A model generated the notes under the pieces. It had not been told where the DNA came from. It saw nothing but the letters and a program-made list of their open reading frames with translations, and ran no database searches. Both the position numbers and the translations under genes were made by a program. Shown one piece after another: positions 1-64,000 of a DNA stretch of 64,000 nt (position 1 is its first letter; each line of letters begins with the position of its first letter). The stretch covers positions 6,545,001-6,609,000 of the forward strand of contig NZ_CP015136.1 of the NCBI RefSeq assembly GCF_001618865.1, in the 5' to 3' direction. The stretch is from Luteitalea pratensis (GTDB taxonomy: Bacteria > Acidobacteriota > Vicinamibacteria > Vicinamibacterales > Vicinamibacteraceae).

Positions 1-60
1 CGACGTCGTCGTCAGGAGCCGTGGCGGCTACCGAGCCCCGGAACAATAGGCAGGAACTTC

Positions 61-933
61 ATGGACGACGGCTTACTCCACCTGATCGGCGCTGCGCTCC
101 AGTCACTGAGCGGCGCCGTGGTCATCCTGATACCGCCCACCGTCTTCTTCGTGCTGCTGGCCCTGTTCCTCAAGGGCCGCGAAGCGCTCCCGGTGTTCGA
201 GCGGGCGTTCGAGGACGTGAGGCTGAACCTGTCGCTGCACTTCCTCGACACGCTGCTCGTGGCGCCCATCGTAGCCGTGCTCGCCCAGGGGATCCAGAAC
301 GGCATCGAGGCACACTCCCTGGCTATCCTGGCGCCCGCCCGCTGGCACGCGCTGCCGGCCGTGGTCACGCTGGTCGGCGTCGTGTTCGTTGGCGACCTGA
401 TCTCCTGGGCCAGGCACCGGATCGAGCATACGCGGCTGCTGTGGCCGACACACGCCATCCACCACAGCGACGCGCACATGACGTGGATGACCATCATGCG
501 CTTCCATCCCCTGAATCGCGTGACGACGCTCATAGTCGACCTGGGTGTGCTCGCTGTGTGCGGCTTCCCCGAATGGGCGCTGATTGCCAACTTCGTGGTG
601 CGTCACTATTACGGTGAATTCATCCACGCCGACCTGCCGTGGATGTACGGACCGCTGCGATACGTGTTCGTCTCCCCGGTGATGCACCGGTGGCATCACG
701 CACGCGACGTCGTCGGCGCTGGCAGTAACTTCGCCACCGTGTTCGCCTTCCTGGACTACGCGTTCGGAACCTATCACGTGCCAGGGCTCTGCACGGTGCC
801 GCTCGGCGTTACCGATCAGATGGGCAAGGGAACGCTGGGGCAGATGCTGTACCCCTTCAAGGCGTGGGGCGAACGACTGCGCGAGACCAACGGCGGCCGT
901 GGGGAAGCGAGCCGGCATACGACTGCGCCGTGA
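61..933 (+). CDS. Sterol desaturase / fatty acid hydroxylase family membrane protein
   Basis: Integral-membrane di-iron oxygenase of the fatty acid hydroxylase superfamily. The substrate is likely a lipid or carotenoid-like chain; the sequence does not say which. The three histidine clusters that bind iron are visible: HRIEH at residues 119-123, HAIHH at 131-135 and HRWHH at 209-213, with extra histidines at 182 and 189. Hydrophobic segments lie around residues 15-40, 60-80, 98-115 and 152-180. The 290-residue length is normal for the family. An AGGAA stretch sits about six bases before the ATG. The stop overlaps the GTG of the next gene (GTGA), so the two are probably co-transcribed. Confidence 0.9.
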   Translation: MDDGLLHLIGAALQSLSGAVVILIPPTVFFVLLALFLKGREALPVFERAFEDVRLNLSLHFLDTLLVAPIVAVLAQGIQNGIEAHSLAILAPARWHALPAVVTLVGVVFVGDLISWARHRIEHTRLLWPTHAIHHSDAHMTWMTIMRFHPLNRVTTLIVDLGVLAVCGFPEWALIANFVVRHYYGEFIHADLPWMYGPLRYVFVSPVMHRWHHARDVVGAGSNFATVFAFLDYAFGTYHVPGLCTVPLGVTDQMGKGTLGQMLYPFKAWGERLRETNGGRGEASRHTTAP

Positions 934-2693
934 TCACGTCCCGACTGACAGCTGAGCGACAGGCCGGGCGTCGGCGGGCAACTGCGTGGGTGCTCTGTCT
1001 TGTGTTGTGCGCGTCGTACGCGGCGTTGCTGTGGGCGATGCACGATGGCTTCTGGTATGCGACCGACGATGGCTTCTACGCACACATAGCGGAGCGCGTA
1101 CAGGCGGGCGACGTACTGCACCGGGACGTCCAGGATATCCATCCCGGCTACATCCATGGCCTGCACGTGCTCGCCTTCCACATTTTCGGCACCGACATGG
1201 TGTCACTGCGTTATCCGCTCGTGCTCGCGGCGCTGGTGCAGTCGGTCTTCACGTTCTCGCTGCTCGCGCGGCGCAGTTTGTCGCTCGCGACCGCTGGCAC
1301 CGTCGCCACGGCCGGCGTCGGGCTCGTCCAGTTCTTCAGCCCCAACCCCAACTGGTACTGCTTGTCGCTAACGATCGTCGTTTCGTGGTGGCTGGTTGCG
1401 ACACCCAGGGAGAGTCGTGCACGGCTCGTCGTAGCCGGCGGCATCGTCGGCCTGATGACGATGTTGCGGCAGTTGTCTGGTGCGTGGGCAGCGATGGGTC
1501 TGCTGACAGTCGCGCTGCTCGAGGCTGAGGATAGGCTCGCGCCATCGAGTGCGCGCCTTGGTCGGGCGCTGTCAGCCTTGATGCTTACGGGACTGATCGG
1601 CTACGTCGCCCTAACGTCGGCCTATCGTCCGGGGGGCCTGCTGCTGATCGCGTCCTGGCCGGCAGCATTGCTGCTGCGCAACGCGCTGTCGCTGCAGACA
1701 CCCGATCGAGCGGCGCGGCGACTCATCCTGCACGTCCTGGCCGGCGCCGGACCGGTGATGGCCCCCATGCTGGCGTACCACCTGTGGTTCGGCTCGACCA
1801 CGCGCTGGCTCACCGACATCGTCGCCAGAGCCGCAGGCGAGACGCAACTCCCGTTCTTCGGCGGCGTCGGCTGGTACGCCCTCACACCGCTAGTCTCGGC
1901 CCAACTGGTCATGGCACCCGCCGGCATCGGCGACGCAGCAAACGGATCGTACTGGTTGGCGCTTTCTCTGGGATCGGCGGCTAATGGCGCCGTCGTCTGG
2001 CACGACCTTCGTCGCCGGACGGACGCCACCGCGATCGCACCGGGAATCATCGCGATGTTTTTCGCGATGGTATCGCTGCTGCTCGAAGGACCCTTGTACC
2101 TCTATTACTCCGCCGGCGCGACCATCGCCGCCCTGCTCTGGCGGCTCGCAGCGGTCGGGACCGTCGCGCCCCAAGTGGCAGGCGGAGCATTGGCGCTGTT
2201 GGTAGGCGTCGTCGGGTTCGTCTCACACGCAGGCCAGCCCCTGACCCGTCCACCGTTCGACATCCTGCACGGTCGACGCGTGACACCTCCGCCCCTCGGA
2301 TCACTGGCCGGGCTGCGGGCGTCCTTCTCGCTTCCCAAGGAGGATGTGCGCGAGTACGACCGGCTGGTCGCAATCATCAGGACTCAGGTGGCCCCTGGCG
2401 AGACGTTGCTGGTGCTGCCCAACGACGCGCAGCTCTATTTTCTTGCCGAGCGGACCAATCCGGTACGGTTCTACAACTCGGCGCTCGGCATGCAGAGCCC
2501 TGGCGAGGTCGAGGACGTCCTCAGGCTCATCCGCACACGACCGCCGGCGCTGGTCATTTTCCGACCCGGAGACAAATACCAGACGCCCGCGCTCGATGCG
2601 GTGATGCGTGTCGTTCGGAGGCAGTACCGTCTGGCGGGCATTGCGGAAGGCCGGGAGATGTACCTGCCGGCGAGCAGGCCACCCTTGTCATGA
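930..2693 (+). CDS. GT-C fold membrane glycosyltransferase-like protein (GT39/ArnT-like)
   Basis: Polytopic protein of 587 residues with about ten or more hydrophobic segments and a soluble C-terminal domain from about residue 455. An acidic pair (D46-D47 in YATDDGFY) sits in the first extracytoplasmic loop, where GT-C enzymes that use polyprenyl-phosphate sugars carry their catalytic acid. Donor and acceptor are unknown. I chose the GTG that overlaps the upstream stop (GTGA) because an upstream in-frame ATG would need a 70-base overlap with the hydroxylase. Its own stop overlaps the next gene by ATGA. Tight coupling in a three-gene operon suggests one envelope-lipid or glycan pathway (inference). 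Confidence 0.72.
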   Translation: MITSRLTAERQAGRRRATAWVLCLVLCASYAALLWAMHDGFWYATDDGFYAHIAERVQAGDVLHRDVQDIHPGYIHGLHVLAFHIFGTDMVSLRYPLVLAALVQSVFTFSLLARRSLSLATAGTVATAGVGLVQFFSPNPNWYCLSLTIVVSWWLVATPRESRARLVVAGGIVGLMTMLRQLSGAWAAMGLLTVALLEAEDRLAPSSARLGRALSALMLTGLIGYVALTSAYRPGGLLLIASWPAALLLRNALSLQTPDRAARRLILHVLAGAGPVMAPMLAYHLWFGSTTRWLTDIVARAAGETQLPFFGGVGWYALTPLVSAQLVMAPAGIGDAANGSYWLALSLGSAANGAVVWHDLRRRTDATAIAPGIIAMFFAMVSLLLEGPLYLYYSAGATIAALLWRLAAVGTVAPQVAGGALALLVGVVGFVSHAGQPLTRPPFDILHGRRVTPPPLGSLAGLRASFSLPKEDVREYDRLVAIIRTQVAPGETLLVLPNDAQLYFLAERTNPVRFYNSALGMQSPGEVEDVLRLIRTRPPALVIFRPGDKYQTPALDAVMRVVRRQYRLAGIAEGREMYLPASRPPLS

Positions 2694-3691
2694 GCACTCT
2701 TATCCAGCTGCAGGTGCCTCACCCGACCGCGAAGCCGCGACAACTCTCGCCCGCCGCGGAGCGGATCGTCCAGCGCATCATACTCACGGTGGCCGTCGCG
2801 ATCGTATCGACGATCCTGGCGCTCGAAGGCCAGGCATCGGTGCTGACCAATACCGACTTCACGCAGCTGTGGCATGCCGCGCGCGGACTGGTCGAGGGCC
2901 GGAATCCGTACGACGTCGTCGGCCCGGGCAAGGCTTTCCCCTGGCCCTTCCCGCTGCTGTACCCGGGTCCGGCCGTGCTGGTGTCGGTGCCGTTCTCAGT
3001 CATGCCGCTGCGGTGGGCCTGTGCGCTGTTCGTCGGCTTGTCGGCCGCGACACTCGCATGGGGGCTGAGTGAAGAGCGTGGCGCGCCATACCGATGGTTC
3101 GTTTTCGCATCGGCCGGCGCGGCGAGCGTCGTCAGGACCGCCCAGTGGGCACCGTTGATGATGGCCACGGCCCTCTTGCCTTCGATGGGATGGGCCCTGG
3201 CCTGCAAGCCGTCCATAGGTACCGCGCTCTTCATGGCGTACCCATCGTGGCGCAAGTTCTGGATGAGTGCTGCGCTCGCGTGCGGCAGTCTCCTCCTGAT
3301 GCCACGCTGGCCACTCGATTGGCTCGCCGCATTGCCGTCGGCGTACCACATGACAGCACCGATCTCCCACGTTACGGCGGGCGGGCCGCTGATCCTGCTG
3401 GCACTGCTGCGATGGCGACGCCCCGAAGCGCGACTGCTGGTTGCCCTTGGGTGCATCCCGCACACCACCATGGTTTACGAGACACTGCCGCTCTTCCTCG
3501 TTCCGAAGCGCTGGTCCGAAGCAGGATGGCTCGTCGTCGCAAGCTGGATCGTTTTGTCACGCGACCGTCAGATGGACTACCTGCAACTGATGCACATGCG
3601 CGCATGGTGGATCACGCTGCTGATGTACATCCCCTGCGTCGTGATGGTGCTGCGCCGAGGCGCAGAGTCCGAGCCCGACGCGACGCCGTAG
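2690..3691 (+). CDS. DUF2029/GT87-like membrane mannosyltransferase homologue
   Basis: Membrane protein of 333 residues with roughly eight to nine hydrophobic segments. After the first segment it has NTDFTQLWHAARGLVEGRNP followed by YD. This resembles the family GT87 (DUF2029) signature, in which an Asp and a Trp in the first periplasmic loop precede an NPYD-like turn. GT87 members transfer mannose or arabinose from a polyprenyl phosphate, but the substrate here is unknown. The start ATG overlaps the preceding stop (ATGA). At the end comes a short cytoplasmic tail and then about 150 bases with no gene. Confidence 0.65.
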   Translation: MSTLIQLQVPHPTAKPRQLSPAAERIVQRIILTVAVAIVSTILALEGQASVLTNTDFTQLWHAARGLVEGRNPYDVVGPGKAFPWPFPLLYPGPAVLVSVPFSVMPLRWACALFVGLSAATLAWGLSEERGAPYRWFVFASAGAASVVRTAQWAPLMMATALLPSMGWALACKPSIGTALFMAYPSWRKFWMSAALACGSLLLMPRWPLDWLAALPSAYHMTAPISHVTAGGPLILLALLRWRRPEARLLVALGCIPHTTMVYETLPLFLVPKRWSEAGWLVVASWIVLSRDRQMDYLQLMHMRAWWITLLMYIPCVVMVLRRGAESEPDATP

Positions 3692-3840
3692 ACGAGAAGA
3701 GCAGCGTTGCTGCGGACCCGGAAAACAGCTGCATGCGATGCCGCGCGAGACCCAAGGGAGGAAGCTCGGCCCGAGCAGCCACGAAGGACCGCGGCGTCCG
3801 TACGTCTTCGCGATAGCCATGTGCCCGCGCCACTCGCGCG

Positions 3841-4242
3841 TTAGGCCGCGACCGCCATTCCGCTCCAGCGCCACGCGAAATCCTGCTCGCGCACGGTATT
3901 CCAGACGAGAGCGAAGAGCGCGACACACACGAGCACTTTCGGCGCGCTCAACCCGCGCGTGCCCGCTCCCTGGTAAGCCGCGCCAGACAGCAGCTCTGAC
4001 AGCCACTCGTGGTTAATCCATGGGCGGTCGGAGGTGTACCAGTAAGGGTCCGCTGCGTGCAGCGCACGGTCTCTGAGCATGTCCAGCCCGAAACGCAAGT
4101 GTCCCCAGAGGTCGGGATCGGCGCTCGTCGATGCGGCTCCGGCGCCCATCACGAGCAGCGCGAGGGGCCTCAGCGCCGCCGCTGCTGCGACCGGCCCCGC
4201 ATTCTTGGCTCCACTCCCCACGCGTGTACCGGTCGACATCAT
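3841..4242 (-). pseudogene. Truncated remnant of a polytopic membrane protein (N-terminal part only)
   Basis: The reading frame begins with a hydrophobic segment and the motif DPDLWGHLRFG, followed by DPYWYT and PWINHEWLSE. I recognise this as the start of a family of long multi-spanning membrane proteins of several hundred residues. Here the frame stops after about 133 residues, just after a second hydrophobic stretch (VLVCVALFALVWN), so only the N-terminus survives. No continuation is seen downstream on this strand up to the end of the neighbouring gene. The surrounding bases (3692-4521) hold no other gene I can support. It could be an intact short protein, but a decayed fragment is more likely. 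Confidence 0.55.
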
Positions 4243-4508
4243 CGTCAGGCATCGCGTCTGACGGCGACGGGCATCGGCGAAGTGACAAGGGGCAGTGCCA
4301 CGCAACGGCATGCTCTGTCCGAGCCAGTTCGAGATGATCGAATCGCTTCGTTGGCGACACTCCGTACATGTGGACTCTCCGTACCGGGGGCAGTTCTACA
4401 GTGATCGGTAACGCGCGCCCCGGTGCAATCGCCGCGCCGCCAACGCTCCACGAGGCACGCCGCCAGCGGCCAGATGGTGCTCGTGTGGGGTTCGTCGCAG
4501 CCTCGCCA

Positions 4509-4521
4509 TACAATTCTCCCC
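4509..4521 (+). promoter_or_regulatory. Candidate -10 element (TACAAT) with near-leaderless start
   Basis: TACAAT lies only 7 bases before the ATG of the SpoIIE-type phosphatase, so a transcript from it would begin at or within a base of the start codon. There is no Shine-Dalgarno sequence. No good -35 is visible at 17-18 bases upstream. Confidence 0.4.
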
Positions 4522-7383
4522 ATGACCGCCCCGGCCCAGGTGCCGGCGGAGGTGACGCACGACGCGGTCACCGCGGCGATGCTGCGTCATCGCCGCCTGC
4601 TCGCCACGCTCGTGCTCCTCGCCCTGGCGGCGGTCTCCTTCTGGGTCGTGGTCGCGTTGGTGCGGGCCCGCACCCGGCCGACGCTCGGCGTGCAGATCAG
4701 CCGGGGCGGCACCATGCTGCGCCGGCCCGATCGCGGCGCAACCGTCGTCGTGCGGGCGGTGCGGGCACACAGCCCCGCGGCTGACGCCGACCTCCGCGTC
4801 GGCGACCGCGTGCTGCAGGTCGACGGCATCGCGGTAACCGACACCCGTGCCTTGATTGCCCGGCACGATCGGCTCTTCCCCGGCGAGGTCGTGACCTTCG
4901 ACATCGAACGCGATGGCCAGCCGCTCACACGGCGCCTCTCGGCACGGCCGGTGCTCGCCGGTCGATGGCAATGGGCCGGCGTGGCCATCCGCGTCCTGCT
5001 GGTGTTCGCGCTGTTCCTCGGCATCCCGTCGCTCGTGTTCAAGTGGCGGCCGCACGATCCCCGGGCGATGTTGTTCATGCTCTTCGGCTGCACGTTCGGC
5101 CTGTCGATGCTGAACTACTCGGTGCCGGGCCTGAGCCAGGCGCCCGAGAGCGTGATGCCGCTGCCTGACGCGTTCACCCGCTTCAACCTGACCGCGTTGG
5201 CGATCACGTACGCGTGCGCGCTCGTCATCAACCCGACGTTGCTGCATTTCCTGACGCTGTTTCCGCAGCCGCGTCTTGCCCCCGTGCCCCTTGGACGCGT
5301 ACTGGGCTGGACCTACCTGATCCCGACGCTGGTTGGCTGGATCGCCGCGCCGGTCGTCGTCTTGCTCCTGCTTGGCTGGATTCCCGCGGCGGCGCGCCCG
5401 GCGGTGGCGCTGGTGGTCGCGGCGCTGGCCAGCGCCGGTGCCCTGCGGGTCTGGTGGACCCGCCTGCGCGCGCGCCCCTGGCGGTCCTGGTTCCTCGACA
5501 ACGCGTTCTGGCTCGGGGTCATGGTGGCGCTGACCTACATGGCGGCCGTGCTCACGACGATCGTGCTCGTGCAGATGCGGGCACGCGAGACGGCCGGCCT
5601 GCTCGCGGGGCTGCTCCTCGCCTGCGCCGTGGGCCTGTTCGCGATCGGCGTCGGCATCGCGTATCCGATTGCGTGCGGCATCGCGATGTGGCGCTCGTGG
5701 CGACTGAGCACGGAGGAGATGCGGCAGCAGATCCGCTGGCCGCTGATGAGCATCGCGCTCGCCCTCGGCATCGCGGTGCTGCTCTCGCTGCTCTCCATCG
5801 GGTTGTCGTTCGTCACCGGTACCGCGCCGCCGCCGTGGCTGTTCTCGGTCTTCGAGATCTCCACGTGGGTGGCGTACTCGGTCATCCCGCTGGCGTTCGC
5901 GGCCGCGGTCTTGCGTTACGGCTTGATGGACATCAGGTTCATCATCCGCCTGACGTTCTTCTACCTGCTCACGACGGCCAGCGTGTACATCGGCACCTTC
6001 GCCGTCGTCCTGCTGCTGGCAACGGCGGTCGGTGGAGCGGCCGACAGCAATCGCGTCACCACGATCCTGATCACGTTGCTGGCGGTGTCCTTGTTCGAGC
6101 CGTTGCGCCGCCGCGTGCAGCGCCGCGTCGACAAGCACTTCTACCAGCGCACGCCAGACCCGGTGGGCGTGCTGGCGAGGCACGGCCAGGAGTTGCGCTC
6201 GATGTCGCGCCGCGACGACCTCGAACGCCGCCTCGTGCTCGCCCTGCAGGAGGCGATTCCGCACGGCCCCACGTACGTGTTCAGGCGCCGTGAGGATCAG
6301 CCCGAGTTCCTCGCCGCCCATTCACCCGATCCGACGGCCCGCCCGGCCTTCGAGGCGCTGCCGTTCCTGACCCAGCGTGCGCAGGACCTGCTCGGCCCGA
6401 CGATGCTGGCCGAAGTGACGATGGTGATGGACGAAGCCCGCGTCTGGGAGCAGCTCGGGATCGAGGCGCTGCTGCCCGTGCGCCAGGGCGATGACATCCC
6501 CGTCGTCCTCGGGCTGGGCCGCAAGCGATCGGACGAGTCGTGGCAGGAGCGGGACATGGAGATCTTGTCCTCGCTGGCGGCGCAGACGTCGATGGCCATC
6601 GCCGACATCGAGGCGCGCCAGCACGATGCCTCGATGAAGGAAGCCTTCGACAACCAGCGCGCGCTGTTGCCGCAGCAACTGCCCCAGCCGGACGCGTTCT
6701 CGATCGCGGGCGCGTGGCACCCGGCGCTTGCCGTCGGCGGCGACTACTACGATGCGTGGTGGCTGTCGACCGAGGCGATCGCGATCTGCGTCGCCGACGT
6801 CGCGGGCAAGGGGCTCGCCGCATCGCTCGTGATGGCCAACCTCCAGGCGACGGTCAAGGCGCTGGCGGGTCCGGACGTGAGCCCGGCCGACCTCTGCACA
6901 CGCGTCAACGAGACCCTCGCCTCCAACCTGCGCAAGGGACGCTTCGTCACGTTCTTCTACGGCGTGCTGCGATTGCGCACCGGCGAACTGCGTTACGCCA
7001 ATGCCGGTCACAACCCACCGGTCCTGACGTCGGATGGCGCGGCGCACGAACTCGGCCTCGGTGACCCGGGCCTGGGCCTGCTGCGCACGCATCGTTACCG
7101 CGACGCGAGCGTGCTGCTCGGCGGCGATGCGCGGTTGCTGCTCTACACGGACGGCGTGACCGAAGGCCGCAGCCCCGATGGCGAGGACTTCGGCATGGCG
7201 CGACTGCTGGAACTGGTCGACCGCCCGCACACGAGCGCCGGACAGTTGCGCGACGATGTGCTCTCCGCAATCGCGGCCTGGACGCAGGGCCAGTTCGATG
7301 ATGACGTCACGCTGCTGGCCGTGGTCCGCCGCGATGGCACCAACCCGCTGTTCGAGACACAGAAGATTCGAGTGCACGGGTAA
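4522..7383 (+). CDS. PDZ-membrane-GAF-SpoIIE (PP2C) serine phosphatase, RsbU-like
   Basis: Signalling protein of 953 residues. It has an N-terminal membrane anchor (about 25-48), a PDZ domain (about 55-130, with VGDRVLQVDG), and a block of about ten transmembrane segments (about 140-555). A GAF-like sensor (about 600-705) and a C-terminal PP2C/SpoIIE phosphatase (about 720-945) follow. The phosphatase motifs are present: VGGDYYDAW, ADVAGKGLAA, YANAGHNPP, LLLYTDGVTEG and the terminal DDDVTLL metal-binding Asp. Relatives dephosphorylate anti-sigma-factor antagonists, so it may feed a partner-switching stress pathway, but no antagonist or anti-sigma gene is adjacent. It faces the M48 protease convergently across a large palindrome. 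Confidence 0.88.
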   Translation: MTAPAQVPAEVTHDAVTAAMLRHRRLLATLVLLALAAVSFWVVVALVRARTRPTLGVQISRGGTMLRRPDRGATVVVRAVRAHSPAADADLRVGDRVLQVDGIAVTDTRALIARHDRLFPGEVVTFDIERDGQPLTRRLSARPVLAGRWQWAGVAIRVLLVFALFLGIPSLVFKWRPHDPRAMLFMLFGCTFGLSMLNYSVPGLSQAPESVMPLPDAFTRFNLTALAITYACALVINPTLLHFLTLFPQPRLAPVPLGRVLGWTYLIPTLVGWIAAPVVVLLLLGWIPAAARPAVALVVAALASAGALRVWWTRLRARPWRSWFLDNAFWLGVMVALTYMAAVLTTIVLVQMRARETAGLLAGLLLACAVGLFAIGVGIAYPIACGIAMWRSWRLSTEEMRQQIRWPLMSIALALGIAVLLSLLSIGLSFVTGTAPPPWLFSVFEISTWVAYSVIPLAFAAAVLRYGLMDIRFIIRLTFFYLLTTASVYIGTFAVVLLLATAVGGAADSNRVTTILITLLAVSLFEPLRRRVQRRVDKHFYQRTPDPVGVLARHGQELRSMSRRDDLERRLVLALQEAIPHGPTYVFRRREDQPEFLAAHSPDPTARPAFEALPFLTQRAQDLLGPTMLAEVTMVMDEARVWEQLGIEALLPVRQGDDIPVVLGLGRKRSDESWQERDMEILSSLAAQTSMAIADIEARQHDASMKEAFDNQRALLPQQLPQPDAFSIAGAWHPALAVGGDYYDAWWLSTEAIAICVADVAGKGLAASLVMANLQATVKALAGPDVSPADLCTRVNETLASNLRKGRFVTFFYGVLRLRTGELRYANAGHNPPVLTSDGAAHELGLGDPGLGLLRTHRYRDASVLLGGDARLLLYTDGVTEGRSPDGEDFGMARLLELVDRPHTSAGQLRDDVLSAIAAWTQGQFDDDVTLLAVVRRDGTNPLFETQKIRVHG

Positions 7384-7487
7384 TTGCAGAATTTCAGAAT
7401 TTCAAAATTGCACTACCACCGTCAGGCGTCGAGCGCCGACTGTGGTAATGAAATCCTGAAATTTGAAATTCTGCAATTTCCAATTGC
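7384..7487. repeat. Family D nested palindrome, copy 1 (AATTTC arms)
   Basis: About 100 bp lie between two convergent genes. The outer arms are AT-rich (TTGCAGAATTTCAGAATTTC against GAAATTTGAAATTCTGCAA) and enclose a second GC-rich palindrome, TACCACCGTC...GACTGTGGTA. It would fold as one long hairpin and could terminate transcription in both directions. Related copies occur at 9560 and 13250. Confidence 0.75.
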
Positions 7488-7489
7488 CG

Positions 7490-8956
7490 TCATCGCTGTT
7501 CGACGACGATCTTGAGGCGATCGCCTGCCTGCGGGCGCTCCTGCACGGGGTAGCCGTTGATCACGGCGAGCGTGTCGGGCTTGACCGTGCTGTGACCCGG
7601 ACCCGAGGCCAGCGACTGCCAGGTGTCGCCGGACCTGGCCGTGTACAACTCGATCACGTTGGGTCGGATCCGATCGGCTTCGCCAGCGCTCAAGGGCTGG
7701 AACGAGCGCACGCTGGCATCGACGGCCTGCTGCAGTTGGCGGTAGGCGCTGGCCGAGGACAACCCCGCCAGCCGGAAGACCTGGTTGTTGTGACTGATCC
7801 AGGCCGACCTGAGCACGACGTCGCCCATGTTCTGCAGTTGGCCGCGGAACGTCCCGACAAACGCCGGCAGGCCATTGACGCGCGTCTCGCCGCCTTCGAC
7901 CAACTGCAGCCCCGATTGCCCGAGGTCCGCCGCGGCGACCTCCTGCAGTGACCGCCCCTGCGGTTGCGACACCAGTTGGAGGAACACGTAAGCGCCACCG
8001 CCCTGCGGTTGCGCCACGACCTGCTGCGGCGTGTTCTGCACCTGCCAGCCTTGCGGGAACTCGAGTCGGAACTTCATGTCCGGATGCAGGAACGCATTAC
8101 CGCGCAGCACGCCCTCACGCGGATTGTCACCGAACATCAGGCCATCGACGTGCTGCAGGTAGGCGGCGCGATTGACCGACAACTCGCGCGTCGCCTGCGA
8201 ACGCAACGCCGCGACGCGCTGGTCGAGGCGGGCGATGCGGTCGGCAGGCATCGGGTGCGTCGAGAGCCAGTTGGGGACGCCCTTGCGGTCCGTCCCTTCG
8301 GACAGCCGCCCGAGGGTCTCGAGCATGCTCGAGACGCCCTGCGGATCCCAGCCCTGCGCCGTGGCATAGCCGGCCCCGAGGTCGTCGGCCTGCAACTCGT
8401 CATCTCGACCGAACTTCAGGAATAGCAGGCCGAGTCCCTGCTCCGCCGCCTGTCCGAATGGCCGCAACTCGGGCACGAAAATCTGGCTGAGCAGCAGGCC
8501 GACCGAACTTGCGGTCTGCTTGCTGTACTGCGCGGCTGAATGCCTGGCAGTCACATGCGCAATTTCATGACCCAGGACTCCCGCCAATTCCGCCTCGCTG
8601 TTGAGGTGAGCGAGGATGCCCCGCGTGAGGTAGACGTACCCACCGGGCAGTGCGAACGCGTTCACCGCGGGCGAGTCGACGACCGCGAACGTCCACGGCA
8701 GGCTGGGACGCTCGGTACCCGACGCCAGGCGGCGGGCCACGCCGTCCACGTACCGTTGCAGCGCGGGATCGTTGACGACACCCATTTCCTGCCTGACCTG
8801 GGCGTCCGATTCCTTGCCGAGCGCGACCTCCTGGGCCTCACTCATCAGGTTGAATTCCTTCTTGCCGGTCGCCGGATTGGTGGCACACGACACCGCAAGC
8901 CCGGCGGCAACGACGACTCCGGCGACACGCGCCCTCTTACGTGGACATTGGCTCAT
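7490..8956 (-). CDS. M48 family zinc metalloprotease, lipoprotein, with C-terminal LysM-like domain
   Basis: Predicted envelope protease of 488 residues. The start at 8956 is supported by GGAG seven bases upstream and places a lipoprotein-type signal next, ending in GLAVSC with Cys24. The zinc site is complete: HEIAH (H130, E131, H134) plus the downstream Glu in DELQADD (E188). The protein therefore resembles BepA/LoiP-type quality-control proteases that act on outer-membrane proteins. Residues from about 430 (ARSGDTWQSLASG ... AGDRLKIV) look like a LysM peptidoglycan-binding module, which would tether it near the wall. Targets are unknown. Confidence 0.9.
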   Translation of the reverse strand: MSQCPRKRARVAGVVVAAGLAVSCATNPATGKKEFNLMSEAQEVALGKESDAQVRQEMGVVNDPALQRYVDGVARRLASGTERPSLPWTFAVVDSPAVNAFALPGGYVYLTRGILAHLNSEAELAGVLGHEIAHVTARHSAAQYSKQTASSVGLLLSQIFVPELRPFGQAAEQGLGLLFLKFGRDDELQADDLGAGYATAQGWDPQGVSSMLETLGRLSEGTDRKGVPNWLSTHPMPADRIARLDQRVAALRSQATRELSVNRAAYLQHVDGLMFGDNPREGVLRGNAFLHPDMKFRLEFPQGWQVQNTPQQVVAQPQGGGAYVFLQLVSQPQGRSLQEVAAADLGQSGLQLVEGGETRVNGLPAFVGTFRGQLQNMGDVVLRSAWISHNNQVFRLAGLSSASAYRQLQQAVDASVRSFQPLSAGEADRIRPNVIELYTARSGDTWQSLASGPGHSTVKPDTLAVINGYPVQERPQAGDRLKIVVEQR

Positions 8957-9037
8957 CCCTGCGCTCCTGCCATTCAACATCAGCAAGTACGAAGCCAAGT
9001 GAACAAGTCCTCTGGCGTTCTCGTCCGACCTCGATAG

Positions 9038-9559
9038 ATGACCCCGGAGCTACATCCTCTTCCGAATCCCCTGCCATCGGGCCTGCGGTGGGCGCACAAC
9101 CGGCGCCGCATGGCCTGGCTGTTCGACGGTGACACGTGCGTGGGCTCGCTCGGATTCGGCGGCTATGGACGGGCCAGCGGCCTCACCAGCTGCGGCGTCT
9201 GGCACCTGCATCGGCGCGGTGTCCTGCACCTCGGCGTGCAGATGGCCCCGGCAGACGGCCGCCATCCGCCGATGTTGATGCGGCAAGGCGAGTCATTCGA
9301 CGGCGCGCTCGATCTTCCCGACGGCGAGCCGGTCGAGTGGCGGGCGCTCGGCACCGCCGGCGACGCGTGGGCCTTCAGGCGAGCGAAAGACGGCGCCCCG
9401 GTCCTGACGTTCCGGTCCACGGGGCTGCTGCCAGCCGAGACGATCGTGGAAGTCGAACCGGCCGCGCGCGCGCTCGCGGACCCGGCGCCACTGCTGATGC
9501 TCGGCGCCTTCCTCGTACGGCTGGCGGTCGACGACAACGATGTGATCGCAGGCGGCTAG
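9038..9559 (+). CDS. Conserved-looking hypothetical protein (173 aa)
   Basis: I do not recognise the family. The protein is soluble, with no signal peptide or membrane segment. It is rich in Gly, Trp and charged residues, with a beta-strand-like pattern (RMAWLFDGDTCVGSLGFGG, then VWHLHRRGVLHLGVQ, VEWRALGTAGDAWAFRR). The pattern would suit a small beta-barrel such as the tubby/LURP-one fold, but that is only a resemblance. It is divergent from the M48 protease and ends in a TAG immediately before a family D palindrome. GC-skewed third positions support that it is coding. Confidence 0.6.
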   Translation: MTPELHPLPNPLPSGLRWAHNRRRMAWLFDGDTCVGSLGFGGYGRASGLTSCGVWHLHRRGVLHLGVQMAPADGRHPPMLMRQGESFDGALDLPDGEPVEWRALGTAGDAWAFRRAKDGAPVLTFRSTGLLPAETIVEVEPAARALADPAPLLMLGAFLVRLAVDDNDVIAGG

Positions 9560-9655
9560 CGAATTTCAGAATTTCAGAATTTCACCACCACCGCCATTGT
9601 TCGAGCTGCTGACGGTGCCAATGAAATTGTGAACGTCTGAAATTCTTGAAATTAC
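9560..9655. repeat. Family D nested palindrome, copy 2
   Basis: Three tandem GAATTTCA units on the left and TGAAATTCTTGAAATT on the right enclose a weaker GC-rich inner hairpin with CCACCGCCA and GACGGTGCCA. It lies between convergent genes and may act as a bidirectional terminator. Confidence 0.7.
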
Positions 9656-10662
9656 CGTGTCTTCCCTCCAAACCACGACGGTATCACCATGCTCCGCATC
9701 GTCTGGAGGCCGGCGGGCGCGGTGAGGACCTTGGGGATGGAGTTCACGGTGATCGAGGCGGTGGCGATGTCGCCGTGCACGCCACCGGCGATCTTCATGT
9801 GCAAGTCGGGCAATCCCTTGACGATGACGGCGTCGTAGGACTCGGGGGCGCCGAGGTACGCCTCCATGTGGAGCGTGATCAGCGCCTGCCCGTTCTTGTC
9901 GTACCCCGTCCCTGTCTGCGTGATGCCCGCCACCTGGCCCTTCTGCACGGCCAGGAACTCGCTCTTGGTGGCCTGGGCGGCGATCCGGGGGCCAATCACG
10001 TCAGTGATGCTCTCGAGCTTCCACCCCATCGCGTCGGCGATCATCGCCACCGACTCGGTGAGGCCGACGTGGCGCACCGCCCCGCCCTGCACCTTCTCGG
10101 CGAACTCCTCCGGTGTCAGACCGGCACCGATTTTCTGCTGGAATGGCAGGCGGCGGATGGACGCGTCCTGGATGCGTTCGACGCGAATCGAATCAACGCG
10201 CTCGCAGACGCCGGTCAGGGTGATCGGCAGCGCGTCCATCGTGAAGCCGGGGTTGACACCGGTGCCGAGCACGGCCACCTTGGCCTTGCGCGCGAGGACG
10301 TCGATTTTCTTTGCCAGGCGTTTGTTCGAGAACCACGGGTAGGCCAGTTCTTCGGTCGTCGAGACAATCGGCAGCTTGTGCTTCAGGACGTCGGCGACCT
10401 GGTCGGCGACCTTGGAGAGCGATGAACTCGTGCAGAGCACCACGACGTCGGGCCTGCCGGCCTTGATCGCGGCTGCGAGCTTGCTCTCCACCTTCACGTC
10501 GAGCGTGCGTCCGAGCCCGGCGACCTCGCCCAGGTCCTTGCCGATCTTGTCAGCATCGAGATCGACGGCGCCGACGATCTTGAAGCCCTTGCGTGATGCG
10601 CACTGCCGAACCACGCCGACGCCGATGGGACCGAGTCCCACATGAAGGACACGAATGGCCAT
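9652..10662 (-). CDS. NAD(P)H-dependent amine/amino-acid dehydrogenase, DapB-like fold
   Basis: Soluble oxidoreductase of 336 residues with an N-terminal Rossmann motif, VGLGPIGVGVV, at residues 8-18. Domain order and length match the family often named dihydrodipicolinate reductase-like or 2,4-diaminopentanoate dehydrogenase-like. The LGTGVNPGFTMDALP segment in mid-protein is characteristic of that group. It is unlikely to be the true DapB, which is near 270 residues. The physiological substrate cannot be read from sequence. The start has a strong Shine-Dalgarno (AAGGAGAT, 8-base spacing). The gene is divergent from the DUF2339 protein, and a composite repeat lies between them. Confidence 0.8.
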   Translation of the reverse strand: MAIRVLHVGLGPIGVGVVRQCASRKGFKIVGAVDLDADKIGKDLGEVAGLGRTLDVKVESKLAAAIKAGRPDVVVLCTSSSLSKVADQVADVLKHKLPIVSTTEELAYPWFSNKRLAKKIDVLARKAKVAVLGTGVNPGFTMDALPITLTGVCERVDSIRVERIQDASIRRLPFQQKIGAGLTPEEFAEKVQGGAVRHVGLTESVAMIADAMGWKLESITDVIGPRIAAQATKSEFLAVQKGQVAGITQTGTGYDKNGQALITLHMEAYLGAPESYDAVIVKGLPDLHMKIAGGVHGDIATASITVNSIPKVLTAPAGLQTMRSMVIPSWFGGKTR

Positions 10663-10686
10663 GACCGGGAAATCTCCTTAAACGAT

Positions 10687-10745
10687 GGGCCGGGCTCCAC
10701 CTTCGCCAATGCTACGGCGGACAAGTCGGAGAGCCGGCCCTACCA
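10687..10745. repeat. Composite family A/C REP
   Basis: The outer arms GGGCCGGGCTCC and GGAGAGCCGGCCCTACC form the family A stem, with its GTAGGG end on the minus strand. Inside is a family C hairpin (CTTGTCCGCCGTAGC...GGCGAAGG on the minus strand). It lies between divergent genes, so it sits in both leaders. Confidence 0.75.
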
Positions 10746-10799
10746 GGGGCAGCCGTGTGCCGGCGTCCGTAACCCGCAGATTATACTCGGCGGCACACC

Positions 10800-13247
10800 G
10801 TGGAAATCCTGATCGGACTCGTGTTCCTCGGCGCGTCGCTCGCGGTGGCCTTCGTCCTGCCGGTGCTGTCGTACCTGCGCGCATCGAAGGCCTTGCAGCG
10901 AGCCGACGCGCTCGCCCGCGACGTGCAGGCCCTGCACGCGGAGATTGTCGCGCTTCGCGCGACGCCTCCCATGACGGCGGCACCGCCGACGCAGTCCGAC
11001 GCCGGGCCGGCGCGGGCGGCCTGGGTGGCAGAGGTGCGCGACCTCGCCGCCACCCCACCGCCCCCGATGCCAACGGGGTCAATCGAGGCGCCTGGCGAAG
11101 CCACGCTCGCAACGCCTTCGCGGGTAGGAGACGTGCTCGACGAGCGCGAGGCACCCTCGCCAGTGCCCACCGCAGCCCCAGCATTGATGGGCGCATCGAC
11201 GCCGATCGAAGCCGCAACGTCGGCCGCAGCGCTCGCGGCACCCGCGGATTCCCTGCGCCCGATTTCCGTACCACCCATCGGCGAACCCGACGTGTCGGGG
11301 CTCCCGAAGGCCGACGGCCGAATGCCGACGGCCGATTCCCTGGAGGAACGGATCGGCGCACGTTGGCTCCTGTACGCCGGCATCGGCTCGCTGGTCCTCG
11401 GGCTCAGCTACTTCATCAAGTTCGCGTTCGACAACGGATGGGTGAGCGAGCCGTTACGTGTGGCAACCGGTCTGGCTGCGGGCGGGGCCCTGCTGTGGTT
11501 CGGTCAGCGGTTCGTCCGGCAGGGGCTCGCCTTCTTCGGGCACGCCCTGAGCGGTGGCGGGCTCGTCGTGCTGTACGTGGCCATCTATGCCGCCTTGCAC
11601 GTGTACGGCCTGATTGCGCCACCGCTGGCTTTCGCGGCGATGCTCGCCGTGACTGCGCTTGGCACGTGGCTCGCGGACCGGCACCGCGTGCAGGTGCTCG
11701 CCGCGCTGTCGCTCCTCGGGGCCTTCGTCACGCCCGTGCTCGTGGGTGGCAGCGAGGATCGGCAGCTGTTCCTGTTCGTCTACAACGCATTGTTGCTGGC
11801 CGGCGCCCTGGCGATGGTCGTGCGCCACGCCTGGGCCGGCATCGCCGTGCTCGCGTATGCACTCGCGGTCCTGATGTCGGCGGCGTGGGCGGCCACCTTC
11901 TACCGTCCGGCCCTGGGCCTGCGGACGCTGCTGCTCCTCACGGTGCACCTGGGGATCGTGATCGGGATGATCATCGCGCTGCGACGGCAGCGCGCACGAT
12001 CGTCGCTGGCGATCCCAGCGTCCTGGGTGCTCCTGTCGGCGCCGCTGCTCTACCACGCGGCGGCGCTATGGCTGATCGGCCGCTCCCAGGGGACGTTCCT
12101 CGTCTACCTCCTGGTCGCCACGGTCGCCGGGCTCTCGGGCACGTACCACGCAGGCTGGCGATGGGCTCGCACAATCGTGCTGGTGCTGGTCATGTTGCCG
12201 TTCGCCGACTGGCTGCAGCACCTCGCCACGCCCCGTTGGTACGCCGCCGGCATCGTCACAGCGATCGCCCTGTACCTGCTGCACCTGGCCGGCCAGTGGC
12301 GCGACCTCAGCGATGACGACCCCGCTGTCCCGGTTCCGCTCTCCGAACTGGTCCACACCCATGCGACGGGGGCGTTCCTGCCGCTGACGCTCTATGCGTT
12401 CTTCGCGGAGCACGCGGCCTGGTGGAACGCGCCCATCCTCACCGGCCTGGCCCTGTGGAACCTGGCCGTCGCGGCGGTGCTGCGCGTGCGCATGCCGGTG
12501 CTGTCGTCGCAGTTCGTCGCGCTGGGCGCGTCGATCGGCGCGGTCGCCGTCAGCGAATGGTTCGAGGGTCCGCTCGTCGCCATCGGGTGGGCCATCGAAG
12601 GCGCCGCCCTCGGGCACACGGCGCTGCGTTCACGCCACCGTTGGCTGGATGCCGGCGCCGTCGGCCTGCTCATCCTGAGCGCGCTGCGGCTGATCGATGC
12701 GCTCATCCAGCCGATGGCGGTCGGCACGTGGCCGATCGTCAACACGCGCGCGTTCGCGACGCTGGTCATCGTCGGCGCCATGGCGTGGCTCGCCGCTCGC
12801 GCCAACGATGACCCCGACCCCGTCGCAGGTCCCCCCGTGCGTCATGGCCTGATAATCGGCGCCAACGTGCTGGCCATCGCCTGGATTTCCGCCGAGATCG
12901 CGCTCGTCTTCGGCGAACGGGCCTACGCGTCGAGCGCTGCGGGGTTGCCCGCGGGTGCCGCGCGCGCGGAGCTGGCGCAGCAGGTCGCGCTCTCCGTGGC
13001 CTGGGCGTTGTATGCGGTGGGGCTCGTCGCTGCCGGCTTTCGCCGGGGATACGCCCCGGCGCGTTACCTGGCCATCGCGCTGTTCGCCCTCACCATACTG
13101 AAGGTCCTGACCAAGGACATCGCGGAACTCGATCGCGTCTACCGGATGCTCAGCGTGCTCGGGCTCGGGGCATTGCTGGTGGCGGCGTCCTATCTCTATC
13201 AGCGCATGGCGGTCAGTCGCGACTCGACCGAATCGGCATCCTCCTAG
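10800..13247 (+). CDS. DUF2339 family multi-spanning membrane protein
   Basis: Membrane protein of 815 residues. It has one N-terminal membrane segment, then a coiled-coil-like stretch (about 25-55) and a long Ala/Pro-rich linker (about 55-165). A block of some 20 or more transmembrane helices starts at the LEERIGARWLLYAGIGSLVL motif. That order and motif are typical of DUF2339 proteins, whose function is not established. The start is a GTG. TATACT lies 12 bases before it, which would give a leader of only a few bases. It ends just before a family D palindrome. Confidence 0.85.
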   Translation: MEILIGLVFLGASLAVAFVLPVLSYLRASKALQRADALARDVQALHAEIVALRATPPMTAAPPTQSDAGPARAAWVAEVRDLAATPPPPMPTGSIEAPGEATLATPSRVGDVLDEREAPSPVPTAAPALMGASTPIEAATSAAALAAPADSLRPISVPPIGEPDVSGLPKADGRMPTADSLEERIGARWLLYAGIGSLVLGLSYFIKFAFDNGWVSEPLRVATGLAAGGALLWFGQRFVRQGLAFFGHALSGGGLVVLYVAIYAALHVYGLIAPPLAFAAMLAVTALGTWLADRHRVQVLAALSLLGAFVTPVLVGGSEDRQLFLFVYNALLLAGALAMVVRHAWAGIAVLAYALAVLMSAAWAATFYRPALGLRTLLLLTVHLGIVIGMIIALRRQRARSSLAIPASWVLLSAPLLYHAAALWLIGRSQGTFLVYLLVATVAGLSGTYHAGWRWARTIVLVLVMLPFADWLQHLATPRWYAAGIVTAIALYLLHLAGQWRDLSDDDPAVPVPLSELVHTHATGAFLPLTLYAFFAEHAAWWNAPILTGLALWNLAVAAVLRVRMPVLSSQFVALGASIGAVAVSEWFEGPLVAIGWAIEGAALGHTALRSRHRWLDAGAVGLLILSALRLIDALIQPMAVGTWPIVNTRAFATLVIVGAMAWLAARANDDPDPVAGPPVRHGLIIGANVLAIAWISAEIALVFGERAYASSAAGLPAGAARAELAQQVALSVAWALYAVGLVAAGFRRGYAPARYLAIALFALTILKVLTKDIAELDRVYRMLSVLGLGALLVAASYLYQRMAVSRDSTESASS

Positions 13248-13249
13248 AC

Positions 13250-13352
13250 AATTTCAAATTTCGAATTTCAAAATTTCAGAATTGCAGGACCACCTCAACG
13301 CTCCGATGGTTGGCGGTGGCAGGTGAACTTCTGAAATTCTGAACTCCTGAAA
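13250..13352. repeat. Family D nested palindrome, copy 3
   Basis: The AT-rich left arm has four to five AATTTC-type units, and the right arm is CTTCTGAAATTCTGAACTCCTGAAATT. The inner GC hairpin CCACC...GGTTGGCGGTGG is related to that of copies 1 and 2. It lies between two co-directional genes, so terminator use would be one-sided here. Confidence 0.7.
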
Positions 13353-13440
13353 TTGGCGGTGCCCCCTGCGATAGCATGAGCGCCGCCCATCCACCTGGCG
13401 TGATCCACGGGCGCCAATCCGCCCGTGTGCGTTTTTGACT

Positions 13441-13470
13441 TTGACAGCGTCGTCGCCGGCGCGTCAGGAT
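13441..13470 (+). promoter_or_regulatory. Candidate promoter for the HD-GYP gene
   Basis: A consensus -35 TTGACA (13441-13446) is followed after 18 bases by CAGGAT (13465-13470). The ATG comes 9 bases later, which predicts a leaderless or nearly leaderless mRNA. Confidence 0.45.
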
Positions 13471-13479
13471 CGTCCATCC

Positions 13480-14535
13480 ATGGCGGAGTTCTCGTGGCCC
13501 GAGGCGCGCATCCTCGCGGTCGACGATCAGGTTCAGAACGTCAACATCATCGACCGGCTCCTCCGCCGTGCCGGCTTCGAACATGTCATCACGACGACGC
13601 ACCCGCAGCAGGCACGGCCGCTGTTCGAGGAGCACAGGCCAGATCTCGTCCTCCTGGACCTGCACATGCCTGACCTCGACGGATTCGGCGTCCTCGATCA
13701 GCTCGCGCCGCTGCTGCCCGCCGACGGCTACCTGCCGATCGTCTTCATCACCGCCGACGCCGACACGCACCTGAAGAAGCGTGCGCTCTCGCTCGGCGCC
13801 AAGGACTTCGTCAACAAGCCGTTCGACGCCACGGAGATCGTCCTGCGGATCCGCAACCTGCTGGAAGCGCGATACCTGTACCTCGCGCTGCAGGCGCAGA
13901 ACGAGATGCTGGAGGCGCGCGTCAAGGAGCGCACCGAAGATCTCGAGCAGGCGCAGCTCGAGATCCTGCATCGCCTGTCGCGCGCCGCGGACTTTCGCGA
14001 CGACGACACGATGCAGCACACCGAGCGGGTGGGACGCCTGTCGGCCTCGCTCGCGCGGGAGCTGGGCATGGAGGCCGAGGAGGTGGAATTGCTCCGCCTC
14101 GCTGCCCCGCTCCACGATCTCGGGAAGATCGCCGTGCCCGACAGCATCCTGCTCAAAGGCGGAGGCCTGAGCGACGACGAGTTCTCCGTCGTCAAGACGC
14201 ACACCAGGATCGGCGCACGCCTGCTGTCGGGCAGCACCCATCCGTTGCTGCAGATGGCAGAGGAGATCGCGCGCACGCATCACGAACAGTGGGACGGCAC
14301 CGGCTACCTCGATGGGCTCAACGGCGAGTCGATCCCGCTGGTGAGCCGCATCGTGGCGGTGGCCGACGTCTTCGATGCACTGACACATGCGCGCGCCTAC
14401 AAGAAATCGTGGCCGCTGTCGGAGGTGCTCGACGAACTCAAACGTCAGCGCGGGCGCCAGTTCGATCCTGCCGTCGTCGACGCGCTCATGCACATCGTCG
14501 GTCGTGGCGAGTTGCCATTGACGCCTAACGACTGA
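13480..14535 (+). CDS. Response regulator with HD-GYP domain (c-di-GMP phosphodiesterase type)
   Basis: Two-domain regulator of 351 residues. The receiver domain (about 8-125) has the acidic pocket, the phospho-acceptor Asp in LVLLDLHMPDLDGFG, and the Lys in FVNKPF. A short coiled coil (about 130-160) leads to an HD domain with HDLGKIAVPDSIL, followed by HHEQWDGTGY. The GYP signature is changed: the residue after GY is Leu instead of Pro. The HD pair and the HHE motif are intact, so hydrolysis of cyclic di-GMP remains plausible. No partner histidine kinase is adjacent. An upstream in-frame ATG at 13435 exists, but it overlaps the promoter. Confidence 0.88.
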   Translation: MAEFSWPEARILAVDDQVQNVNIIDRLLRRAGFEHVITTTHPQQARPLFEEHRPDLVLLDLHMPDLDGFGVLDQLAPLLPADGYLPIVFITADADTHLKKRALSLGAKDFVNKPFDATEIVLRIRNLLEARYLYLALQAQNEMLEARVKERTEDLEQAQLEILHRLSRAADFRDDDTMQHTERVGRLSASLARELGMEAEEVELLRLAAPLHDLGKIAVPDSILLKGGGLSDDEFSVVKTHTRIGARLLSGSTHPLLQMAEEIARTHHEQWDGTGYLDGLNGESIPLVSRIVAVADVFDALTHARAYKKSWPLSEVLDELKRQRGRQFDPAVVDALMHIVGRGELPLTPND

Positions 14536-14590
14536 CGCTTGGCGTTCTAATCGGCCTTCGGCCCTCGGCCATTGGCCTTGGCATCAAAGA
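14524..14590. repeat. Heptanucleotide-periodic run after the HD-GYP gene
   Basis: The bases fall into 7-base units of drifting consensus: CGCCTAA, CGACTGA, CGCTTGG, then ATCGGCC, TTCGGCC, CTCGGCC, ATTGGCC. The run covers the last codons of the preceding gene and continues into the intergenic region. Confidence 0.65.
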
Positions 14591-14591
14591 A

Positions 14592-14618
14592 GGTAGGGCC
14601 GGCTCTCCGAGCCCGGCC
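14592..14618. repeat. Family A REP (GTAGGG type)
   Basis: GGTAGGGCCGGCTCTCCGAG continues as CCCGGCC. This is a hairpin with a TCC loop and one extra C in the right arm. It lies between the convergent ends of the HD-GYP gene and gltD. Confidence 0.8.
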
Positions 14619-14640
14619 ACTCGCCTACCGAGCATCAAGC

Positions 14641-14663
14641 ATTCGGCGTTTTGGCGTTAAGCG

Positions 14664-14679
<16 letters not shown>
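14641..14679. repeat. Heptanucleotide run overlapping the gltD stop
   Basis: Units TGGCGTT, AAGCGTT, AAGCGTT run through the gltD stop codon and supply its last two to three codons (Val-Asn-Ala-stop). Confidence 0.6.
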
Positions 14680-16087
<1,408 letters not shown>

Positions 16088-16088
<1 letters not shown>

Positions 16089-19000
16089 CAGACTGCCACT
16101 CCCTGCAACTCGGCGCGCTGCGCCTCGAGCGCCTTCTTGTAATCGATCGGCATCACTCGCACCAACCGGGCCAGCGTCGCGTCCCAGTGCCCGAGCAAGC
16201 GGTCGGCGAGGGTGCTGCCGGTTACCGTGCGGTGACGCTCCAGCAATTCGAACACGTACCGGTCGTCCTCGTGGTCGAGCCCCTCGAGCAGGACCATCTC
16301 CTTGTTGCAGCGCTGCGCGAAGTCGCCGTCCGCGTCGAGGACGTAGGCGACGCCGCCACTCATGCCGGCGGCGAAGTTGCGACCGGTGCGCCCCAGGACG
16401 ACGACCCGACCGCCGGTCATGTACTCGCAGCCGTGGTCGCCGACACCCTCGACGACCGCGACCGCGCCGCTATTGCGGACGGCGAACCGCTCGCCGACCA
16501 CGCCGCGGATGAACGCCTCGCCGCTGGTCGCGCCGTAGAGCGCGACGTTGCCGGCAATCACGTTGTGCTCGGCGATGAACGTCGCATCGTGCGGCGGCCG
16601 CACGATCACCCGTCCGCCCGAGAGCCCCTTGCCGACGTAGTCGTTGGCGTCACCCTCGAGTCGCAGGGTGATGCCGGCCGGGAGGAACGCGCCGAAGCTC
16701 TGGCCGGCAGAACCGCGGAAGCCGATGTCGATCGTGTCGTGCGCGAGCCCCTGCCCGCCATGGCGACGACTCACCTCGCTGCCGAGCATCGTGCCGACGG
16801 AGCGGTTGGCGTTGCTGATCGGCAGTTCGAGCACGACTTTCTCGCGGTGCGCCAGGGCCGGCTCGGCCAGCGCGATCAGCTCGGCGTCGAGCACCGCGCC
16901 GAGATCCACGTGCTGCTTGACGGTCCGGTGCAGCACCGGCGGCGGCGCCCCCTCGGCCCCGAACAGGTGCGCGGTGTCGAGAATTCGGGAGAGGTCGAGC
17001 CCTCGTGCCTTCCAGTGATCCACCGCCGGCTGCACGTCGAGCAGGTCGGCCCGCCCGACCATGTCCTGCACGGTGCGGAAGCCGAGTTGGGCCATCAGCT
17101 CACGCACTTCCTCTGCGATGAAGTGGAAGAAGTTGACGACGTGTTCGGCCTGGCCGGTGAACTTCGCCCGCAGCGTCGGATTCTGCGTCGCGATGCCGAC
17201 CGGGCACGTATCGAGATGGCAGACGCGCATCATCACGCAGCCCATCACGACGAGCGGAGCTGTCGCGAAGCCGAATTCCTCCGCCCCGAGCAGCGCGCCG
17301 ATGACGACGTCGCGGCCGGTCTTCATCTGGCCATCGACCTGCACCGTGACGCGGTCACGGAGGCGATTGGCCACGAGCGTCTGCTGCGTTTCGGCGAGGC
17401 CGAGTTCCCACGGCACGCCCGCGTGCTTGAGCGAGGTCAACGGGCTGGCGCCGGTGCCACCGTCGTGGCCGCTGATCAGGATCAGGTCGCTCTTGGCCTT
17501 GGCGACGCCCGCCGCAACCGTGCCGACGCCGACCTCGGACACGAGCTTCACGCTGATGCGGGCACGCGGGTTGGCATTGCGCAGGTCGAAGATCAGCTGC
17601 GCGAGATCCTCGATCGAATAGATGTCGTGGTGCGGCGGCGGGCTGATCAGGCCCACCCCCGGCGTGGAGTACCGCACCTTGGCGATCCACGGGTACACCT
17701 TGTTGCCGGGCAGCTGGCCACCTTCGCCGGGCTTGGCTCCCTGCGCCATCTTGATCTGCAGTTCGTCGGCATTCACGAGGTAGTGGCTCGTGACGCCGAA
17801 GCGGCCCGACGCCACCTGCTTGATCGCGCTGCGGCGCCAGTCGCCGTTCGGATCGGGCGTGAAGCGGTGCGGGTCCTCGCCGCCCTCGCCGCTGTTGCTG
17901 CGGCCGCCGATGCGATTCATCGCGATGGCAAGCGTCTCGTGCGCCTCCGCGCTGATCGAACCGAAGCTCATGGCGCCGGTCGCGAACCGCTTGACGATGG
18001 CCTCGACCGGCTCGACTTCCTCGATCGGCACGGGCGGACGCGTGCCGGTACGCAGGGTGAAGAGGCCGCGCAGGGTCGCCTGCTCGCGGCCCTGATCGTC
18101 GACCGTCTTCGTATAGTCGCGGAAGATGTCGTACCGCTTCGCGCGCGTCGCGTGCTGCAGCTTGAACACCGTCTCCGGGTTGAAGAGGTGCAGCTCACCA
18201 TCGCGACGCCACTGGTACTGGCCGCCCGGCACCAGCTCGCGCTCGACCAGCGGCGCAGGCGTCCAGGCGCGGGCGTGGTTGAGCAGCGCCTCCTGGGCGA
18301 CTTCCTTCATGCCGATGCCGCCGATGCGCGACGGGGTGTTGGTGAAGTAGCGATCCACCAGTTCTTTCGAGAGCCCCACGGCTTCGAAGATCTGCGCGCC
18401 GCGGTAGCTGGCGACGGTGCTGATGCCCATCTTGGACATCACCTTCACCACGCCCTTCTCGACGGCCTTCAGGTACTTGCCCTGCAGGTACGCATCGTCG
18501 ACGTCGGGTTCGGCCAGTCCCATGTCCTTCAACTGCGCGAGCGACTCGAGCGCGAGCCATGGGTTCACGGCGCTGGCGCCGTAGCCGATCAGGGTCGCGA
18601 AGTGATGGACCTCGCGCGCGTCGGCGGTTTCGACGATCAACGTCACGCGCGTGCGGGTGCGCGCCCGTACCAGGTGGTTCTGGAGCCCGGCAACGGCCAG
18701 CAGCGCGGGAATCGGGCACTTCTTGGCCGTCACGCCGCGGTCGGAGAGCACGAGCACCTTCGCGCCGTTGGTGATCGCCGTGTCGGCCTTGGCGAACATG
18801 GCACGAATGGCCGGCTCCATCCCGTCGGGGCCGTCGGCCACCGGGAACACCATGTCGAGCACGGTCACGTAGAACGGCTGGTCATCACGCGACGTCGGCA
18901 GCAGGCGACCGGCGCGGTCATAGCGCTGCAGCGCCTTGAAGCGCGCCATCTGCGAGTTGTCGAGGAACGGGCTCTCGCAGAGGATCATCCGGCAGCTCTC

Positions 19001-20713
19001 GGGCTGCGGATCGAGCATGTTGCGCTCGGGGCCGATGGCGGTCCCGACCGAGGTCACGAGCTTCTCGCGGATCGCGTCGAGCGGCGGGTTGGTGACCTGC
19101 GCGAACAGCTGCTGAAAGTAGTCGGGCAGCGGCCGCGCGCGCCGGCTGAGCACGGCGATGGCCGCGTCGTTGCCCATCGAGCCGATCGGCTCCTCGCCCT
19201 TGAGCGCCATCGGCGCCATCAGGACCTTGATGTCCTCCTGGGTGTAGCCGAACGCGTGCTGCAGCGTCCGCAGGGACTCGCCGGTGTGCGGCGCCGGCGT
19301 CTCGGCCGGCTGCAGCGCCTCGAGCGGAACCAGGTGCTGGCTGACCCACTCCTGGTACGGCTTCTCGGTCGCGATCCGGTGCTTGATCTCCTCGTCGGCG
19401 ATGATCCGGCCCTCGGCGAGATCGACGAGGAACATCTTGCCGGGCTGCAGGCGGCCCTTCTCGATCACCTGGTTCGACGGCACGTCGAGCACGCCGACCT
19501 CAGATGCGAGGATGACGTAGTCGTCAGCGGTCACCCAGTAGCGGGCGGGACGCAGGCCGTTGCGATCGAGCACGGCGCCGATCTGCACGCCATCGGTGAA
19601 TGTCACGCAGGCCGGCCCATCCCAGGGTTCGACCAGGCAGGAGTGGTAGGCGTAGAACGCCTTCTTCTCCTCGCTCATCGTGTCGTGGTGCTCCCACGCC
19701 TCGGGCACGAGCATCATCACCGCGTGCGGCAGCGATCGGCCCGACTGCACGAGCAGTTCGAGCACGCTGTCGAGGCAGGCCGAATCGCTGAGGCCCTCGC
19801 GGACGATCGGCAGCACCTTCTCGAGGTCGTCGCCGAACAGCGACGAGGAGAGCATCGCCTCACGGGCGCGCATCCAGTTGATGTTGCCGCGCAGCGTGTT
19901 GATCTCGCCGTTGTGGGCGATCAGGTGATACGGGTGCGCCAGCTCCCAGCTGGGGAACGTGTTGGTGCTGAAGCGCGAGTGAAACAGGGCGAGCGCGCTC
20001 GTGGTGCGCGGATCGTCGAGATCGGGGAAGTAGTCACGCACCTGCGGCGGGGTGAGCATCCCCTTGTAGGTCAGCGTGCGCGAGGACAGTGACGGCACGT
20101 GGAAGTACTTGGTGTCGTCGATGCCGCTCGTGCGGATGGTCGTCTGGTACCGCTTGCGGATCACGTACAGCTTGCGCTCGAACGCGGCGGCGTCGGCCAC
20201 GTTGGCTGCCGGGGCCAGGAACACGTGGTCCATCACCGGCTCGACCGACCGCGCGGTCTGCCCGAGGCTGCGGTTGTTGGTCGGCACCCGCCGCCAGCCG
20301 AGGAGCTGCTGCCCCTCCTGGCGCACGACCATCGCGAAGATCAACTTGGCCAGCGCGGCGGCTTGCGGGTCGGGCGACGAGAAGATCAGGCCGACCGCGT
20401 ACTTGCCGGCAGGCGGCAGCTCCGCAAGCGGTTTGCCATCGTCAGGCGTCACGATGCGGCCTTGCGCGCACTCTTGCTCGAACAACGCGTGCGGAATCTG
20501 GATCAGGATGCCGGCGCCATCACCGGTGTTGGGCTCGGCACCGGTGGCACCGCGATGCTCCATGCGCTCGAGCGCCTTCAAGCCGCGATCGACGACGTCG
20601 TGCGAGGCCGTCCCGCGCAGGTGCGCGAGGAACCCGACGCCACAGGCGTCGTGTTCAAAAGACGGGTCGTACAGGCCGCTCTGCGGCCGCCGGGCCAACT
20701 GCGTGTTGTCCAT
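16088..20713 (-). CDS. gltB: Glutamate synthase large subunit
   Basis: Ferredoxin/NADPH-type GOGAT alpha subunit of 1541 residues, full length. The N-terminal class II glutaminase carries its nucleophile in [12 protein letters not shown]; a short propeptide must be removed to expose the Cys. A central domain is followed by the FMN-binding synthase barrel ([11 protein letters not shown]). The 3Fe-4S cysteines are in [19 protein letters not shown], and a C-terminal GXGXG helix closes the protein. Together with gltD it assimilates ammonia. A stem-loop and a candidate promoter lie upstream. Long open frames antisense to it are composition artefacts. Confidence 0.97.
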
Positions 20714-20737
20714 TGGGCACCCCGCTCACCGGGAGAC

Positions 20738-20762
20738 CGGCGGGGACACGTCCCGCCGGGTA
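20738..20762 (-). promoter_or_regulatory. GC-rich stem-loop in the gltB leader
   Basis: On the minus strand CCGGCGGG, a short loop and CCCCGCCGG form a strong hairpin 25-50 bases before the gltB start. Further upstream, TTGACC (20790-20795) and TACACT are possible promoter parts, but their spacing is poor. It could be an attenuator, a protein-binding site or another REP. Confidence 0.4.
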
Positions 20763-20888
20763 GTGATGCGTGCGAGCAGTGTATGCCACGGTCAAGAAGT
20801 ATGCGTTCAGCTTATGGATGAAATGCGGGCAGCTTGAAGCAGGCCCATAGGCTCATTAATGAACGTGAAGATTTGATTAGGCAGACAC

Positions 20889-21020
20889 GGGGCCGGGGAC
20901 CGGGAACCGGGGACCGGGGACCGGGTGCACGGTCGACCGCCGACGAACACAGAACGTCGAACGCCGAACGCAACTCGGGAACGGACGAGTCGAAACCGCG
21001 GATCGCGGATCGGGATCGCG
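20889..21020. repeat. Heptanucleotide tandem runs
   Basis: Three successive 7-base-periodic runs differ in consensus: CCGGGGA/CCGGGAA (about 20893-20930), CGAACGC/AGAACGT (about 20943-20975) and GCGGATC (about 20997-21020). They fill the first third of an 830-base region (20714-21546) that has no gene I can support. Confidence 0.7.
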
Positions 21021-21077
21021 TCGAGCAAGCTCGACGCCTACACCCCGGAATGTGTAGCCGCCGACCTTGGTCGGCGG
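21018..21077. repeat. Family B REP pair in inverted orientation
   Basis: The first copy is GCGTCGAGC AA GCTCGACGC CTAC (GTAG end on the minus strand). The second is GTAG CCGCCGACC TTGG TCGGCGG on the plus strand. The stems differ but both stay paired. Confidence 0.7.
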
Positions 21078-21240
21078 ACGATGGCCCGATTGTGGGTCAG
21101 TTCCTGCGTTGCCGCCCGGCGCGGTGGTCGTGCGTCATTGACGGCATTCGCGGCATGCCGGCATTGCGCAGGCTCTTATACCCCCTGGTTACCGGGCCCC
21201 TGTTTCGGGTACCGGGACGCGGATTGCGACGCGTCAGCAC

Positions 21241-21490
21241 GTAGCCGTCGACCTTCAGGTCGACGGTCAGCAGGCGCGAGGAGTTGCCGCCGACCCTGGT
21301 CGGCGGCGCGCGATCCGTTCTCGACATTTCCGGCATTCCGGCATTCCCGGCATTGCGCAGGCTCTTTGTGGTCCTCCGGGCACCGGGGCTCGCGGATCGC
21401 GTGCCGGGTGACTGACCGCCAATCCCGCCGCGCCGCGAAGTCGTGGCGGTCCGTTCTCGACATTCCCGGCATTCCAGCATTCCAGCTTTA
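21241..21490. repeat. Family B REPs and GCATTCC repeats
   Basis: GTAGCCGTCGACC TTCA GGTCGACGG is followed by a degenerate copy, CCGCCGACCCTGGTCGGCGG (21286-21306). Then come two blocks starting GTTCTCGACATT and running into 7- to 9-base GCATTCC-type units. One block ends in GCATTGCGCAGGCTCTT, which also occurs at about 21160. The rest of 20714-21546 shows nothing else. Confidence 0.65.
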
Positions 21491-21546
21491 ATCTGGCCCT
21501 CACTGCCGCGCGGACCGGATTGGGCTCGACAGAGTAGGATGACCGC

Positions 21547-21768
21547 ATGGCAAACGATGCAACCGCAAGGGCCGACGCGAAGAAGCGCGCGCAGGAGAAG
21601 GTGGCGCAACTGAAGCAGCGCCTCGCGAAACAGGACGGCATCGCGGCGCCCGACGCGCACGCTGGCGAGGACGCCGACAAGGCCGTGGTCCCGGCGCACG
21701 TCACCCGGGCCCAAGCCCACCCTGCGGCCAGGACCCAGCGCCCGCAAGGCAGGCGCGAGGGCAAGTAA
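21547..21768 (+). CDS. Small basic hypothetical protein (73 aa)
   Basis: Short Ala/Lys/Arg-rich protein with a predicted amphipathic helix in the first 35 residues (ADAKKRAQEKVAQLKQRLAK) and a disordered, Pro/Arg-rich tail. No family is recognised. AGGAT lies seven bases before the ATG and could be either a Shine-Dalgarno or a -10. It stands alone between a repeat-filled region and the toxin-antitoxin pair, and it is convergent with the PIN gene. Confidence 0.45.
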   Translation: MANDATARADAKKRAQEKVAQLKQRLAKQDGIAAPDAHAGEDADKAVVPAHVTRAQAHPAARTQRPQGRREGK

Positions 21769-21853
21769 GACGGGTACCGGGTACCCATTCCCGATTCCCG
21801 AGTCGCACCTCCTGAGCGCACACCCGTGATGACCTGCGAAGGGAATAGCAGGA

Positions 21854-22354
21854 TCAGCGCAACCAACCGAGCGGCGGGTAGGGATCGCTTGCCGGCCTGT
21901 CCACCGAAGCCTTGGCAGAGGTGGACCGGTCCGTCGACCGATCCGACGCCGTGTACGGATTGACCACCGTAAGGCCTCCCCAATTGAAGCCGTCCTGCAG
22001 GTCCTCGGACAACAACAGGCGGCAGCCGGCCGCGCCCGCCGCTGCGAGGATGACGGCATCCCAGGTGCTCAATCCGTGGTGCGCAACGAGCCGCGCCGCT
22101 TGCACGACGATTTCGGCGGACGTATCGACCACTGGATACGCGTTGCGCCAGGCAAGGACCGCCTCCTGGGCATCGGCTGGTGATCGCCCCGCCTTGCGCA
22201 CCAGCAGGTTGAACAACTCACCGAGCGCCTGTGCGGGAATGACGACATCCCCAATCGGGGCCGCCTCGAGCCAGGTGTTCGTCGTCGCCTGACGCGCGCC
22301 GCCATTCACTCCCTCGGCGTACGCGAGGATGTTGGTGTCGAGGGCGACCTTCAC
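21854..22354 (-). CDS. PIN-domain ribonuclease toxin (VapC-like)
   Basis: Predicted metal-dependent endoribonuclease of 166 residues. The PIN fold starts with ALDTNILAYA (first catalytic Asp at residue 6). Later acidic residues occur in STWDAVILAAA and LLLSEDLQDGF. The GTG start overlaps the antitoxin stop (GTGA), the usual arrangement of a type II toxin-antitoxin operon. The last 25 or so residues (TDRSTSAKASVDRPASDPYP) are encoded by a family C/A repeat that has replaced or extended the normal C-terminus. Activity is probably unaffected, since the catalytic residues lie before it. Confidence 0.82.
   Translation of the reverse strand: MKVALDTNILAYAEGVNGGARQATTNTWLEAAPIGDVVIPAQALGELFNLLVRKAGRSPADAQEAVLAWRNAYPVVDTSAEIVVQAARLVAHHGLSTWDAVILAAAGAAGCRLLLSEDLQDGFNWGGLTVVNPYTASDRSTDRSTSAKASVDRPASDPYPPLGWLR
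21877..21935. repeat. Family A/C repeat inside the PIN gene 3' end
   Basis: GGGTAGGGATC is followed by GGCCTGTCCACCGAAGCCTTGG and AGGTGGACCGGTCC, forming a hairpin with GGTCCACC/GGTGGACC arms. It is read in frame as the toxin tail. Confidence 0.65.
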
Positions 22355-22593
22355 GGCTCGTCGTACAACTCGTCGCGCGTCCAGGGTGGCGTCTCGACCG
22401 GTCCCGTCTGCCGAAGGCGGTCGAACAGCGCCCGCCGCGCGACGGCGATCCGCTCATCCTCCGCCGTCATCGGCACCAACCGCGCCACTGGTTTGCCGTG
22501 CGACGTGATCACAGTGGTGTGCCCCTCACGAGCGCGGCGGAGGAGCTCGGAGAACCGCCGGTTGGCATCGGCGGCCGAGACTTCGGCATCCAT
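22351..22593 (-). CDS. Phd/YefM-type antitoxin
   Basis: Antitoxin of 80 residues. Its N-terminal Phd/YefM DNA-binding fold shows the usual VSAADANRRFSELLRRAREG helix pair and the HTTVITSHGKPVARLVP strand. Its C-terminal helix would bind and neutralise the PIN toxin downstream. I chose the ATG at 22593 because family members begin right before this fold. An upstream in-frame start (22629) would add an atypical hydrophobic lead. Such antitoxins normally repress their own promoter. Confidence 0.82.
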   Translation of the reverse strand: MDAEVSAADANRRFSELLRRAREGHTTVITSHGKPVARLVPMTAEDERIAVARRALFDRLRQTGPVETPPWTRDELYDEP

Positions 22594-22668
22594 GGCCGAC
22601 AATATCGTGATTTCCACTACATCGCACAATGGAAGGCGTCCGCGACGGCCGGCTGGGGCAGCGGAGAT

Positions 22669-22694
22669 GGCCGGCTGGGACAGCCGGCCCTACC
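22669..22694. repeat. Family A REP, CTG/CAG stem variant
   Basis: On the minus strand GGTAGG is followed by GGCCGGCTG TCC CAGCCGGCC. The inner stem pairs differ from other copies, yet the TCC loop and GTAGG end are the same. Confidence 0.75.
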
Positions 22695-22744
22695 TAAAGC
22701 CGAGCGCGATAAGATCGCGGCCCTGGTGAGGGCGAATCCCGAGC

Positions 22745-22787
22745 ACCGAGTTCCCGACTCCCGACTCCCGACTCCCGTTCCTGACGG
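22745..22787. repeat. Short heptanucleotide run (CCCGACT)
   Basis: Three to four CCCGACT-type units (CCCGACT, CCCGACT, CCCGTTC) end at the start codon of the flavoprotein gene and leave no clear Shine-Dalgarno. Confidence 0.6.
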
Positions 22788-24374
22788 ATGCCCCTGATGA
22801 CCTACGACGTGATCATCACCGGTGGGGGCCTTGCCGGCCTCTGCCTCGCTCGCCAGCTGCGTCAGGAACACCCGGACATCAGAGTCCTCGTCGCCGAGAA
22901 GAAGAAACATCCGGTGCCGGAAGCCGCCCACAAGGTCGGCGAGTCCAGCGTGGAGATCGGCGCGCACTATTTCTCGAAGATTCTCGGCCTCGAGACGCAC
23001 CTGGTCGAGCGCCAGCTGTACAAGCTCGGCCTGCGGTACTTCTTCACCGACGGCGACAACCGTGACGTCACCGGGCGCATCGAACTCGGACCGAAGACGT
23101 TCCCCGGGATTCCGTCGTTCCAGCTGGACCGCGGCCGACTCGAGAACTTCCTGCTCGAGGAGGGTCGCAAAGCCGGCATCGAGGTGCTCGACGGCTGCAA
23201 GGTGACGTCAATCCAGTTCGGCGACCCGCACCACCGCGTCGAGATCACGATCGATGGCCAGATGCACGCGTTCAAGGGCCGCTGGGTGGTCGACGGCAGT
23301 GGCCGCGCCGGGCTGCTCCGCCGCAAGCTCGGTCTTTCGCGGCCGGCCTCGCACAACGCCAACGCCGTGTGGTTCCGCATGAGTCGTCGCCTGAAGATCG
23401 ACGAGTGGTCGGGCAAGGACGCGTGGCAGTCGTGGATGCCGGCGCAGGAACGGTGGATGAGCACCGTGCACCTGATGGGCAAGGGGTACTGGACGTGGCT
23501 CATCCCGCTGGCCTCCGACAGCCATAGCATCGGCATCGTGGTTGACGAAGCGCTGCATCCCTACCAGACACTGAATCGCTTCGACAAGGCGATGGGCTGG
23601 CTGCACGCGTTCGAGCCGCAGTGTGCGGAGATGCTCGAGGCGCACCGCGGCGATCTCGACGACTTCCTCGGCTTGCAGCACTTCTCGCATTCGTGCGCGC
23701 AGATGTACTCGGCGGATCGCTGGGCGTTGATTGGCGAGGCGGGCGTCTTCACCGACCCCTTCTACTCGCCCGGCTCGGACTTCATCGCCATCGGCAACGA
23801 CATCGCCGCCGAGCTGATCGGCCGCGATCGCCGGGGCGAGGACATCACGCACCACGCCGCGTTCTTCAGCCACATGTACCTGCTGCTGTTCCAGGCGTTC
23901 ATGAAGCTGTACGACGGGCAGTATCCGATCATGGGCAACGCCCAGGTGATGACCGTCAAGGTCGCGTGGGACAACGCCTGCTACTGGGCGATTTCGGCGC
24001 TGCTCTATTTCCGTCGCAAGTACCGCGACATGGTGTACATGCAGCAACTCGAAGGCCTGCTCACGCGCTTCTTCTTCCTGCACGCGCGCATGCAGACTCG
24101 CTTGAAGCAGTGGAGCGAAACGGATCAGGCCAGCTACGGCTACCAGCAGATGTCGCTGCTCGACATGCCCTACCTGCACCGCCTTCAGGGTCAGCTCTGC
24201 GACGGCATCGACGACGCCACGCTCACCGCACGGCTGCACGAGAACGTCGCGGAGCTGGAGCGGTATGCCGAGGTCATCGTGCAGATGATCGCTGGCAAGA
24301 CCATCGATCGCCACGCCGGCGGCTTCGAGAACGGCGCGGTGTTCCAGCTGCAAAGGGTGTCGGTCGCGGTGTAG
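22788..24374 (+). CDS. FAD-dependent oxidoreductase, flavin-dependent halogenase-like
   Basis: Flavoprotein of 528 residues. The FAD motif GGGLAG is at residues 11-16, and VGESSV follows in the position of the family's GEST-like motif. WTWLIP at 235-240 matches the WxWxIP signature of flavin-dependent (tryptophan-type) halogenases, which blocks monooxygenation. Its length fits that family. The substrate is unknown. It lies 6 kb from an aryl-polyene-like locus, and some aryl polyenes are halogenated, so a link is possible but unproven. ATGs at 22788 and 22797 are both plausible starts. Confidence 0.75.
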   Translation: MPLMTYDVIITGGGLAGLCLARQLRQEHPDIRVLVAEKKKHPVPEAAHKVGESSVEIGAHYFSKILGLETHLVERQLYKLGLRYFFTDGDNRDVTGRIELGPKTFPGIPSFQLDRGRLENFLLEEGRKAGIEVLDGCKVTSIQFGDPHHRVEITIDGQMHAFKGRWVVDGSGRAGLLRRKLGLSRPASHNANAVWFRMSRRLKIDEWSGKDAWQSWMPAQERWMSTVHLMGKGYWTWLIPLASDSHSIGIVVDEALHPYQTLNRFDKAMGWLHAFEPQCAEMLEAHRGDLDDFLGLQHFSHSCAQMYSADRWALIGEAGVFTDPFYSPGSDFIAIGNDIAAELIGRDRRGEDITHHAAFFSHMYLLLFQAFMKLYDGQYPIMGNAQVMTVKVAWDNACYWAISALLYFRRKYRDMVYMQQLEGLLTRFFFLHARMQTRLKQWSETDQASYGYQQMSLLDMPYLHRLQGQLCDGIDDATLTARLHENVAELERYAEVIVQMIAGKTIDRHAGGFENGAVFQLQRVSVAV

Positions 24375-24419
24375 GCTCCGCCGGGGTTGTGGCTTCGCCT
24401 CGATCCGCGGCTTCGGTGG

Positions 24420-24506
24420 GAATGCCGGAATGCCGCGAATGCCGGAATGTCGAAAGCCCTCGGTTTTTCAAGTCCGGATTGTAGGAGTCGACCTTCAGGT
24501 CGACTC
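24420..24506. repeat. GCATTCC-type units plus a family B REP
   Basis: GGAATGCC units (8-9 base spacing, reverse complement of the 21.3 kb block) precede GTAGGAGTCGACC TTCA GGTCGACTC at 24481-24506. Confidence 0.65.
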
Positions 24507-24539
24507 GTGAGTCGGCGGTGCTCAGGAGCAGGGCGCTCC

Positions 24540-24787
24540 CGACAGAGCGGTGCGGCCGTGGAGGCGCCTGCCAGGCGCGGCAAGTCCGCGAGCGACGCAC
24601 GCAAGGCCGCCGCAGACGTCTCGGCCTGTTGTTGCAGGCGCTGGGTCTCCTGCTGTCGTGCCAGGGCCGCATCCTGCTGGATCAGGAGCCACTCCAGCCA
24701 CCCGAGCGCGCCCGCGGACACGATCGCGACGGCGACCAGAGCCAGCAGCAACTGGCGATGTGGGTGGAGCCAATCACGGAACCGCAT
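24540..24787 (-). pseudogene. Truncated N-terminus of a membrane sensor-like protein
   Basis: The frame opens with a short cytoplasmic lead, one strong transmembrane helix (LLLALVAVAIVSAGALGWLEW) and the start of a Gln/Ala-rich coiled coil (AALARQQETQRLQQQAETSA). This is the usual beginning of a membrane-bound histidine kinase or CHASE-type sensor. After about 80 residues the frame runs into REP and GCATTCC repeats and then the antisense strand of the flavoprotein gene, so no sensor or kinase domain follows. I take it as the stump of a deleted gene. Apart from it and repeats, 24375-25019 holds no gene. Confidence 0.5.
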
Positions 24788-24859
24788 CTGCGGCCGAGCG
24801 TATCTCGTTCGTGTCACCCGAGCATGCGGGTAGTGTCACGTGAATGTCAGAGACGGTTT

Positions 24860-24978
24860 GGTAGGGACGCCTCTCCGAGGCGTCCATCACCTCGATGTCA
24901 CCATCCCCAGACACTCCCCAGTGTGAGGAGATGGACCGCTCGGAGAGGACATGGACCGCTCGGAGAGCGGTCCCTACC
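24860..24978. repeat. Family A REP doublet with extra half copy
   Basis: A plus-strand copy (GGACGCCTC TCC GAGGCGTCC) at 24860-24885 is followed by a half copy (ATGGACCGCTCGGAGAGG) near 24930. A minus-strand copy (GGACCGCTC stem) ends in CCTACC at 24978. The two full copies have different but internally paired stems. Confidence 0.8.
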
Positions 24979-24987
24979 TGGCGTGAG

Positions 24988-25010
24988 TACAATGAGTGCG
25001 CTACGGAGGC
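24988..25010 (+). promoter_or_regulatory. Candidate -10 and Shine-Dalgarno of the SPFH gene
   Basis: TACAAT at 24988-24993 is followed by GGAGG at 25006-25010, nine bases before the ATG. The REP doublet sits immediately upstream of this -10. Confidence 0.45.
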
Positions 25011-25019
25011 AACTGAACG

Positions 25020-26108
25020 ATGGGGATTTTCGACTTCATCAAGGGACAACTGCTCGAGGTCATCGAGTGGACCGACGACTCGCGCGACACGATTTCGTTC
25101 CGGTACCCGGACGATGACAAGGCGATAAAGAACGGCGCGCAGCTGATCGTTCGCGAATCGCAGGTGGCGCAGTTTGTCTACCTTGGCGAGTTCGGCGACA
25201 CGTTCGGCCCGGGCAAGCACTCGCTGGTCACCGAGAACATCCCCGTCCTGACGAAGCTGAAGTCGTGGAAGTACGGCTTCGAGTCGCCCTTCAAGGTCGA
25301 CATCTACTTCGTCAACACGCGGCTGTTCACGGGCAACAAGTGGGGTACGAGCAACCCCATCATGCTCCGCGACAAGGACTTCGGTATCGTCCGCGCGCGC
25401 GCCTTCGGCACCTACGACTTCAAGGTCACCGATCCGAAGCTGTTCCTGAAGGAAGTGGCCGGGTCGGACCACAACTTCCGGCTCGACGAGTTCGCCGACA
25501 CGATGCGCTCCCGCATCGTCAGCATCTTCAGCGACGCCCTGGCCACGTCGGCCGTGCCGGTGCTCGACGTGGCGACGCGCTACGGCGAACTGGGCGAGGC
25601 GCTGTTGCCGCTGATCAACCCGCTGACGTCGGCCAAGTACGGCATCGAGATCGCGTCGTTCATCGTCGAGAACGTGTCGGTGCCGCCGGAGGTCGAGGAG
25701 GCGATCGACAAGCGTTCGAGCATGGCCGCCATCGGCAACCTCAACGACTTTGTCAAGTATCAGATGGCCAAGGGCTTCGAGAGCGGTGGCGGTGCCGGGG
25801 CCGCAGGCATGGCGTCCGAACTCGCGGTGGGCTTCGGCATCGCCCAGCAGATGATGCAGCAGGGCCTGGCTGGCGGAGCGCCGCCGACGCCGCCGGTGGC
25901 CGGCGGTCCCGCGGCCGTCCCGGGTGCCGCTCCTGCGGCAGCGGTGCCGACGGTCGACCTGCTCGGTGTCGCCGACGTCGCGAAGGTGCTCGGCGTCTCC
26001 GATGCCGACGTGATGGCGGTGATCGAGGCCGGCGAGTTGAAGGCCAAGAAGATCGGCACCACGTACCGCATCACGAAGGCCGCGCTCGACTCGTACCTGG
26101 CCAACTGA
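25020..26108 (+). CDS. SPFH/Band 7 domain protein with C-terminal helix-turn-helix-like module
   Basis: Protein of 362 residues. The first 290 or so form an SPFH (stomatin/prohibitin-like) domain of the YdjI/'virion core protein' type, with no signal peptide. A Gly/Ala/Pro linker (about 255-310) follows. The last 50 residues (LLGVADVAKVLGVSDADVMA...ITKAALDSYLA) resemble a MerR/excisionase-type helix-turn-helix, as seen in other members of this group. Such proteins assemble on membranes. The gene sits just upstream of a zinc-ribbon membrane protein, a pairing common in bacteria, so the two probably form one complex. The phage-like family name is historical; no phage genes are nearby. Confidence 0.82.
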   Translation: MGIFDFIKGQLLEVIEWTDDSRDTISFRYPDDDKAIKNGAQLIVRESQVAQFVYLGEFGDTFGPGKHSLVTENIPVLTKLKSWKYGFESPFKVDIYFVNTRLFTGNKWGTSNPIMLRDKDFGIVRARAFGTYDFKVTDPKLFLKEVAGSDHNFRLDEFADTMRSRIVSIFSDALATSAVPVLDVATRYGELGEALLPLINPLTSAKYGIEIASFIVENVSVPPEVEEAIDKRSSMAAIGNLNDFVKYQMAKGFESGGGAGAAGMASELAVGFGIAQQMMQQGLAGGAPPTPPVAGGPAAVPGAAPAAAVPTVDLLGVADVAKVLGVSDADVMAVIEAGELKAKKIGTTYRITKAALDSYLAN

Positions 26109-26119
26109 TTCACTTCGTC

Positions 26120-26196
26120 GGTAGGGCCCGCTCTCCGAGCGGGCCATCGCCTCGCCGAACATGAGGTGATGGACGCCTCGGAGAGGCGTCCCTACC
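26120..26196. repeat. Family A REP inverted doublet
   Basis: The plus copy has GGCCCGCTC TCC GAGCGGGCC arms (26120-26145). The minus copy has GGACGCCTC arms (26171-26196). The spacer itself is palindromic (ATCGCCTC...GAGGTGAT). The whole unit fills the gap between the SPFH gene and its partner. Confidence 0.82.
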
Positions 26197-26204
26197 ATCT
26201 CACC

Positions 26205-27284
26205 GTGTCGACGCCTACTCCACCAGTCCCGCAGGACATCACCGCCCTCGAGAAGCATCTCTGCATCGCCTGCGGCGCGCAGGCGGAGTGGAATGCCGAG
26301 CGACAGCGGCTCGTGTGCCCGTTCTGCGGCACCGAGGCGCAGTACTCCTTCAAGGAAGGGACCGGCCCCATCGAGGAACTCGACCTCGAACGGGCCTTGC
26401 GCGAGACCGACGACACCCAGCGCGGCTGGCAGGCCGAGACAAAGAGCGTGCAGTGCCGCAGTTGCAAGGCGGTGATGGTCTACGAGGCGGCACGCGTTGG
26501 ACAGAACTGCGAGTTCTGCGGGTCGCCGGCGCTGGTCGATTATGCCGCCACCAAGGCGCCCGTCACGCCCTCGAGCCTGCTGCCGTTCCGGACCAGTGAG
26601 GCGCAGGTGCGTGACACGGTGCGCCAATGGTTCGCAAGCAAGTGGCTCGCACCCAATGCCTTCAAGCGCAAGGCCCTTGTCGATACGCTGCACGGCCTCT
26701 ACATCCCCTACTGGACGTTCGACGCACGCGTGCACTGCCCGTGGCGGGCCGAGGCCGGGCACTACTACTACGAGAAACAGGGGAACAACCGGGTACGGCG
26801 CGTGCGGTGGTCGCCGGCGTCAGGGGTGATCGATCACTTCTTCGACGACCTGCTCATTCCCGGCACCCGGGGCATCGACCACGGCCTGCTCGCGCAGGTC
26901 GAGCCGTTCCCGACGCAGGACCTGCTGTCCTACGACACGGCCTATCTCTCGGGCCACGTCGTCGAGCAGTACCAGGTGATCCTCGTGGACGCCGCCGAGC
27001 AGGGACTGGTGCGCATGCAGGCGGAGGTCCGCCAGATGTGCATCGAAGCGATCCCTGGCGACACGTATCAGAACCTCCAGATGTCGCCGGCGTGGAGCGG
27101 CCGGACGTTCAAGCACGTGCTGGTGCCGGTGTACGTGATGGCCTACATGTACGGGCGCCGGTCCTACCAGGTAGTCGTCAACGCCTCGAACGGGCGCATG
27201 GGCGGCACGTACCCGATCAGCTGGGTGAAGGTGGCGCTGATCATTCTCGCCATCCTCATCGTCCTCGCCATCGTCAACAGGTAG
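26205..27284 (+). CDS. Double zinc-ribbon protein with C-terminal membrane anchor
   Basis: Protein of 359 residues. Zinc ribbon one is LCIACGAQAEW...CPFCG (Cys pairs near residues 20 and 38). Zinc ribbon two is VQCRSCKAVM...CEFCG (near 82 and 104). A central region of unknown fold and a single C-terminal membrane helix (VALIILAILIVLAIV) follow. It is probably the partner of the SPFH protein upstream. I use the GTG at 26205, because the upstream ATG lies inside the REP and would encode repeat sequence. Neither has a Shine-Dalgarno. The stop codon TAG is the GTAG of the next REP. Confidence 0.75.
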   Translation: MSTPTPPVPQDITALEKHLCIACGAQAEWNAERQRLVCPFCGTEAQYSFKEGTGPIEELDLERALRETDDTQRGWQAETKSVQCRSCKAVMVYEAARVGQNCEFCGSPALVDYAATKAPVTPSSLLPFRTSEAQVRDTVRQWFASKWLAPNAFKRKALVDTLHGLYIPYWTFDARVHCPWRAEAGHYYYEKQGNNRVRRVRWSPASGVIDHFFDDLLIPGTRGIDHGLLAQVEPFPTQDLLSYDTAYLSGHVVEQYQVILVDAAEQGLVRMQAEVRQMCIEAIPGDTYQNLQMSPAWSGRTFKHVLVPVYVMAYMYGRRSYQVVVNASNGRMGGTYPISWVKVALIILAILIVLAIVNR

Positions 27285-27305
27285 GGACCGCTCTCCGAGC
27301 GGTCC
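27280..27305. repeat. Family A REP supplying the stop codon
   Basis: GGTAGGGACCGCTC TCC GAGCGGTCC. Its GTAG provides the TAG stop of the zinc-ribbon gene. Confidence 0.8.
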
Positions 27306-27337
27306 ATGTCCTCGACCCTCAGCCTGCGTCCGGACAG

Positions 27338-27635
27338 ATGGACGCCTCGGAGATGAACGCTTCGGAGATGGACGCCTCGGAGATGGACGCTTCGGAGATG
27401 GACGCCTCGGAGATGGACGCCTCGGAGATGGACGCCTCGGAGATGGACGCCTCGGAGATGGACGCCTCGGAGATGGACGCTTCGGAGATGGACGCCTCGG
27501 AGATGGACGCCTCGGAGATGGACGCCTCGGAGATGGACGCCTCGGAGATGGACGCCTCGGAGATGGACGCCTCGGAGATGGACGCCTCGGAGATGGACGC
27601 CTCGGAGATGGACGCCTCGGAGAGGCGTCCCTACC
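27338..27635. repeat. Tandem array of 19 x 15-bp units ending in a complete family A REP
   Basis: Nineteen copies of a 15-base unit, ATGGACGCCTCGGAG (27338-27622), are nearly identical; the visible variants are TGAAC for TGGAC in unit two and a C-to-T change (GCTTC) in a few units. The last unit runs into AGGCGTCCCTACC, which completes a minus-strand REP hairpin (27610-27635). The unit equals the right half-stem and loop of that REP plus AT, so the array looks like expansion of one arm. It lies between convergent genes and accounts for the 350-base gap. Confidence 0.9.
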
Positions 27636-30310
27636 TACTTCTCCAACTCCGCGGTCAGCACCGCGCCATTCATTGCCGGCAGTGTCGCGGAGATCTTCGC
27701 GACCTGGCGTGAGTCGGCGGCCACCCACAGCGTGGTGACCCCGCCGTCGGCACCCTTGACCTCGACCTTCCAGGCGTCGAAGGTACCGGCCGGCACCGTG
27801 ACCGACTCGCGTCCCACCACCGCGAGCTGTTTGACTTCGACCTTCTGCGAGCGGAGGTCGAGGTTGCGGAACGACGTGGTGTAGCCCTGGGCGAGCGGCA
27901 GGTGCGCAATCACCGCGTGCGAACCGGGGCCGTCGGCGAACACCGGGCCGTCGAGTGCGACGTTCACCGGCCGGGACTGGCCGTTCATGGCCAACGTGCC
28001 CGTGATCGCCTTGTCCGAGAAGTCCAGCGCGATGTCGGCCGGCCCCTGCTTGACCGTGCGCTTCTTGATGAGCAGCGTGCCCTTCTCGATGACGGCCGAA
28101 TCGGTGGCGGCGCCCATCGGCGTGTCGGCGGTCTCGGTGAACACCCATGTGCCGTTCTCCTCGCGGGCCTCCTGCGCGATCTTCATCGCCATGCTCTGGC
28201 CACCCATCGCGATCGACGCCGAGTAGGTCGCCTTCATCGGTGCGAGATCCGCCGCGGGCTTCGGCGCTCCCGCGGCAGCGGTCGCGGCCGCTGTCAGCGT
28301 TACGGTCTTCGGATCCACCGTGATCTCCTTCAACCGCGTCGCGACGTCGGCCGGCATCTCCTCCTGGAACCGCCCGCCAAGGTGCCTGGCAAGGAACTTC
28401 TCGGTGCTGGCGATCATCGCCATGTTGTTGACCGGCCGCGCGAAGCCATGGCCCTCGTCCGGCGCGACGAGGTATTCCACCGGGAAGCCGCGGTCGCGCA
28501 GCGCAATGACGATCTGGTCCGATTCGGCGCGCTTCACTCGTGGATCGTTCTGGCCCTGCACCACCATCAGTGGCGTGTGGATCCTGTCGGCCGAGTTGAG
28601 CGGCGACTGCTTCATCAACCGTGCCTTGTCATCGGCCTTGCCCGGATCGCCCATGCGCACGTTGAACACCGTGCGGATCGATTCCCAGTACGGCGGGATC
28701 GAATCGAGCAGCGTCAGCAGATTGGACGGCGCGACGATGGCGACGCCAGCCGAGTAGAGGTCGGGAGTGAAGGCAACACCCGCGAGCGTGGCGTAGCCAC
28801 CGTAGGAGCCACCCATGATGCCGACGCGCTTCGGATCCACCGTGCCCTGCGCCACGAGGTGCTTCACGCCCCAGGTGATGTCGTCCTGCATGGTCTCGCC
28901 CCACTTGCCGTTGCCGAGATTCAGGAACTTCTTCCCGTAGCCGGTGGAGGCGCGGAAGTTGGGCTGGAGCACGGCGTAGCCGCGATTGGCGAGGAACTGC
29001 GCGAAGGTGTCGTAGCCCCAGGTGTCGCGCCCCCATGGCCCGCCGTGCGGCACGACCATGAGCGGCAGGGCCTTCGCGGGTATCCCTCGGGGCAGCGTGA
29101 GATACGCGGGAATCTGCAGGCCATCCGAGGACGGGTACGTGAGCGTCGTCATCGGCGCGAGCTGATCGCGCGGCAATGTCTCGCGCACCTTGTACTGCGG
29201 CGTGACCTTCCTGGTGGCGCGGTCGTACACGAAGACCTCACCTGGGTCGGTGTCGCTCGCCACGACGACAATCCAGCGCTGCTCGTCGGCGGTCGACGAC
29301 TGGAAGTTGACGTCCTTGCCCGGGAAGCGCTTCTCGATGAAGTCGAAGTCGGCCTTGAACGACGGTTCCTTCACGTACCAGCGGACGCGCTCGTCCTCGT
29401 ACTGCGTTGCCAGAAGATCGCCGGTCTTGTCGGAGAAGACCGCGTTACCGAGATCGACGCGCCTCTTGGGATCGCTCTCGACGAGTGTCGTCTTGCTCGA
29501 CGATGGGTCGAACAGGACGAGGCCGATCAGGTCGACGTCGCCCTTGTTGGTGATCAGGTAGGCCTGCGTGGCGTCCTTGTGGAAGCGGATCGGCTGACAG
29601 GTCTCGAACACGTTGCACTCGTAGACCTTGACGAGGGCGTCCTTGTCGACGCGGAGGATCTCGGTACTGCCGTTGTCGGTGGTGCGCGCCCCGAGGCGCA
29701 GCTGGCCCGCCTCGTCGAACACCCAGCCGGCGACCTTGTCCTTGTTCTCGCGCACGAGCGTGCGCTCGCCGGTGGAGATCTTGACCTTGTACAGGTCGTG
29801 CCAGGCCTTGTCGCGCTCGTTGATGCCGACGTACATGACGTCGGGATCGCTCTTGGGGACCGAGTAGATCAATGCCCGCACGCCCTTGGCATCGGTCAGG
29901 TTGCGCGCGACCGGCACCGGCTGACCCGCGGCAGGCGCGGCCTTCGGATCCACGGCGTAGACGTTGAAGTTCTCGTCGCCGCCCTGGTCCTGCGAATACA
30001 GGACGTACCTGCTGTCGCGGCTCCAGAAGTAGTTGGCGATCGGCCGCTTCTGGTCGTTGGTGATCGCCCTGGCGTTGGCGAACGGCTCGTCGGCCTTCTT
30101 GACCCAGATGTTGCGGGTGCCGTTGAACGGCTTGATGAACGACAGGTACTGGCCGTCGGGCGAGAGCTGCGACCCGGAGATTTCGGGATCGCCGAAGAAC
30201 AGCGCCCGATCGATGAGCGGCGGCTGGCCGGCCGGCTGCGCCAACGCCATCCCGCTCATGACCGCCACCGCGACGCCACTCCAGAGGAGGAACGAGAGAG
30301 TTCGCTGCAT
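27635..30310 (-). CDS. S9 family serine peptidase (prolyl oligopeptidase/DPP-like), secreted
   Basis: Exported peptidase of 891 residues. A signal peptide (LLWSGVAVAVMSGMALAQP) is followed by a beta-propeller (about 35-370). An alpha/beta-hydrolase domain (about 390-640) has the nucleophile in GGSYGGYA (S502), an Asp in VVQGQNDPRVKRAESDQ and a His in PDEGHGFARP. Residues from about 650 to 891 form an extra domain outside the usual S9 fold. It probably trims peptides in the periplasm or outside the cell. The ATG at 30310 has GAGG eight bases upstream, and the ATG at 30319 is too close to it. The stop abuts the 15-bp array. Confidence 0.9.
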   Translation of the reverse strand: MQRTLSFLLWSGVAVAVMSGMALAQPAGQPPLIDRALFFGDPEISGSQLSPDGQYLSFIKPFNGTRNIWVKKADEPFANARAITNDQKRPIANYFWSRDSRYVLYSQDQGGDENFNVYAVDPKAAPAAGQPVPVARNLTDAKGVRALIYSVPKSDPDVMYVGINERDKAWHDLYKVKISTGERTLVRENKDKVAGWVFDEAGQLRLGARTTDNGSTEILRVDKDALVKVYECNVFETCQPIRFHKDATQAYLITNKGDVDLIGLVLFDPSSSKTTLVESDPKRRVDLGNAVFSDKTGDLLATQYEDERVRWYVKEPSFKADFDFIEKRFPGKDVNFQSSTADEQRWIVVVASDTDPGEVFVYDRATRKVTPQYKVRETLPRDQLAPMTTLTYPSSDGLQIPAYLTLPRGIPAKALPLMVVPHGGPWGRDTWGYDTFAQFLANRGYAVLQPNFRASTGYGKKFLNLGNGKWGETMQDDITWGVKHLVAQGTVDPKRVGIMGGSYGGYATLAGVAFTPDLYSAGVAIVAPSNLLTLLDSIPPYWESIRTVFNVRMGDPGKADDKARLMKQSPLNSADRIHTPLMVVQGQNDPRVKRAESDQIVIALRDRGFPVEYLVAPDEGHGFARPVNNMAMIASTEKFLARHLGGRFQEEMPADVATRLKEITVDPKTVTLTAAATAAAGAPKPAADLAPMKATYSASIAMGGQSMAMKIAQEAREENGTWVFTETADTPMGAATDSAVIEKGTLLIKKRTVKQGPADIALDFSDKAITGTLAMNGQSRPVNVALDGPVFADGPGSHAVIAHLPLAQGYTTSFRNLDLRSQKVEVKQLAVVGRESVTVPAGTFDAWKVEVKGADGGVTTLWVAADSRQVAKISATLPAMNGAVLTAELEK

Positions 30311-30344
30311 TGCATCCACCTCATTGATGAAGCGTACAGGCTAC

Positions 30345-30510
30345 GCCATTGGCGTCCGGACGTCGAACGCTCCGCCCGTCGACCTGAAGGTCGACGGCTC
30401 AACACCGACCACACGGCGTGTAGGCGTCGAGCTTGCTCGACGCTTCCCTGACCGCCGACCAAGATCGGCGGCTACACATCCTCTGACGAACGCCGAACGT
30501 CGAAGGATTC
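30345..30510. repeat. Family B REP cluster with heptanucleotide runs
   Basis: Three family B hairpins occur in a row. They are CCGTCGACC TGAA GGTCGACGG (30376-30399), GTAGGCGTCGAGC TTGC TCGACGC (30420-30443) and CCGCCGACC AAGA TCGGCGG CTAC (30452-30475). They are flanked by 7-base runs of CGTCGAA/CGCCGAA type. With the next entry this fills the gap 30311-30618, where no gene is seen. Confidence 0.7.
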
Positions 30511-30518
30511 CGGACACT

Positions 30519-30598
30519 GGTAGGGACGGCTCTCCGAGCCGTCCATCTCCGAGGCGCGCGGAGGCGCGGGGTCGACGCCTCGGAGAGGCATCCCTACC
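30519..30598. repeat. Family A REP inverted doublet
   Basis: The plus copy has GGACGGCTC TCC GAGCCGTCC arms. The minus copy has GACGCCTC with one mismatch (GCATCC) and ends CCTACC. Confidence 0.8.
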
Positions 30599-30618
30599 CT
30601 CACCCAAGGCGACGTTGG

Positions 30619-31839
30619 TCAAACGTGCTTCAGGACCAGCGCCGAATCGTTGCCGCCGAATGCGAGTGACGTGGAGACGGCGCACGGGACCCGGACCTCG
30701 CGCGGGGAGTTCGCCACGAGATCGACCGGGCACTCCGGATCGGTCGTGTCGTGATGAATCGTTGGCGGAATGCAGCCGCGGTCGATGGTCAGGGCAAGCG
30801 CCGCGGCTTCCATGGCGCCTGCCGCCCCGAGGCAGTGCCCGAGCATCGCCTTGAGCGACGTGACCGGGAGCACGTTTGCGCGGTCGCCGAAGACGACGCG
30901 CACACCGCGTGCTTCTGCCTTGTCGTTCTGCGGCGTCGCCGTGCCGTGCGCGTTCACGTGCGTCACCTCCCCGGCGTTCACACGCGCATCGTCGAGGGCG
31001 GCGCGGATCGTGGATGCAATGGCCTGGCCTTCGGGCTCCGGCGTCGTCGGATGGTACGCCTCGCAGGTGAAGCTGTAGCCCGCCAGTTCCGCGTAGATGT
31101 GCGCGCCCCGCCGGGTCGCGCGTTCCCAGCCCTCGAGCACGAGGATGGCCGCGCCTTCGCCGATGTTCATCCCTTGCCGGCCTGCGTCGAACGGACGGCA
31201 CGGCTGCGGGTCCATCAGGCGCAGGGCATTGAACCCGGCAAACGTCAGCCGCGACAGCGCGTCGGTGCCCCCCGCCAGCGCCGCGTCGAGGCGGCCGCGA
31301 CGAATCGCGTCCACCGCCTGCCCGATGGCGATCGTGCTCGACGAGCACGCGGCCATCAGGCACGACCGCAGTCCCTCCAGCCCGAAATGCGCGGCGACGA
31401 CGTCGACCGGCGTGCTCGAGAAGTGATGGTGTATCCAGGTCGGCCGGGCGCGGTCGATGCCTTCGCGCCGCATCGTGAAGAAGAACGACTCATTGCGCAT
31501 CAGGTCGCCGGTCCCGGCACCGAGCAGCACGCCGACGCGTGCGCGATCGATGCCGCTGTCGAGCAGTCCGGCGTCCTCGATCGCCTCCTCCGCCGCGACC
31601 ACACCCATCATGTCGCTGCGCGACCATCGCCGCCGCTGGTACGGCGTGAACCGCGCCTGCACGTCGGAGAGATCGACCTCGGCCGCGATGCGGCTGCGGT
31701 AGCCGTCCGTTTCGAACAACGTCACCGGGCCGATGCCGCACTGTCCCGCCAGCATGTGTTCCCACACGGCTTCGCGCTGCGTGCCGAGCGCGCAGACCAT
31801 GCCGATGCCGGTGATGGCAATCCGCTTCTGGTCAGACAT
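30619..31839 (-). CDS. Beta-ketoacyl-ACP synthase (KS-alpha, FabF-like) of the polyene locus
   Basis: Condensing enzyme of 406 residues with the full C-H-H catalytic triad: Cys165 (MAACSSST), His298 (VNAHGTATP) and His335 (KAMLGHCLGAAG). It should extend an ACP-bound chain by malonyl units. It is the last gene of a minus-strand series with ACP, ketoreductase and a degenerate KS of the same length, as expected for a KS/CLF heterodimer of type II aryl-polyene synthesis. I chose the Met at 31839 because family proteins begin there. The upstream frame is repeat sequence (a family B REP). Confidence 0.87.
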   Translation of the reverse strand: MSDQKRIAITGIGMVCALGTQREAVWEHMLAGQCGIGPVTLFETDGYRSRIAAEVDLSDVQARFTPYQRRRWSRSDMMGVVAAEEAIEDAGLLDSGIDRARVGVLLGAGTGDLMRNESFFFTMRREGIDRARPTWIHHHFSSTPVDVVAAHFGLEGLRSCLMAACSSSTIAIGQAVDAIRRGRLDAALAGGTDALSRLTFAGFNALRLMDPQPCRPFDAGRQGMNIGEGAAILVLEGWERATRRGAHIYAELAGYSFTCEAYHPTTPEPEGQAIASTIRAALDDARVNAGEVTHVNAHGTATPQNDKAEARGVRVVFGDRANVLPVTSLKAMLGHCLGAAGAMEAAALALTIDRGCIPPTIHHDTTDPECPVDLVANSPREVRVPCAVSTSLAFGGNDSALVLKHV

Positions 31840-31893
31840 CCACTCGCAGGATTGCAGATATTGGCCGAGGACGGTAGCGGCAGTGATCCCGAT

Positions 31894-32103
31894 CCGTCGA
31901 CCTGAAGGTCGACGGCTACAGTCGTCGGCGAAGCCGTCGGACACTACCTCGGGGCGCAGTCGCCGGGTGAACGGGGCAGACTGGAGGCATTCTCCCGCGG
32001 CAGGCCGACTGTAGGCGTCGAGCTTCAGCTCGACGCGCGGATGTCGAGCGACGCCGCAAGTCGAGCATTTGTCAAACGTCGAGCGTTCGGCGTTAGGCGT
32101 TCT
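31894..32103. repeat. Two family B REPs and a heptanucleotide run
   Basis: A minus-strand copy (CCGTCGACC TGAA GGTCGACGGCTAC, 31894-31919) and a plus-strand copy (GTAGGCGTCGAGC TTCA GCTCGACGC, 32011-32036) form an inverted pair. They are followed by GTTCGGC, GTTAGGC, GTTCTTC units that run into the 3' end of the next gene. Confidence 0.72.
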
Positions 32104-35001
32104 TCAGTTGAGGGGTTTCAACAACATGATCTGGACCGTCGTCGAGCCCAGCCCATCGTATCGGCCCGGCAGGAAGCTGTGGCCGACCTCGCCGCGCAGG
32201 AACGCAACGCGGCCCGGAATGCGTAGGTTGAAAGCCACGCCAACCCCCGTCAATGGCTCCCAGGGCACGTCGACGAGACCGGGGACCCCATGTGCGCGGA
32301 CCCGCCCCCACGCCTGATCCACAAACAGGTCCGTGCGGTACTGGTCGAGGAGGTTGAACGAGTACTGGGCGCGCGCCATCGCCAATTCGCCGTAGCGCAC
32401 ACCGGCCGAGGGTACGCCGTGGATCTTCGTGTCGTCGAACAGGCCGAACTGGTACTGGCTGAAGCGATCGAGCCGGTCGCCGCCGAACCACGCGCCGTTG
32501 ACGATGACCTTGCTGAACGGACCGAGGTAGAACACCTTCGTGGCCGAGCCCTGGTACTTCACGTAGGACGCCGGGGTCTGCACTAGCGCGTCCGGCTCGC
32601 CCCACGGCCGCCACGACATGCGGCCCGACCAGGTGCCGTTGGCTGTCAGCGCGTACCCGCCACGCCGGTATTCGTACAGCAGCCCGAATCCGTTGGTCAC
32701 CGTACTCGTCGGGGTGACGTAGCCCGCACTGGTCGTCGAGTCGCGCACGTAGCCATCGAAGCGGCACAGGTACTGTCCCGACACGCGCTGGTAGGTCGAC
32801 GCCTGCCAGCCGAGATTCAGGCCAGTCGACATCGGCCACGTCAGGAGACTCTGCTCCTCGCGTTCGCCACCCGGTCCGAACACGCGATCGGTGGACGGCG
32901 GCGCGATCGCGAAGAAGTCGACTGACGCGTCGATGCGGCCGGCAATCGCCTTCGGCCGCTGGATGTTGCCTGCCGCCAGCACGCCGGCAAACAGCACGGC
33001 CACCTGCGTATCGGAACGGCCCATGAACTTGAAGTTCAGGTAGTTGATGCCGCCGATCGGCAACGGGAATTCGAAGCCGGGATCGATCGTCACGCCCAGC
33101 GCGAGTGCCTTGGCGCGCGTGGTGGCGATGTCGCTCACGACACGCTGGTCGCCTTCCTTGATGAAGTAGCGCACGCCCACGTTCGTGTCGCGGTACATGG
33201 TCTTCTCGCCGCCCCGCGCCTCCTGGCGCTGTCCGGCAAAGTCGCCCGGCGCGACCTCGTAGTCGGTGAAGGTGATACGCCGCTCGACGAGCAGGTTGCG
33301 GCCAGCGATGAGGAACAGTTGCTGGTTGTAGATGCGCGACGGCAGCCAGACCTCCTCACCAGCGGCCGTGCGCACGGGCGAGAAGTCCTGCGTCTCGTCG
33401 TTGGAAATCACCGGTGCCGACAACCCCGTCTGCGCGGCGTGCTGGCGCAGGCGCGCGAACGTCTCGCGATCGATCCACACCGTGCCCCGATACAGCGACT
33501 CGGTGCGCACCTGCGGCTCGAACGCGATGATCCATGCGTTGCGCCCGTTCACCGTGCCGGTGCCCTGCAGGCGATAGCGGTAGCGGGCGTCGAGCTCGAT
33601 GGCCAGCGGAGGCGTCAGCACTTTTTCCGCTTGCAGCAGCGGGAACGGCGGTCGCGGCTCGCCAAAGTGCGCGCCATTGACGCTGAAATCGCGCTCTTCC
33701 CACTCGGTGCCCTCGACGCGATCGACGAAGAAGCGGTTCTCGGTGATCACGTCGAAGCCGGGATCGGTGACCGACGGCCTGAAATACTGCTGGATGCGGC
33801 CGTTCATCACGTAGCGGGGCGACCGCTCGCGCTCGGCAGCCTGGCGCGCCTGGTGACGGGCAAGGATCTCCTCGGCCGACAGCGCCGTCTCGGCGGTGAC
33901 GTCCTCGCGCTGGATGAACCCGGCCTCGGCGCCGCGATTGAAGTCCACCAGCCACGGTCCAGGCCCAGGCAGCACCACCGTCGCCTCCGTCCGCTGCGCC
34001 GCAGCGTCTCGACGCATGCGCAGCGCCGGACGGTCTCGTCCTGTCAGGGGATCACGTACGACGACGGCGCCGGCCGACGGGACCACGAGCGACACATCGA
34101 GGCGATCCTCGCGCGTGGCATCGCCGTCGATCACCAGCAGCGTGCCCAGCGTGTCGAGGTTGTACAGCACTCGCCAGCGGCGCGCCGCGGTCACCTCGGC
34201 ACCATCGGCGTGCACCGAGAGCGCGCCCTCCGCAACGGTGACTGCCACGACGTCGCCTGCATGGACGTCGCGCAACCGGGCTGCCACGGGAAGCACGTCG
34301 CGCACGGCTGTGGCAGACAGCCGATACCCGCGGGTGGTGACCGGGAGGCCGAGGCCTTCGACGGCGTCGGCCAGGAACGTTCGCGCCGCACCGGCATCAG
34401 GCACCACCGCGTCCAGCGTCACCAGTGACGCGCCGGGATCGTGATCGGCGACCCAGGCTGCCGCTGGCAACGGGTCCGCTCCGGGAGCGATGACGTAGCC
34501 GTCGATCGACGGCGCGACGTCCGCAGTGACGACCGCATCGCGCCGATCGCCAGCGGCGGCGCCGCCTCCCAGCACGATAGGGACCGTGGCGGAGCGGGCG
34601 CGAATCTGCGCCGCCGCCACCTTGATCAGGAACGCCGTGCGTCTTGGGTCGAGACCGTCGGCCTGCAGTTCCACGGCCGCGATCGTCGGCACGGCAGCGA
34701 CGATGGCGCGAACGCGATCGGGCCACGTGGCGGGATCAATCGATGCGGTGTCGGTGCCGGCAAGGGTCAGCCAGACCGGCCAGCCGGCCGTGGCAGCGAC
34801 GCGTGCGGCGACCTCGCCTGGATCGGTGGCATCGATCACGAGCCGGGTAGCTCCTGGCAGTTCCCGGGGCTTCGTGGGTACGACACCGCCGTCGATATCG
34901 AAGACGAGGCGCGGCAGTCTCGGCGGCTCACCCTGGCCCGCCGCCGTCGCAGCGAGGCAGACGACGGCCAGCAGCGGCGCGCCAATCAGGCGCGCAGCCA
35001 T
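32104..35001 (-). CDS. Large exported, probably outer-membrane protein of the polyene locus
   Basis: Protein of 965 residues with a signal peptide (LIGAPLLAVVCLAATAAGQG). Residues about 30-330 form an alpha/beta region of glycosidase-like character (LVFDIDGGVVP, VAAVELQADGLD). The second half is rich in alternating hydrophobic and aromatic strands, as in beta-barrel proteins. I do not recognise a named family for the whole chain. It starts at 35001 and overlaps the end of the deacetylase gene by 16 bases, so it belongs to the same operon. A longer in-frame extension upstream would lie over the deacetylase and reads as composition noise. An outer-membrane role in display or export is inference. 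Confidence 0.7.
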   Translation of the reverse strand: MAARLIGAPLLAVVCLAATAAGQGEPPRLPRLVFDIDGGVVPTKPRELPGATRLVIDATDPGEVAARVAATAGWPVWLTLAGTDTASIDPATWPDRVRAIVAAVPTIAAVELQADGLDPRRTAFLIKVAAAQIRARSATVPIVLGGGAAAGDRRDAVVTADVAPSIDGYVIAPGADPLPAAAWVADHDPGASLVTLDAVVPDAGAARTFLADAVEGLGLPVTTRGYRLSATAVRDVLPVAARLRDVHAGDVVAVTVAEGALSVHADGAEVTAARRWRVLYNLDTLGTLLVIDGDATREDRLDVSLVVPSAGAVVVRDPLTGRDRPALRMRRDAAAQRTEATVVLPGPGPWLVDFNRGAEAGFIQREDVTAETALSAEEILARHQARQAAERERSPRYVMNGRIQQYFRPSVTDPGFDVITENRFFVDRVEGTEWEERDFSVNGAHFGEPRPPFPLLQAEKVLTPPLAIELDARYRYRLQGTGTVNGRNAWIIAFEPQVRTESLYRGTVWIDRETFARLRQHAAQTGLSAPVISNDETQDFSPVRTAAGEEVWLPSRIYNQQLFLIAGRNLLVERRITFTDYEVAPGDFAGQRQEARGGEKTMYRDTNVGVRYFIKEGDQRVVSDIATTRAKALALGVTIDPGFEFPLPIGGINYLNFKFMGRSDTQVAVLFAGVLAAGNIQRPKAIAGRIDASVDFFAIAPPSTDRVFGPGGEREEQSLLTWPMSTGLNLGWQASTYQRVSGQYLCRFDGYVRDSTTSAGYVTPTSTVTNGFGLLYEYRRGGYALTANGTWSGRMSWRPWGEPDALVQTPASYVKYQGSATKVFYLGPFSKVIVNGAWFGGDRLDRFSQYQFGLFDDTKIHGVPSAGVRYGELAMARAQYSFNLLDQYRTDLFVDQAWGRVRAHGVPGLVDVPWEPLTGVGVAFNLRIPGRVAFLRGEVGHSFLPGRYDGLGSTTVQIMLLKPLN

Positions 35002-35825
35002 GCCTCGGCGTCCGGAAGCTCGCACAGGGGACCAAATTGCGCGCCTGCCAGGACCTCGCGCAAACGCATGCGGAAGCCCGACAGCCGGTAGTAGTGGGAG
35101 AACGCGAGGGACGCCGGCAGGCGGATGGACGGCGGCGCCGGATCGATCTCCCATGGATGCACTGTAAGGACGGCCGGGTCGCCCTGACGGTTGTTCGCGG
35201 CAATGGCGGCGATGACCGTCGCGGGTTCGGCCTTGCGCAGGCCCCATCCCCAACCGAGCGGCACGGCGTGCCCGGCGAGGTGTCCCACGAGCGGCGGCAC
35301 TTCGAGCAGTGCTCCGGCCACGGTAGCAATCGGATGCGGCCGACGTGGATACGACGGCGACCCGACACGCGCCACGGGCGCCCGGCTGGCGTCGATGCGC
35401 AGTCCTTCTTCGACGAGGATCGGCAACGCCCAGGGCGCGCGCTGGTTCAGGGACCATTCCGGTGCCCGGAACGAGACGATGGGACCGGCACCGGCAGCGC
35501 GCAGCGCGGCGATGTTCAGGCGCAGGTCCTCGCGGAAGCCGTCGGGCGACAGTTCGTAGACCCGGCGATGCCAGTGGCCGTGCAGGCCGATCTCATGACC
35601 GGCATCGCGAATCTCGCGCACCAGTTCGGGGAAATGCCCGGCGACCCACCCGACGATCATGAACGTACCGCGATGTCCTGCCGCCGCGAGGTCCTCGAGC
35701 AACCCGCGCGTCGTCGGCAACACCCGGCTCTCGAGGCCCTCCCAGGCGGAGGACGGCAGCCGATCGTCCACGCCACAGATGTGGAACCAGTCCTCGACGT
35801 CGACGGTAAAGGCGTTGATTGCCAT
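34986..35825 (-). CDS. NodB-type polysaccharide deacetylase (XrtA/PEP-CTERM-associated type)
   Basis: Deacetylase-fold protein of 279 residues without a signal peptide. Motif 1 is FTVDVEDW (residues 6-13) and motif 2 is HEIGLHGHWHR. SFRAPEWSL and the C-terminal TVHPWEIDPAPP match the subfamily with a DUF3473-like end. It should remove acetyl groups from an amino sugar with a divalent metal. It is placed between ACP and the outer-membrane protein, so the polyene may be linked to a glycan (inference). The start codon is embedded in a tandem heptanucleotide run (GGCGTTA), with no Shine-Dalgarno. Confidence 0.85.
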   Translation of the reverse strand: MAINAFTVDVEDWFHICGVDDRLPSSAWEGLESRVLPTTRGLLEDLAAAGHRGTFMIVGWVAGHFPELVREIRDAGHEIGLHGHWHRRVYELSPDGFREDLRLNIAALRAAGAGPIVSFRAPEWSLNQRAPWALPILVEEGLRIDASRAPVARVGSPSYPRRPHPIATVAGALLEVPPLVGHLAGHAVPLGWGWGLRKAEPATVIAAIAANNRQGDPAVLTVHPWEIDPAPPSIRLPASLAFSHYYRLSGFRMRLREVLAGAQFGPLCELPDAEAWLRA

Positions 35826-35964
35826 AACGCCTAACGCCTAACGCCTAACGCTTCACACTTCACGCCTGACGCCTCACGTTCAACCGACTGACGCAGAATG
35901 CCGAAGGCTTCGCACTGTGTGACCAAGCGTCAAGCGTCAAGCGTCTAGCGTCAACCGTCAAGCG
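35826..35964. repeat. Heptanucleotide tandem region between ACP and deacetylase
   Basis: Units CGCCTAA (x3), CGCTTCA, CACTTCA, CGCCTGA, CGCCTCA, then after a short break AGCGTCA (x2), AGCGTCT, AGCGTCA, ACCGTCA, AGCGCTA. It occupies the whole gap between two genes of one operon, up to the deacetylase start codon. Confidence 0.72.
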
Positions 35965-36222
35965 CTAAGCGGTCTTCTTCTGCGTTTCGATGTAATGGGC
36001 GAGCGCATCCACCGACTGCAGCACCTTGCCGCCGGTCTCCTCGTCGCCGATGACGACGCCGAAGGAACGCTCGATCTCGAGCACCAGTTCGAGGGCATCG
36101 ATCGAGTCCAGCCCGAGGCCAGCCCCGAACAGGGGCGCCGCGCTGTCGATGTCGTCGGCCGAGATGGGCAGCTTGAGGGCACGCACGATCGCGGCCTTGA
36201 TGTCGCTACGAAGATCAGTCAT
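35965..36222 (-). CDS. Acyl carrier protein
   Basis: ACP of 85 residues with the phosphopantetheine attachment motif GLDSIDALEL (Ser40). The body is acidic and helical, and it ends HYIETQKKTA. An AAGG five bases before the ATG supports this start over the in-frame ATG 33 bases upstream. It lies 7 bases downstream of the ketoreductase gene. It would carry the growing chain of the polyene. Most aryl-polyene loci have two ACPs; only one is seen here. Confidence 0.9.
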   Translation of the reverse strand: MTDLRSDIKAAIVRALKLPISADDIDSAAPLFGAGLGLDSIDALELVLEIERSFGVVIGDEETGGKVLQSVDALAHYIETQKKTA

Positions 36223-36229
36223 GAATGCC

Positions 36230-36985
36230 TTACACGAGTCCGCCGTCGACGCCAATCACCTGCCCGGTGACGTATGCGGCCGCGTCGGAACACAGGAACG
36301 CCACCAGCTCGGCCACCTCGGCCGCAGTGCCCAGCCGCCCGACGGGGACGTTGCGCACGTGCGCCGCGCGCGTCGCCTCGGGTATTGCCGCGGTCATGTC
36401 GGTCTCGATGAGCCCGGGCATGACCGCGTTGACGAGCACCCCGTTGGGGGCCAGCTCGCGTGACAGCGTCCGGGTCAGCCCGATCAGACCGCCCTTGGAC
36501 GCCGCGTAGTTCGCCTGTCCGGGCAGCCCCGCCACCGCGCTCGGCGACGTGAGGCTGATGACGCGCCCCCACTTCCGGACCAGCATGCCGCGGACCACGG
36601 CTCGCGTGCAGAAGAACGCGCCGTCGAGATTGGGGCGCAGCACGGCGTCCCATTCCGCGCGGTCCATCATCATCAGGTACCCGTCGCGCGCGACCCCGGC
36701 GTTGTTCACGAGGATGTCGACCGGCCCGAGCGCGGCAGAGGCGTCAGCGACGAGGCGCTGGACCTGCGCCTGATCGGCGACGTCGCATGGACCGGCCCAG
36801 GCGCGCGCCCCCGCCGCCGTCAGCATCCGGACGAGGTCGTGTGCCGCGTCCTCGCGTTCTCGATACGAGAAGGCCACCGCCGCGCCGCGACGGGCCAGCA
36901 TTTCGACAATGGCACGGCCGATGCCACGCGATCCCCCTGTGACCAGCGCGACCCGGCCAGACAGGGCAAGCGATTCGTACGGCAC
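36230..36985 (-). CDS. 3-oxoacyl-ACP reductase, FabG-like short-chain dehydrogenase
   Basis: SDR of 251 residues. The NADPH motif TGGSRGIGRA is at about 16-25 and NNAGVARDG at about 90-98. The catalytic Ser is in SLTSPSAVAG, and the Tyr-Lys pair is in NYAASKGG. The C-terminus is the usual ITGQVIGVDGG type (here VTGQVIGVDGGLV). It reduces the beta-keto group in each elongation round. The start is GTG. It is followed by the ACP gene after 7 bases. Confidence 0.92.
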   Translation of the reverse strand: MPYESLALSGRVALVTGGSRGIGRAIVEMLARRGAAVAFSYREREDAAHDLVRMLTAAGARAWAGPCDVADQAQVQRLVADASAALGPVDILVNNAGVARDGYLMMMDRAEWDAVLRPNLDGAFFCTRAVVRGMLVRKWGRVISLTSPSAVAGLPGQANYAASKGGLIGLTRTLSRELAPNGVLVNAVMPGLIETDMTAAIPEATRAAHVRNVPVGRLGTAAEVAELVAFLCSDAAAYVTGQVIGVDGGLV

Positions 36986-37047
36986 GCAGGTCCCATGCGG
37001 CGCCCGGGCGGCGCCGCCGAAAGCACAGTCTATACCAAGGTAGAAGC

Positions 37048-37160
37048 GGGTAACGGGTAACGGGTACCGGGTACCGGGTACCGGGTACCGGGTACCGGGT
37101 GCCGGGTACCGGGTGCCGGGTACCGGGTCGCGGATCGCGGATCGCGGATCGCGGATCGGA
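37048..37160. repeat. Sixteen-unit heptanucleotide tandem array
   Basis: Perfect 7-base phase with a changing consensus along its length: CGGGTAA x2, CGGGTAC x5, alternating CGGGTGC/CGGGTAC x4, CGGGTCG, then CGGATCG x4. It lies upstream of the ketoreductase in a 414-base gap (36986-37399) with no gene. Confidence 0.85.
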
Positions 37161-37208
37161 GACTCGGGTAGGGCGCGGGAATCGGGACTGGGAATTGGTC
37201 TCGGGTTT

Positions 37209-37258
37209 GGTAGGGCCGGCTCTCCGAGTTTGGTAGGGCCGGCTCTCCGAGCCCGGCC
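37209..37258. repeat. Family A REP, one half copy and one full copy in tandem
   Basis: GGTAGGGCCGGCTCTCCGAG stops after the loop and is followed three bases later by a complete copy of the same stem (37232-37258). Confidence 0.8.
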
Positions 37259-37301
37259 TCACCCGACCAACGCTGCGAGATGGCGCCCGGGCATTCGCGG
37301 T

Positions 37302-37358
37302 GCCCGTCTGGCAAGCCCGACGGCTACACCACGCGTAGCGGTCGAGCTTGCTGGACCG
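37302..37358. repeat. Degenerate family B REP pair
   Basis: GCCCGTCTGGCAAGCCCGAC, then GGCTAC, is the minus copy. GTAGCGGTCGAGCTTGCTGGACCG is the plus copy with stem mismatches. Confidence 0.55.
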
Positions 37359-37399
37359 GAACCTCGCGCTCAGAGATGCCGGTGACCCGTGCCGGAGCG

Positions 37400-38620
37400 T
37401 CAGTTGATGTGAAGCAGAAGGCAGTAGTTGGTACCGCCGCTGGCGAAGCTGTTCACCAGCACGTAGGGCGACTCGAGCGATTGCGGCGTCGCAATCACCC
37501 ACCCGAGGGAACCGCAGGACGGATCGGGATCGGTCAGCCCGGCCGTCGGCGCCACGACGCCGCGACCGGCCGCCAGGACGGCCGTGACGAGCGAGGCCGC
37601 TCCGGACATGCCGCCCTCGCCGATCGCGCCCTTGACCGACGTGGTGCGCACCGGTCGGCCGCCGAAGACCTCGGCGATGGCCTGCGCTTCCAGGCGATCG
37701 AAGTCCACCGACCCGTTGGCCGCCGCATAGACGGCGCCGACCTGTGCGGGTGTGACCCCACCCTCTTCGAGCGCGGCGCGCATGCAGCGCACCAGTGGTG
37801 CCGCCTCCGTGGGCCAGGCGTTGAGCGCCGTCAGGCCCGAAGTAGCGCCGAGGCCGACCACCTCGGCGAGCACCGGCGCTTGGCGAACCTCGGCGCGGCC
37901 ACGTTCCTCGATGATCGCGACAAAGCCGCCCTCGCCCATCACGAAACCGTTCCTCGTGCGGTCGAACGGCCGCGCACCTTCGGGAAATGCACCGTCGTGC
38001 GAGAGGACGCCGAACCAGTCGTGCACCTCGAAGTAGAGGTCGTAGATGTCCTCGGCGCCGCCGGTGACCAATGCACCGGCCTTGCCGGCGCGGACGAGGT
38101 CGGTGGCCAGCGCCAGCGCCGCGAGCCCCGATGCCTCCTTGTAGCTCACCGTCGTGTTCGGACCGCGCAGCTTCTCCTCCAGTGCGATCAGGCTGGCTGC
38201 GGCGTTGCCCACCGTGTTGCTGAACAGCATCGGTGGCGCGCCTGCGGGTCCGAGTTCGAGAAGGCGGTCGAGGAACTCGCCCGTCGAGTGGACGCCGCAC
38301 GTGCTCGTGCCCAAGACGACGCCGATGTCGTCATGGCCCTCGCTCGTGCGTGGCAAGCCGGCCGACTCGAGCGCGAGACGCGCAGTGGCGACCGAGAGAG
38401 CGCCGACCTCGTCCATGCGCCGCAGCTTCATCGGGTGGACGAAGGCAGCCGGGTCGAAGTCCGACAACTCCGCCGCCTGCCGTGCACGGCGCGCAGAGAC
38501 ATCGAATGTCGTGATGGGGCGGATGCCCGACCGCCCCTCGAGCATGGCGTCGAGAAACGCGGCAGTCTGGCCGAGGCTGGAACAGGCAGCAACACCAGTG
38601 ATTGCGGCCCGTCGTTGCAC
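37400..38620 (-). CDS. Chain-length-factor-like ketosynthase (KS-beta), catalytic residues lost
   Basis: Thiolase-fold KS homologue of 406 residues. The usual catalytic Cys is Glu162 (TVSYKEASG), the first His is Asn302 (AAANGSVDFD) and the second is Glu335 (KGAIGEGGMSGAAS). All three active residues are gone while the fold motifs (GEGGFVAIIE, NSFASGGTNYC) remain. This is how KS-beta/CLF partners in type II systems look. It probably pairs with the intact KS at 30.6 kb and sets chain length. The GTG start follows from the divergent gene 25 bases away. It heads the minus-strand operon. Confidence 0.85.
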   Translation of the reverse strand: MQRRAAITGVAACSSLGQTAAFLDAMLEGRSGIRPITTFDVSARRARQAAELSDFDPAAFVHPMKLRRMDEVGALSVATARLALESAGLPRTSEGHDDIGVVLGTSTCGVHSTGEFLDRLLELGPAGAPPMLFSNTVGNAAASLIALEEKLRGPNTTVSYKEASGLAALALATDLVRAGKAGALVTGGAEDIYDLYFEVHDWFGVLSHDGAFPEGARPFDRTRNGFVMGEGGFVAIIEERGRAEVRQAPVLAEVVGLGATSGLTALNAWPTEAAPLVRCMRAALEEGGVTPAQVGAVYAAANGSVDFDRLEAQAIAEVFGGRPVRTTSVKGAIGEGGMSGAASLVTAVLAAGRGVVAPTAGLTDPDPSCGSLGWVIATPQSLESPYVLVNSFASGGTNYCLLLHIN

Positions 38621-38645
38621 GGCGGGTACGTTAACATTTCGATTG
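38621..38645. promoter_or_regulatory. Compact bidirectional promoter centred on GTTAAC
   Basis: Only 25 bases separate the start codons of two divergent operons. The palindrome GTTAAC (38630-38635) gives TAACAT as a -10 eight bases before the plus-strand ATG. It gives TAACGT seven bases before the minus-strand GTG. Both transcripts would be almost leaderless. Confidence 0.5.
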
Positions 38646-39341
38646 ATGGCTCTACAACGGGCGCTTCGCCGTGTCTTCGCCACAGCGATGGCCCTCGGGA
38701 TGGCCAGCGCGGCAGCGGCCACAGCGCGCGTCGCCCCCGTCGGACAAGGAGGTCTCTCGCCCGCCTCCGGCGGCGACCTGTTCGACGAGATCTATCGGCG
38801 GGGAGCCCCCGTCGAGAAGACGCTGACCACCGTGTCCGCCTCCTTTGTCGAGACGACGACCTCCACGTTGCTGAAGGCGCCCCACGTGGCGCGCGGCACG
38901 CTCGTGGGTCGGCGCCCGCGCCAGGTCCGCCTCACCTATACCGGCGCCGATGCGCGAACCGTGATCGTGGACGGCAATACGCTGGCCCTGGAGTGGCCGG
39001 CCCGCAACCTCAGGGAGACACGCGACATCAGCGGCATGATGCGGCGCACCGAGCGCTTCCTCGTGATGTCGACACCGGCGGAACTCCGCAAGCACTTCGA
39101 TATCGTGGCGGCGGAGGCGCGGGACCGGGTCGGATCGTGGCGGGTGACGTTCACGCCGAAGCGCAAACAAATGGGGGAGAGCGTCTCGCGCGTGGACCTG
39201 TGGATCGACCAGGGCTCACTCGTCCTGCACGCCCTGAAGTTGGAGTATCCCGGCGGCGACACGCGGCTGATGGAGTTCAGCGACGTACGCATCAATCCTC
39301 CCGTCGCACCCGATGCGTTCGCCACGGCCGCCCGGCGCTGA
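38646..39341 (+). CDS. LolA-like outer-membrane lipoprotein carrier
   Basis: Periplasmic protein of 231 residues with a signal peptide (ALRRVFATAMALGMASAAAA) followed by a LolA-type half-barrel. Strand pattern SASFVETTTSTLLKAPHVARG is typical of the LolA-like proteins in aryl-polyene loci. These carry a lipid-linked product or lipoprotein across the periplasm. It is first in the plus-strand operon with an MMPL exporter, a GT2 and an acyltransferase. The start is taken right after the bidirectional promoter. Confidence 0.82.
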   Translation: MALQRALRRVFATAMALGMASAAAATARVAPVGQGGLSPASGGDLFDEIYRRGAPVEKTLTTVSASFVETTTSTLLKAPHVARGTLVGRRPRQVRLTYTGADARTVIVDGNTLALEWPARNLRETRDISGMMRRTERFLVMSTPAELRKHFDIVAAEARDRVGSWRVTFTPKRKQMGESVSRVDLWIDQGSLVLHALKLEYPGGDTRLMEFSDVRINPPVAPDAFATAARR

Positions 39342-39371
39342 TCGGGCGACGCGAACCGTGATGCTCTCCTC

Positions 39372-41825
39372 GTGACTCGTCTGGTTCAGGCCCTCATGAC
39401 CGGGGCCCGCGCGCGCCGCGGCCTCGTGCTCGTGCTCGCCGCTGCGTTGACCATCGCCAGCCTGGTGCCAGTGCTGCGCATCCGCTTCGGAACCGACGTG
39501 CTGCAGCTGATGCCGCGCGAGTCCGGCGCCGTCGACGCCTTCGAGACGTACCTCGAGCGCTTCGGCAGCCTCGACACGCTCTACGTGTTCGTCGAGGCGC
39601 CGTCCGACGGCGCGATCGCCGATTACCGCGACTATGTGGACGCGCTCGCCGATGGCTTTCGAGCGCTGCCCGATGTGACTCGCGTCGACACCGGCCGGCT
39701 CGACGCCTCGCGTGACTGGGCTTACCTCACCGATCGCCAGCTGCTCCTGCTCGACGACGCGGGCTTTGCCGAGGCGCTGGCGCGGATGACGCCCGAACGC
39801 GTGCCGGCACAGGTGGCGCGCACCCGGGAATTGCTCGCGCTGCCCGCGCCCGGCGTCAAGGCGATGGCGCAACGCGATCCGCTCGGCTGGTTCGAGCTCA
39901 CGAGCGCGCGCCTGCAGGGCGCCGCGGGCGTGCTGCGGATCGATCCGTCAAGCACCGACGGCTACGTCACTCCGGACGGCCGCGCACAGTTGCTCGTCGT
40001 GCATCCGACGCAGCCGCCATTCGACACGGCATACGCGCGCCTGCTGATCGCGGACGTCGCCGGAGCCGAGGCTCGCGTACGCGCGAAATTCGCGCCGCAG
40101 TGGGCCGACGAGGATCTATCGCCGCCGCGGACCGACGTCGCCGGTGGTCATCGCACCGCCATCGAGACCGAGTCGCTGATGCGCGGCGAGGCCGCGAGCA
40201 ACACACTCTGGTCGATGGTCGGCGTGCTGGCCCTGCTCTACCTCGCGTTCCGTAACGCATGGCTCGTGCTCTTCGGCACGCTGCCGATCCTGCTCGGGAC
40301 GCTGGTCACGCTCGCCCTGCACCAGGTGGCCGGCGTGCAGCTCTCGGCCGCCGCGACAGGTGCATCGGCAATGCTCTTCGGACTGGGCGACGACGGCCTC
40401 GTACTGCTGTTTGTCGCCTACCGGGACCGCCTCGCCCGCGGCCTGTCGCCGATCGATGCGGTGCGCGATCTCGGCGGCATCGGCGTCAGCGTCCTCCTCG
40501 GCGCCGTCACGACCGCCGCCACCTTCCTCGGCCTCTCGTTCATGTCGTTCCCGAGCCTGCAGCAGCTCGGCATCGTCGTCGGCGTGGGGATGCTGCTGAC
40601 GGTGTTCTTCACGCTCACGGTGCTGGTCGCGGGTCTGCCCGGCAGGGCATGGGTGGAGCGGTCACGGGACCTGTCGATGCCCGGACTCGGTCCGTGGGTC
40701 GACCGCCATCGACGCGAGATTCTCGCCCTCGCGATCGCGATCTCGCTGCCGCTGGGGTGGGGGCTCACGAAACTGCACGTCGACCCTCGTGTCGAGCGCC
40801 TCCGTCCGGTGACTGCGGGTCTGGCGCTCGAGACCGAGATCACCGAGCGCTTCGGCCTGGCCAGGGATGTCTACCTCGTGTTGAGCCGCGGTGCCGCGCT
40901 CGAGCCACTGCTGGAGGCGCACGAGGCCCTCGACGGCCGGCTGGGGACCACTGAAGGCCTCGCGCATGTGGGCCCCACGGTCGTCCTGCCATCGCAGACG
41001 GTACAAGCAGCACGCCGGTCGCAGTTGGTCGCGACGCCAGACGAGCGCGCCGTGGCTGACGCCGTTGACGCGGCCGGCGACGCGCAGGGCTTCGTGGCCG
41101 GCACGTTCACTCCTTTCCGTGAACGCCTCGGACGCGTGCTGGACCCGGCGCAGGCACTCACCCTCGACGGCCTGCAGGGCCATGGCCTCGGCGATATCGT
41201 CGGCCGGTTCGTGCGGCGCGACGGCCCCGACTACCTCGTCGCGACGTATGCCACGGCGGCCACACCGGCGGCGCTCTCGGCCCTGCACACGGCGATTGCG
41301 CCCGATGCGCGGCTGACCCTGACCGGGCTGCCGATGGTCAACGCGGCGCTGGGGGCACGATTCCCGCGCGAGTTGGCGGCCGGTATCGGCGCCGGCGCGT
41401 TGGTCGTCCTGTTCCTGATCTGGCTCGAGTTCCGCAAGGTGGGCCCGACGCTGCTGGCCCTGATCCCCACCATCTGCGGCATCATCTGGGGGCTCGGCGC
41501 GCTCGGGTGGGCGGGCGTCGTGCTCGACCTGTTCAGCGTCTTCGCGATCCTGATGTTCCTCGGCATCGGTGTGGACTACGGCATCCATCTGCTCCACCCC
41601 ACCCTCGACGGTCACGCCGGGATCTCGGAGACGCTGTCGCTCGTCGGGCCGGCCCTGCTGCTGGCAGGGGGCACGACGATCGTCGGCTTCGGTGCGCTCG
41701 TGTGGTCGGCGTACGGGCCGTTGCACTCGCTCGGTCTTGTCTCGGTGGCGACGATCACCTCGGCGCTGCTGGCCTCCGTGCTGGTGCTCCCCGCCGTCGT
41801 TCTCGCCCGGGGGCGGACGCCGTGA
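39372..41825 (+). CDS. MMPL/RND-family exporter
   Basis: Transporter of 817 residues with the classical layout: one helix, a large periplasmic loop (about 45-255), a five-helix block, then the same again (helix about 435, loop to about 640, second block). Motifs such as GDDGLVLLFVAYRDRL in the first block and GIGVDYGIHLLHP in the second are the conserved Asp-containing RND helices. It probably drives export of the polyene lipid with LolA. The start is GTG 30 bases after lolA, and the stop overlaps the GT2 start (GTGA). Confidence 0.9.
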   Translation: MTRLVQALMTGARARRGLVLVLAAALTIASLVPVLRIRFGTDVLQLMPRESGAVDAFETYLERFGSLDTLYVFVEAPSDGAIADYRDYVDALADGFRALPDVTRVDTGRLDASRDWAYLTDRQLLLLDDAGFAEALARMTPERVPAQVARTRELLALPAPGVKAMAQRDPLGWFELTSARLQGAAGVLRIDPSSTDGYVTPDGRAQLLVVHPTQPPFDTAYARLLIADVAGAEARVRAKFAPQWADEDLSPPRTDVAGGHRTAIETESLMRGEAASNTLWSMVGVLALLYLAFRNAWLVLFGTLPILLGTLVTLALHQVAGVQLSAAATGASAMLFGLGDDGLVLLFVAYRDRLARGLSPIDAVRDLGGIGVSVLLGAVTTAATFLGLSFMSFPSLQQLGIVVGVGMLLTVFFTLTVLVAGLPGRAWVERSRDLSMPGLGPWVDRHRREILALAIAISLPLGWGLTKLHVDPRVERLRPVTAGLALETEITERFGLARDVYLVLSRGAALEPLLEAHEALDGRLGTTEGLAHVGPTVVLPSQTVQAARRSQLVATPDERAVADAVDAAGDAQGFVAGTFTPFRERLGRVLDPAQALTLDGLQGHGLGDIVGRFVRRDGPDYLVATYATAATPAALSALHTAIAPDARLTLTGLPMVNAALGARFPRELAAGIGAGALVVLFLIWLEFRKVGPTLLALIPTICGIIWGLGALGWAGVVLDLFSVFAILMFLGIGVDYGIHLLHPTLDGHAGISETLSLVGPALLLAGGTTIVGFGALVWSAYGPLHSLGLVSVATITSALLASVLVLPAVVLARGRTP

Positions 41826-42508
41826 AGGTCTGCGTGCTGATCCCGGCATTCAATGAGGCTCGGACGATCCCGAGCGTCGTCGCGGGTGCCGCCGCCAGGG
41901 TCGCGCAAGTGCTGGTCGTGGACGACGGATCGACCGACGGCACCGGCGAGGCGGCCGCGGCCGCGGGCGCCGAGGTGATGCGCCTGGGCCGCAACGGCGG
42001 CAAGGGCACAGCCATACGCGCAGGGTTGGCGCGCGTGTTCGAGGGCGACGCGACGCATGTCCTGTTCATGGATGGCGACCTGCAGCATCGACCGCAGGAG
42101 ATACCGGGGCTGCTCGCCGCGGCCGAAGCGACGGGCGCCGCGATGGTGATCGGCGAGCGCGTGTTCGTACGCGACGAGATGCCGGCGGCGCGTTATTGGG
42201 CCAACGTGATCGGCAGCTGGGCCCTGGCGACCCTGCTGGGAGTGGACCTCGTGGACACGCAGTCCGGCTTCCGCGTGGTGCGCACCGACGTGTTGCGCCA
42301 CATCGAGCTCGAGGCGACCGGCTACGAGTTCGAGACGGAACTGGTCGTGAAGCTGGCACGCCGTGGCGCGCGCATCGCCCGTGTCCCGATCGAGGCCGTC
42401 TACGGCACCGAGAACAGCAAGATCCGCCCTGTGCGCGACACGACGCGGAACATCGTGCTGGCGCTCGTCTACCGCTTCCTGCGACGCAGCGGGAGGCCGG
42501 CGGCATGA
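41822..42508 (+). CDS. Family 2 glycosyltransferase (polyprenyl-phosphate/dolichol-phosphate mannose synthase-like)
   Basis: Cytoplasmic GT-A enzyme of 228 residues. Motifs are VCVLIPAFNEARTI, VDDGSTDGT and the metal-binding DGDLQHRP, and TQSGFRV and TGYEFETELV lie before the end. No membrane segment. Aryl-polyene loci usually encode a GT2 of this type, which is thought to add the sugar or head group that joins polyene and lipid. The GTG start and the stop overlap both neighbours (GTGA and ATGA). Confidence 0.88.
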   Translation: MKVCVLIPAFNEARTIPSVVAGAAARVAQVLVVDDGSTDGTGEAAAAAGAEVMRLGRNGGKGTAIRAGLARVFEGDATHVLFMDGDLQHRPQEIPGLLAAAEATGAAMVIGERVFVRDEMPAARYWANVIGSWALATLLGVDLVDTQSGFRVVRTDVLRHIELEATGYEFETELVVKLARRGARIARVPIEAVYGTENSKIRPVRDTTRNIVLALVYRFLRRSGRPAA

Positions 42509-43686
42509 GCACCAACGCACCGGTGCGCTGGGTCACGCACCGGCTGAACGGGACGTTCATCGTCGGCGGCAGTTACCTGGGGTCGCGGTATGCGCCGCTG
42601 CCGCTGTCGTGGCCGGTGGCGCATGCCGGCGCGTGGATCGTCAGCCATGCGATGTCGAGCGTGCGTGATGCGCTGGTCGACAACCTGCGTGCCGTGTTCC
42701 CGCACGAATCGGAGGGCCAGTTGCGGCGCCGCGCCTATCGCACCTGCCACACGTACACCGACGACTGGATGGACTTCATGCGATCGCTCTCGTGGTCGCG
42801 TGCGCAAGTGCTGGAGCGCTTCTCGTACGAGCGTGCCGATCGCCTGACGGATGCCCTCGCGCTCGGGCGTGGCGTCATCCTGGTCACCGGTCACTTCGGC
42901 AACTGGGAAGCCGGCGCCGTCCTGATGAAGGCCTTGCAGGTGCCGCTCACGGTCGTCGCGATGCCGGAGCCGGATCCGAACGTCAACTGGATCCGCCATC
43001 GCGTGCGGACCGAGTTGCAGGCCGACACGATCGAGGTCCGGCAGTCGCTCGATACGCCGCTGCAGATTCGCCGACGGCTCACCGAGGGACGCACGGTCGC
43101 GATGTTGATGGATCGGCACGTGGAGCGGGACCGCGTGCCAGTGACGATGTTCGGACGACGTACGCACTTCCTGGGCGCCCCTGCCCTGCTCGCGTACCTG
43201 ACCGGGGCACCACTGGTGCCGATTTTCCTCGTCCGCGAGGGACGCGGGCGCTTCCGGGCCCGCCCGCAGGAGCCGATCATCATCGACCGGGCAGGAAACC
43301 GCGACGAGCTGGTCCTGCGCGCCGCGCAGCAGGTGGCGACACTGCTCGAACGCGAGATCGAGGCGCGGCCCGAGTGCTGGTACCAGTTCTATCGGTATTG
43401 GGAAGACCAACCGGAGACGAACGCTGAACGTCGACTTGTCCGCCGTAGCCTCGGCGAAGGCGGAACGCCGGACGCCGAACCGCCAACTGCGGAACGGCCG
43501 GAGACGAACGCTGAACGCGGAACGCCGCACGCCGAACGGCCAACGCCAAGTGCCGAACGTCGCACGTCGGACGCCGCCGCTGCCGCGTCGCCCCAACGTG
43601 GATCGGCATTGGAAGGTAGGGCCGGCTCTCCGAGCCCGGCCCAGAAGGCCGTAAGCCTCCCGATTCCCGGCAAGGACGCGAGCTGA
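42505..43686 (+). CDS. LpxL/HtrB-like lipid acyltransferase with repeat-encoded C-terminal tail
   Basis: Acyltransferase of 393 residues related to late lipid A acyltransferases. The HX4E motif is TGHFGNWE (about residues 131-138), with MLMDRHVERD and RAGRGRF-type segments after it. Homology ends near residue 303 (WYQFYRYWE). The remaining 90 or so residues are encoded by repeats: a family C hairpin, a heptanucleotide run that translates as 7-residue units (ETNAERG, TPHAERP, TPSAERR), and a family A REP (EGRAGSPSP). The enzyme body is normal in length, so it is probably active in joining the polyene to a lipid. The ATG overlaps the GT2 stop (ATGA). Confidence 0.85.
   Translation: MSTNAPVRWVTHRLNGTFIVGGSYLGSRYAPLPLSWPVAHAGAWIVSHAMSSVRDALVDNLRAVFPHESEGQLRRRAYRTCHTYTDDWMDFMRSLSWSRAQVLERFSYERADRLTDALALGRGVILVTGHFGNWEAGAVLMKALQVPLTVVAMPEPDPNVNWIRHRVRTELQADTIEVRQSLDTPLQIRRRLTEGRTVAMLMDRHVERDRVPVTMFGRRTHFLGAPALLAYLTGAPLVPIFLVREGRGRFRARPQEPIIIDRAGNRDELVLRAAQQVATLLEREIEARPECWYQFYRYWEDQPETNAERRLVRRSLGEGGTPDAEPPTAERPETNAERGTPHAERPTPSAERRTSDAAAAASPQRGSALEGRAGSPSPAQKAVSLPIPGKDAS
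43422..43641. repeat. Family C, heptanucleotide and family A repeats within coding sequence
   Basis: TTGTCCGCCGTAGCC...GGCGAAGGCGG (43431-43464) is followed by about fifteen 7-base units of GAACGCC/GGACGCC type. GGTAGGGCCGGCTCTCCGAG plus CCCGGCC closes the block (43615-43641). All of it is translated. Confidence 0.8.
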
Positions 43687-44787
43687 GTGGACCCGGTTTC
43701 GCACCTGATGCTCGGGCGGATGGTCGCGGCCGTACGCACGTCGCGCAATCTGCCACGCGGCGTCGTCGCGGCAACGGTGCTCGGCGGGATCGCTCCCGAC
43801 ATCGATGCCGCGCTGCTGGCTGTCGGATGGGACGTCTATCTGCGATGGCACGAGCTCGGCACGCATTCCCTGGCTGGCACGCCGCTGGTCGCGATCCTCA
43901 CCGCGGTCGTCGTGCGGCCCTGGGTGCCGGCAACGTCGCTCCACGCACTGGTGTGGGCGGCCTGGCTCGGTGCCATGAGTCACGTCCTCTTTGACACCTA
44001 CTCGGGCGCGACGATTCGGCTGCTCTGGCCGATCACGTCTCAACCCTTCTCGATGCCGGTAGTAGCGATGGCCGATCCGCTGGCGATCGGCGTGCTGCTG
44101 GTGGGCGCGCTGGCCCTGTGGGTCTGGCCGCGCCGGCCGCGCACGGCAGCGATGCTGACCCTCGCCCTGCTGCTGGTGATCGCTGCGGTGAAACTGACGA
44201 CGCGGACACGGGCACTGGCCGCCTACGTAACGCATGTCGCCGCCACGGAAACGCTTCCGCAGGAAACTGCCGTCCAAGCCGCCTGGGGATCGTGGCGCGA
44301 GTGGTTCATGTACGACCGGCTGCCGGACGGGACGGTACGCGCGTTTGCCATCGACGGGTGGTCGAAGACCCTGCACCCGCGTTTCTCGCACGACGCGAAC
44401 CGTGAACGCGCATTCGCTCGCGACTCGCTCGCGCAGTTCGCCACCGCGCGCAACTTCGCCCCCGTGTACCCGTTCGCCTTCGCCACATGGCGCCAGACCG
44501 AGGAAGGCGCGGTCGTGTTCTGGTCTGATGCGCGGTTCTGCGGGACAGCGGCCGAGCTCCCCGACCCGCAGGAGGGCGTGCCGCATCAGGACGTCCGCCC
44601 GGCGCGAGGCCCGCTGCGCTGCGCGCTGTGGTTCGGCGGATCCCTCGACGCGCAGGGCCACCCGATCGAAGCACTCGTCTGGCTCGGCGGCCACCTTCAG
44701 CGACGGCCGCCGGGATTGTGGGGGATCGCGGAAAGGATCGAGGACGGAGGAGGGAGGACGGAGGACGGAGGAAGGATCGAGGAATGA
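43687..44787 (+). CDS. YdjM/DUF457-like metal-dependent hydrolase, membrane-bound
   Basis: Membrane protein of 366 residues. The N-terminus carries the YdjM-type signature (DPVSHLMLGRM, GGIAPDIDA, HELGTHSLAGTPL and HVLFDTYSG) with His and Asp residues that bind metal, followed by about four membrane helices. A soluble C-terminal half follows. The final residues (IEDGGGRTEDGGRIEE) come from a heptanucleotide run. The GTG start directly follows the previous stop, so it is the last gene of the plus-strand operon. The substrate is unknown. Confidence 0.8.
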   Translation: MDPVSHLMLGRMVAAVRTSRNLPRGVVAATVLGGIAPDIDAALLAVGWDVYLRWHELGTHSLAGTPLVAILTAVVVRPWVPATSLHALVWAAWLGAMSHVLFDTYSGATIRLLWPITSQPFSMPVVAMADPLAIGVLLVGALALWVWPRRPRTAAMLTLALLLVIAAVKLTTRTRALAAYVTHVAATETLPQETAVQAAWGSWREWFMYDRLPDGTVRAFAIDGWSKTLHPRFSHDANRERAFARDSLAQFATARNFAPVYPFAFATWRQTEEGAVVFWSDARFCGTAAELPDPQEGVPHQDVRPARGPLRCALWFGGSLDAQGHPIEALVWLGGHLQRRPPGLWGIAERIEDGGGRTEDGGRIEE

Positions 44788-44897
44788 GGACCGAGGGAAC
44801 AGCGACGGCCGAGGGGCGAGGTAGGCTGTCGCTCGAACCTCTGGTTTCCGTCCTACCTCACTCCTCTGTCTTCACTCCTCTGTCTTCACTCCTCAGT
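44738..44897. repeat. Heptanucleotide runs at the operon end
   Basis: GGACGGA/GGAGGGA units (44747-44790) start inside the preceding gene. After 65 bases there is a pyrimidine run of CACTCCT and CTGTCTT units (about 44855-44897), which sits just before the stop of the convergent gene. Confidence 0.7.
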
Positions 44898-44911
44898 CCT
44901 GTTCGGGGGCT

Positions 44912-46312
44912 TCAACTCCACAGGCGGTCGTTGCTTGGTTGCTTGTCCCACTGCGGCGTCGGCGCGAAGTACTCGCTGCCCGGCCGCAGGTGGGCCCGCA
45001 CCACGGACTCGACCACGTCGATACCGAGCCCTGGCGCATCAGGCACCACGGCGTACCCCTTCTCGACGAGTGGGCCACCGCCTGTCGTCGTGACCATGGT
45101 TTCCCACCAGGGCACGTCCATCGAATGGTGCTCGAGCGCGACGAAGTTCTCGGTTGCCGCCGCGCAATGCACGTTGGCCATGAAGGAGATCGGTGAGCCG
45201 GCAAAGTGCATCGCCATGGCGACGCCGTGCTCGAAGGCGTAATCACCGATCTTCTTGGTCTCGATGAGGCCGCCGGAGCTGGCCAGGTCCGGATGGATCA
45301 TGTCCACCGCGCCCATGTCGATCAGCTTGATGAACTCCTCCTTCAGGAAGATGTCCTCGCCGGTGAGGATGGGAATGTCGGAGGCCTCGCGGATCTGCTT
45401 CATCAGCTCGCCGTATTGCCACGGCACCATGTCCTCCATCCACGCGAGGTTGTGTTTCTCCATCGCCTTCGCGAGACGGATGCAGCTGTTGACGCCGATG
45501 TGGCCGTAGTGATCGGACGACAGCGGAACCTCCATCCCGATCACTTCGCGGATCGCGCCCACCCAGTCAGATAGCCATGCGATGCCAGCCGGTGTGACCT
45601 CGATGCCGGTGAACGGATGGGGCACCCGTCCACCCTGCCCGACGCTTGCGCCAAGGGGCGCGCTCAGCATGCCGGGCTTGTCGCGGAGCAGGCCGATGCC
45701 GAAATCCTGTTTCAGGTACGTGATGCCACGATCCATGCGCTCCTTGAGGCGCCGGCCCTGCTCCTTCGGATCGTCGGTCTCGGTCGTGTCGGCATACAGA
45801 CGCACCCGGTCACGGAACTTGCCGCCGAGCATCTGCCACGCCGGCACACCCCACGCCTTGCCGGCGAGGTCCATGCAGGCCATCTCGACGCCACACACGC
45901 CGCCGGCCTGTCGTGCGTGACCGCCGAACTGCTTGATCTTGCGGAACACGCGATCGACGCTGCAGGGGTTCTCTCCGAGCAGGCGGCTCTTGAGCACGAG
46001 CGCGTACGTCTCCGTGGCGCCATCGCGGACCTCACCCCAGCCGACCAGCCCCTGATTCGTGTCGATACGAATCAACGGACACGTCATCGGCGCCTTCTCG
46101 ACGACGGCGATGCGCAGGTCGGTGATCTGCAGCTTCGACGGCTCGGATGCGCGTTTGACGTTGTTCTGCACGAAGTTGGCGTCGGCCTCCGCGGCCGCCG
46201 ACGGTGACATCGCCGCGGCAGCGCCGGCGGTGAGCCCGAGCGTGCGGAAGAACGAACGGCGGTCGACGCCGGCTGGCGAAGGCGTAAGCAGTTGCTTGAC
46301 CTTCGGTTTCAT
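44912..46312 (-). CDS. Enolase-superfamily (mandelate racemase/muconate lactonizing type) enzyme, Tat-exported
   Basis: Protein of 466 residues with a Tat signal (DRRSFFRTLGLTAGAAAA), which is unusual for this mostly cytoplasmic family. The N-terminal capping domain is followed by the barrel. Metal ligands are visible in LSSDHYGHIGV, WMEDMVPW and LTGEDIF, and an AMHFAGSP segment lies near the end. Members dehydrate sugar acids such as galactonate or gluconate. The substrate is not known here. The start has a perfect Shine-Dalgarno (AAGGAGGTG). It lies downstream of the TonB receptor on the same strand, so import followed by periplasmic conversion is plausible. Confidence 0.87.
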   Translation of the reverse strand: MKPKVKQLLTPSPAGVDRRSFFRTLGLTAGAAAAMSPSAAAEADANFVQNNVKRASEPSKLQITDLRIAVVEKAPMTCPLIRIDTNQGLVGWGEVRDGATETYALVLKSRLLGENPCSVDRVFRKIKQFGGHARQAGGVCGVEMACMDLAGKAWGVPAWQMLGGKFRDRVRLYADTTETDDPKEQGRRLKERMDRGITYLKQDFGIGLLRDKPGMLSAPLGASVGQGGRVPHPFTGIEVTPAGIAWLSDWVGAIREVIGMEVPLSSDHYGHIGVNSCIRLAKAMEKHNLAWMEDMVPWQYGELMKQIREASDIPILTGEDIFLKEEFIKLIDMGAVDMIHPDLASSGGLIETKKIGDYAFEHGVAMAMHFAGSPISFMANVHCAAATENFVALEHHSMDVPWWETMVTTTGGGPLVEKGYAVVPDAPGLGIDVVESVVRAHLRPGSEYFAPTPQWDKQPSNDRLWS

Positions 46313-46389
46313 GGATCCACCTCCTTGCTGTCAGGGCGACTCGGTTCAGCCCCTGCCCTCGCACCTCCAGCCTGCCTGGGGAGCAGGAG

Positions 46390-46492
46390 GTAGGCCGCAG
46401 GCTGCAGGCCGTAGGCCACTGTGCTGCGTCGAGGGCCGGGCTCGGCCACCTTCGCGCTACGCGCTTAGGCGCCCAAGGAGAGCCGGCCCTAC
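46390..46492. repeat. Heptanucleotide run and composite family A REP
   Basis: GTAGGCC, GCAGGCT, GCAGGCC, GTAGGCC units are followed by GGGCCGGGCTCGG, an inner hairpin (CACCTTCGCGCTACGCGC) and CAAGGAGAGCCGGCCCTAC (46433-46492). Confidence 0.7.
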
Positions 46493-46494
46493 GT

Positions 46495-49400
46495 TCAGAA
46501 ATCGAATTTGACCGCGAACTGCATGCTGCGGTTGTCCACGACCGTGGTCGTGATGCGTCCGACCGTGGGTGAGCCGATCGAGTTGTTCGGGAAGCCGAAC
46601 CCCGGATGGTTGAATAGATTGAACGACTCGATGCGGATCTGCGCGTTCGTGCGCCCACCGAACATGAAGAATCGCTTGACCAGCGACAGATCGAAGTTGA
46701 GGTGCCCCGGCGAGTACAGCACGCCGCGGCCGACGTCGCCGTAGGTATTGGCTGGCGGCGCGACGAAGTCCGCGGGGTTGAACCACAGGTCCACGGTTGG
46801 ATTGTCGAGCTGGCCCGAGCCGGTGCGGTTGGGCCAGCTCGGTGCGCCGTTGTTGACAGGTGCGGCGAGCGCCAAGTTGAACGGCCGCCCGGTAGTCGCC
46901 GTGACGATCGAACTCGTCTGCCAACCGCCGACGATCGCGGCGACCAGCCCGCCCTGATTGAGCCAGGGACGGTTCGGGCCCCACGGCAGTTCATACACCG
47001 AGCTGACGACGGCACGGTGGCGGACGTCGAACCCGGAGGGACCCTTGCCGGCATTCATGTCGGTCACGGTCTGCGGATTCCCGGTCTGGCCGCCACCACT
47101 CGCCGCGGAACCGCCGTAGTCGAGCGACTTGCCCCATGTGTAGCTGAAGAGCAGTTGGAAGCCGTTTGCGTACCGCTGGTTCAGGCGCGTCTGCAGGGCG
47201 TGGAAGGTTGACCTGTTGCGGGGGTCGCACTGGATGATGGTGGCGGCGTTCGACAGCGGTTGGAGCAGGCGCCGCGAGGCTTGCGATCCCGTGCCGGGCT
47301 GCACCTCGTTGGGGTTCCAGCAGAGGACGAGGTGCTTGCCGGCGCTGCCGACGTAGCCGAGCTCGGCGATCAGAGGTCCGAAGAGCTGCCGCTCGACGCC
47401 GAGGTGCCACTGCTGCGCCGACGGGGTCTCGTTCTCGAACCCGTGACCGAGGACGCGTGGATTGGCGGCGTTGAGCTCCGCGGTCGTCTGCGGTTTCACC
47501 TGCTGGATTGGCGGGAAGGGGTTGTCGATTGACCGCACGTTGGCCCAGTTGGTCGGGTTCACCTCCGGGTTCACGTTCTGCGAGATCGTGTAGGGCACCT
47601 GCTGCCCGAGCAGGTTCGAGGCCGACGCAGCGACAGGGAAGTACGTGATCCCGTAGCCGGTGCGCAGGATCGTCCGCGAATCATCAGTGAGTAGATACGT
47701 GAGGCCGAGGCGCGGCGCGAAGTTGTTCTTGCGCGTCTTCAGATTCACCGCGTCGCTCGCGCCGTTCTCCCCGGCGTAGATCAACTGCAGGTTCGCGAGA
47801 TCGAAGTTGACGATGCGGTTCTGCTCTTCGGTCGGCGCCGTGAAGATCTCGTAGCGCAGGCCGGCGTTGACGGTCAGGCGGTTGGACATCTTGAAGTCGT
47901 CCTGCACGTACATGCCGTGCTCCTGCATCCGCAGGTCGTAGGGCTCGAGCAGGAAGCCGCGCGCCGCCGTGGTCATATAGCCGGTGAGCAGGGTCGCCAG
48001 GCCGGTGCCGCCGGCGTTGTTCACCGGGTTGTTCGTGAAGTTGGCATTGAATGTCAGCGTGCTGCGGGTGTCGGTGTTGGTGAACGGCGACGCGTAGCGA
48101 TCCACGAGCCGGTAGCCGAACTTCATCGAGTGCCGCCCCCTCACCCAGTTGAGGCTGTCCTCGATCTGCCAGTGTGTCTGCTTCGGGTTGACCGGCAGGA
48201 AGGCCGGGCCGCCGCTCAGACCGGTGAAATCCTGGACGTTCATGTTCGGGAGGCCGGTCGTGAACTCGGTGATGTTGATGCCCTGGATGCCGAGCGAAGT
48301 CGCCGCCTGCGTGCCGAAGTCCGACTGGAACGTGAATGGCACCGTCCGCGCGTAGCCGCCGCGCAACTCATTGACCAGCGTGTTGGTGATGACGCGCGTG
48401 TAGTTGATGCCGGCGCCCTGCGTCTTGAGGCGCGTGTTCTGGATGCCGGCCACCCACGGCCCGAGGTCGAATCGTGCCGCGGCTTCGGCCGGCGTCTCGA
48501 GACAGCACGCCGCCTGGCCCTGCGGGGCATCCAGCTTGAAGCTGCCCCAGTTGTAGCGGAAGAAGATTGAGTCGCTCTCACCGAACCGGTGGTCGATCCG
48601 GAAGGAGATGTTGTTGTCCTCGGAGACACGGTTGGCCGTGGTGATGTAGTTGTTGAAGTTGCCGGGCTGGTTGGGCAGCGGGTAGATGCTCGCCACATTG
48701 AGCCCAACCGGGTTGATGCGGTTGGCCGGGATGATGTTGCCCGGGAACTGATCGCGCAGGAACTGCGGGTTGTTCGCACTGACGGGAGCACCCGGATTGA
48801 AGGCCGGGTTGGGCCGCGTGCTGAGCGGGTCGTAGATCGGGATCAGGTTGCCGGACGCATTCCGGAAGTTGGAGAAGTCGCCGACCCGCGTCTCGGCCGT
48901 CGGCACGGTGTTGACAAACGCCAACCCCCGCGTCTCGCGCAGGCCCGCGTAATCGAAGAAGAAGAACGTGCGGTTGCGGAAGACCGGCCCGCCGATGGCG
49001 CCGCCGAACTGGTTGCGGTCCAGTGGCGGCTTGGGCGCAAGCGTGGGCAACTTGGCGACGAAGAAATTGCGGGCGTCATACTTCTCGTCCCGGTAGAACT
49101 CGAACGCTGTGCCGTGGAACTCGTTGCTGCCCGACTTGGTGGATACCGACACCACGCCTGCGCCGCGGCCGAACTCGGCCGAGAACACGCCGGTGAGCAC
49201 CTTGAACTCGCGCACCGACTCGACCGAGGGCGTGATGATGACGGTGTTGAACGTGTACTCGTTGTTGTCGATACCGTCGATCAGCCAGCCGTTCGTGTTC
49301 GCCTGATGGCCGAGCGCGTTGAAGTTCGACGCGCCGCGCGGGTTGAACGTGCTCGCACCGGAGAGGTTCTCCCCGGCCTGTCCAGGCGTGACGCCAGGCA

Positions 49401-49875
49401 CCAGATACACCAGCGACGCGAAGTTGCGCGAGTTCAGCGGCAGCTCGCGAATCGCCTTCTCCTCGACCGCCGCGCCGACTTCTGACGACTCCGTTCGCAG
49501 CAGCGGCGCGGTCGCGACAACGATCGTGGTCTCCTCGAGCGTACCGACTTCGAGCTGCGCGTCGACGCGGGCCCGCTGGTTCACTTCCAGCACGATGTCG
49601 CTGCGCACCCATTTCTTGAAGCCCTGCATCTCGACTTCGACGGCATAGGTGCCGGGCACCAGAAACGGGGCCGTGAAGGCGCCGGCATCGTCGGTCACGA
49701 CGGTCGTGGTCGTGCCGCGGTTGACGTTGCGCAGGGTGACGGTCGCGCCGGGCACGACGCCACCGCTGTCGGTGACGGTGCCGACGAAGGTGCCCGCTGC
49801 CACCTGGGCAGGCGCAGGCGCAGCGAGTGCCAGGGCGGCGATGAGGGCAAGAGCAAGCAGACGCGCGACACGCAT
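46495..49875 (-). CDS. Oar-like TonB-dependent receptor with N-terminal carboxypeptidase-regulatory domain
   Basis: Outer-membrane protein of 1126 residues. It has a signal peptide (LLALALIAALALAAPAPAQ), an Ig-like carboxypeptidase-regulatory domain (about 25-105, GTVTDSGGVVPGATVTLRN) and a plug (about 115-245). A 22-strand barrel follows and ends FAVKFDF with the terminal Phe used by the BAM complex. This architecture is expanded in Acidobacteriota, where ligands are largely unknown; oligosaccharides are often proposed. GGAGG precedes the start. It interrupts the polyene locus and probably works with the enolase-superfamily enzyme downstream. Confidence 0.93.
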   Translation of the reverse strand: MRVARLLALALIAALALAAPAPAQVAAGTFVGTVTDSGGVVPGATVTLRNVNRGTTTTVVTDDAGAFTAPFLVPGTYAVEVEMQGFKKWVRSDIVLEVNQRARVDAQLEVGTLEETTIVVATAPLLRTESSEVGAAVEEKAIRELPLNSRNFASLVYLVPGVTPGQAGENLSGASTFNPRGASNFNALGHQANTNGWLIDGIDNNEYTFNTVIITPSVESVREFKVLTGVFSAEFGRGAGVVSVSTKSGSNEFHGTAFEFYRDEKYDARNFFVAKLPTLAPKPPLDRNQFGGAIGGPVFRNRTFFFFDYAGLRETRGLAFVNTVPTAETRVGDFSNFRNASGNLIPIYDPLSTRPNPAFNPGAPVSANNPQFLRDQFPGNIIPANRINPVGLNVASIYPLPNQPGNFNNYITTANRVSEDNNISFRIDHRFGESDSIFFRYNWGSFKLDAPQGQAACCLETPAEAAARFDLGPWVAGIQNTRLKTQGAGINYTRVITNTLVNELRGGYARTVPFTFQSDFGTQAATSLGIQGINITEFTTGLPNMNVQDFTGLSGGPAFLPVNPKQTHWQIEDSLNWVRGRHSMKFGYRLVDRYASPFTNTDTRSTLTFNANFTNNPVNNAGGTGLATLLTGYMTTAARGFLLEPYDLRMQEHGMYVQDDFKMSNRLTVNAGLRYEIFTAPTEEQNRIVNFDLANLQLIYAGENGASDAVNLKTRKNNFAPRLGLTYLLTDDSRTILRTGYGITYFPVAASASNLLGQQVPYTISQNVNPEVNPTNWANVRSIDNPFPPIQQVKPQTTAELNAANPRVLGHGFENETPSAQQWHLGVERQLFGPLIAELGYVGSAGKHLVLCWNPNEVQPGTGSQASRRLLQPLSNAATIIQCDPRNRSTFHALQTRLNQRYANGFQLLFSYTWGKSLDYGGSAASGGGQTGNPQTVTDMNAGKGPSGFDVRHRAVVSSVYELPWGPNRPWLNQGGLVAAIVGGWQTSSIVTATTGRPFNLALAAPVNNGAPSWPNRTGSGQLDNPTVDLWFNPADFVAPPANTYGDVGRGVLYSPGHLNFDLSLVKRFFMFGGRTNAQIRIESFNLFNHPGFGFPNNSIGSPTVGRITTTVVDNRSMQFAVKFDF

Positions 49876-50029
49876 GGCGGAGGCCTCCGGCCGAAACGAG
49901 CGACGACGCAGCGCGTCGGCAGGCGCCGGTAAGGCGGCAGCCGCTCGCGCACACCAGGTTCCCCCGCGCTACCGCGCGAGGTCCCAGCGATTCAGGGTTG
50001 GCAGAGGATGCGTCGGAAGGCGGCGCGTG

Positions 50030-51199
50030 TCAACGTCCGTCGAGTCGGAGGCCGGCACTGATGAGCACATTCCCGAACGGCGTGCCCTGGCCCATGGGCT
50101 GCACGTGCGCCTCGAACCCCTCTTCGTGCAGGAGCGTCCGCCAGGCCGTCTGGGACCGGAACAGGAACCGTTGCCGCCAGTGGCCCGTAAGAAATGCCTT
50201 CATCGTGTTGCCGACGCGGACGAGGCGGAAGCGCCAGCCGGCGTCGGCGTCCGCCTCGCGGACCAGCAAGCGGCCCGTGTGCGGCAGCACGGCGCGGATG
50301 GCGCGCAGCAACTCACGTTGGCCGGCATCGGGCATCAGGTGCAGCACATCGAACAGCAGCACGACGTCAGCGGCCGGCAAGCCCGCCGTCCGCCCATCTC
50401 CGGCAACGATGTCCGCCTCGTGCTCCAGCGCCCGCTTCGCGACGCCTGCCACGCGCGGCCGCAACTCCACGCCGACCAGGCGCGTGAACTGCGGCGGATC
50501 GGACCGTGTGGTATCCCATTCGCCCCGCCCGGCCGTGTGTTGGGCCTCGGCCACCAGCGCCAGCATGAGCCCTTGCCCGCACCCGACATCGAGCAGCGTG
50601 CCCGTGGCGGCAGGGAACTCCGCGGCGAGCGCCGCGGCATACACCGGATCGCCGGACAATTTGCCGCGCGCGAACTCCCACGCCGTGATGCCCGAGTCGA
50701 GAAAGCGATCGCTGGCACGCCGGACCAGCAACTGGAAGAACGGATCCTGCGCGGGGCGTCGCGCAGCGTATGTCACGACACCGCCGACGATGCCCACGAT
50801 CAATCCGACGACCACACTGCCGATGACGAGGTCGGTGCCAAAATCCCACACACGACCAGACGTGATCATGTCCCATGACAGGGTGAGCAGGTGACCTCGC
50901 CGGACCAGTGATCCGGCCTGCACCTCGGCATAGAACAACGGCGGCAGGATGAGGGGGTTGATGACGTTGGCGGCGAGGTACATCTTGAGGCGGTTCAGGC
51001 CGAACGCCCGGCCTACCAGCCAGCACAGGCCGAAGTGCACGCCCCAGAACGGCGTGCAGCCGATCATGAGTCCAAGCCCGATCGCGAACGACTCGCGACC
51101 GCGGCTATCGCCCTCGGTCCGCAGGGCATGAATCGCCCGTTGCAGACGCGAGGCGCGAGACAGCGCACGGGCGCTGCCAGCCAACGGAACGGTGGTCAT
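50030..51199 (-). CDS. DUF2062 membrane domain fused to a class I SAM methyltransferase
   Basis: Fusion protein of 389 residues. Residues 1-150 are a DUF2062 domain (GLMIGCTPFWGVHFGLCW, NVINPLILPPLFY) with two to three membrane helices. From about 190 comes a Rossmann methyltransferase: SAM motif I is LLDVGCGQGLMLALV, then LVGVELRPRVAG and VLLFDVLHLMPDAGQ. The placement between the LolA-MMPL genes and the starter-unit genes suggests it methylates the aryl head group, a step encoded in many aryl-polyene loci (inference). The fusion would keep the enzyme at the membrane. A possible -10 lies 6-8 bases before the ATG. Confidence 0.83.
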   Translation of the reverse strand: MTTVPLAGSARALSRASRLQRAIHALRTEGDSRGRESFAIGLGLMIGCTPFWGVHFGLCWLVGRAFGLNRLKMYLAANVINPLILPPLFYAEVQAGSLVRRGHLLTLSWDMITSGRVWDFGTDLVIGSVVVGLIVGIVGGVVTYAARRPAQDPFFQLLVRRASDRFLDSGITAWEFARGKLSGDPVYAAALAAEFPAATGTLLDVGCGQGLMLALVAEAQHTAGRGEWDTTRSDPPQFTRLVGVELRPRVAGVAKRALEHEADIVAGDGRTAGLPAADVVLLFDVLHLMPDAGQRELLRAIRAVLPHTGRLLVREADADAGWRFRLVRVGNTMKAFLTGHWRQRFLFRSQTAWRTLLHEEGFEAHVQPMGQGTPFGNVLISAGLRLDGR

Positions 51200-51229
51200 C
51201 TTCAGGTATTATGACCGCTCGCCCCGCGG
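51200..51229. promoter_or_regulatory. Compact bidirectional promoter (GTATTATG core)
   Basis: On the plus strand TATTAT (51207-51212) points to the chorismatase. On the minus strand CATAAT/TAATAC point to the methyltransferase 6-8 bases away. The two divergent coding regions are 30-51 bases apart. Confidence 0.45.
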
Positions 51230-51250
51230 ATGCCGGGTCGCCGTGCAGTG

Positions 51251-52165
51251 ATGCCAAAGATTACCGTCACGACGCCGATCGCACTCGCTCCGCTCGCTCC
51301 CCTGCCACCGTCCTGGGTGGATGCGCTGGTGGGCTCCTCACCAGACATTTCCACGACCAATGCGCTCGATGGCACCGTCGAGGTGCGAACGGGCGCAAAC
51401 TTCACACACGTCGCGATCACGATCCCGGACGCACATGGGCTATCACCGGATCGGCTGCACGAGCACGTGCGCGACGCATATCTTTCGGTAGCGGCCACCC
51501 TCAACGCCCAACGGCGTCACCCCGTGCGGTTCTGGAATTTCGTGCCGCAGATCCATACGCCTTCTGGTCCCGGACTGGATCGCTACATGGTCTTCAACGG
51601 CGGGCGATTTGCGGCGTGCGAGCACTGGCACGGCTCACCGAATGACTTCGATCACACGCTGGCGTCGGCCTCGGGTGTGGGCGTGCTCGGTCGTGCGCTC
51701 GCGATCCATTGCCTGGCCGCCAACAATGCCGGCGAGCCCGTCGAGAACCCACGCCAGGTCCCGGCATACAAGTACTCCCGCCGCTACGGGCCGCGCCCGC
51801 CGTGCTTTGCCCGCGCCACGCAGTTGACGCGCCCGGTGCATGGCGCCTGGTGGCTGCTGGTGGCCGGCACCGCGAGCATCCGCGGCGAACTCACGGTGCA
51901 CGCCGACGACGTCGACGCCCAGACGGTCGAGACGCTGGACAACCTCGATGCACTGCTCGCCGCCGCCGAAACGCGGCGCGGCGCCAGCGATGCCGTCGCC
52001 CGCTTCACCAGCTTGCGCGTCTACATCGTCCGGCCCGACGACCTCGACGTGGTGCGCGAACGCATCGCCGAGCGGCATGGAGACGTGCCGGACATCGAGT
52101 GCGCACAGGCGGAACTGTGTCGTGGCGACCTCCTCGTGGAGATCGAGGGCATCGCAGAACTGTAG
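51251..52165 (+). CDS. Chorismatase (FkbO/Hyg5/XanB2 family), hydroxybenzoate-forming
   Basis: Protein of 304 residues from this ATG (311 from the in-frame ATG at 51230). It shows the chorismatase signature of a RidA-like trimeric fold: HPVRFWNFVPQI, GLDRYMVFNGGRFAA, QVPAYKYSRRYGPRPPCFAR, then LLVAGTASIRGE and the C-terminal AELCRGDLLVEIEG. The family converts chorismate to 3-hydroxybenzoate, 4-hydroxybenzoate or a dihydroxycyclohexadiene carboxylate. XanB2 supplies the aryl starter of xanthomonadin this way. Here it lies next to a hot-dog dehydratase and an AMP-ligase, so the starter of the polyene is probably a hydroxybenzoate. I cannot tell the 3- from the 4-isomer. Confidence 0.85.
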   Translation: MPKITVTTPIALAPLAPLPPSWVDALVGSSPDISTTNALDGTVEVRTGANFTHVAITIPDAHGLSPDRLHEHVRDAYLSVAATLNAQRRHPVRFWNFVPQIHTPSGPGLDRYMVFNGGRFAACEHWHGSPNDFDHTLASASGVGVLGRALAIHCLAANNAGEPVENPRQVPAYKYSRRYGPRPPCFARATQLTRPVHGAWWLLVAGTASIRGELTVHADDVDAQTVETLDNLDALLAAAETRRGASDAVARFTSLRVYIVRPDDLDVVRERIAERHGDVPDIECAQAELCRGDLLVEIEGIAEL

Positions 52166-52189
52166 GCCCTTCGGCCCTGCGGTGATCAA

Positions 52190-52255
52190 GGGAAGAGGGA
52201 GAGGGAAGAAGTCACAAGGGCGTCCAGGGACAAGGGACCATCACGAAGGAACACG
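52190..52255. repeat. Purine-rich heptanucleotide run
   Basis: CAAGGGA, AGAGGGA, GAGGGAA, GAAGTCA, CAAGGGC-type units fill the gap between two convergent genes. Confidence 0.55.
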
Positions 52256-52260
52256 GGGAA

Positions 52261-52692
52261 CTACCCTCGCGTTCCGACATCCGCCAGCGTGAGACTCCCC
52301 TTCGCGACGACGACGCCGTCGGCCGTGACCGTGCCTTCGATCTTGAACAGACCGCCCAGGCGGCCCGCGATGCGCGCCGTCGCTTCGAGCAGTACGTCCG
52401 CGCCGCATCCTGCCGGGAAGCGGAAGCCGTCCACTGCGGCGAGCCGCAACGCGTGCGGTCGGTGCGGCTCGCCTGGTCGCGGCGCCCCGGCGGCCAGCCC
52501 GCCGGTCTGCGCCAGCAGTTCGATCAGCACGACCGCCGGCACGACCGGTCGATCGGGGAAGTGACCCTGGAAGTAGAAATCACCCTGTCGGGTCTGGCGA
52601 CGGCACACCGCCTGCACGCCTGGCTCGACGGAGACGACGTCCTCGACCAGGCGCATCGGTGGGGTGTGCGGCAGTAGGGCGAGATACTCCAC
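52261..52692 (-). CDS. Hot-dog fold 3-hydroxyacyl-ACP dehydratase (FabZ/ApeI-like)
   Basis: Single hot-dog domain of 143 residues. The catalytic motif is QGHFPDRPVVPAVVLIE, with His44 and Glu58 as the FabA/FabZ pair; the usual PGV is PAV. It should remove water in each cycle to create the polyene double bonds. Aryl-polyene loci usually have a second dehydratase, which is not found here. The GTG start is 23 bases from the divergent AMP-ligase start. Confidence 0.85.
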   Translation of the reverse strand: MEYLALLPHTPPMRLVEDVVSVEPGVQAVCRRQTRQGDFYFQGHFPDRPVVPAVVLIELLAQTGGLAAGAPRPGEPHRPHALRLAAVDGFRFPAGCGADVLLEATARIAGRLGGLFKIEGTVTADGVVVAKGSLTLADVGTRG

Positions 52693-52715
52693 GGCTTATC
52701 ATCGCCCAGGCGCGC
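52693..52715. promoter_or_regulatory. Compact divergent promoter region
   Basis: Only 23 bases separate the two start codons. TATCAT (52697-52702) is a possible plus-strand -10. GATGAT or TGATAA on the minus strand is very close to the GTG. Confidence 0.35.
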
Positions 52716-54245
52716 ATGACTTCCCTCTCGCCACTTGCCGAGGCCTTCCGGGCCGTGCTGCGCGATCGCCGCAGCGAGGTGCTCGTGATGGCGCCGAGCG
52801 AATCGCGTACGCTCACGGCCCAGGACATCGACACCCAGGCCTGCCACTTCTCGGCTGCGCTGGCGGCCCAGCGGCTGTCGCAAGGCCAACTGGTCGTCAC
52901 CTACATCGGCAACGCGTCGGTGATGCCGGCGCTGGTCCTCGCCTGCCTTCGAGACGGGCTGACGCTGATGCCGGTGGACCGCAGCACGCCGCCGGCCGAA
53001 CTCGTGGCGCTCGCCGCGCGCTGGGATGCTGCGGCCATGGTCCTGCCCGACGGCCTCGATCTTGGCGCCGCGCTGTCGCTCGACCTGACTTGTCCGCCGG
53101 AGCCTTGGCGAAGGCGGAAGGTCGACGGCCACACGAACGATAGCCTTGCTGCGCGCCTACCAGGCCACCACGTGCCGATCGGGCATGGCGTTGCCGCATG
53201 GGTGGCGACGCCGCTGCCTCCACCGGGACGGCACGCGCCCGCGGCCGTGCTCAGGCTCACGTCAGGCAGCACCGGCGAACCTCGTGTGACCTGCACCGAG
53301 GAACGGCATCTGGTCGCCGATGTGGTCCACATCGTCGAGGCGATGGACATCCGGCAAGGCACGAGGCAAATCGGAGTGATTCCCCTCTCGCACTCCTACG
53401 GCTTCGGCAACCTGCTGCTGCCACTGCTCTGGCAGGGCACGCCGGTCCTCCTGCGCCCGCAATTCGTGCCGACGCAGGTCGCGCCCGACATCCGGTCCGC
53501 CGCGCTCGAGACCTTTCCCGGTGTGCCGTTCATGTTCGAGCACCTCGCGCGGCACCAGGACCTGTCGCACCTCTGCTCGCTGCGCCTCGCGGTATCGGCT
53601 GGCGCGCGCCTGAGGTACGAGACGGTGACCGCCTTTCATCGGGCCACGGGCGTAAAGGTGCGATCGTTCTACGGCTCGACCGAGACCGGGGGCATCTGCT
53701 TCGACGGTACGGACCGCCTCGATGAGCGTGTGCCGGTCGGCCATCCCATCGGGGCGACGCGCGTGGAACTCGTGGCTGAGGCAGACGCGCCCGAGGGTTC
53801 CGGTCGCGTGCGCGTGTCCGGACCGAATGTGATCGATCGCTACGCAGGCACTGACGCACCGCACTTCGATGGCGTGTTCCTCACGAGCGACTACGCACGG
53901 GTCGACGCCAATGGCACGCACGTCCTCACCGGGCGCGTGCCCTCCTTCGTCAACGTTGCTGGACGCAAGGTAGTGCCCCAGGAAGTCGAGGCCGCGCTGC
54001 GCGCGCTGCCGGGCGTATCCGATGCGGTGGCCATGGGCGTGGACGATGCGGTGCGTGGCGAGGCGCTCGGGGCGTGCCTCGTGAGCGACGCGGCGTGGGA
54101 CGCGCGCACCGTCCGCGAGGCGCTCTCCAGCCAGTTGGCGGCCTACAAGCTGCCGCGCGTGGTCGTGGTCACCCGTATGCTGCCGCTGACCGATCGGGGC
54201 AAGGTCGATCGTGCCGCCATTGCGCGACTACTCGGGCAGGCGTGA
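52716..54245 (+). CDS. AMP-dependent acyl/aryl-ACP ligase with an in-frame repeat insertion
   Basis: Adenylating enzyme of 509 residues. The P-loop is LTSGSTGEPR (182-190, with Arg where Lys is usual). FYGSTETGG and the hinge TSDYARVD follow, and the catalytic Lys is in LTDRGKVDR near the end. It should activate the hydroxybenzoate starter and load it on the ACP, like ApeH-type ligases. Residues about 124-137 (LTCPPEPWRRRKVDG) are encoded by a family C hairpin inserted in frame between strands of the N-terminal domain. The rest is colinear with the family, so the protein may tolerate the insertion. Confidence 0.86.
   Translation: MTSLSPLAEAFRAVLRDRRSEVLVMAPSESRTLTAQDIDTQACHFSAALAAQRLSQGQLVVTYIGNASVMPALVLACLRDGLTLMPVDRSTPPAELVALAARWDAAAMVLPDGLDLGAALSLDLTCPPEPWRRRKVDGHTNDSLAARLPGHHVPIGHGVAAWVATPLPPPGRHAPAAVLRLTSGSTGEPRVTCTEERHLVADVVHIVEAMDIRQGTRQIGVIPLSHSYGFGNLLLPLLWQGTPVLLRPQFVPTQVAPDIRSAALETFPGVPFMFEHLARHQDLSHLCSLRLAVSAGARLRYETVTAFHRATGVKVRSFYGSTETGGICFDGTDRLDERVPVGHPIGATRVELVAEADAPEGSGRVRVSGPNVIDRYAGTDAPHFDGVFLTSDYARVDANGTHVLTGRVPSFVNVAGRKVVPQEVEAALRALPGVSDAVAMGVDDAVRGEALGACLVSDAAWDARTVREALSSQLAAYKLPRVVVVTRMLPLTDRGKVDRAAIARLLGQA
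53082..53128. repeat. Family C REP inside the AMP-ligase gene
   Basis: CGACCTGACTTGTCCGCCGG, AGCCTTGGCGAAGGCGGAAG and GTCG form a hairpin with CCGCC/GGCGG arms. It is read as Cys-Pro-Pro-Glu-Pro-Trp-Arg-Arg-Arg-Lys. Confidence 0.78.
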
Positions 54246-54617
54246 CTCCATCGCCACGCCGGACCGCAGCAGCTTCGCGACCGGGCAGCGCTCGGCGATC
54301 TCCAGCAGGCGTGCCTTCTGTCCATCGTCGAGGGAGCCGCGCATCGTGATGTGTTTCACGAACGAGGGGATCGGCGTCGAGGTGTAGTGCACCTGCACGT
54401 CCACGCCCTCGAGCGGCCATGCCTTGCGCTCCGCGTACATGCGCAGCGTGATCGCCGTGCATGAGGCGAGACTGCCCATGAGCAGCTCGAGCGGCGTCGG
54501 CGCCGTGTCGGTGCCGCCGACCTCCGCGGGTTCGTCGGCGGCAAACGTGTGAGTCCTCGCCGTCATCGACGTGTCGTAACGCGTGCCGAGCGTGGCCTCG
54601 AGGATTCTGAGACTCAT
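54228..54617 (-). CDS. OsmC/Ohr family peroxiredoxin
   Basis: Protein of 129 residues. The two redox cysteines are at 53 (GSLASCTAITLRMYAE) and 111 (AERCPVAKLL). The first is in the OsmC-typical position on the central helix and acts on organic hydroperoxides. The start at 54617 has the strong Shine-Dalgarno AGGAGGAG, which lies right at the edge of a composite REP. The gene is convergent with the AMP-ligase and the two coding ends overlap by 18 bases. Confidence 0.88.
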   Translation of the reverse strand: MSLRILEATLGTRYDTSMTARTHTFAADEPAEVGGTDTAPTPLELLMGSLASCTAITLRMYAERKAWPLEGVDVQVHYTSTPIPSFVKHITMRGSLDDGQKARLLEIAERCPVAKLLRSGVAMESRLPE

Positions 54618-54627
54618 GACTCCTCCT

Positions 54628-54688
54628 GGGCCGGGCTCGGCCACCTTCGCGCTCCGCGCGTCGGTGCCCAAGGCGAGCCGGCCCTACC
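54628..54688. repeat. Composite family A REP upstream of osmC-like gene
   Basis: GGGCCGGGCTCGG and CGAGCCGGCCCTACC form the outer stem. The inner part is CACCTTCGCGCTCCGCGCG. The copy at 46433 is nearly the same. Confidence 0.75.
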
Positions 54689-54701
54689 TTCCGAATGCCT
54701 G

Positions 54702-55190
54702 TCAGGCGGCCAGCTTGCGCAGGATCGCCACCTGTCCACCGTGGTAGGCAAGGTGCTGCACCAGGCCGAGAACCGTCTGCTCGTACGTGACACCCGTACC
54801 AAGCGCGGCGTCGCGCGACTCACCGACCAGATCGTCCCAGCGGGCCTCGGGAAATCCCGCGACCGCCTCGGTGAGCCGCGCCATCGCCTCGGCCAGTTCC
54901 AGGTGCATGGCGGCCCATCCGGCCTGGTCCGTCGCGCGCGGGATCGGCCAGTCGCCCTCGATCGGATCGGCTGGCGGATGGCCGGAGACTCGACGGGTCA
55001 CCTCCGCGACCCACGACGTCATGTGCGCCACGATCGCGCCGATCGAATGTACGCCGGCAGGTGGCGTGGCCATGGCCTGGGCGAACGTGACGTCTCCGAT
55101 CAGGCGCACGAGGGACGGCCCGTGCCACGGGTCGCCATCGAAGGCGCGGTGCAGCTGGTCGATGAGGAGCGACGTGCGACTGGTCGGCAT
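54702..55190 (-). CDS. DinB-like four-helix-bundle protein
   Basis: Protein of 162 residues of the DinB/YfiT superfamily. The metal-binding histidines are in HSIGAIVAHMTSW and in QHLAYHGGQV near the C-terminus, which is the family hallmark. Members include metal-dependent thiol S-transferases and damage-induced proteins of unknown role. No specific substrate can be named. The ATG at 55190 begins right at the fold. A longer frame upstream would read through a composite REP. Confidence 0.85.
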   Translation of the reverse strand: MPTSRTSLLIDQLHRAFDGDPWHGPSLVRLIGDVTFAQAMATPPAGVHSIGAIVAHMTSWVAEVTRRVSGHPPADPIEGDWPIPRATDQAGWAAMHLELAEAMARLTEAVAGFPEARWDDLVGESRDAALGTGVTYEQTVLGLVQHLAYHGGQVAILRKLAA

Positions 55191-55213
55191 GATCACCTGC
55201 GTGCTGGCGGGTT

Positions 55214-55271
55214 GGCCGGGCTCGGCCGCCTCCGCCAAGGCTTCGGCGCCCCAGGGACCGCCGGCCCTACC
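55214..55271. repeat. Composite family A REP with family C core
   Basis: The outer arms GGCCGGGCTCGG and CCGCCGGCCCTACC enclose CCGCCTCCGCCAAGGCTTCG, a family C hairpin. Confidence 0.75.
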
Positions 55272-55303
55272 TTTGTGACGCGGCCCCAACGGCTGGACCG
55301 CCT

Positions 55304-58237
55304 CTATCTTTGTACCGCGACCGCGGCGTGCGAGCGCCTCGGTTCGGCGCCGGCCTCGATGCGGCCGGTCGCCTGGTCGAACTGCAGGACAGCCGCGTAC
55401 CCGTACCGGTACTCGCCCTTGCGCCCGACCTTCTGGAAATGATGCCCGCGGCCAGCGAGATCGTCGAGCACGGCCGCCGGGAAGCGATCCTCGATCTGCA
55501 CGCGTGGCGTGAGCCCGGCCGGATCGGCAGGATCACGTGCGACGAGGAGACGCGGTGCCTCGATCGCCGCCTGCGCGTTCAGTCCGCCGTCGACGTGACC
55601 GAGGATGATGGAGTACACCGAGGCACCGATCCACGCGTTGCCAGCGGCCCCGACGGCCAGTCGCGGCTTCAGCGTGCCGTTGACGTCCTCGCACACCAGC
55701 GTCGGTGCACTGGTCGACGAGGACCGCATCAGCGGCAGCAGTTGCCCGTACGCACCGCGCACGGTGCGGTAGCCACGCAGGTGGTTGTTGTAGAGGAAAC
55801 CGAGGCCCTTCGAGACGTAGAAGTTGCCGCCCCACGTCGACAGCGTCTGGGTGACCACGATCACGTTGCCGGCCGAATCGCCGACGGCAAAGGCGGTGGT
55901 GCCGCGGCCGATGCGCTCGCCCTGCCCCTGGCCGGCGGTGTCGGCATCTTCTGAAAACGGCATCGCGTGCGCCGGATCGATGCGCCCGAAGAGGGTGGCC
56001 GCGTGCGCCGGGTCGAGGTGCGGCGCGACCTCGACCGGCCAGAGCGCCGGGTCGGCGATGCGCCGCAACGGGTCGCGCACCTTCCATGCCTCGATTACGT
56101 GATGCAGGTAGTCGGGAGCGTCCCGCAGCAGCACACCCCGCGCCGCGCCGTAGCGGTCCAGGATCTGCAGCGTCTCGATCAGCGACGTTCCGGTCGAGAC
56201 AGGCGGCGGCGCAGCGAAGATGGGCAATCCCCTGTAACGCCCGGAGACGGGTGAGCGCTCGATCACCTGGTATTGCGCGAGATCCTCGAGGCCGATGATG
56301 CCGCCATTGGCCTCCATGTCGGCTGCAATCCGTTTGGCGATACTGCCGCGGTAGAACGCATCGGCACCTTCGGCCGCGATCGCCCGTAGCGTCGCAGCGT
56401 AGTCCGGGTTCGCGAACTGCTCGCCGGCACGCGGGACGCGGCCGTTGGGCAGGTACACGCGCGCCGCTTCGGGGTAACGCTCGAGCAGTGCCCGGCCTTC
56501 ACGCAACGTCGAGGGCAACGTCTCGTCGAGTTCGTAACCGTCCGAGGCGAGCGCTATTGCCGGCGCCATCAACTGTGTCCAGCTGAATCGACCGGATCCG
56601 TAGCGACGGTGCAGATGGTCCATCCCGGCGACCACGCCGGGGATGTTGGCCGCCGCCGGTCCGTCGTTCACGAGACGGCCCTCACGGAAAATCGCCGCAT
56701 TGGTCAGCGTCGCGTGGATCGGCGACTGGTCCTTGTAGTCGATCACCACCGGCTCGCGCATGCCGTTCAGGAACAGCAGCGCCATGCCATCGCCGCCGAT
56801 GCCTGACGCGTCCGGCTCGACGACACCGAGTGCGAACGAGACGGCGATCGCGGCGTCGACGATGTTGCCGCCCTGCGCCAAAACGCGGGCGCCGGCTTCG
56901 CTCGCCAGGCGATGGCCGGACACGACCATCCCGTCCTGCGAGCTGATCGGCGTCCGTACCAGCGGTTGCCGCGCCACCAGGTCGTCGACGATGCGCTCCA
57001 GTTCCGCACCGGAACGAGCCGCAGCCGCCTTGGGACGCAGCCGATCGCGCAGCGCCTCCCATGCCGTGGCCGACGGCCCTGCCTGGTAATAGAGGTCACG
57101 CAACAGCTGCCAGGTGCGATCGAACGCCAGCGTCCACCGCGCCGCGTCTGGCGTGATGGCGCTGGTCACGCCGACGGCGCCCGCGTCGGGAGGCAGCGGC
57201 GCCGGAATCGTCCGGAGGGTGAAGCCGGATCCACGCTCGAATAGGGGCGGCGGCTCCCCGGGCTGGCGCGCAGGGTTGCCGTTGTAGGACGGCCACTCGG
57301 CAGGGAGGTCCGCGAGGAGCAGCACGCGACCATCCGGTGACCACGCTGGCTGCGAGCGCAGCCGCGACACGAGGATGGGCGCGCCATCGGCCGACGGACG
57401 CGGTGCACGACGTTCCGCCAGGGCCGCGGCCGACGGCACGGCTGCCACCCACACGGCGCCCTCCCCGTCGGTGCTGGCGGCAAACGCGAGCCGCGTCGCG
57501 GCCGGGTCCCATGCCGGGTGCGACTCGCGCCCGCGCGTCGCGGTCACACGCCAGGGCCGGTCCTCGACCTGGCTTGCGGCGGCCGGATAGTCGCGGCCTT
57601 CCGGCAACGCCGTCGGGCCCTCAAGCGTGCGAACCCACACGTCGTCGCCGCCGCGCTCGTCCTGCAGGCTCGATACGTAAGCGACGCGTGTGCCGTCGGG
57701 AGACACCGCGGGGTACTGCTCGTCGGCGGAGGTGTCGATCACGACATCGACCGGCGGCAGCACGCCCAGAGCGCTGCCGTCGACGTTGATCGTCATCAGC
57801 CCCCACTGCTCGCGGACGCGGTGGGCGAACACGAGCCGCCCATCAGGGGTCCATGACGGATGCCGATCGTCGCCCGCCGCGATCGTCAGGCGGCGCGGCG
57901 CACCACCTTCCTCGGCGACGTAGAGGTCGAATCCTGAACCGAGGTCGGCGGCAAAGGCGAGCCGACGGCCGTCGGGAGCCCACGCGGGATCGCGCTCGAC
58001 CGGTGCCGGCGTGCCTGCAGGCCATGCCGCGAAGGCACGCGGATCGCTGCCGTCCGGCCCCAGGGTCCAGATCTGGTCGAGAAGAGAAATCGCGATCCGC
58101 GCGCCATCGGGCTGCCACGCGGCGTCGCGCACTGCCGACAGGGGCCGGGCGTCCTGCGCGCCGACGACGACGTGCAGGCCCGCCGCCCCGAGGGCGGTCA
58201 GCGCGAAGAAGCGGCCGAGGCGAGTCGCCGCGAGCAT
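55304..58237 (-). CDS. TolB/PD40 beta-propeller fused to gamma-glutamyltransferase
   Basis: Exported protein of 977 residues. After a signal peptide (FFALTALGAAGLHVVVGAQ) there are several PD40 blades (DAAWQPDGARIA, DPAWAPDGRRLAF, HPSWTPDGRLVFA, YPAVSPDGTRVAY). From about 465 there is a complete gamma-glutamyltransferase: ASEAGARVLAQGGNIVDAA, GIGGDGMALLF and the autoprocessing/catalytic Thr780 in GTTAFAVGDSAGN. GGT enzymes cleave gamma-glutamyl bonds in the periplasm. The propeller may aid substrate or partner binding. The order is unusual, since stand-alone GGTs have 550-600 residues and no propeller. The start at 58237 lies 23 bases after the transketolase stop. Confidence 0.87.
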   Translation of the reverse strand: MLAATRLGRFFALTALGAAGLHVVVGAQDARPLSAVRDAAWQPDGARIAISLLDQIWTLGPDGSDPRAFAAWPAGTPAPVERDPAWAPDGRRLAFAADLGSGFDLYVAEEGGAPRRLTIAAGDDRHPSWTPDGRLVFAHRVREQWGLMTINVDGSALGVLPPVDVVIDTSADEQYPAVSPDGTRVAYVSSLQDERGGDDVWVRTLEGPTALPEGRDYPAAASQVEDRPWRVTATRGRESHPAWDPAATRLAFAASTDGEGAVWVAAVPSAAALAERRAPRPSADGAPILVSRLRSQPAWSPDGRVLLLADLPAEWPSYNGNPARQPGEPPPLFERGSGFTLRTIPAPLPPDAGAVGVTSAITPDAARWTLAFDRTWQLLRDLYYQAGPSATAWEALRDRLRPKAAAARSGAELERIVDDLVARQPLVRTPISSQDGMVVSGHRLASEAGARVLAQGGNIVDAAIAVSFALGVVEPDASGIGGDGMALLFLNGMREPVVIDYKDQSPIHATLTNAAIFREGRLVNDGPAAANIPGVVAGMDHLHRRYGSGRFSWTQLMAPAIALASDGYELDETLPSTLREGRALLERYPEAARVYLPNGRVPRAGEQFANPDYAATLRAIAAEGADAFYRGSIAKRIAADMEANGGIIGLEDLAQYQVIERSPVSGRYRGLPIFAAPPPVSTGTSLIETLQILDRYGAARGVLLRDAPDYLHHVIEAWKVRDPLRRIADPALWPVEVAPHLDPAHAATLFGRIDPAHAMPFSEDADTAGQGQGERIGRGTTAFAVGDSAGNVIVVTQTLSTWGGNFYVSKGLGFLYNNHLRGYRTVRGAYGQLLPLMRSSSTSAPTLVCEDVNGTLKPRLAVGAAGNAWIGASVYSIILGHVDGGLNAQAAIEAPRLLVARDPADPAGLTPRVQIEDRFPAAVLDDLAGRGHHFQKVGRKGEYRYGYAAVLQFDQATGRIEAGAEPRRSHAAVAVQR

Positions 58238-58260
58238 GCCGATCGACCGTCTGCCATGCG

Positions 58261-60129
58261 TCAGCGACTGCTGACGAGTCGGCGGATGGTCTCCGCGAGC
58301 GCCCGCGCCGAGAGGCCGTTGATGTCCATCAACTCCTCCGGCGTGCCGCTGCGCGGCACGGCAGGTACCGCCACGCGCTCGACGCGCATGCCAAGCGGCG
58401 CTAGCACTTCGCACACCGCGTCGCCGATGCCGCCCGCCGAGTAGTGATCCTCGACCGTGAGGACCAGCGTCGTCTCGCGGCCGGCGGTGGTCAACGTGGC
58501 TGCATCGACCGGCTTGACCGAATACAGGTCGATGACGCGGACGTGAATGCCCTCGCCGGCGACCGTCTCGGCAGCTTTCAGAGCCTCGAACACCGTCACG
58601 CCCGCGGTCGCGATCGTGAGGACATCGCTGGCCGACGAGCGTAGTACCTTCGAGCCTCCCACCGGGAAGGCCTCGCTGGCATCGTAGGTGACCGGCGTCT
58701 TGGGACGGCTCGTGCGGATGTAGGCCATGCCCTTGTGGGCCGCGGCCTCGACCACCAGTTTCTCGGCGCTCACCGCGTCGCACGGATAGAGCACGGCGCA
58801 ATCGGGCACGGCGCGGAACATCGCCAGGTCCTCGAGCGCCATCTGTGAGCCGCCATCCTCGCCGATGGAGACCCCGCAGTGGCTGCCCGCGAACTTGGCG
58901 TTCACGCCGCTGATACCAGCCATGCGCACGAAGTCGGCCGCGCGCGTCAGGAACGCCGCAAACGTGGTCGAGAAGGGGATCGCCCCGCGCGCCGCGAGGC
59001 CCATCGACATGCCCACCATCACCTGCTCGGCGATGAAGGCCTGGTAGAAGCGCTCCGGTGCGACCTTCTCGAAGCGATCGGTGAAGGTGGAGTTCTTCAC
59101 GTCCGCGTCGAGCGCCACCACGCGCGCGTCTGCCACGCCAAGCTTGGCGAGACCCGTGCCGTACGCCTCACGTGTCGCGACCAGCTCACCCTTCTTGTAC
59201 GAGGGCGGCTCGATGGCACCGGGCGCCGCCGGATCCGGCCGCGCCACCACGCCAGAGGGCGCCGGAATCGCGGGGCATCCGCCGCCGTCCTCCGGCACCA
59301 GCTGCGCTTCCAGCTCGGCGACCGCGCCGTCGGCCTGCTCCGCCGACAGCGGCTTGCCGTGCCAGCCGGGCTTGCCTTCCATCACCGAGATGCCCTTGCC
59401 CTTCTCGGTGCGCGCGACAAGCACGGTGGGCTGCCCCTTGGTCGCACGGCCCTCGGCAAACGCCGCCTGCACGGCATCGACGTCATGCCCGTCGACGACG
59501 ATCGCATGCCACCCGAAGGCGCGCCAGCGTGCCGCGACCGTTTCCGTGTCGTGCCCGAACTGCGTCTCGCGGCTCTGCCCGAGGCCGTTGAGATCGATGA
59601 TGGCGCAGAGGCTGTCGAGCTTGTGGAACTGTCCGCTCTGCGCGGCCTCCCACACTGAGCCTTCCGCCATCTCTCCGTCGCCCATCAGCACGTAGGTACG
59701 GTAGTCGCTGCCGATGCGTCGCGCGTTGAGCGCGCAGCCGACACCTGCCGCCAGCCCCTGCCCGAGCGAGCCCGTGGCCAGGTCGACCCACGGCAGCCGC
59801 GGCGTCGGATGGCCTTCGAGGTCACTCGTGAGCTCGCGAAGCGTCAGCGTAGCCTCACGCGACACGATGCCGACCTCGGCCCACGCCGCATAGAGCAACG
59901 GCGCGGCATGCCCCTTCGAGAGGATGAAGCGATCGTTGTCGACGCGGCGCGGATCCTGAGGGTCGTACCGCATCTCGCCGAGGAACAGCACGGCGACGAT
60001 GTCGGCGGCCGAGGCGCAGGTGCTCGGGTGGCCGCTGCCGGCTCTGGTGGTGCTGCGTACGGAGTTGATCCGCAGGCGGGTGGCGACGTTGCGCAGGGCG
60101 GCTGTGGCGGGTGCAACTGACGGTGACAC
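58261..60129 (-). CDS. tkt: Transketolase
   Basis: Thiamine-diphosphate enzyme of 622 residues. It moves two-carbon units between sugar phosphates in the pentose phosphate pathway. Motifs in order: STTRAGSGHPSTCASAADIV, SKGHAAPLLYA, the TPP/metal motif MGDGEMAEGSVWEAA...IIDLNGLGQ and the pyrimidine-domain AEQVMVGMSMGLA. A transketolase C-terminal domain ends the chain. GTG start with GGAGGT upstream. The length is at the short end for E. coli-type enzymes (about 660) and fits the mammalian-like group. Confidence 0.92.
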   Translation of the reverse strand: MSPSVAPATAALRNVATRLRINSVRSTTRAGSGHPSTCASAADIVAVLFLGEMRYDPQDPRRVDNDRFILSKGHAAPLLYAAWAEVGIVSREATLTLRELTSDLEGHPTPRLPWVDLATGSLGQGLAAGVGCALNARRIGSDYRTYVLMGDGEMAEGSVWEAAQSGQFHKLDSLCAIIDLNGLGQSRETQFGHDTETVAARWRAFGWHAIVVDGHDVDAVQAAFAEGRATKGQPTVLVARTEKGKGISVMEGKPGWHGKPLSAEQADGAVAELEAQLVPEDGGGCPAIPAPSGVVARPDPAAPGAIEPPSYKKGELVATREAYGTGLAKLGVADARVVALDADVKNSTFTDRFEKVAPERFYQAFIAEQVMVGMSMGLAARGAIPFSTTFAAFLTRAADFVRMAGISGVNAKFAGSHCGVSIGEDGGSQMALEDLAMFRAVPDCAVLYPCDAVSAEKLVVEAAAHKGMAYIRTSRPKTPVTYDASEAFPVGGSKVLRSSASDVLTIATAGVTVFEALKAAETVAGEGIHVRVIDLYSVKPVDAATLTTAGRETTLVLTVEDHYSAGGIGDAVCEVLAPLGMRVERVAVPAVPRSGTPEELMDINGLSARALAETIRRLVSSR

Positions 60130-60151
60130 AAGGACCTCCGGGTCGTGCAGT

Positions 60152-61561
60152 CTACCACGCAGCGGTGACGGCGCCGGCTGGTCCGAACGCGTGCCACGCG
60201 AGCCCGACGGGCGCGCCGAACGCGCCGGCGGCGAGCGCCTCCGGCGTCACCGCGGCAAGGATGCGGCGGGCCTCTGCGGCGTGCCCGGCGTCGTCGGGGA
60301 ACAGTCGTCGCAGGAGTCGGGCGGCGGCCGCATTCCCAGTGATCGGATGATGAGCGTCGGCAAGACGACCCACCTGCCCCGCGCCTGCCAGCGCCGCGAC
60401 GCGATCGCGAATGGCGCCAGCGGGTTCCTGCAGTCGGGCAAGGCTGGTGCGCACGAGTTCCTCGGCCAGGTCGCGGTAGACCGGATCGGTACGCCACGCG
60501 TCGGCATCGAGCAAGGCGTGCGCCAGCAGCATGGCATCGTCGAGCAGGACGGGCCCCCGCGCGTGCCCGTCGGCAATCGTGTGCGAGACACCAGATCCTC
60601 GGGAATAAGCCACCGGCGCCAGGACCTCGAGGGCTTCGATGGCTTCGCGGGCCAGATCGGGGCGGTCGAGCGCGTCGGCCGCGGCGAGCAGGGCGCGACA
60701 GGCGCGTGCGCTCGCATCCACGAGGACCAGGCGCGGGCCCCCGGTCCAGGGACGCCACTGCCCGTCGTCGCGACGGAAGGCGGACCGAAGGCCGTGCACA
60801 AGCCGGTCGAGCTGGGTCGACCACGCGGGCAGCGGCTCGAGCCCAACGGCACGTGCCATCACGCGGACCCACTCGGCCTGGTCCTCGAGCCGGGCCACTG
60901 GGGCGAGGCCGTCCGCATCCGTCGCGAACGCCACAACGCCGGTGTCGTCGAGGCAGGGCGCGGCATCGTGGAGCGCGTCGATCGTGTCGGCCGCGGTCGA
61001 GGCCCAGTCAGCATCGCCGCGGGCGGTCGCCTGCGCCAGGGCGAAGAGCGCGGCGCCGGCTGAAGGCGTGCCGTCATGCATGCAGGCCCCGGTTCGCGGG
61101 TCCCGTGTCGCGTGGATCGCCATCGCGAAGGCATCGAGGACGGCTGCGTTGTCGTCGAGGCGGGTCGAATCGGGCGGCCCGACACGGGGCGCCGAAGGCC
61201 ATGCACCGTCGTGCGAGGCGAAGGCGCGAGCGGCATCGCGGATGCGCGCGGCGAGCGCATCGTCGTGAAGGTGCGTGCCGCCGGTGAGGACGTGCCCTTC
61301 GGGCGTGAGCACCAGCAGCGAGGGCCAATGGCCCAGTCCGTAGCGGTCGCCGATGTCGGGCCGCAGATCGGCATCGACACGCACCGGCACGGACGTATCG
61401 GCGACGGCTGCGACGACGTCGGGTCGTGCGAATACCTCGTCGCGCACGCGCCCGCAGGCCGGCGACCATGCCGTCTCGAGCAGGAGCAGGACGGGCCGGC
61501 GGCGGCGTTGCGCCTCGAGGAACGCGGCCGTGTGCCACGGCAGCCAGTCGATGGAGGGCAC
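60152..61561 (-). CDS. YyaL/DUF255-like protein with degenerate thioredoxin motif
   Basis: Protein of 469 residues. The N-terminal thioredoxin-like domain (IDWLPWHTAAFLEAQRRRRP, ETAWSPACGRVRDEVF, WPSLLVLTPEG) is followed by an alpha/alpha-toroid like the glycosidase-like part of YyaL/SPATA20 proteins. Those have about 600-700 residues and a WCHWCH-type site. Here only one Cys is left (PACGRV), so classical redox chemistry is unlikely. It is 22 bases upstream of transketolase on the same strand. The GTG start shares a compact divergent promoter with the dehydrogenase gene. Confidence 0.75.
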   Translation of the reverse strand: MPSIDWLPWHTAAFLEAQRRRRPVLLLLETAWSPACGRVRDEVFARPDVVAAVADTSVPVRVDADLRPDIGDRYGLGHWPSLLVLTPEGHVLTGGTHLHDDALAARIRDAARAFASHDGAWPSAPRVGPPDSTRLDDNAAVLDAFAMAIHATRDPRTGACMHDGTPSAGAALFALAQATARGDADWASTAADTIDALHDAAPCLDDTGVVAFATDADGLAPVARLEDQAEWVRVMARAVGLEPLPAWSTQLDRLVHGLRSAFRRDDGQWRPWTGGPRLVLVDASARACRALLAAADALDRPDLAREAIEALEVLAPVAYSRGSGVSHTIADGHARGPVLLDDAMLLAHALLDADAWRTDPVYRDLAEELVRTSLARLQEPAGAIRDRVAALAGAGQVGRLADAHHPITGNAAAARLLRRLFPDDAGHAAEARRILAAVTPEALAAGAFGAPVGLAWHAFGPAGAVTAAW

Positions 61562-61581
61562 GATCCTATAATGGCGTGCAG
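61562..61581. promoter_or_regulatory. Compact bidirectional promoter (TATAAT core)
   Basis: Twenty bases separate divergent start codons. A perfect TATAAT (61567-61572) stands nine bases before the plus-strand ATG. Its complement gives CATTAT six bases before the minus-strand GTG. No -35 of good quality is seen. Confidence 0.5.
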
Positions 61582-62595
61582 ATGGCTCATCGGATCACGC
61601 TCATTCCCGGAGACGGCATCGGGCCAGAGGTCAGCGCCGCCGTCGTGCGCATCATCGAGGCCGCTGGCGTCGTCGTCGAGTGGGAGGAGCATCACGCCGG
61701 CGTCAGGGCCGTGGAGCAGTCGGGCAGCACGCTGCCGCAAGCACTGCTCGATTCGGTCACGGCCAACCGCGTCGCCCTGAAGGGGCCGGTGACGACACCC
61801 GTCGGCGAAGGGTTCACGAGCGTCAACGTCGGCTTGCGCAAGGCCCTGGACCTCTACGCGAACCTGCGTCCCGTGTCGAACCTGCCCGGTGTCCCCTCGC
61901 GCTTCCAGGGCGTGGACATGGTCATCGTCCGCGAAAACACCGAGGACCTGTACGCGGGGCTCGAGAACGAGATCGTGCCGGGCGTGGTGGCCGGGCTGAA
62001 GATCATCACGGCAACCGCGAGCGAGCGCATCGCGCGGTTCGCGTTCCGGCACGCCGTCGACAACGGCCGCCGGAAGATCACGGCGATCCACAAGGCCAAC
62101 ATCATGAAGCAGGCCGACGGCCTCTTCCTGCGCAGCGCGCGGATGGTGGCCAAGGAATTTCCCGACGTGAAGTACGACGAGAAGATCGTCGACAACGCGT
62201 GCATGCAACTGGTGATGCGACCGGAGCAGTTCGACGTGCTCCTGCTGCCGAACCTGTATGGCGACATTGTCTCGGATCTCGGCGCGGGACTGGTTGGCGG
62301 CCTGGGGGTGGTGCCGGGAGCGAACCTGGGCGAACGGTCAGCGGTGTTCGAGGCCGTGCATGGCAGCGCACCAGACATTGCCGGCCTGGACGTCGCCAAT
62401 CCGACGGCCCTGCTGCTCTCGGCGCTGATGATGCTCCGGCACATCGGCGAGCGCACGCCGGCCGATGTCATCTTCGGCGCGGTGAGTCGCGTGCTGGCTG
62501 CGGGCGCGACGCTGACCCGCGATCTGGGCGGTACAGCGAGCACGACGCAGTACACCGACGCCGTCGTCGGCGAGATTCACGCGCATCGGAGTTAG
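61582..62595 (+). CDS. NAD-dependent isocitrate/isopropylmalate family dehydrogenase
   Basis: Beta-decarboxylating dehydrogenase of 337 residues. IPGDGIGPEV is at residues 8-17, the substrate-binding VIVRENTEDLYAG is near 110, DNACMQLV provides the metal Asp, and YGDIVSDLGAG and VHGSAPDIAG follow. The RENTEDLYAG loop matches NAD-dependent isocitrate dehydrogenases and homoisocitrate dehydrogenases more than LeuB. The role is then probably oxidation of isocitrate in the TCA cycle. There is no leu gene nearby. The stop codon is followed at once by a REP. Confidence 0.87.
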   Translation: MAHRITLIPGDGIGPEVSAAVVRIIEAAGVVVEWEEHHAGVRAVEQSGSTLPQALLDSVTANRVALKGPVTTPVGEGFTSVNVGLRKALDLYANLRPVSNLPGVPSRFQGVDMVIVRENTEDLYAGLENEIVPGVVAGLKIITATASERIARFAFRHAVDNGRRKITAIHKANIMKQADGLFLRSARMVAKEFPDVKYDEKIVDNACMQLVMRPEQFDVLLLPNLYGDIVSDLGAGLVGGLGVVPGANLGERSAVFEAVHGSAPDIAGLDVANPTALLLSALMMLRHIGERTPADVIFGAVSRVLAAGATLTRDLGGTASTTQYTDAVVGEIHAHRS

Positions 62596-62691
62596 GTAGG
62601 GACCGCTCTCCGAGCGGTCCATCGCCGCGCGAAAGACGCAGCGGTTCTGGTCCGCTGCGGGAGAGGGACGCCTCGGAGAGGCGTCCCTACC
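62595..62691. repeat. Family A REP inverted doublet
   Basis: The plus copy has GGACCGCTC TCC GAGCGGTCC arms (62595-62620). The minus copy has GGACGCCTC arms (62666-62691). The plus copy begins at the last base of the preceding stop codon. Confidence 0.82.
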
Positions 62692-62720
62692 TTACCCGGG
62701 GGATGCGGCATCCGTGCTGC

Positions 62721-62734
62721 TACACTCGTGAGTC
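62721..62734 (+). promoter_or_regulatory. Candidate -10 (TACACT) next to a GTG start
   Basis: TACACT ends eight bases before the GTG of the acyltransferase, so the mRNA would be leaderless or nearly so. Confidence 0.4.
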
Positions 62735-63859
62735 GTGATTGGCGAGGACCTGCGGCAGGCGGTACTGGCGCGTGAAGACGTGCGGCGCCTCTACGAGCCG
62801 CCAGACGGCGATCCGGCCGCGCTCCCGCGGATCGAGGGCTACCTCGAGGAACTCCGCGCCACGCAACGCCACTCCATCTACCGCGCGCTGAAGCACCCGC
62901 TCTACCCGATTCTCCGCAAGGTGGAACGCGTGGCAGAGGGCCTCCCGCATCTCCGCAAGGCACTCGACACCGGCCGTGTCGTCTACGTCTCGAACCACAA
63001 GAGCCACCTCGACTACCTGGTCGAGCTGTTGATACTCGAGGATTTCGACCTGCGGCCGCCGATCATCGCCGCGGGCATCAACCTGTTCGGCGGTGCGCTC
63101 GGCCTGCTGCACAAACACGTCACCGGTGCGATTCCGATCCGGAGAGGCGCGCGCGATGCGGCCTACCTGGTCACGCTGAAGGCGTTTGTCGCGGAACTGC
63201 TGCAGTCGCACGACCTGTTCTTCTACCCGGAAGGTGGCCGCAGCTACAGCGGCGAACTGAAGACCGCCAAGACGGGCCTGTTCAACGCCATCGTGCTGGC
63301 CGAGGTGCCGGTGCTGCACATCGTGCCGGTGGCCATCGCGTACGACCTGGTGCTCGAGGATCGGATCCTTGCGCCGCAGGTGACCAAGGGACGGCAACGG
63401 CCGTTCTCGCGCGAACTCGCCGAGATGGTCGGTACCGCCGTCGGTTATCAATCGCGCGCCTTCGTCACGTTCGGCGCACCAGTGACGCTGACCGGCGGTG
63501 AGTCCCGATCGCGTCGCGACGTGATCGACCTTGCGCAGACCGTGCTCGCCGCCGTCGGCCGGCTGCACAAGGCGCTGCCGACGGCGCTGGTGGCGTCGGT
63601 GATGCGTCCCTCGATGCCCCGTGGCGAGCTCGTGGCGGCCGTGCAGGGATTGATCGATCGGCTCGCGGACAGCGGCGCCAACCTCGGTACCACGAACGGC
63701 GCGGAAGCGGTAGAACAGGCGCTTGCCCTTTTCGAGGAGCGGGGTGTGCTGCAGCCCGAAGGGGACATCGTCCGCGTGCGCGACCGTTTCGTGCTGCGCT
63801 ACTACGCCCGCCAGCTGAAACACCTCCTCGTGCCGGCGCGTCCCTCGTCCGAGGCATGA
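62735..63859 (+). CDS. PlsB-like glycerol-3-phosphate/1-acylglycerol-3-phosphate acyltransferase
   Basis: Acyltransferase of 374 residues. The catalytic HX4D is NHKSHLDYL (about residues 88-96). GAIPIRRGARD and the substrate-binding FFYPEGGRSYSGELKTAKTG follow, which are the motifs of the PlsB/DHAPAT group. It transfers an acyl chain to glycerol phosphate in phospholipid synthesis. It is much shorter than E. coli PlsB (about 800), resembling the compact homologues in other phyla. The start is GTG. The stop overlaps the next gene (ATGA). Confidence 0.85.
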   Translation: MIGEDLRQAVLAREDVRRLYEPPDGDPAALPRIEGYLEELRATQRHSIYRALKHPLYPILRKVERVAEGLPHLRKALDTGRVVYVSNHKSHLDYLVELLILEDFDLRPPIIAAGINLFGGALGLLHKHVTGAIPIRRGARDAAYLVTLKAFVAELLQSHDLFFYPEGGRSYSGELKTAKTGLFNAIVLAEVPVLHIVPVAIAYDLVLEDRILAPQVTKGRQRPFSRELAEMVGTAVGYQSRAFVTFGAPVTLTGGESRSRRDVIDLAQTVLAAVGRLHKALPTALVASVMRPSMPRGELVAAVQGLIDRLADSGANLGTTNGAEAVEQALALFEERGVLQPEGDIVRVRDRFVLRYYARQLKHLLVPARPSSEA

Positions 63860-64000
63860 TCGACGCGCTCTCGAAGGCGGCCTTCGGCACGCTGGCCGGG
63901 AGTACGACGCTGAAGCGACTGGCCAGCCGCTACGGCATGCGCGGCGATGGCGGCTTCGCCCGGCGCTTCGTGGCCGGCGAGCACATCGATGAAGCGATTG
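63856..64000 (+). CDS. Proline dehydrogenase, N-terminal fragment (runs off the window)
   Basis: Only 48 residues are inside the window. LAGSTTLKRLASRYGMRG and GFARRFVAGEHIDEAI match the start of bacterial proline dehydrogenases (PRODH type), which oxidise proline to pyrroline-5-carboxylate. The ATG overlaps the previous stop (ATGA). The catalytic barrel is beyond the window edge, so the call rests on the N-terminal pattern alone. Confidence 0.65.
   Translation, partial: MIDALSKAAFGTLAGSTTLKRLASRYGMRGDGGFARRFVAGEHIDEAI

Follow-up and report, generated by a model that had tools for sequence, protein, structure and literature searches.

The locus described here comes closest to the arcuflavin genes arcA-X of Azoarcus sp. 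BH72 and to the related Xanthomonas cluster for xanthomonadin (PMC3949708), and less close to the ApeA-R cluster of E. coli CFT073 (PMC8253772). Azoarcus and Xanthomonas belong to another phylum than Luteitalea pratensis. As set out in PMC3949708, the arcuflavin and xanthomonadin clusters share with the locus a ketosynthase (KS), a KS-like partner, one acyl carrier protein (ACP), a ketoreductase, a dehydratase, an AMP-ligase and a chorismatase, together with a methyltransferase, a polysaccharide deacetylase, a LolA protein, an exporter, a glycosyltransferase and an acyltransferase; the halogenase gene of those clusters has a candidate counterpart here in a halogenase-family gene. According to the same account, insertions in arcK and arcT abolished the pigment and ArcB made 3-HBA, while the Azoarcus pigment is a hybrid of a polyene and a dialkylresorcinol (DAR), the DAR genes forming a separate cluster. 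In E. coli the starter is described as 4-HBA from UbiC (PMC8253772), in contrast to the L. pratensis locus, which contains its own chorismatase. Flexirubin clusters have an ammonia-lyase starter gene; the window, the whole stretch of 64,000 nucleotides analysed, has none, and the sole PF00221 match of the genome is found at 5.10 Mb, at a distance of about 1.5 Mb.

The locus genes lie at 30619-54245 of the window on both strands. The protein scan covered the genes at 22788-24374 and 25020-55196, and profile searches identified the following.

22788..24374, plus strand, FAD enzyme g16 of the Trp_halogenase family (PF04820, 43.8 bits), outside the extent first proposed
30619..31839, minus strand, elongating ketosynthase, KS (PF00109/PF02801)
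32104..35001, minus strand, g21, a protein of 965 residues (PF17131, E 0.009, below the cut-off)
34986..35825, minus strand, polysaccharide deacetylase with DUF3473 (PF01522 and PF11959)
35965..36222, minus strand, ACP (PF00550)
36230..36985, minus strand, FabG/ApeQ-like ketoreductase (PF13561)
37400..38545, minus strand, chain length factor, CLF (PF00109/PF02801); frame open to 38722
38688..39341, plus strand, LolA-like periplasmic carrier (PF03548)
39396..41825, plus strand, MMPL/RND-type exporter, ApeM-like (PF03176)
41834..42508, plus strand, family 2 glycosyltransferase, GT2 (PF00535)
42505..43686, plus strand, LpxL-type acyltransferase (PF03279)
43687..44787, plus strand, YdjM-family membrane protein (PF04307)
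44912..46312, minus strand, enolase-superfamily gene, sugar-acid dehydratase-like (PF13378), not a locus member
46495..49875, minus strand, TonB-type outer-membrane receptor (PF25183), not a locus member
50030..51199, minus strand, fusion of DUF2062 with a SAM methyltransferase (PF09835 and PF13489)
51230..52165, plus strand, chorismatase of the FkbO/Hyg5 kind (PF21168)
52261..52656, minus strand, FabZ-like hot-dog dehydratase (PF07977)
52716..54245, plus strand, AMP-ligase (PF00501/PF13193)

Every gene that the first-pass annotation had placed within 24 kb, from the KS to the LpxL-like acyltransferase, was recovered by profile. The extent it drew was too small, and it overlooked the deacetylase, g21 and the halogenase-family gene; the first two are members of the conserved block.

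The locus very probably directs type II polyketide synthesis of an aryl polyene lipid for which 3-hydroxybenzoate is the starter. Gene content, gene order, conservation, active-site residues and the phylogeny of KS and CLF are the observed basis, from which we infer the reactions, anchor, product, colour and halogenation. The chorismatase would convert chorismate to 3-hydroxybenzoate, which the AMP-ligase would load onto the sole ACP, and the KS-CLF pair would add malonyl units to this starter. Each round would be followed by FabG reduction and then dehydration by the FabZ-like enzyme; since no enoyl reductase is seen in the gene set, the double bonds would remain conjugated. The DUF2062-methyltransferase would probably act on the hydroxyl of the ring, methylating it, and halogenation of the product may be the task of the halogenase-family FAD enzyme. 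GT2, the deacetylase and the LpxL-type acyltransferase would join the chain to a sugar-lipid anchor, and the MMPL exporter and LolA would carry the product to the outer membrane.

The active site of the KS is intact (C-H-H), and by its sequence the enzyme belongs to the aryl polyene lineage, apart from FabF. FabF sequences form one group with support of 97/96 in a first tree and 99/95 in a second, and both the cluster KS and the CLF fall outside it. The KS groups with EcApeO in the second tree (100/98), from which 10 of the 52 rows of the first had been dropped, including a long EcApeC row, and to which 13 had been added; the letter make-up of EcApeO is unusual, and the first tree leaves its placement unsettled (28/42). 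The trees were built without xanthomonad or Azoarcus KS. In pairwise BLAST the KS scores slightly higher against ApeR (181 bits) than against ApeO (166 bits), and the best NCBIfam model for both KS and CLF is fabF, at 395 and 233 bits against 493.75.

The CLF lacks all three catalytic residues (Glu replaces the Cys, Ala and Glu the two His), and among 13 aligned orthologs Glu-310 is invariant and Glu-137 almost so. Its alignment spans the entire length of the KS, and its true start is probably about 75 bases upstream of the annotated one. In being full-size it differs from the aryl polyene CLFs of PMC8358021, from the half-size E. coli ApeC, to which it has no BLAST match, and from arcJ, given in PMC3949708 as an N-terminal KS domain only. 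The best PDB match of the KS is 9s5h/9s5i, which is also second best for the CLF. Those entries likewise hold a KS with a full-size partner whose active site is altered; that partner matches the CLF at only 175 bits, just below a FabF.

The remaining chain-building and tailoring enzymes carry motifs of their families. The ACP carries a DSI phosphopantetheine motif and is 46% identical to EcApeE, and the ketoreductase is 38% identical to EcApeQ. The dehydratase keeps its His and Glu (GHFP...ELLAQ) and has no BLAST match to EcApeI or EcApeP; it is one of three PF07977 hot-dogs in the genome and the only one in the locus, whereas two dehydratases are listed for the arc cluster (PMC3949708). The DUF2062-methyltransferase, a probable ring O-methylating enzyme, carries an LDVGCGQG motif and has no BLAST match to EcApeB. 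Neither it nor a g21-like gene is among the genes named for the arc cluster in PMC3949708, where two arc genes are unannotated. The GxGxxG, WTWLIP and FxxPxxSxG motifs are present in g16, which scores only 76.8 bits against 900 on the curated halogenase model CmlS (NCBIfam). Its gene lies 6.2 kb from the KS in L. pratensis, adjoins the KS in two relatives (G136 and G123) and is absent from most CLF-bearing genomes; g16 is probably a late tailoring enzyme and possibly, from its motifs, a halogenase.

The envelope genes bear on how the chain is anchored. GT2 matches the N-terminal half of ApeJ (31% to EcApeJ residues 9-222) and the LpxL-type acyltransferase the C-terminal half (24%, residues 362-550, E 7e-6), ApeJ being one protein in E. 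coli and the two being separate genes here. A heptamer array at 43455-43576 encodes part of the C-terminal tail of the acyltransferase. The exporter is 25% identical to EcApeM (E 1e-7); LolA scores 45 against 125 bits on the flexirubin model LolA2_flexi, below threshold, and has no BLAST match to EcApeL. The deacetylase (TIGR03006, 185.6 against 276.2 bits), whose counterpart in PMC3949708 is arcN, and g21 both keep their positions in relatives. The AlphaFold model of g21 is unusable (pLDDT 37); g21 is probably a periplasmic or outer-membrane protein. The YdjM-family gene is kept in five family members (G063, G068, G087, G070 and G116). A polyene ester with a DAR, flexirubin- or arcuflavin-like, instead of a sugar-lipid would agree with the Azoarcus hybrid and its separate DAR cluster (PMC3949708), and with the sub-threshold match of FabG to the flexirubin model FlxB (240.7 against 340 bits). 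This alternative is nevertheless unlikely, as no gene of DAR type turned up among the window genes scanned, and both GT2 and the acyltransferase are kept within the locus.

More improbable is a canonical ApeA-R cluster that has lost parts and uses 4-hydroxybenzoate. Common to the two are the KS lineage (ApeO), the ketoreductase, ACP, AMP-ligase, MMPL and the two ApeJ halves by BLAST, and a LolA-type gene by profile. Against this, the CLF is full-size, ApeA, B, D, G, I, K, L, N and P have no BLAST match to locus proteins at E 0.01, the deacetylase and g21 match no E. coli Ape protein, and the chorismatase residues are of the Hyg5 type. Among the scanned window genes there is no second ACP, no thioesterase (ApeK), no third KS (the ApeR counterpart), and no counterpart of the LolB-like ApeN or of ApeG. 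A truer Ape-type set, with ApeA, K, J, G and O and a weak ApeC match, is present in another acidobacterium (L103). A correction to the first-pass annotation is that the gene set is not that of ApeA-R. It also counted the lack of a second ACP and of a thioesterase as odd; beside the arc clusters this is not so, because Table 1 of PMC3949708 lists a single ACP apart from the dar genes, and no thioesterase. Found here instead are the elements of a xanthomonadin/arcuflavin-type set: a chorismatase with 3-HBA-type residues, an AMP-ligase, ACP, ketoreductase and dehydratase whose motifs are intact, an aryl-polyene-lineage KS, polysaccharide deacetylase, LolA, exporter, glycosyltransferase and acyltransferase. 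The locus is of a known kind, an arcuflavin/xanthomonadin-like pigment set, with the full-size CLF as its main departure.

The starter assignment depends on the chorismatase, which scores half the TIGR04444 cut-off (164.4 against 325 bits). Mapped through a constant offset, its G149, G213 and C297 match the CH-Hyg5 subfamily residues given in PMC7170507, while at the second and third of these positions FkbO carries A; the enzyme is thus predicted from its residues to be Hyg5-type and 3-hydroxybenzoate-forming, with the warning in PMC3949708 that the product of a chorismatase cannot be predicted from an alignment alone. The AMP-ligase is 24% identical to EcApeH (E 1e-8). If the product were instead a polyene or polyunsaturated lipid begun from a non-aryl or some other starter, and the chorismatase worked in a different pathway, this would account for the 7 of 14 CLF-bearing genomes that have no chorismatase match. 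A chorismatase by itself is no polyene marker, because a nearby KS annotation is absent in the three plasmid loci examined (of 11 matches; two from one organism) and 13 of the 20 other stretches of acidobacterial DNA show no KS or CLF within about 10 kb of it. Such a lipid is nonetheless very improbable. The four genus members that have the locus all show the chorismatase between the methyltransferase and the dehydratase/ligase in preserved order, and in six further loci (L063, L065, L068, L070, L071 and L075) the chorismatase, halogenase-family gene and AMP-ligase follow a KS-CLF gene. In addition, two relatives with no chorismatase match carry an aromatic-amino-acid-lyase-family gene and an AMP-ligase, in G121 adjoining LpxL, in G112 at a greater distance, a possible starter swap.

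Among 149 Vicinamibacteria genomes, that of L. pratensis included, 14 have a CLF ortholog, 8 a chorismatase and 7 both (P = 9e-8, a statistic that ignores relatedness), on one contig in six of the seven. Both are missing from a fifth genus member (G109; 94% complete, 830 contigs). An accidental grouping of fatty-acid and envelope genes, suggested by the interruptions and the use of both strands, is scarcely credible, as gene order is mostly preserved across genera, KS and CLF are not FabF, and CLF and chorismatase overlap as stated. The split by the TonB and enolase genes, which had been called odd, looks like an insertion outside the locus proper, because three other genus members (G063, G068 and G087) have an unsplit locus; the receptor gene has no match in those three regions, nor the enolase-superfamily gene in 15 compared regions of relatives. 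The published, cultured strain TBR-22 has the locus without either gene. Neither outcome named beforehand as refuting, KS and CLF falling among FabF or a gene set not co-occurring in related genomes, was seen. The core of the first-pass annotation, a hydroxybenzoate-primed, membrane-delivered acidobacterial polyene, largely holds on the KS tree and this co-occurrence, and its interpretation as a whole is partly supported.

Like the Xanthomonas and Azoarcus pigments, the product is most likely a yellow, membrane-anchored, hydroxybenzoate-started polyene. The genome has no CrtI-family match above the cut-off (best 77.7 against 238.1 bits), so no standard carotenoid desaturase is at hand to explain a yellow colour; no published account of colony colour, nor any of chemistry, was found. 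Taken as a whole, a broader picture is tentative and possible rather than probable: Acidobacteriota and Planctomycetota may have a separate aryl polyene synthase branch with a full-size CLF and an exchangeable starter module (chorismatase in Luteitalea, aromatic-amino-acid lyase in G121 and G112), KS and CLF being one polypeptide in Phycisphaerae and other Planctomycetota, and the Luteitalea product may be a new 3-methoxyphenyl polyene glycolipid, halogenated perhaps, and the source of the yellow colour of the genus.

The E. coli aryl polyene is described as giving more protection from oxidative stress and contributing to biofilm formation (PMC8253772). With a near-complete conserved locus in acidobacteria that can be cultured, the part that such pigments play in soil bacteria becomes testable. 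The full-size and fused CLFs provide natural variants for studying the control of chain length, and what looks like a starter swap may allow starter choice to be read from sequence.

The genome of Luteitalea pratensis is a single contig of 7,480,314 bases, with the window at 6,545,001-6,609,000. All of the genes named in the first-pass annotation are found in the window with Pfam and NCBIfam profiles, and the same block has two further members, a polysaccharide deacetylase with DUF3473 and g21, a protein of 965 residues. The sole Pfam match of g21 is a LolA-like stretch below threshold, and its structure prediction, made with three sequences, gave an unusable model (pLDDT 37). The motifs of the KS (C-H-H), ACP, FabG, dehydratase, ligase and methyltransferase are intact. 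In the partner KS (37400-38545, minus strand), the catalytic Cys is replaced by Glu and the two His by Ala and Glu; among the orthologs aligned (13 of 14), Glu-310 is invariant and Glu-137 nearly so. Judged by its sequence, this partner is a full-size chain length factor (CLF), and its structure prediction, also with three sequences, was unusable (pLDDT 30). The gap between FabG and CLF (36986-37399), read in six frames, has short repeats and no missed hot-dog or thioesterase candidate.

The Azoarcus arcuflavin (arc) clusters, in the available text of PMC3949708, resemble this locus in having a KS and partner, a reductase, one ACP, a ligase, a chorismatase and a methyltransferase, and also share a polysaccharide deacetylase, LolA, an exporter, a glycosyltransferase and an acyltransferase; the arc set also has a halogenase, for which g16 of the window would be a candidate counterpart. 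They are listed with dehydratases, in the plural, and that text describes clusters of this kind from Proteobacteria, Bacteroidetes and one Spirochaete. The likeness to the E. coli cluster ApeA-R (PMC8253772, in the part available) is partial. By BLAST, the ACP matches ApeE (46%) and FabG matches ApeQ (38%), and the two halves of ApeJ match GT2 and LpxL, which are separate here, while ApeC, ApeK, ApeN and ApeG have no match among the locus proteins. In the aryl polyene KS-CLF structures, as far as the available text of PMC8358021 describes them, the CLF is about half the size of the KS, whereas here it is full-size. Since the gene set is arc-like, the ApeA-R match partial and the CLF full-size, the locus would be a variant rather than an ApeA-R member, working like an aryl polyene pathway primed with 3-hydroxybenzoate. 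The locus and the pathway it likely encodes are well supported by genomics.

The gene set was expected to co-occur in related genomes, and it does: the order KS-g21-deacetylase-ACP-FabG-CLF recurs in the genus, family and order, as does LolA-MMPL-GT2-LpxL, which follows on the opposite strand. Although 146 of the 149 Vicinamibacteria genomes have some CLF match, mostly FabF, the CLF orthologs of 14 genomes form a clear top group, with 44-100% identity versus at most 39% for the matches below. Chorismatase is matched (E 1e-10) in eight of the 149, L. pratensis included, and occurs together with a CLF ortholog in seven (P = 9e-8, relatedness ignored), on one contig in six of these. The eighth, G037 (78% complete), has g21 on the chorismatase contig and no CLF match. 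Four of the five genus members have the locus; the fifth, G109, has neither chorismatase nor CLF ortholog. Conservation of gene order is imperfect. Contig ends interrupt several of the 14 CLF-bearing genomes, FabG was not seen at the expected place in G121, and in G026 neither FabG nor the deacetylase was found in position. In relatives from outside the genus, a PHP-domain gene lies between g21 and KS (by Pfam in G112, L050:5952-6920; by sequence likeness in G070, G116, G103 and G121), a position where it is absent in Luteitalea. A B12-binding radical SAM gene adjoins MMPL in G112 (by Pfam) and G116 (by likeness).

The view that a TonB receptor and an enolase-superfamily gene split the locus does not extend to its relatives, since neither gene has a match in G063, G068 or G087, which are the other three locus-bearing members of the genus. 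From CLF to chorismatase, start to start, these span 8.4-9.5 kb, versus 13.8 kb in the window. A bile-acid-symporter-family gene occupies that place in G068, and other insertions are found in G116, one of which, between GT2 and LpxL, is a different TonB-type gene. The locus tolerates insertions, and the genes at the insertion place are not part of the pathway.

The first-pass annotation would be contradicted by KS and CLF falling with FabF of primary metabolism, and in the trees they do not. In the first tree (52 rows, including a long EcApeC row), the cluster KS rows group together, as do the cluster CLF rows, both groups lying apart from FabF, and the placement of ApeO is weak (28/42). For the second tree (55 rows), 13 rows were added and EcApeC, KS_G121, the CLF of G103, G112, G116, G121, G123 and G136, FabF_L033 and FabF_L036 were dropped. 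Here 24 rows form one KS group (100/98) that includes EcApeO, the ApeO-like protein of G230, the KS of eight Luteitalea-type loci and of seven other acidobacterial loci, and the KS portion of seven loci from Planctomycetota; the FabF rows form a separate group (99/95). The root of this tree is arbitrary, EcApeO and several CLF rows are flagged for unusual letter make-up, and both trees were built without Xanthomonas or Azoarcus sequences. Pairwise BLAST places the KS marginally closer to EcApeR than to EcApeO.

The chorismatase aligns with Hyg5 (5ag3, 124.7 bits) and FkbO (4bps, 107.1 bits). The diagnostic positions, transferred by a constant offset in a mapping step of our own, correspond to G149, G213 and C297. 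G213 and C297 are found in all 42 aligned homologs, this protein included; at position 149 the four genus members have Gly and the four other Vicinamibacteria have Ala. These residues would favour 3-hydroxybenzoate as the product; PMC3949708, in the part available, cautions that sequence does not settle the product of a chorismatase. Two genomes without a chorismatase match (E 1e-10) have an aromatic-amino-acid lyase: a fragment of one directly adjoins LpxL in G121, along with an AMP-ligase, and the lyase of G112, which is complete and likewise accompanied by an AMP-ligase, is found some 8.5 kb past the methyltransferase. Because PF00221 genes occur somewhere in 10 of 15 genomes, only the location of the lyase argues for a link with the locus. 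The best model for the G112 lyase is histidine ammonia-lyase, at 408 of the 539 bits of the cut-off, so that the name tyrosine lyase was withheld and a starter swap between chorismatase and lyase is suggestive only. Around this lyase and AMP-ligase (contig C76, L049), genes resembling a BadF/HgdC-type activase, a 2-hydroxyacyl-CoA dehydratase and a B12 radical SAM protein were seen by inspection of sequence.

Chorismatase is matched (E 1e-8) in 26 of 347 Acidobacteriota genomes. The stretches around 20 were examined for this survey, a set that leaves aside G000 (the L. pratensis genome), G063 and G026, which belong to the comparison above, and also G231, G296 and G433. Six of the 20 have KS and a full-size CLF nearby, one has an E. 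coli-type ApeO/ApeC/ApeJ/ApeK set, and in the other 13 neither KS nor CLF was seen within roughly 10 kb of chorismatase. One stretch, L103 of G230, has E. coli-like ApeA, K, J, G and O, a weak ApeC match, chorismatase and a homolog of the FAD gene g16 (40-41% identity). Two short patterns, run over named genome contigs, picked out 16 chorismatase loci. In eight Planctomycetota loci (L063, L065, L068, L070, L071, L072, L075 and L076), KS and CLF share a single open frame (747-852 residues) next to chorismatase; on its sequence, the frame is a natural single-chain KS-CLF. Seven fused loci were placed in the trees; a further Planctomycetota contig, L066, is cut by its end. In L063, L065, L068, L070, L071 and L075, the fused frame is followed by a halogenase-family gene and an AMP-ligase, and five of these six loci have an MMPL exporter, none being seen in L068. 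A plasmid search for a named xanthomonadin-type cluster gave 11 records, all of which cover less than 80% of the query; the three opened have no KS annotated, in a collection whose gene tables are incomplete.

A halogenase-family gene is also present in the window:

22788-24374, g16, Trp_halogenase-family FAD protein with a WTWLIP motif

It lies 6.2 kb from KS with three other genes between, and its homolog directly adjoins KS in G136 and G123. Matches at E 1e-20 occur in 10 of the 35 genomes searched. Identity is at least 55% in six, all CLF-bearing (G000, G063, G068, G087, G136 and G123); the other eight CLF-bearing genomes have no close match, and the 14 class genomes on that list without a CLF ortholog have none at all. 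A homolog was found in 16 of 17 sources, 13 of the 16 with WxWxIP. Because g16 scores far under the cut-offs of curated halogenase models, its halogenating the product would be an evenly balanced guess.

Eight of the 23 tandem arrays in the window have 7-bp units of differing sequence, and six of the eight are intergenic:

20888-20925, 7-bp array
22752-22777, 7-bp array
35825-35878, 7-bp array
35924-35964, 7-bp array
37047-37128, 7-bp array
37124-37158, 7-bp array
43455-43576, 7-bp array
44740-44776, 7-bp array

The two that lie at gene ends probably make the LpxL-like and YdjM-like proteins longer at their C-terminal tails. Arrays of period 7 are also present in the stretches of G063, G068, G087, G070, G116, G103 and G134, and none was found in that of G112. 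A 15-bp unit is repeated 19 times (97% match) at 27336-27623, between a gene ending at 27284 and one starting at 27635.

The genus name Luteitalea means 'yellow rod'; no colony colour for the genus was found in the portions of published text examined. As to carotenoids, the alternative, none of the 16 CrtI-family matches in the genome exceeds the cut-off, which is exceeded in four of 14 control genomes. The celluxanthene system was set aside as a parallel, being an iterative type I PKS in the available text of PMC12144888. The literature on aryl polyenes and acidobacteria, as far as examined, gave no description of this locus, and nothing was found joining aryl polyenes with chorismatase or with Phycisphaerae. 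What would be new is a variant pathway in the Acidobacteriota, a phylum in which the available text of the papers examined (PMC8692599, PMC8841776) has arylpolyenes only as labels assigned by genome mining.
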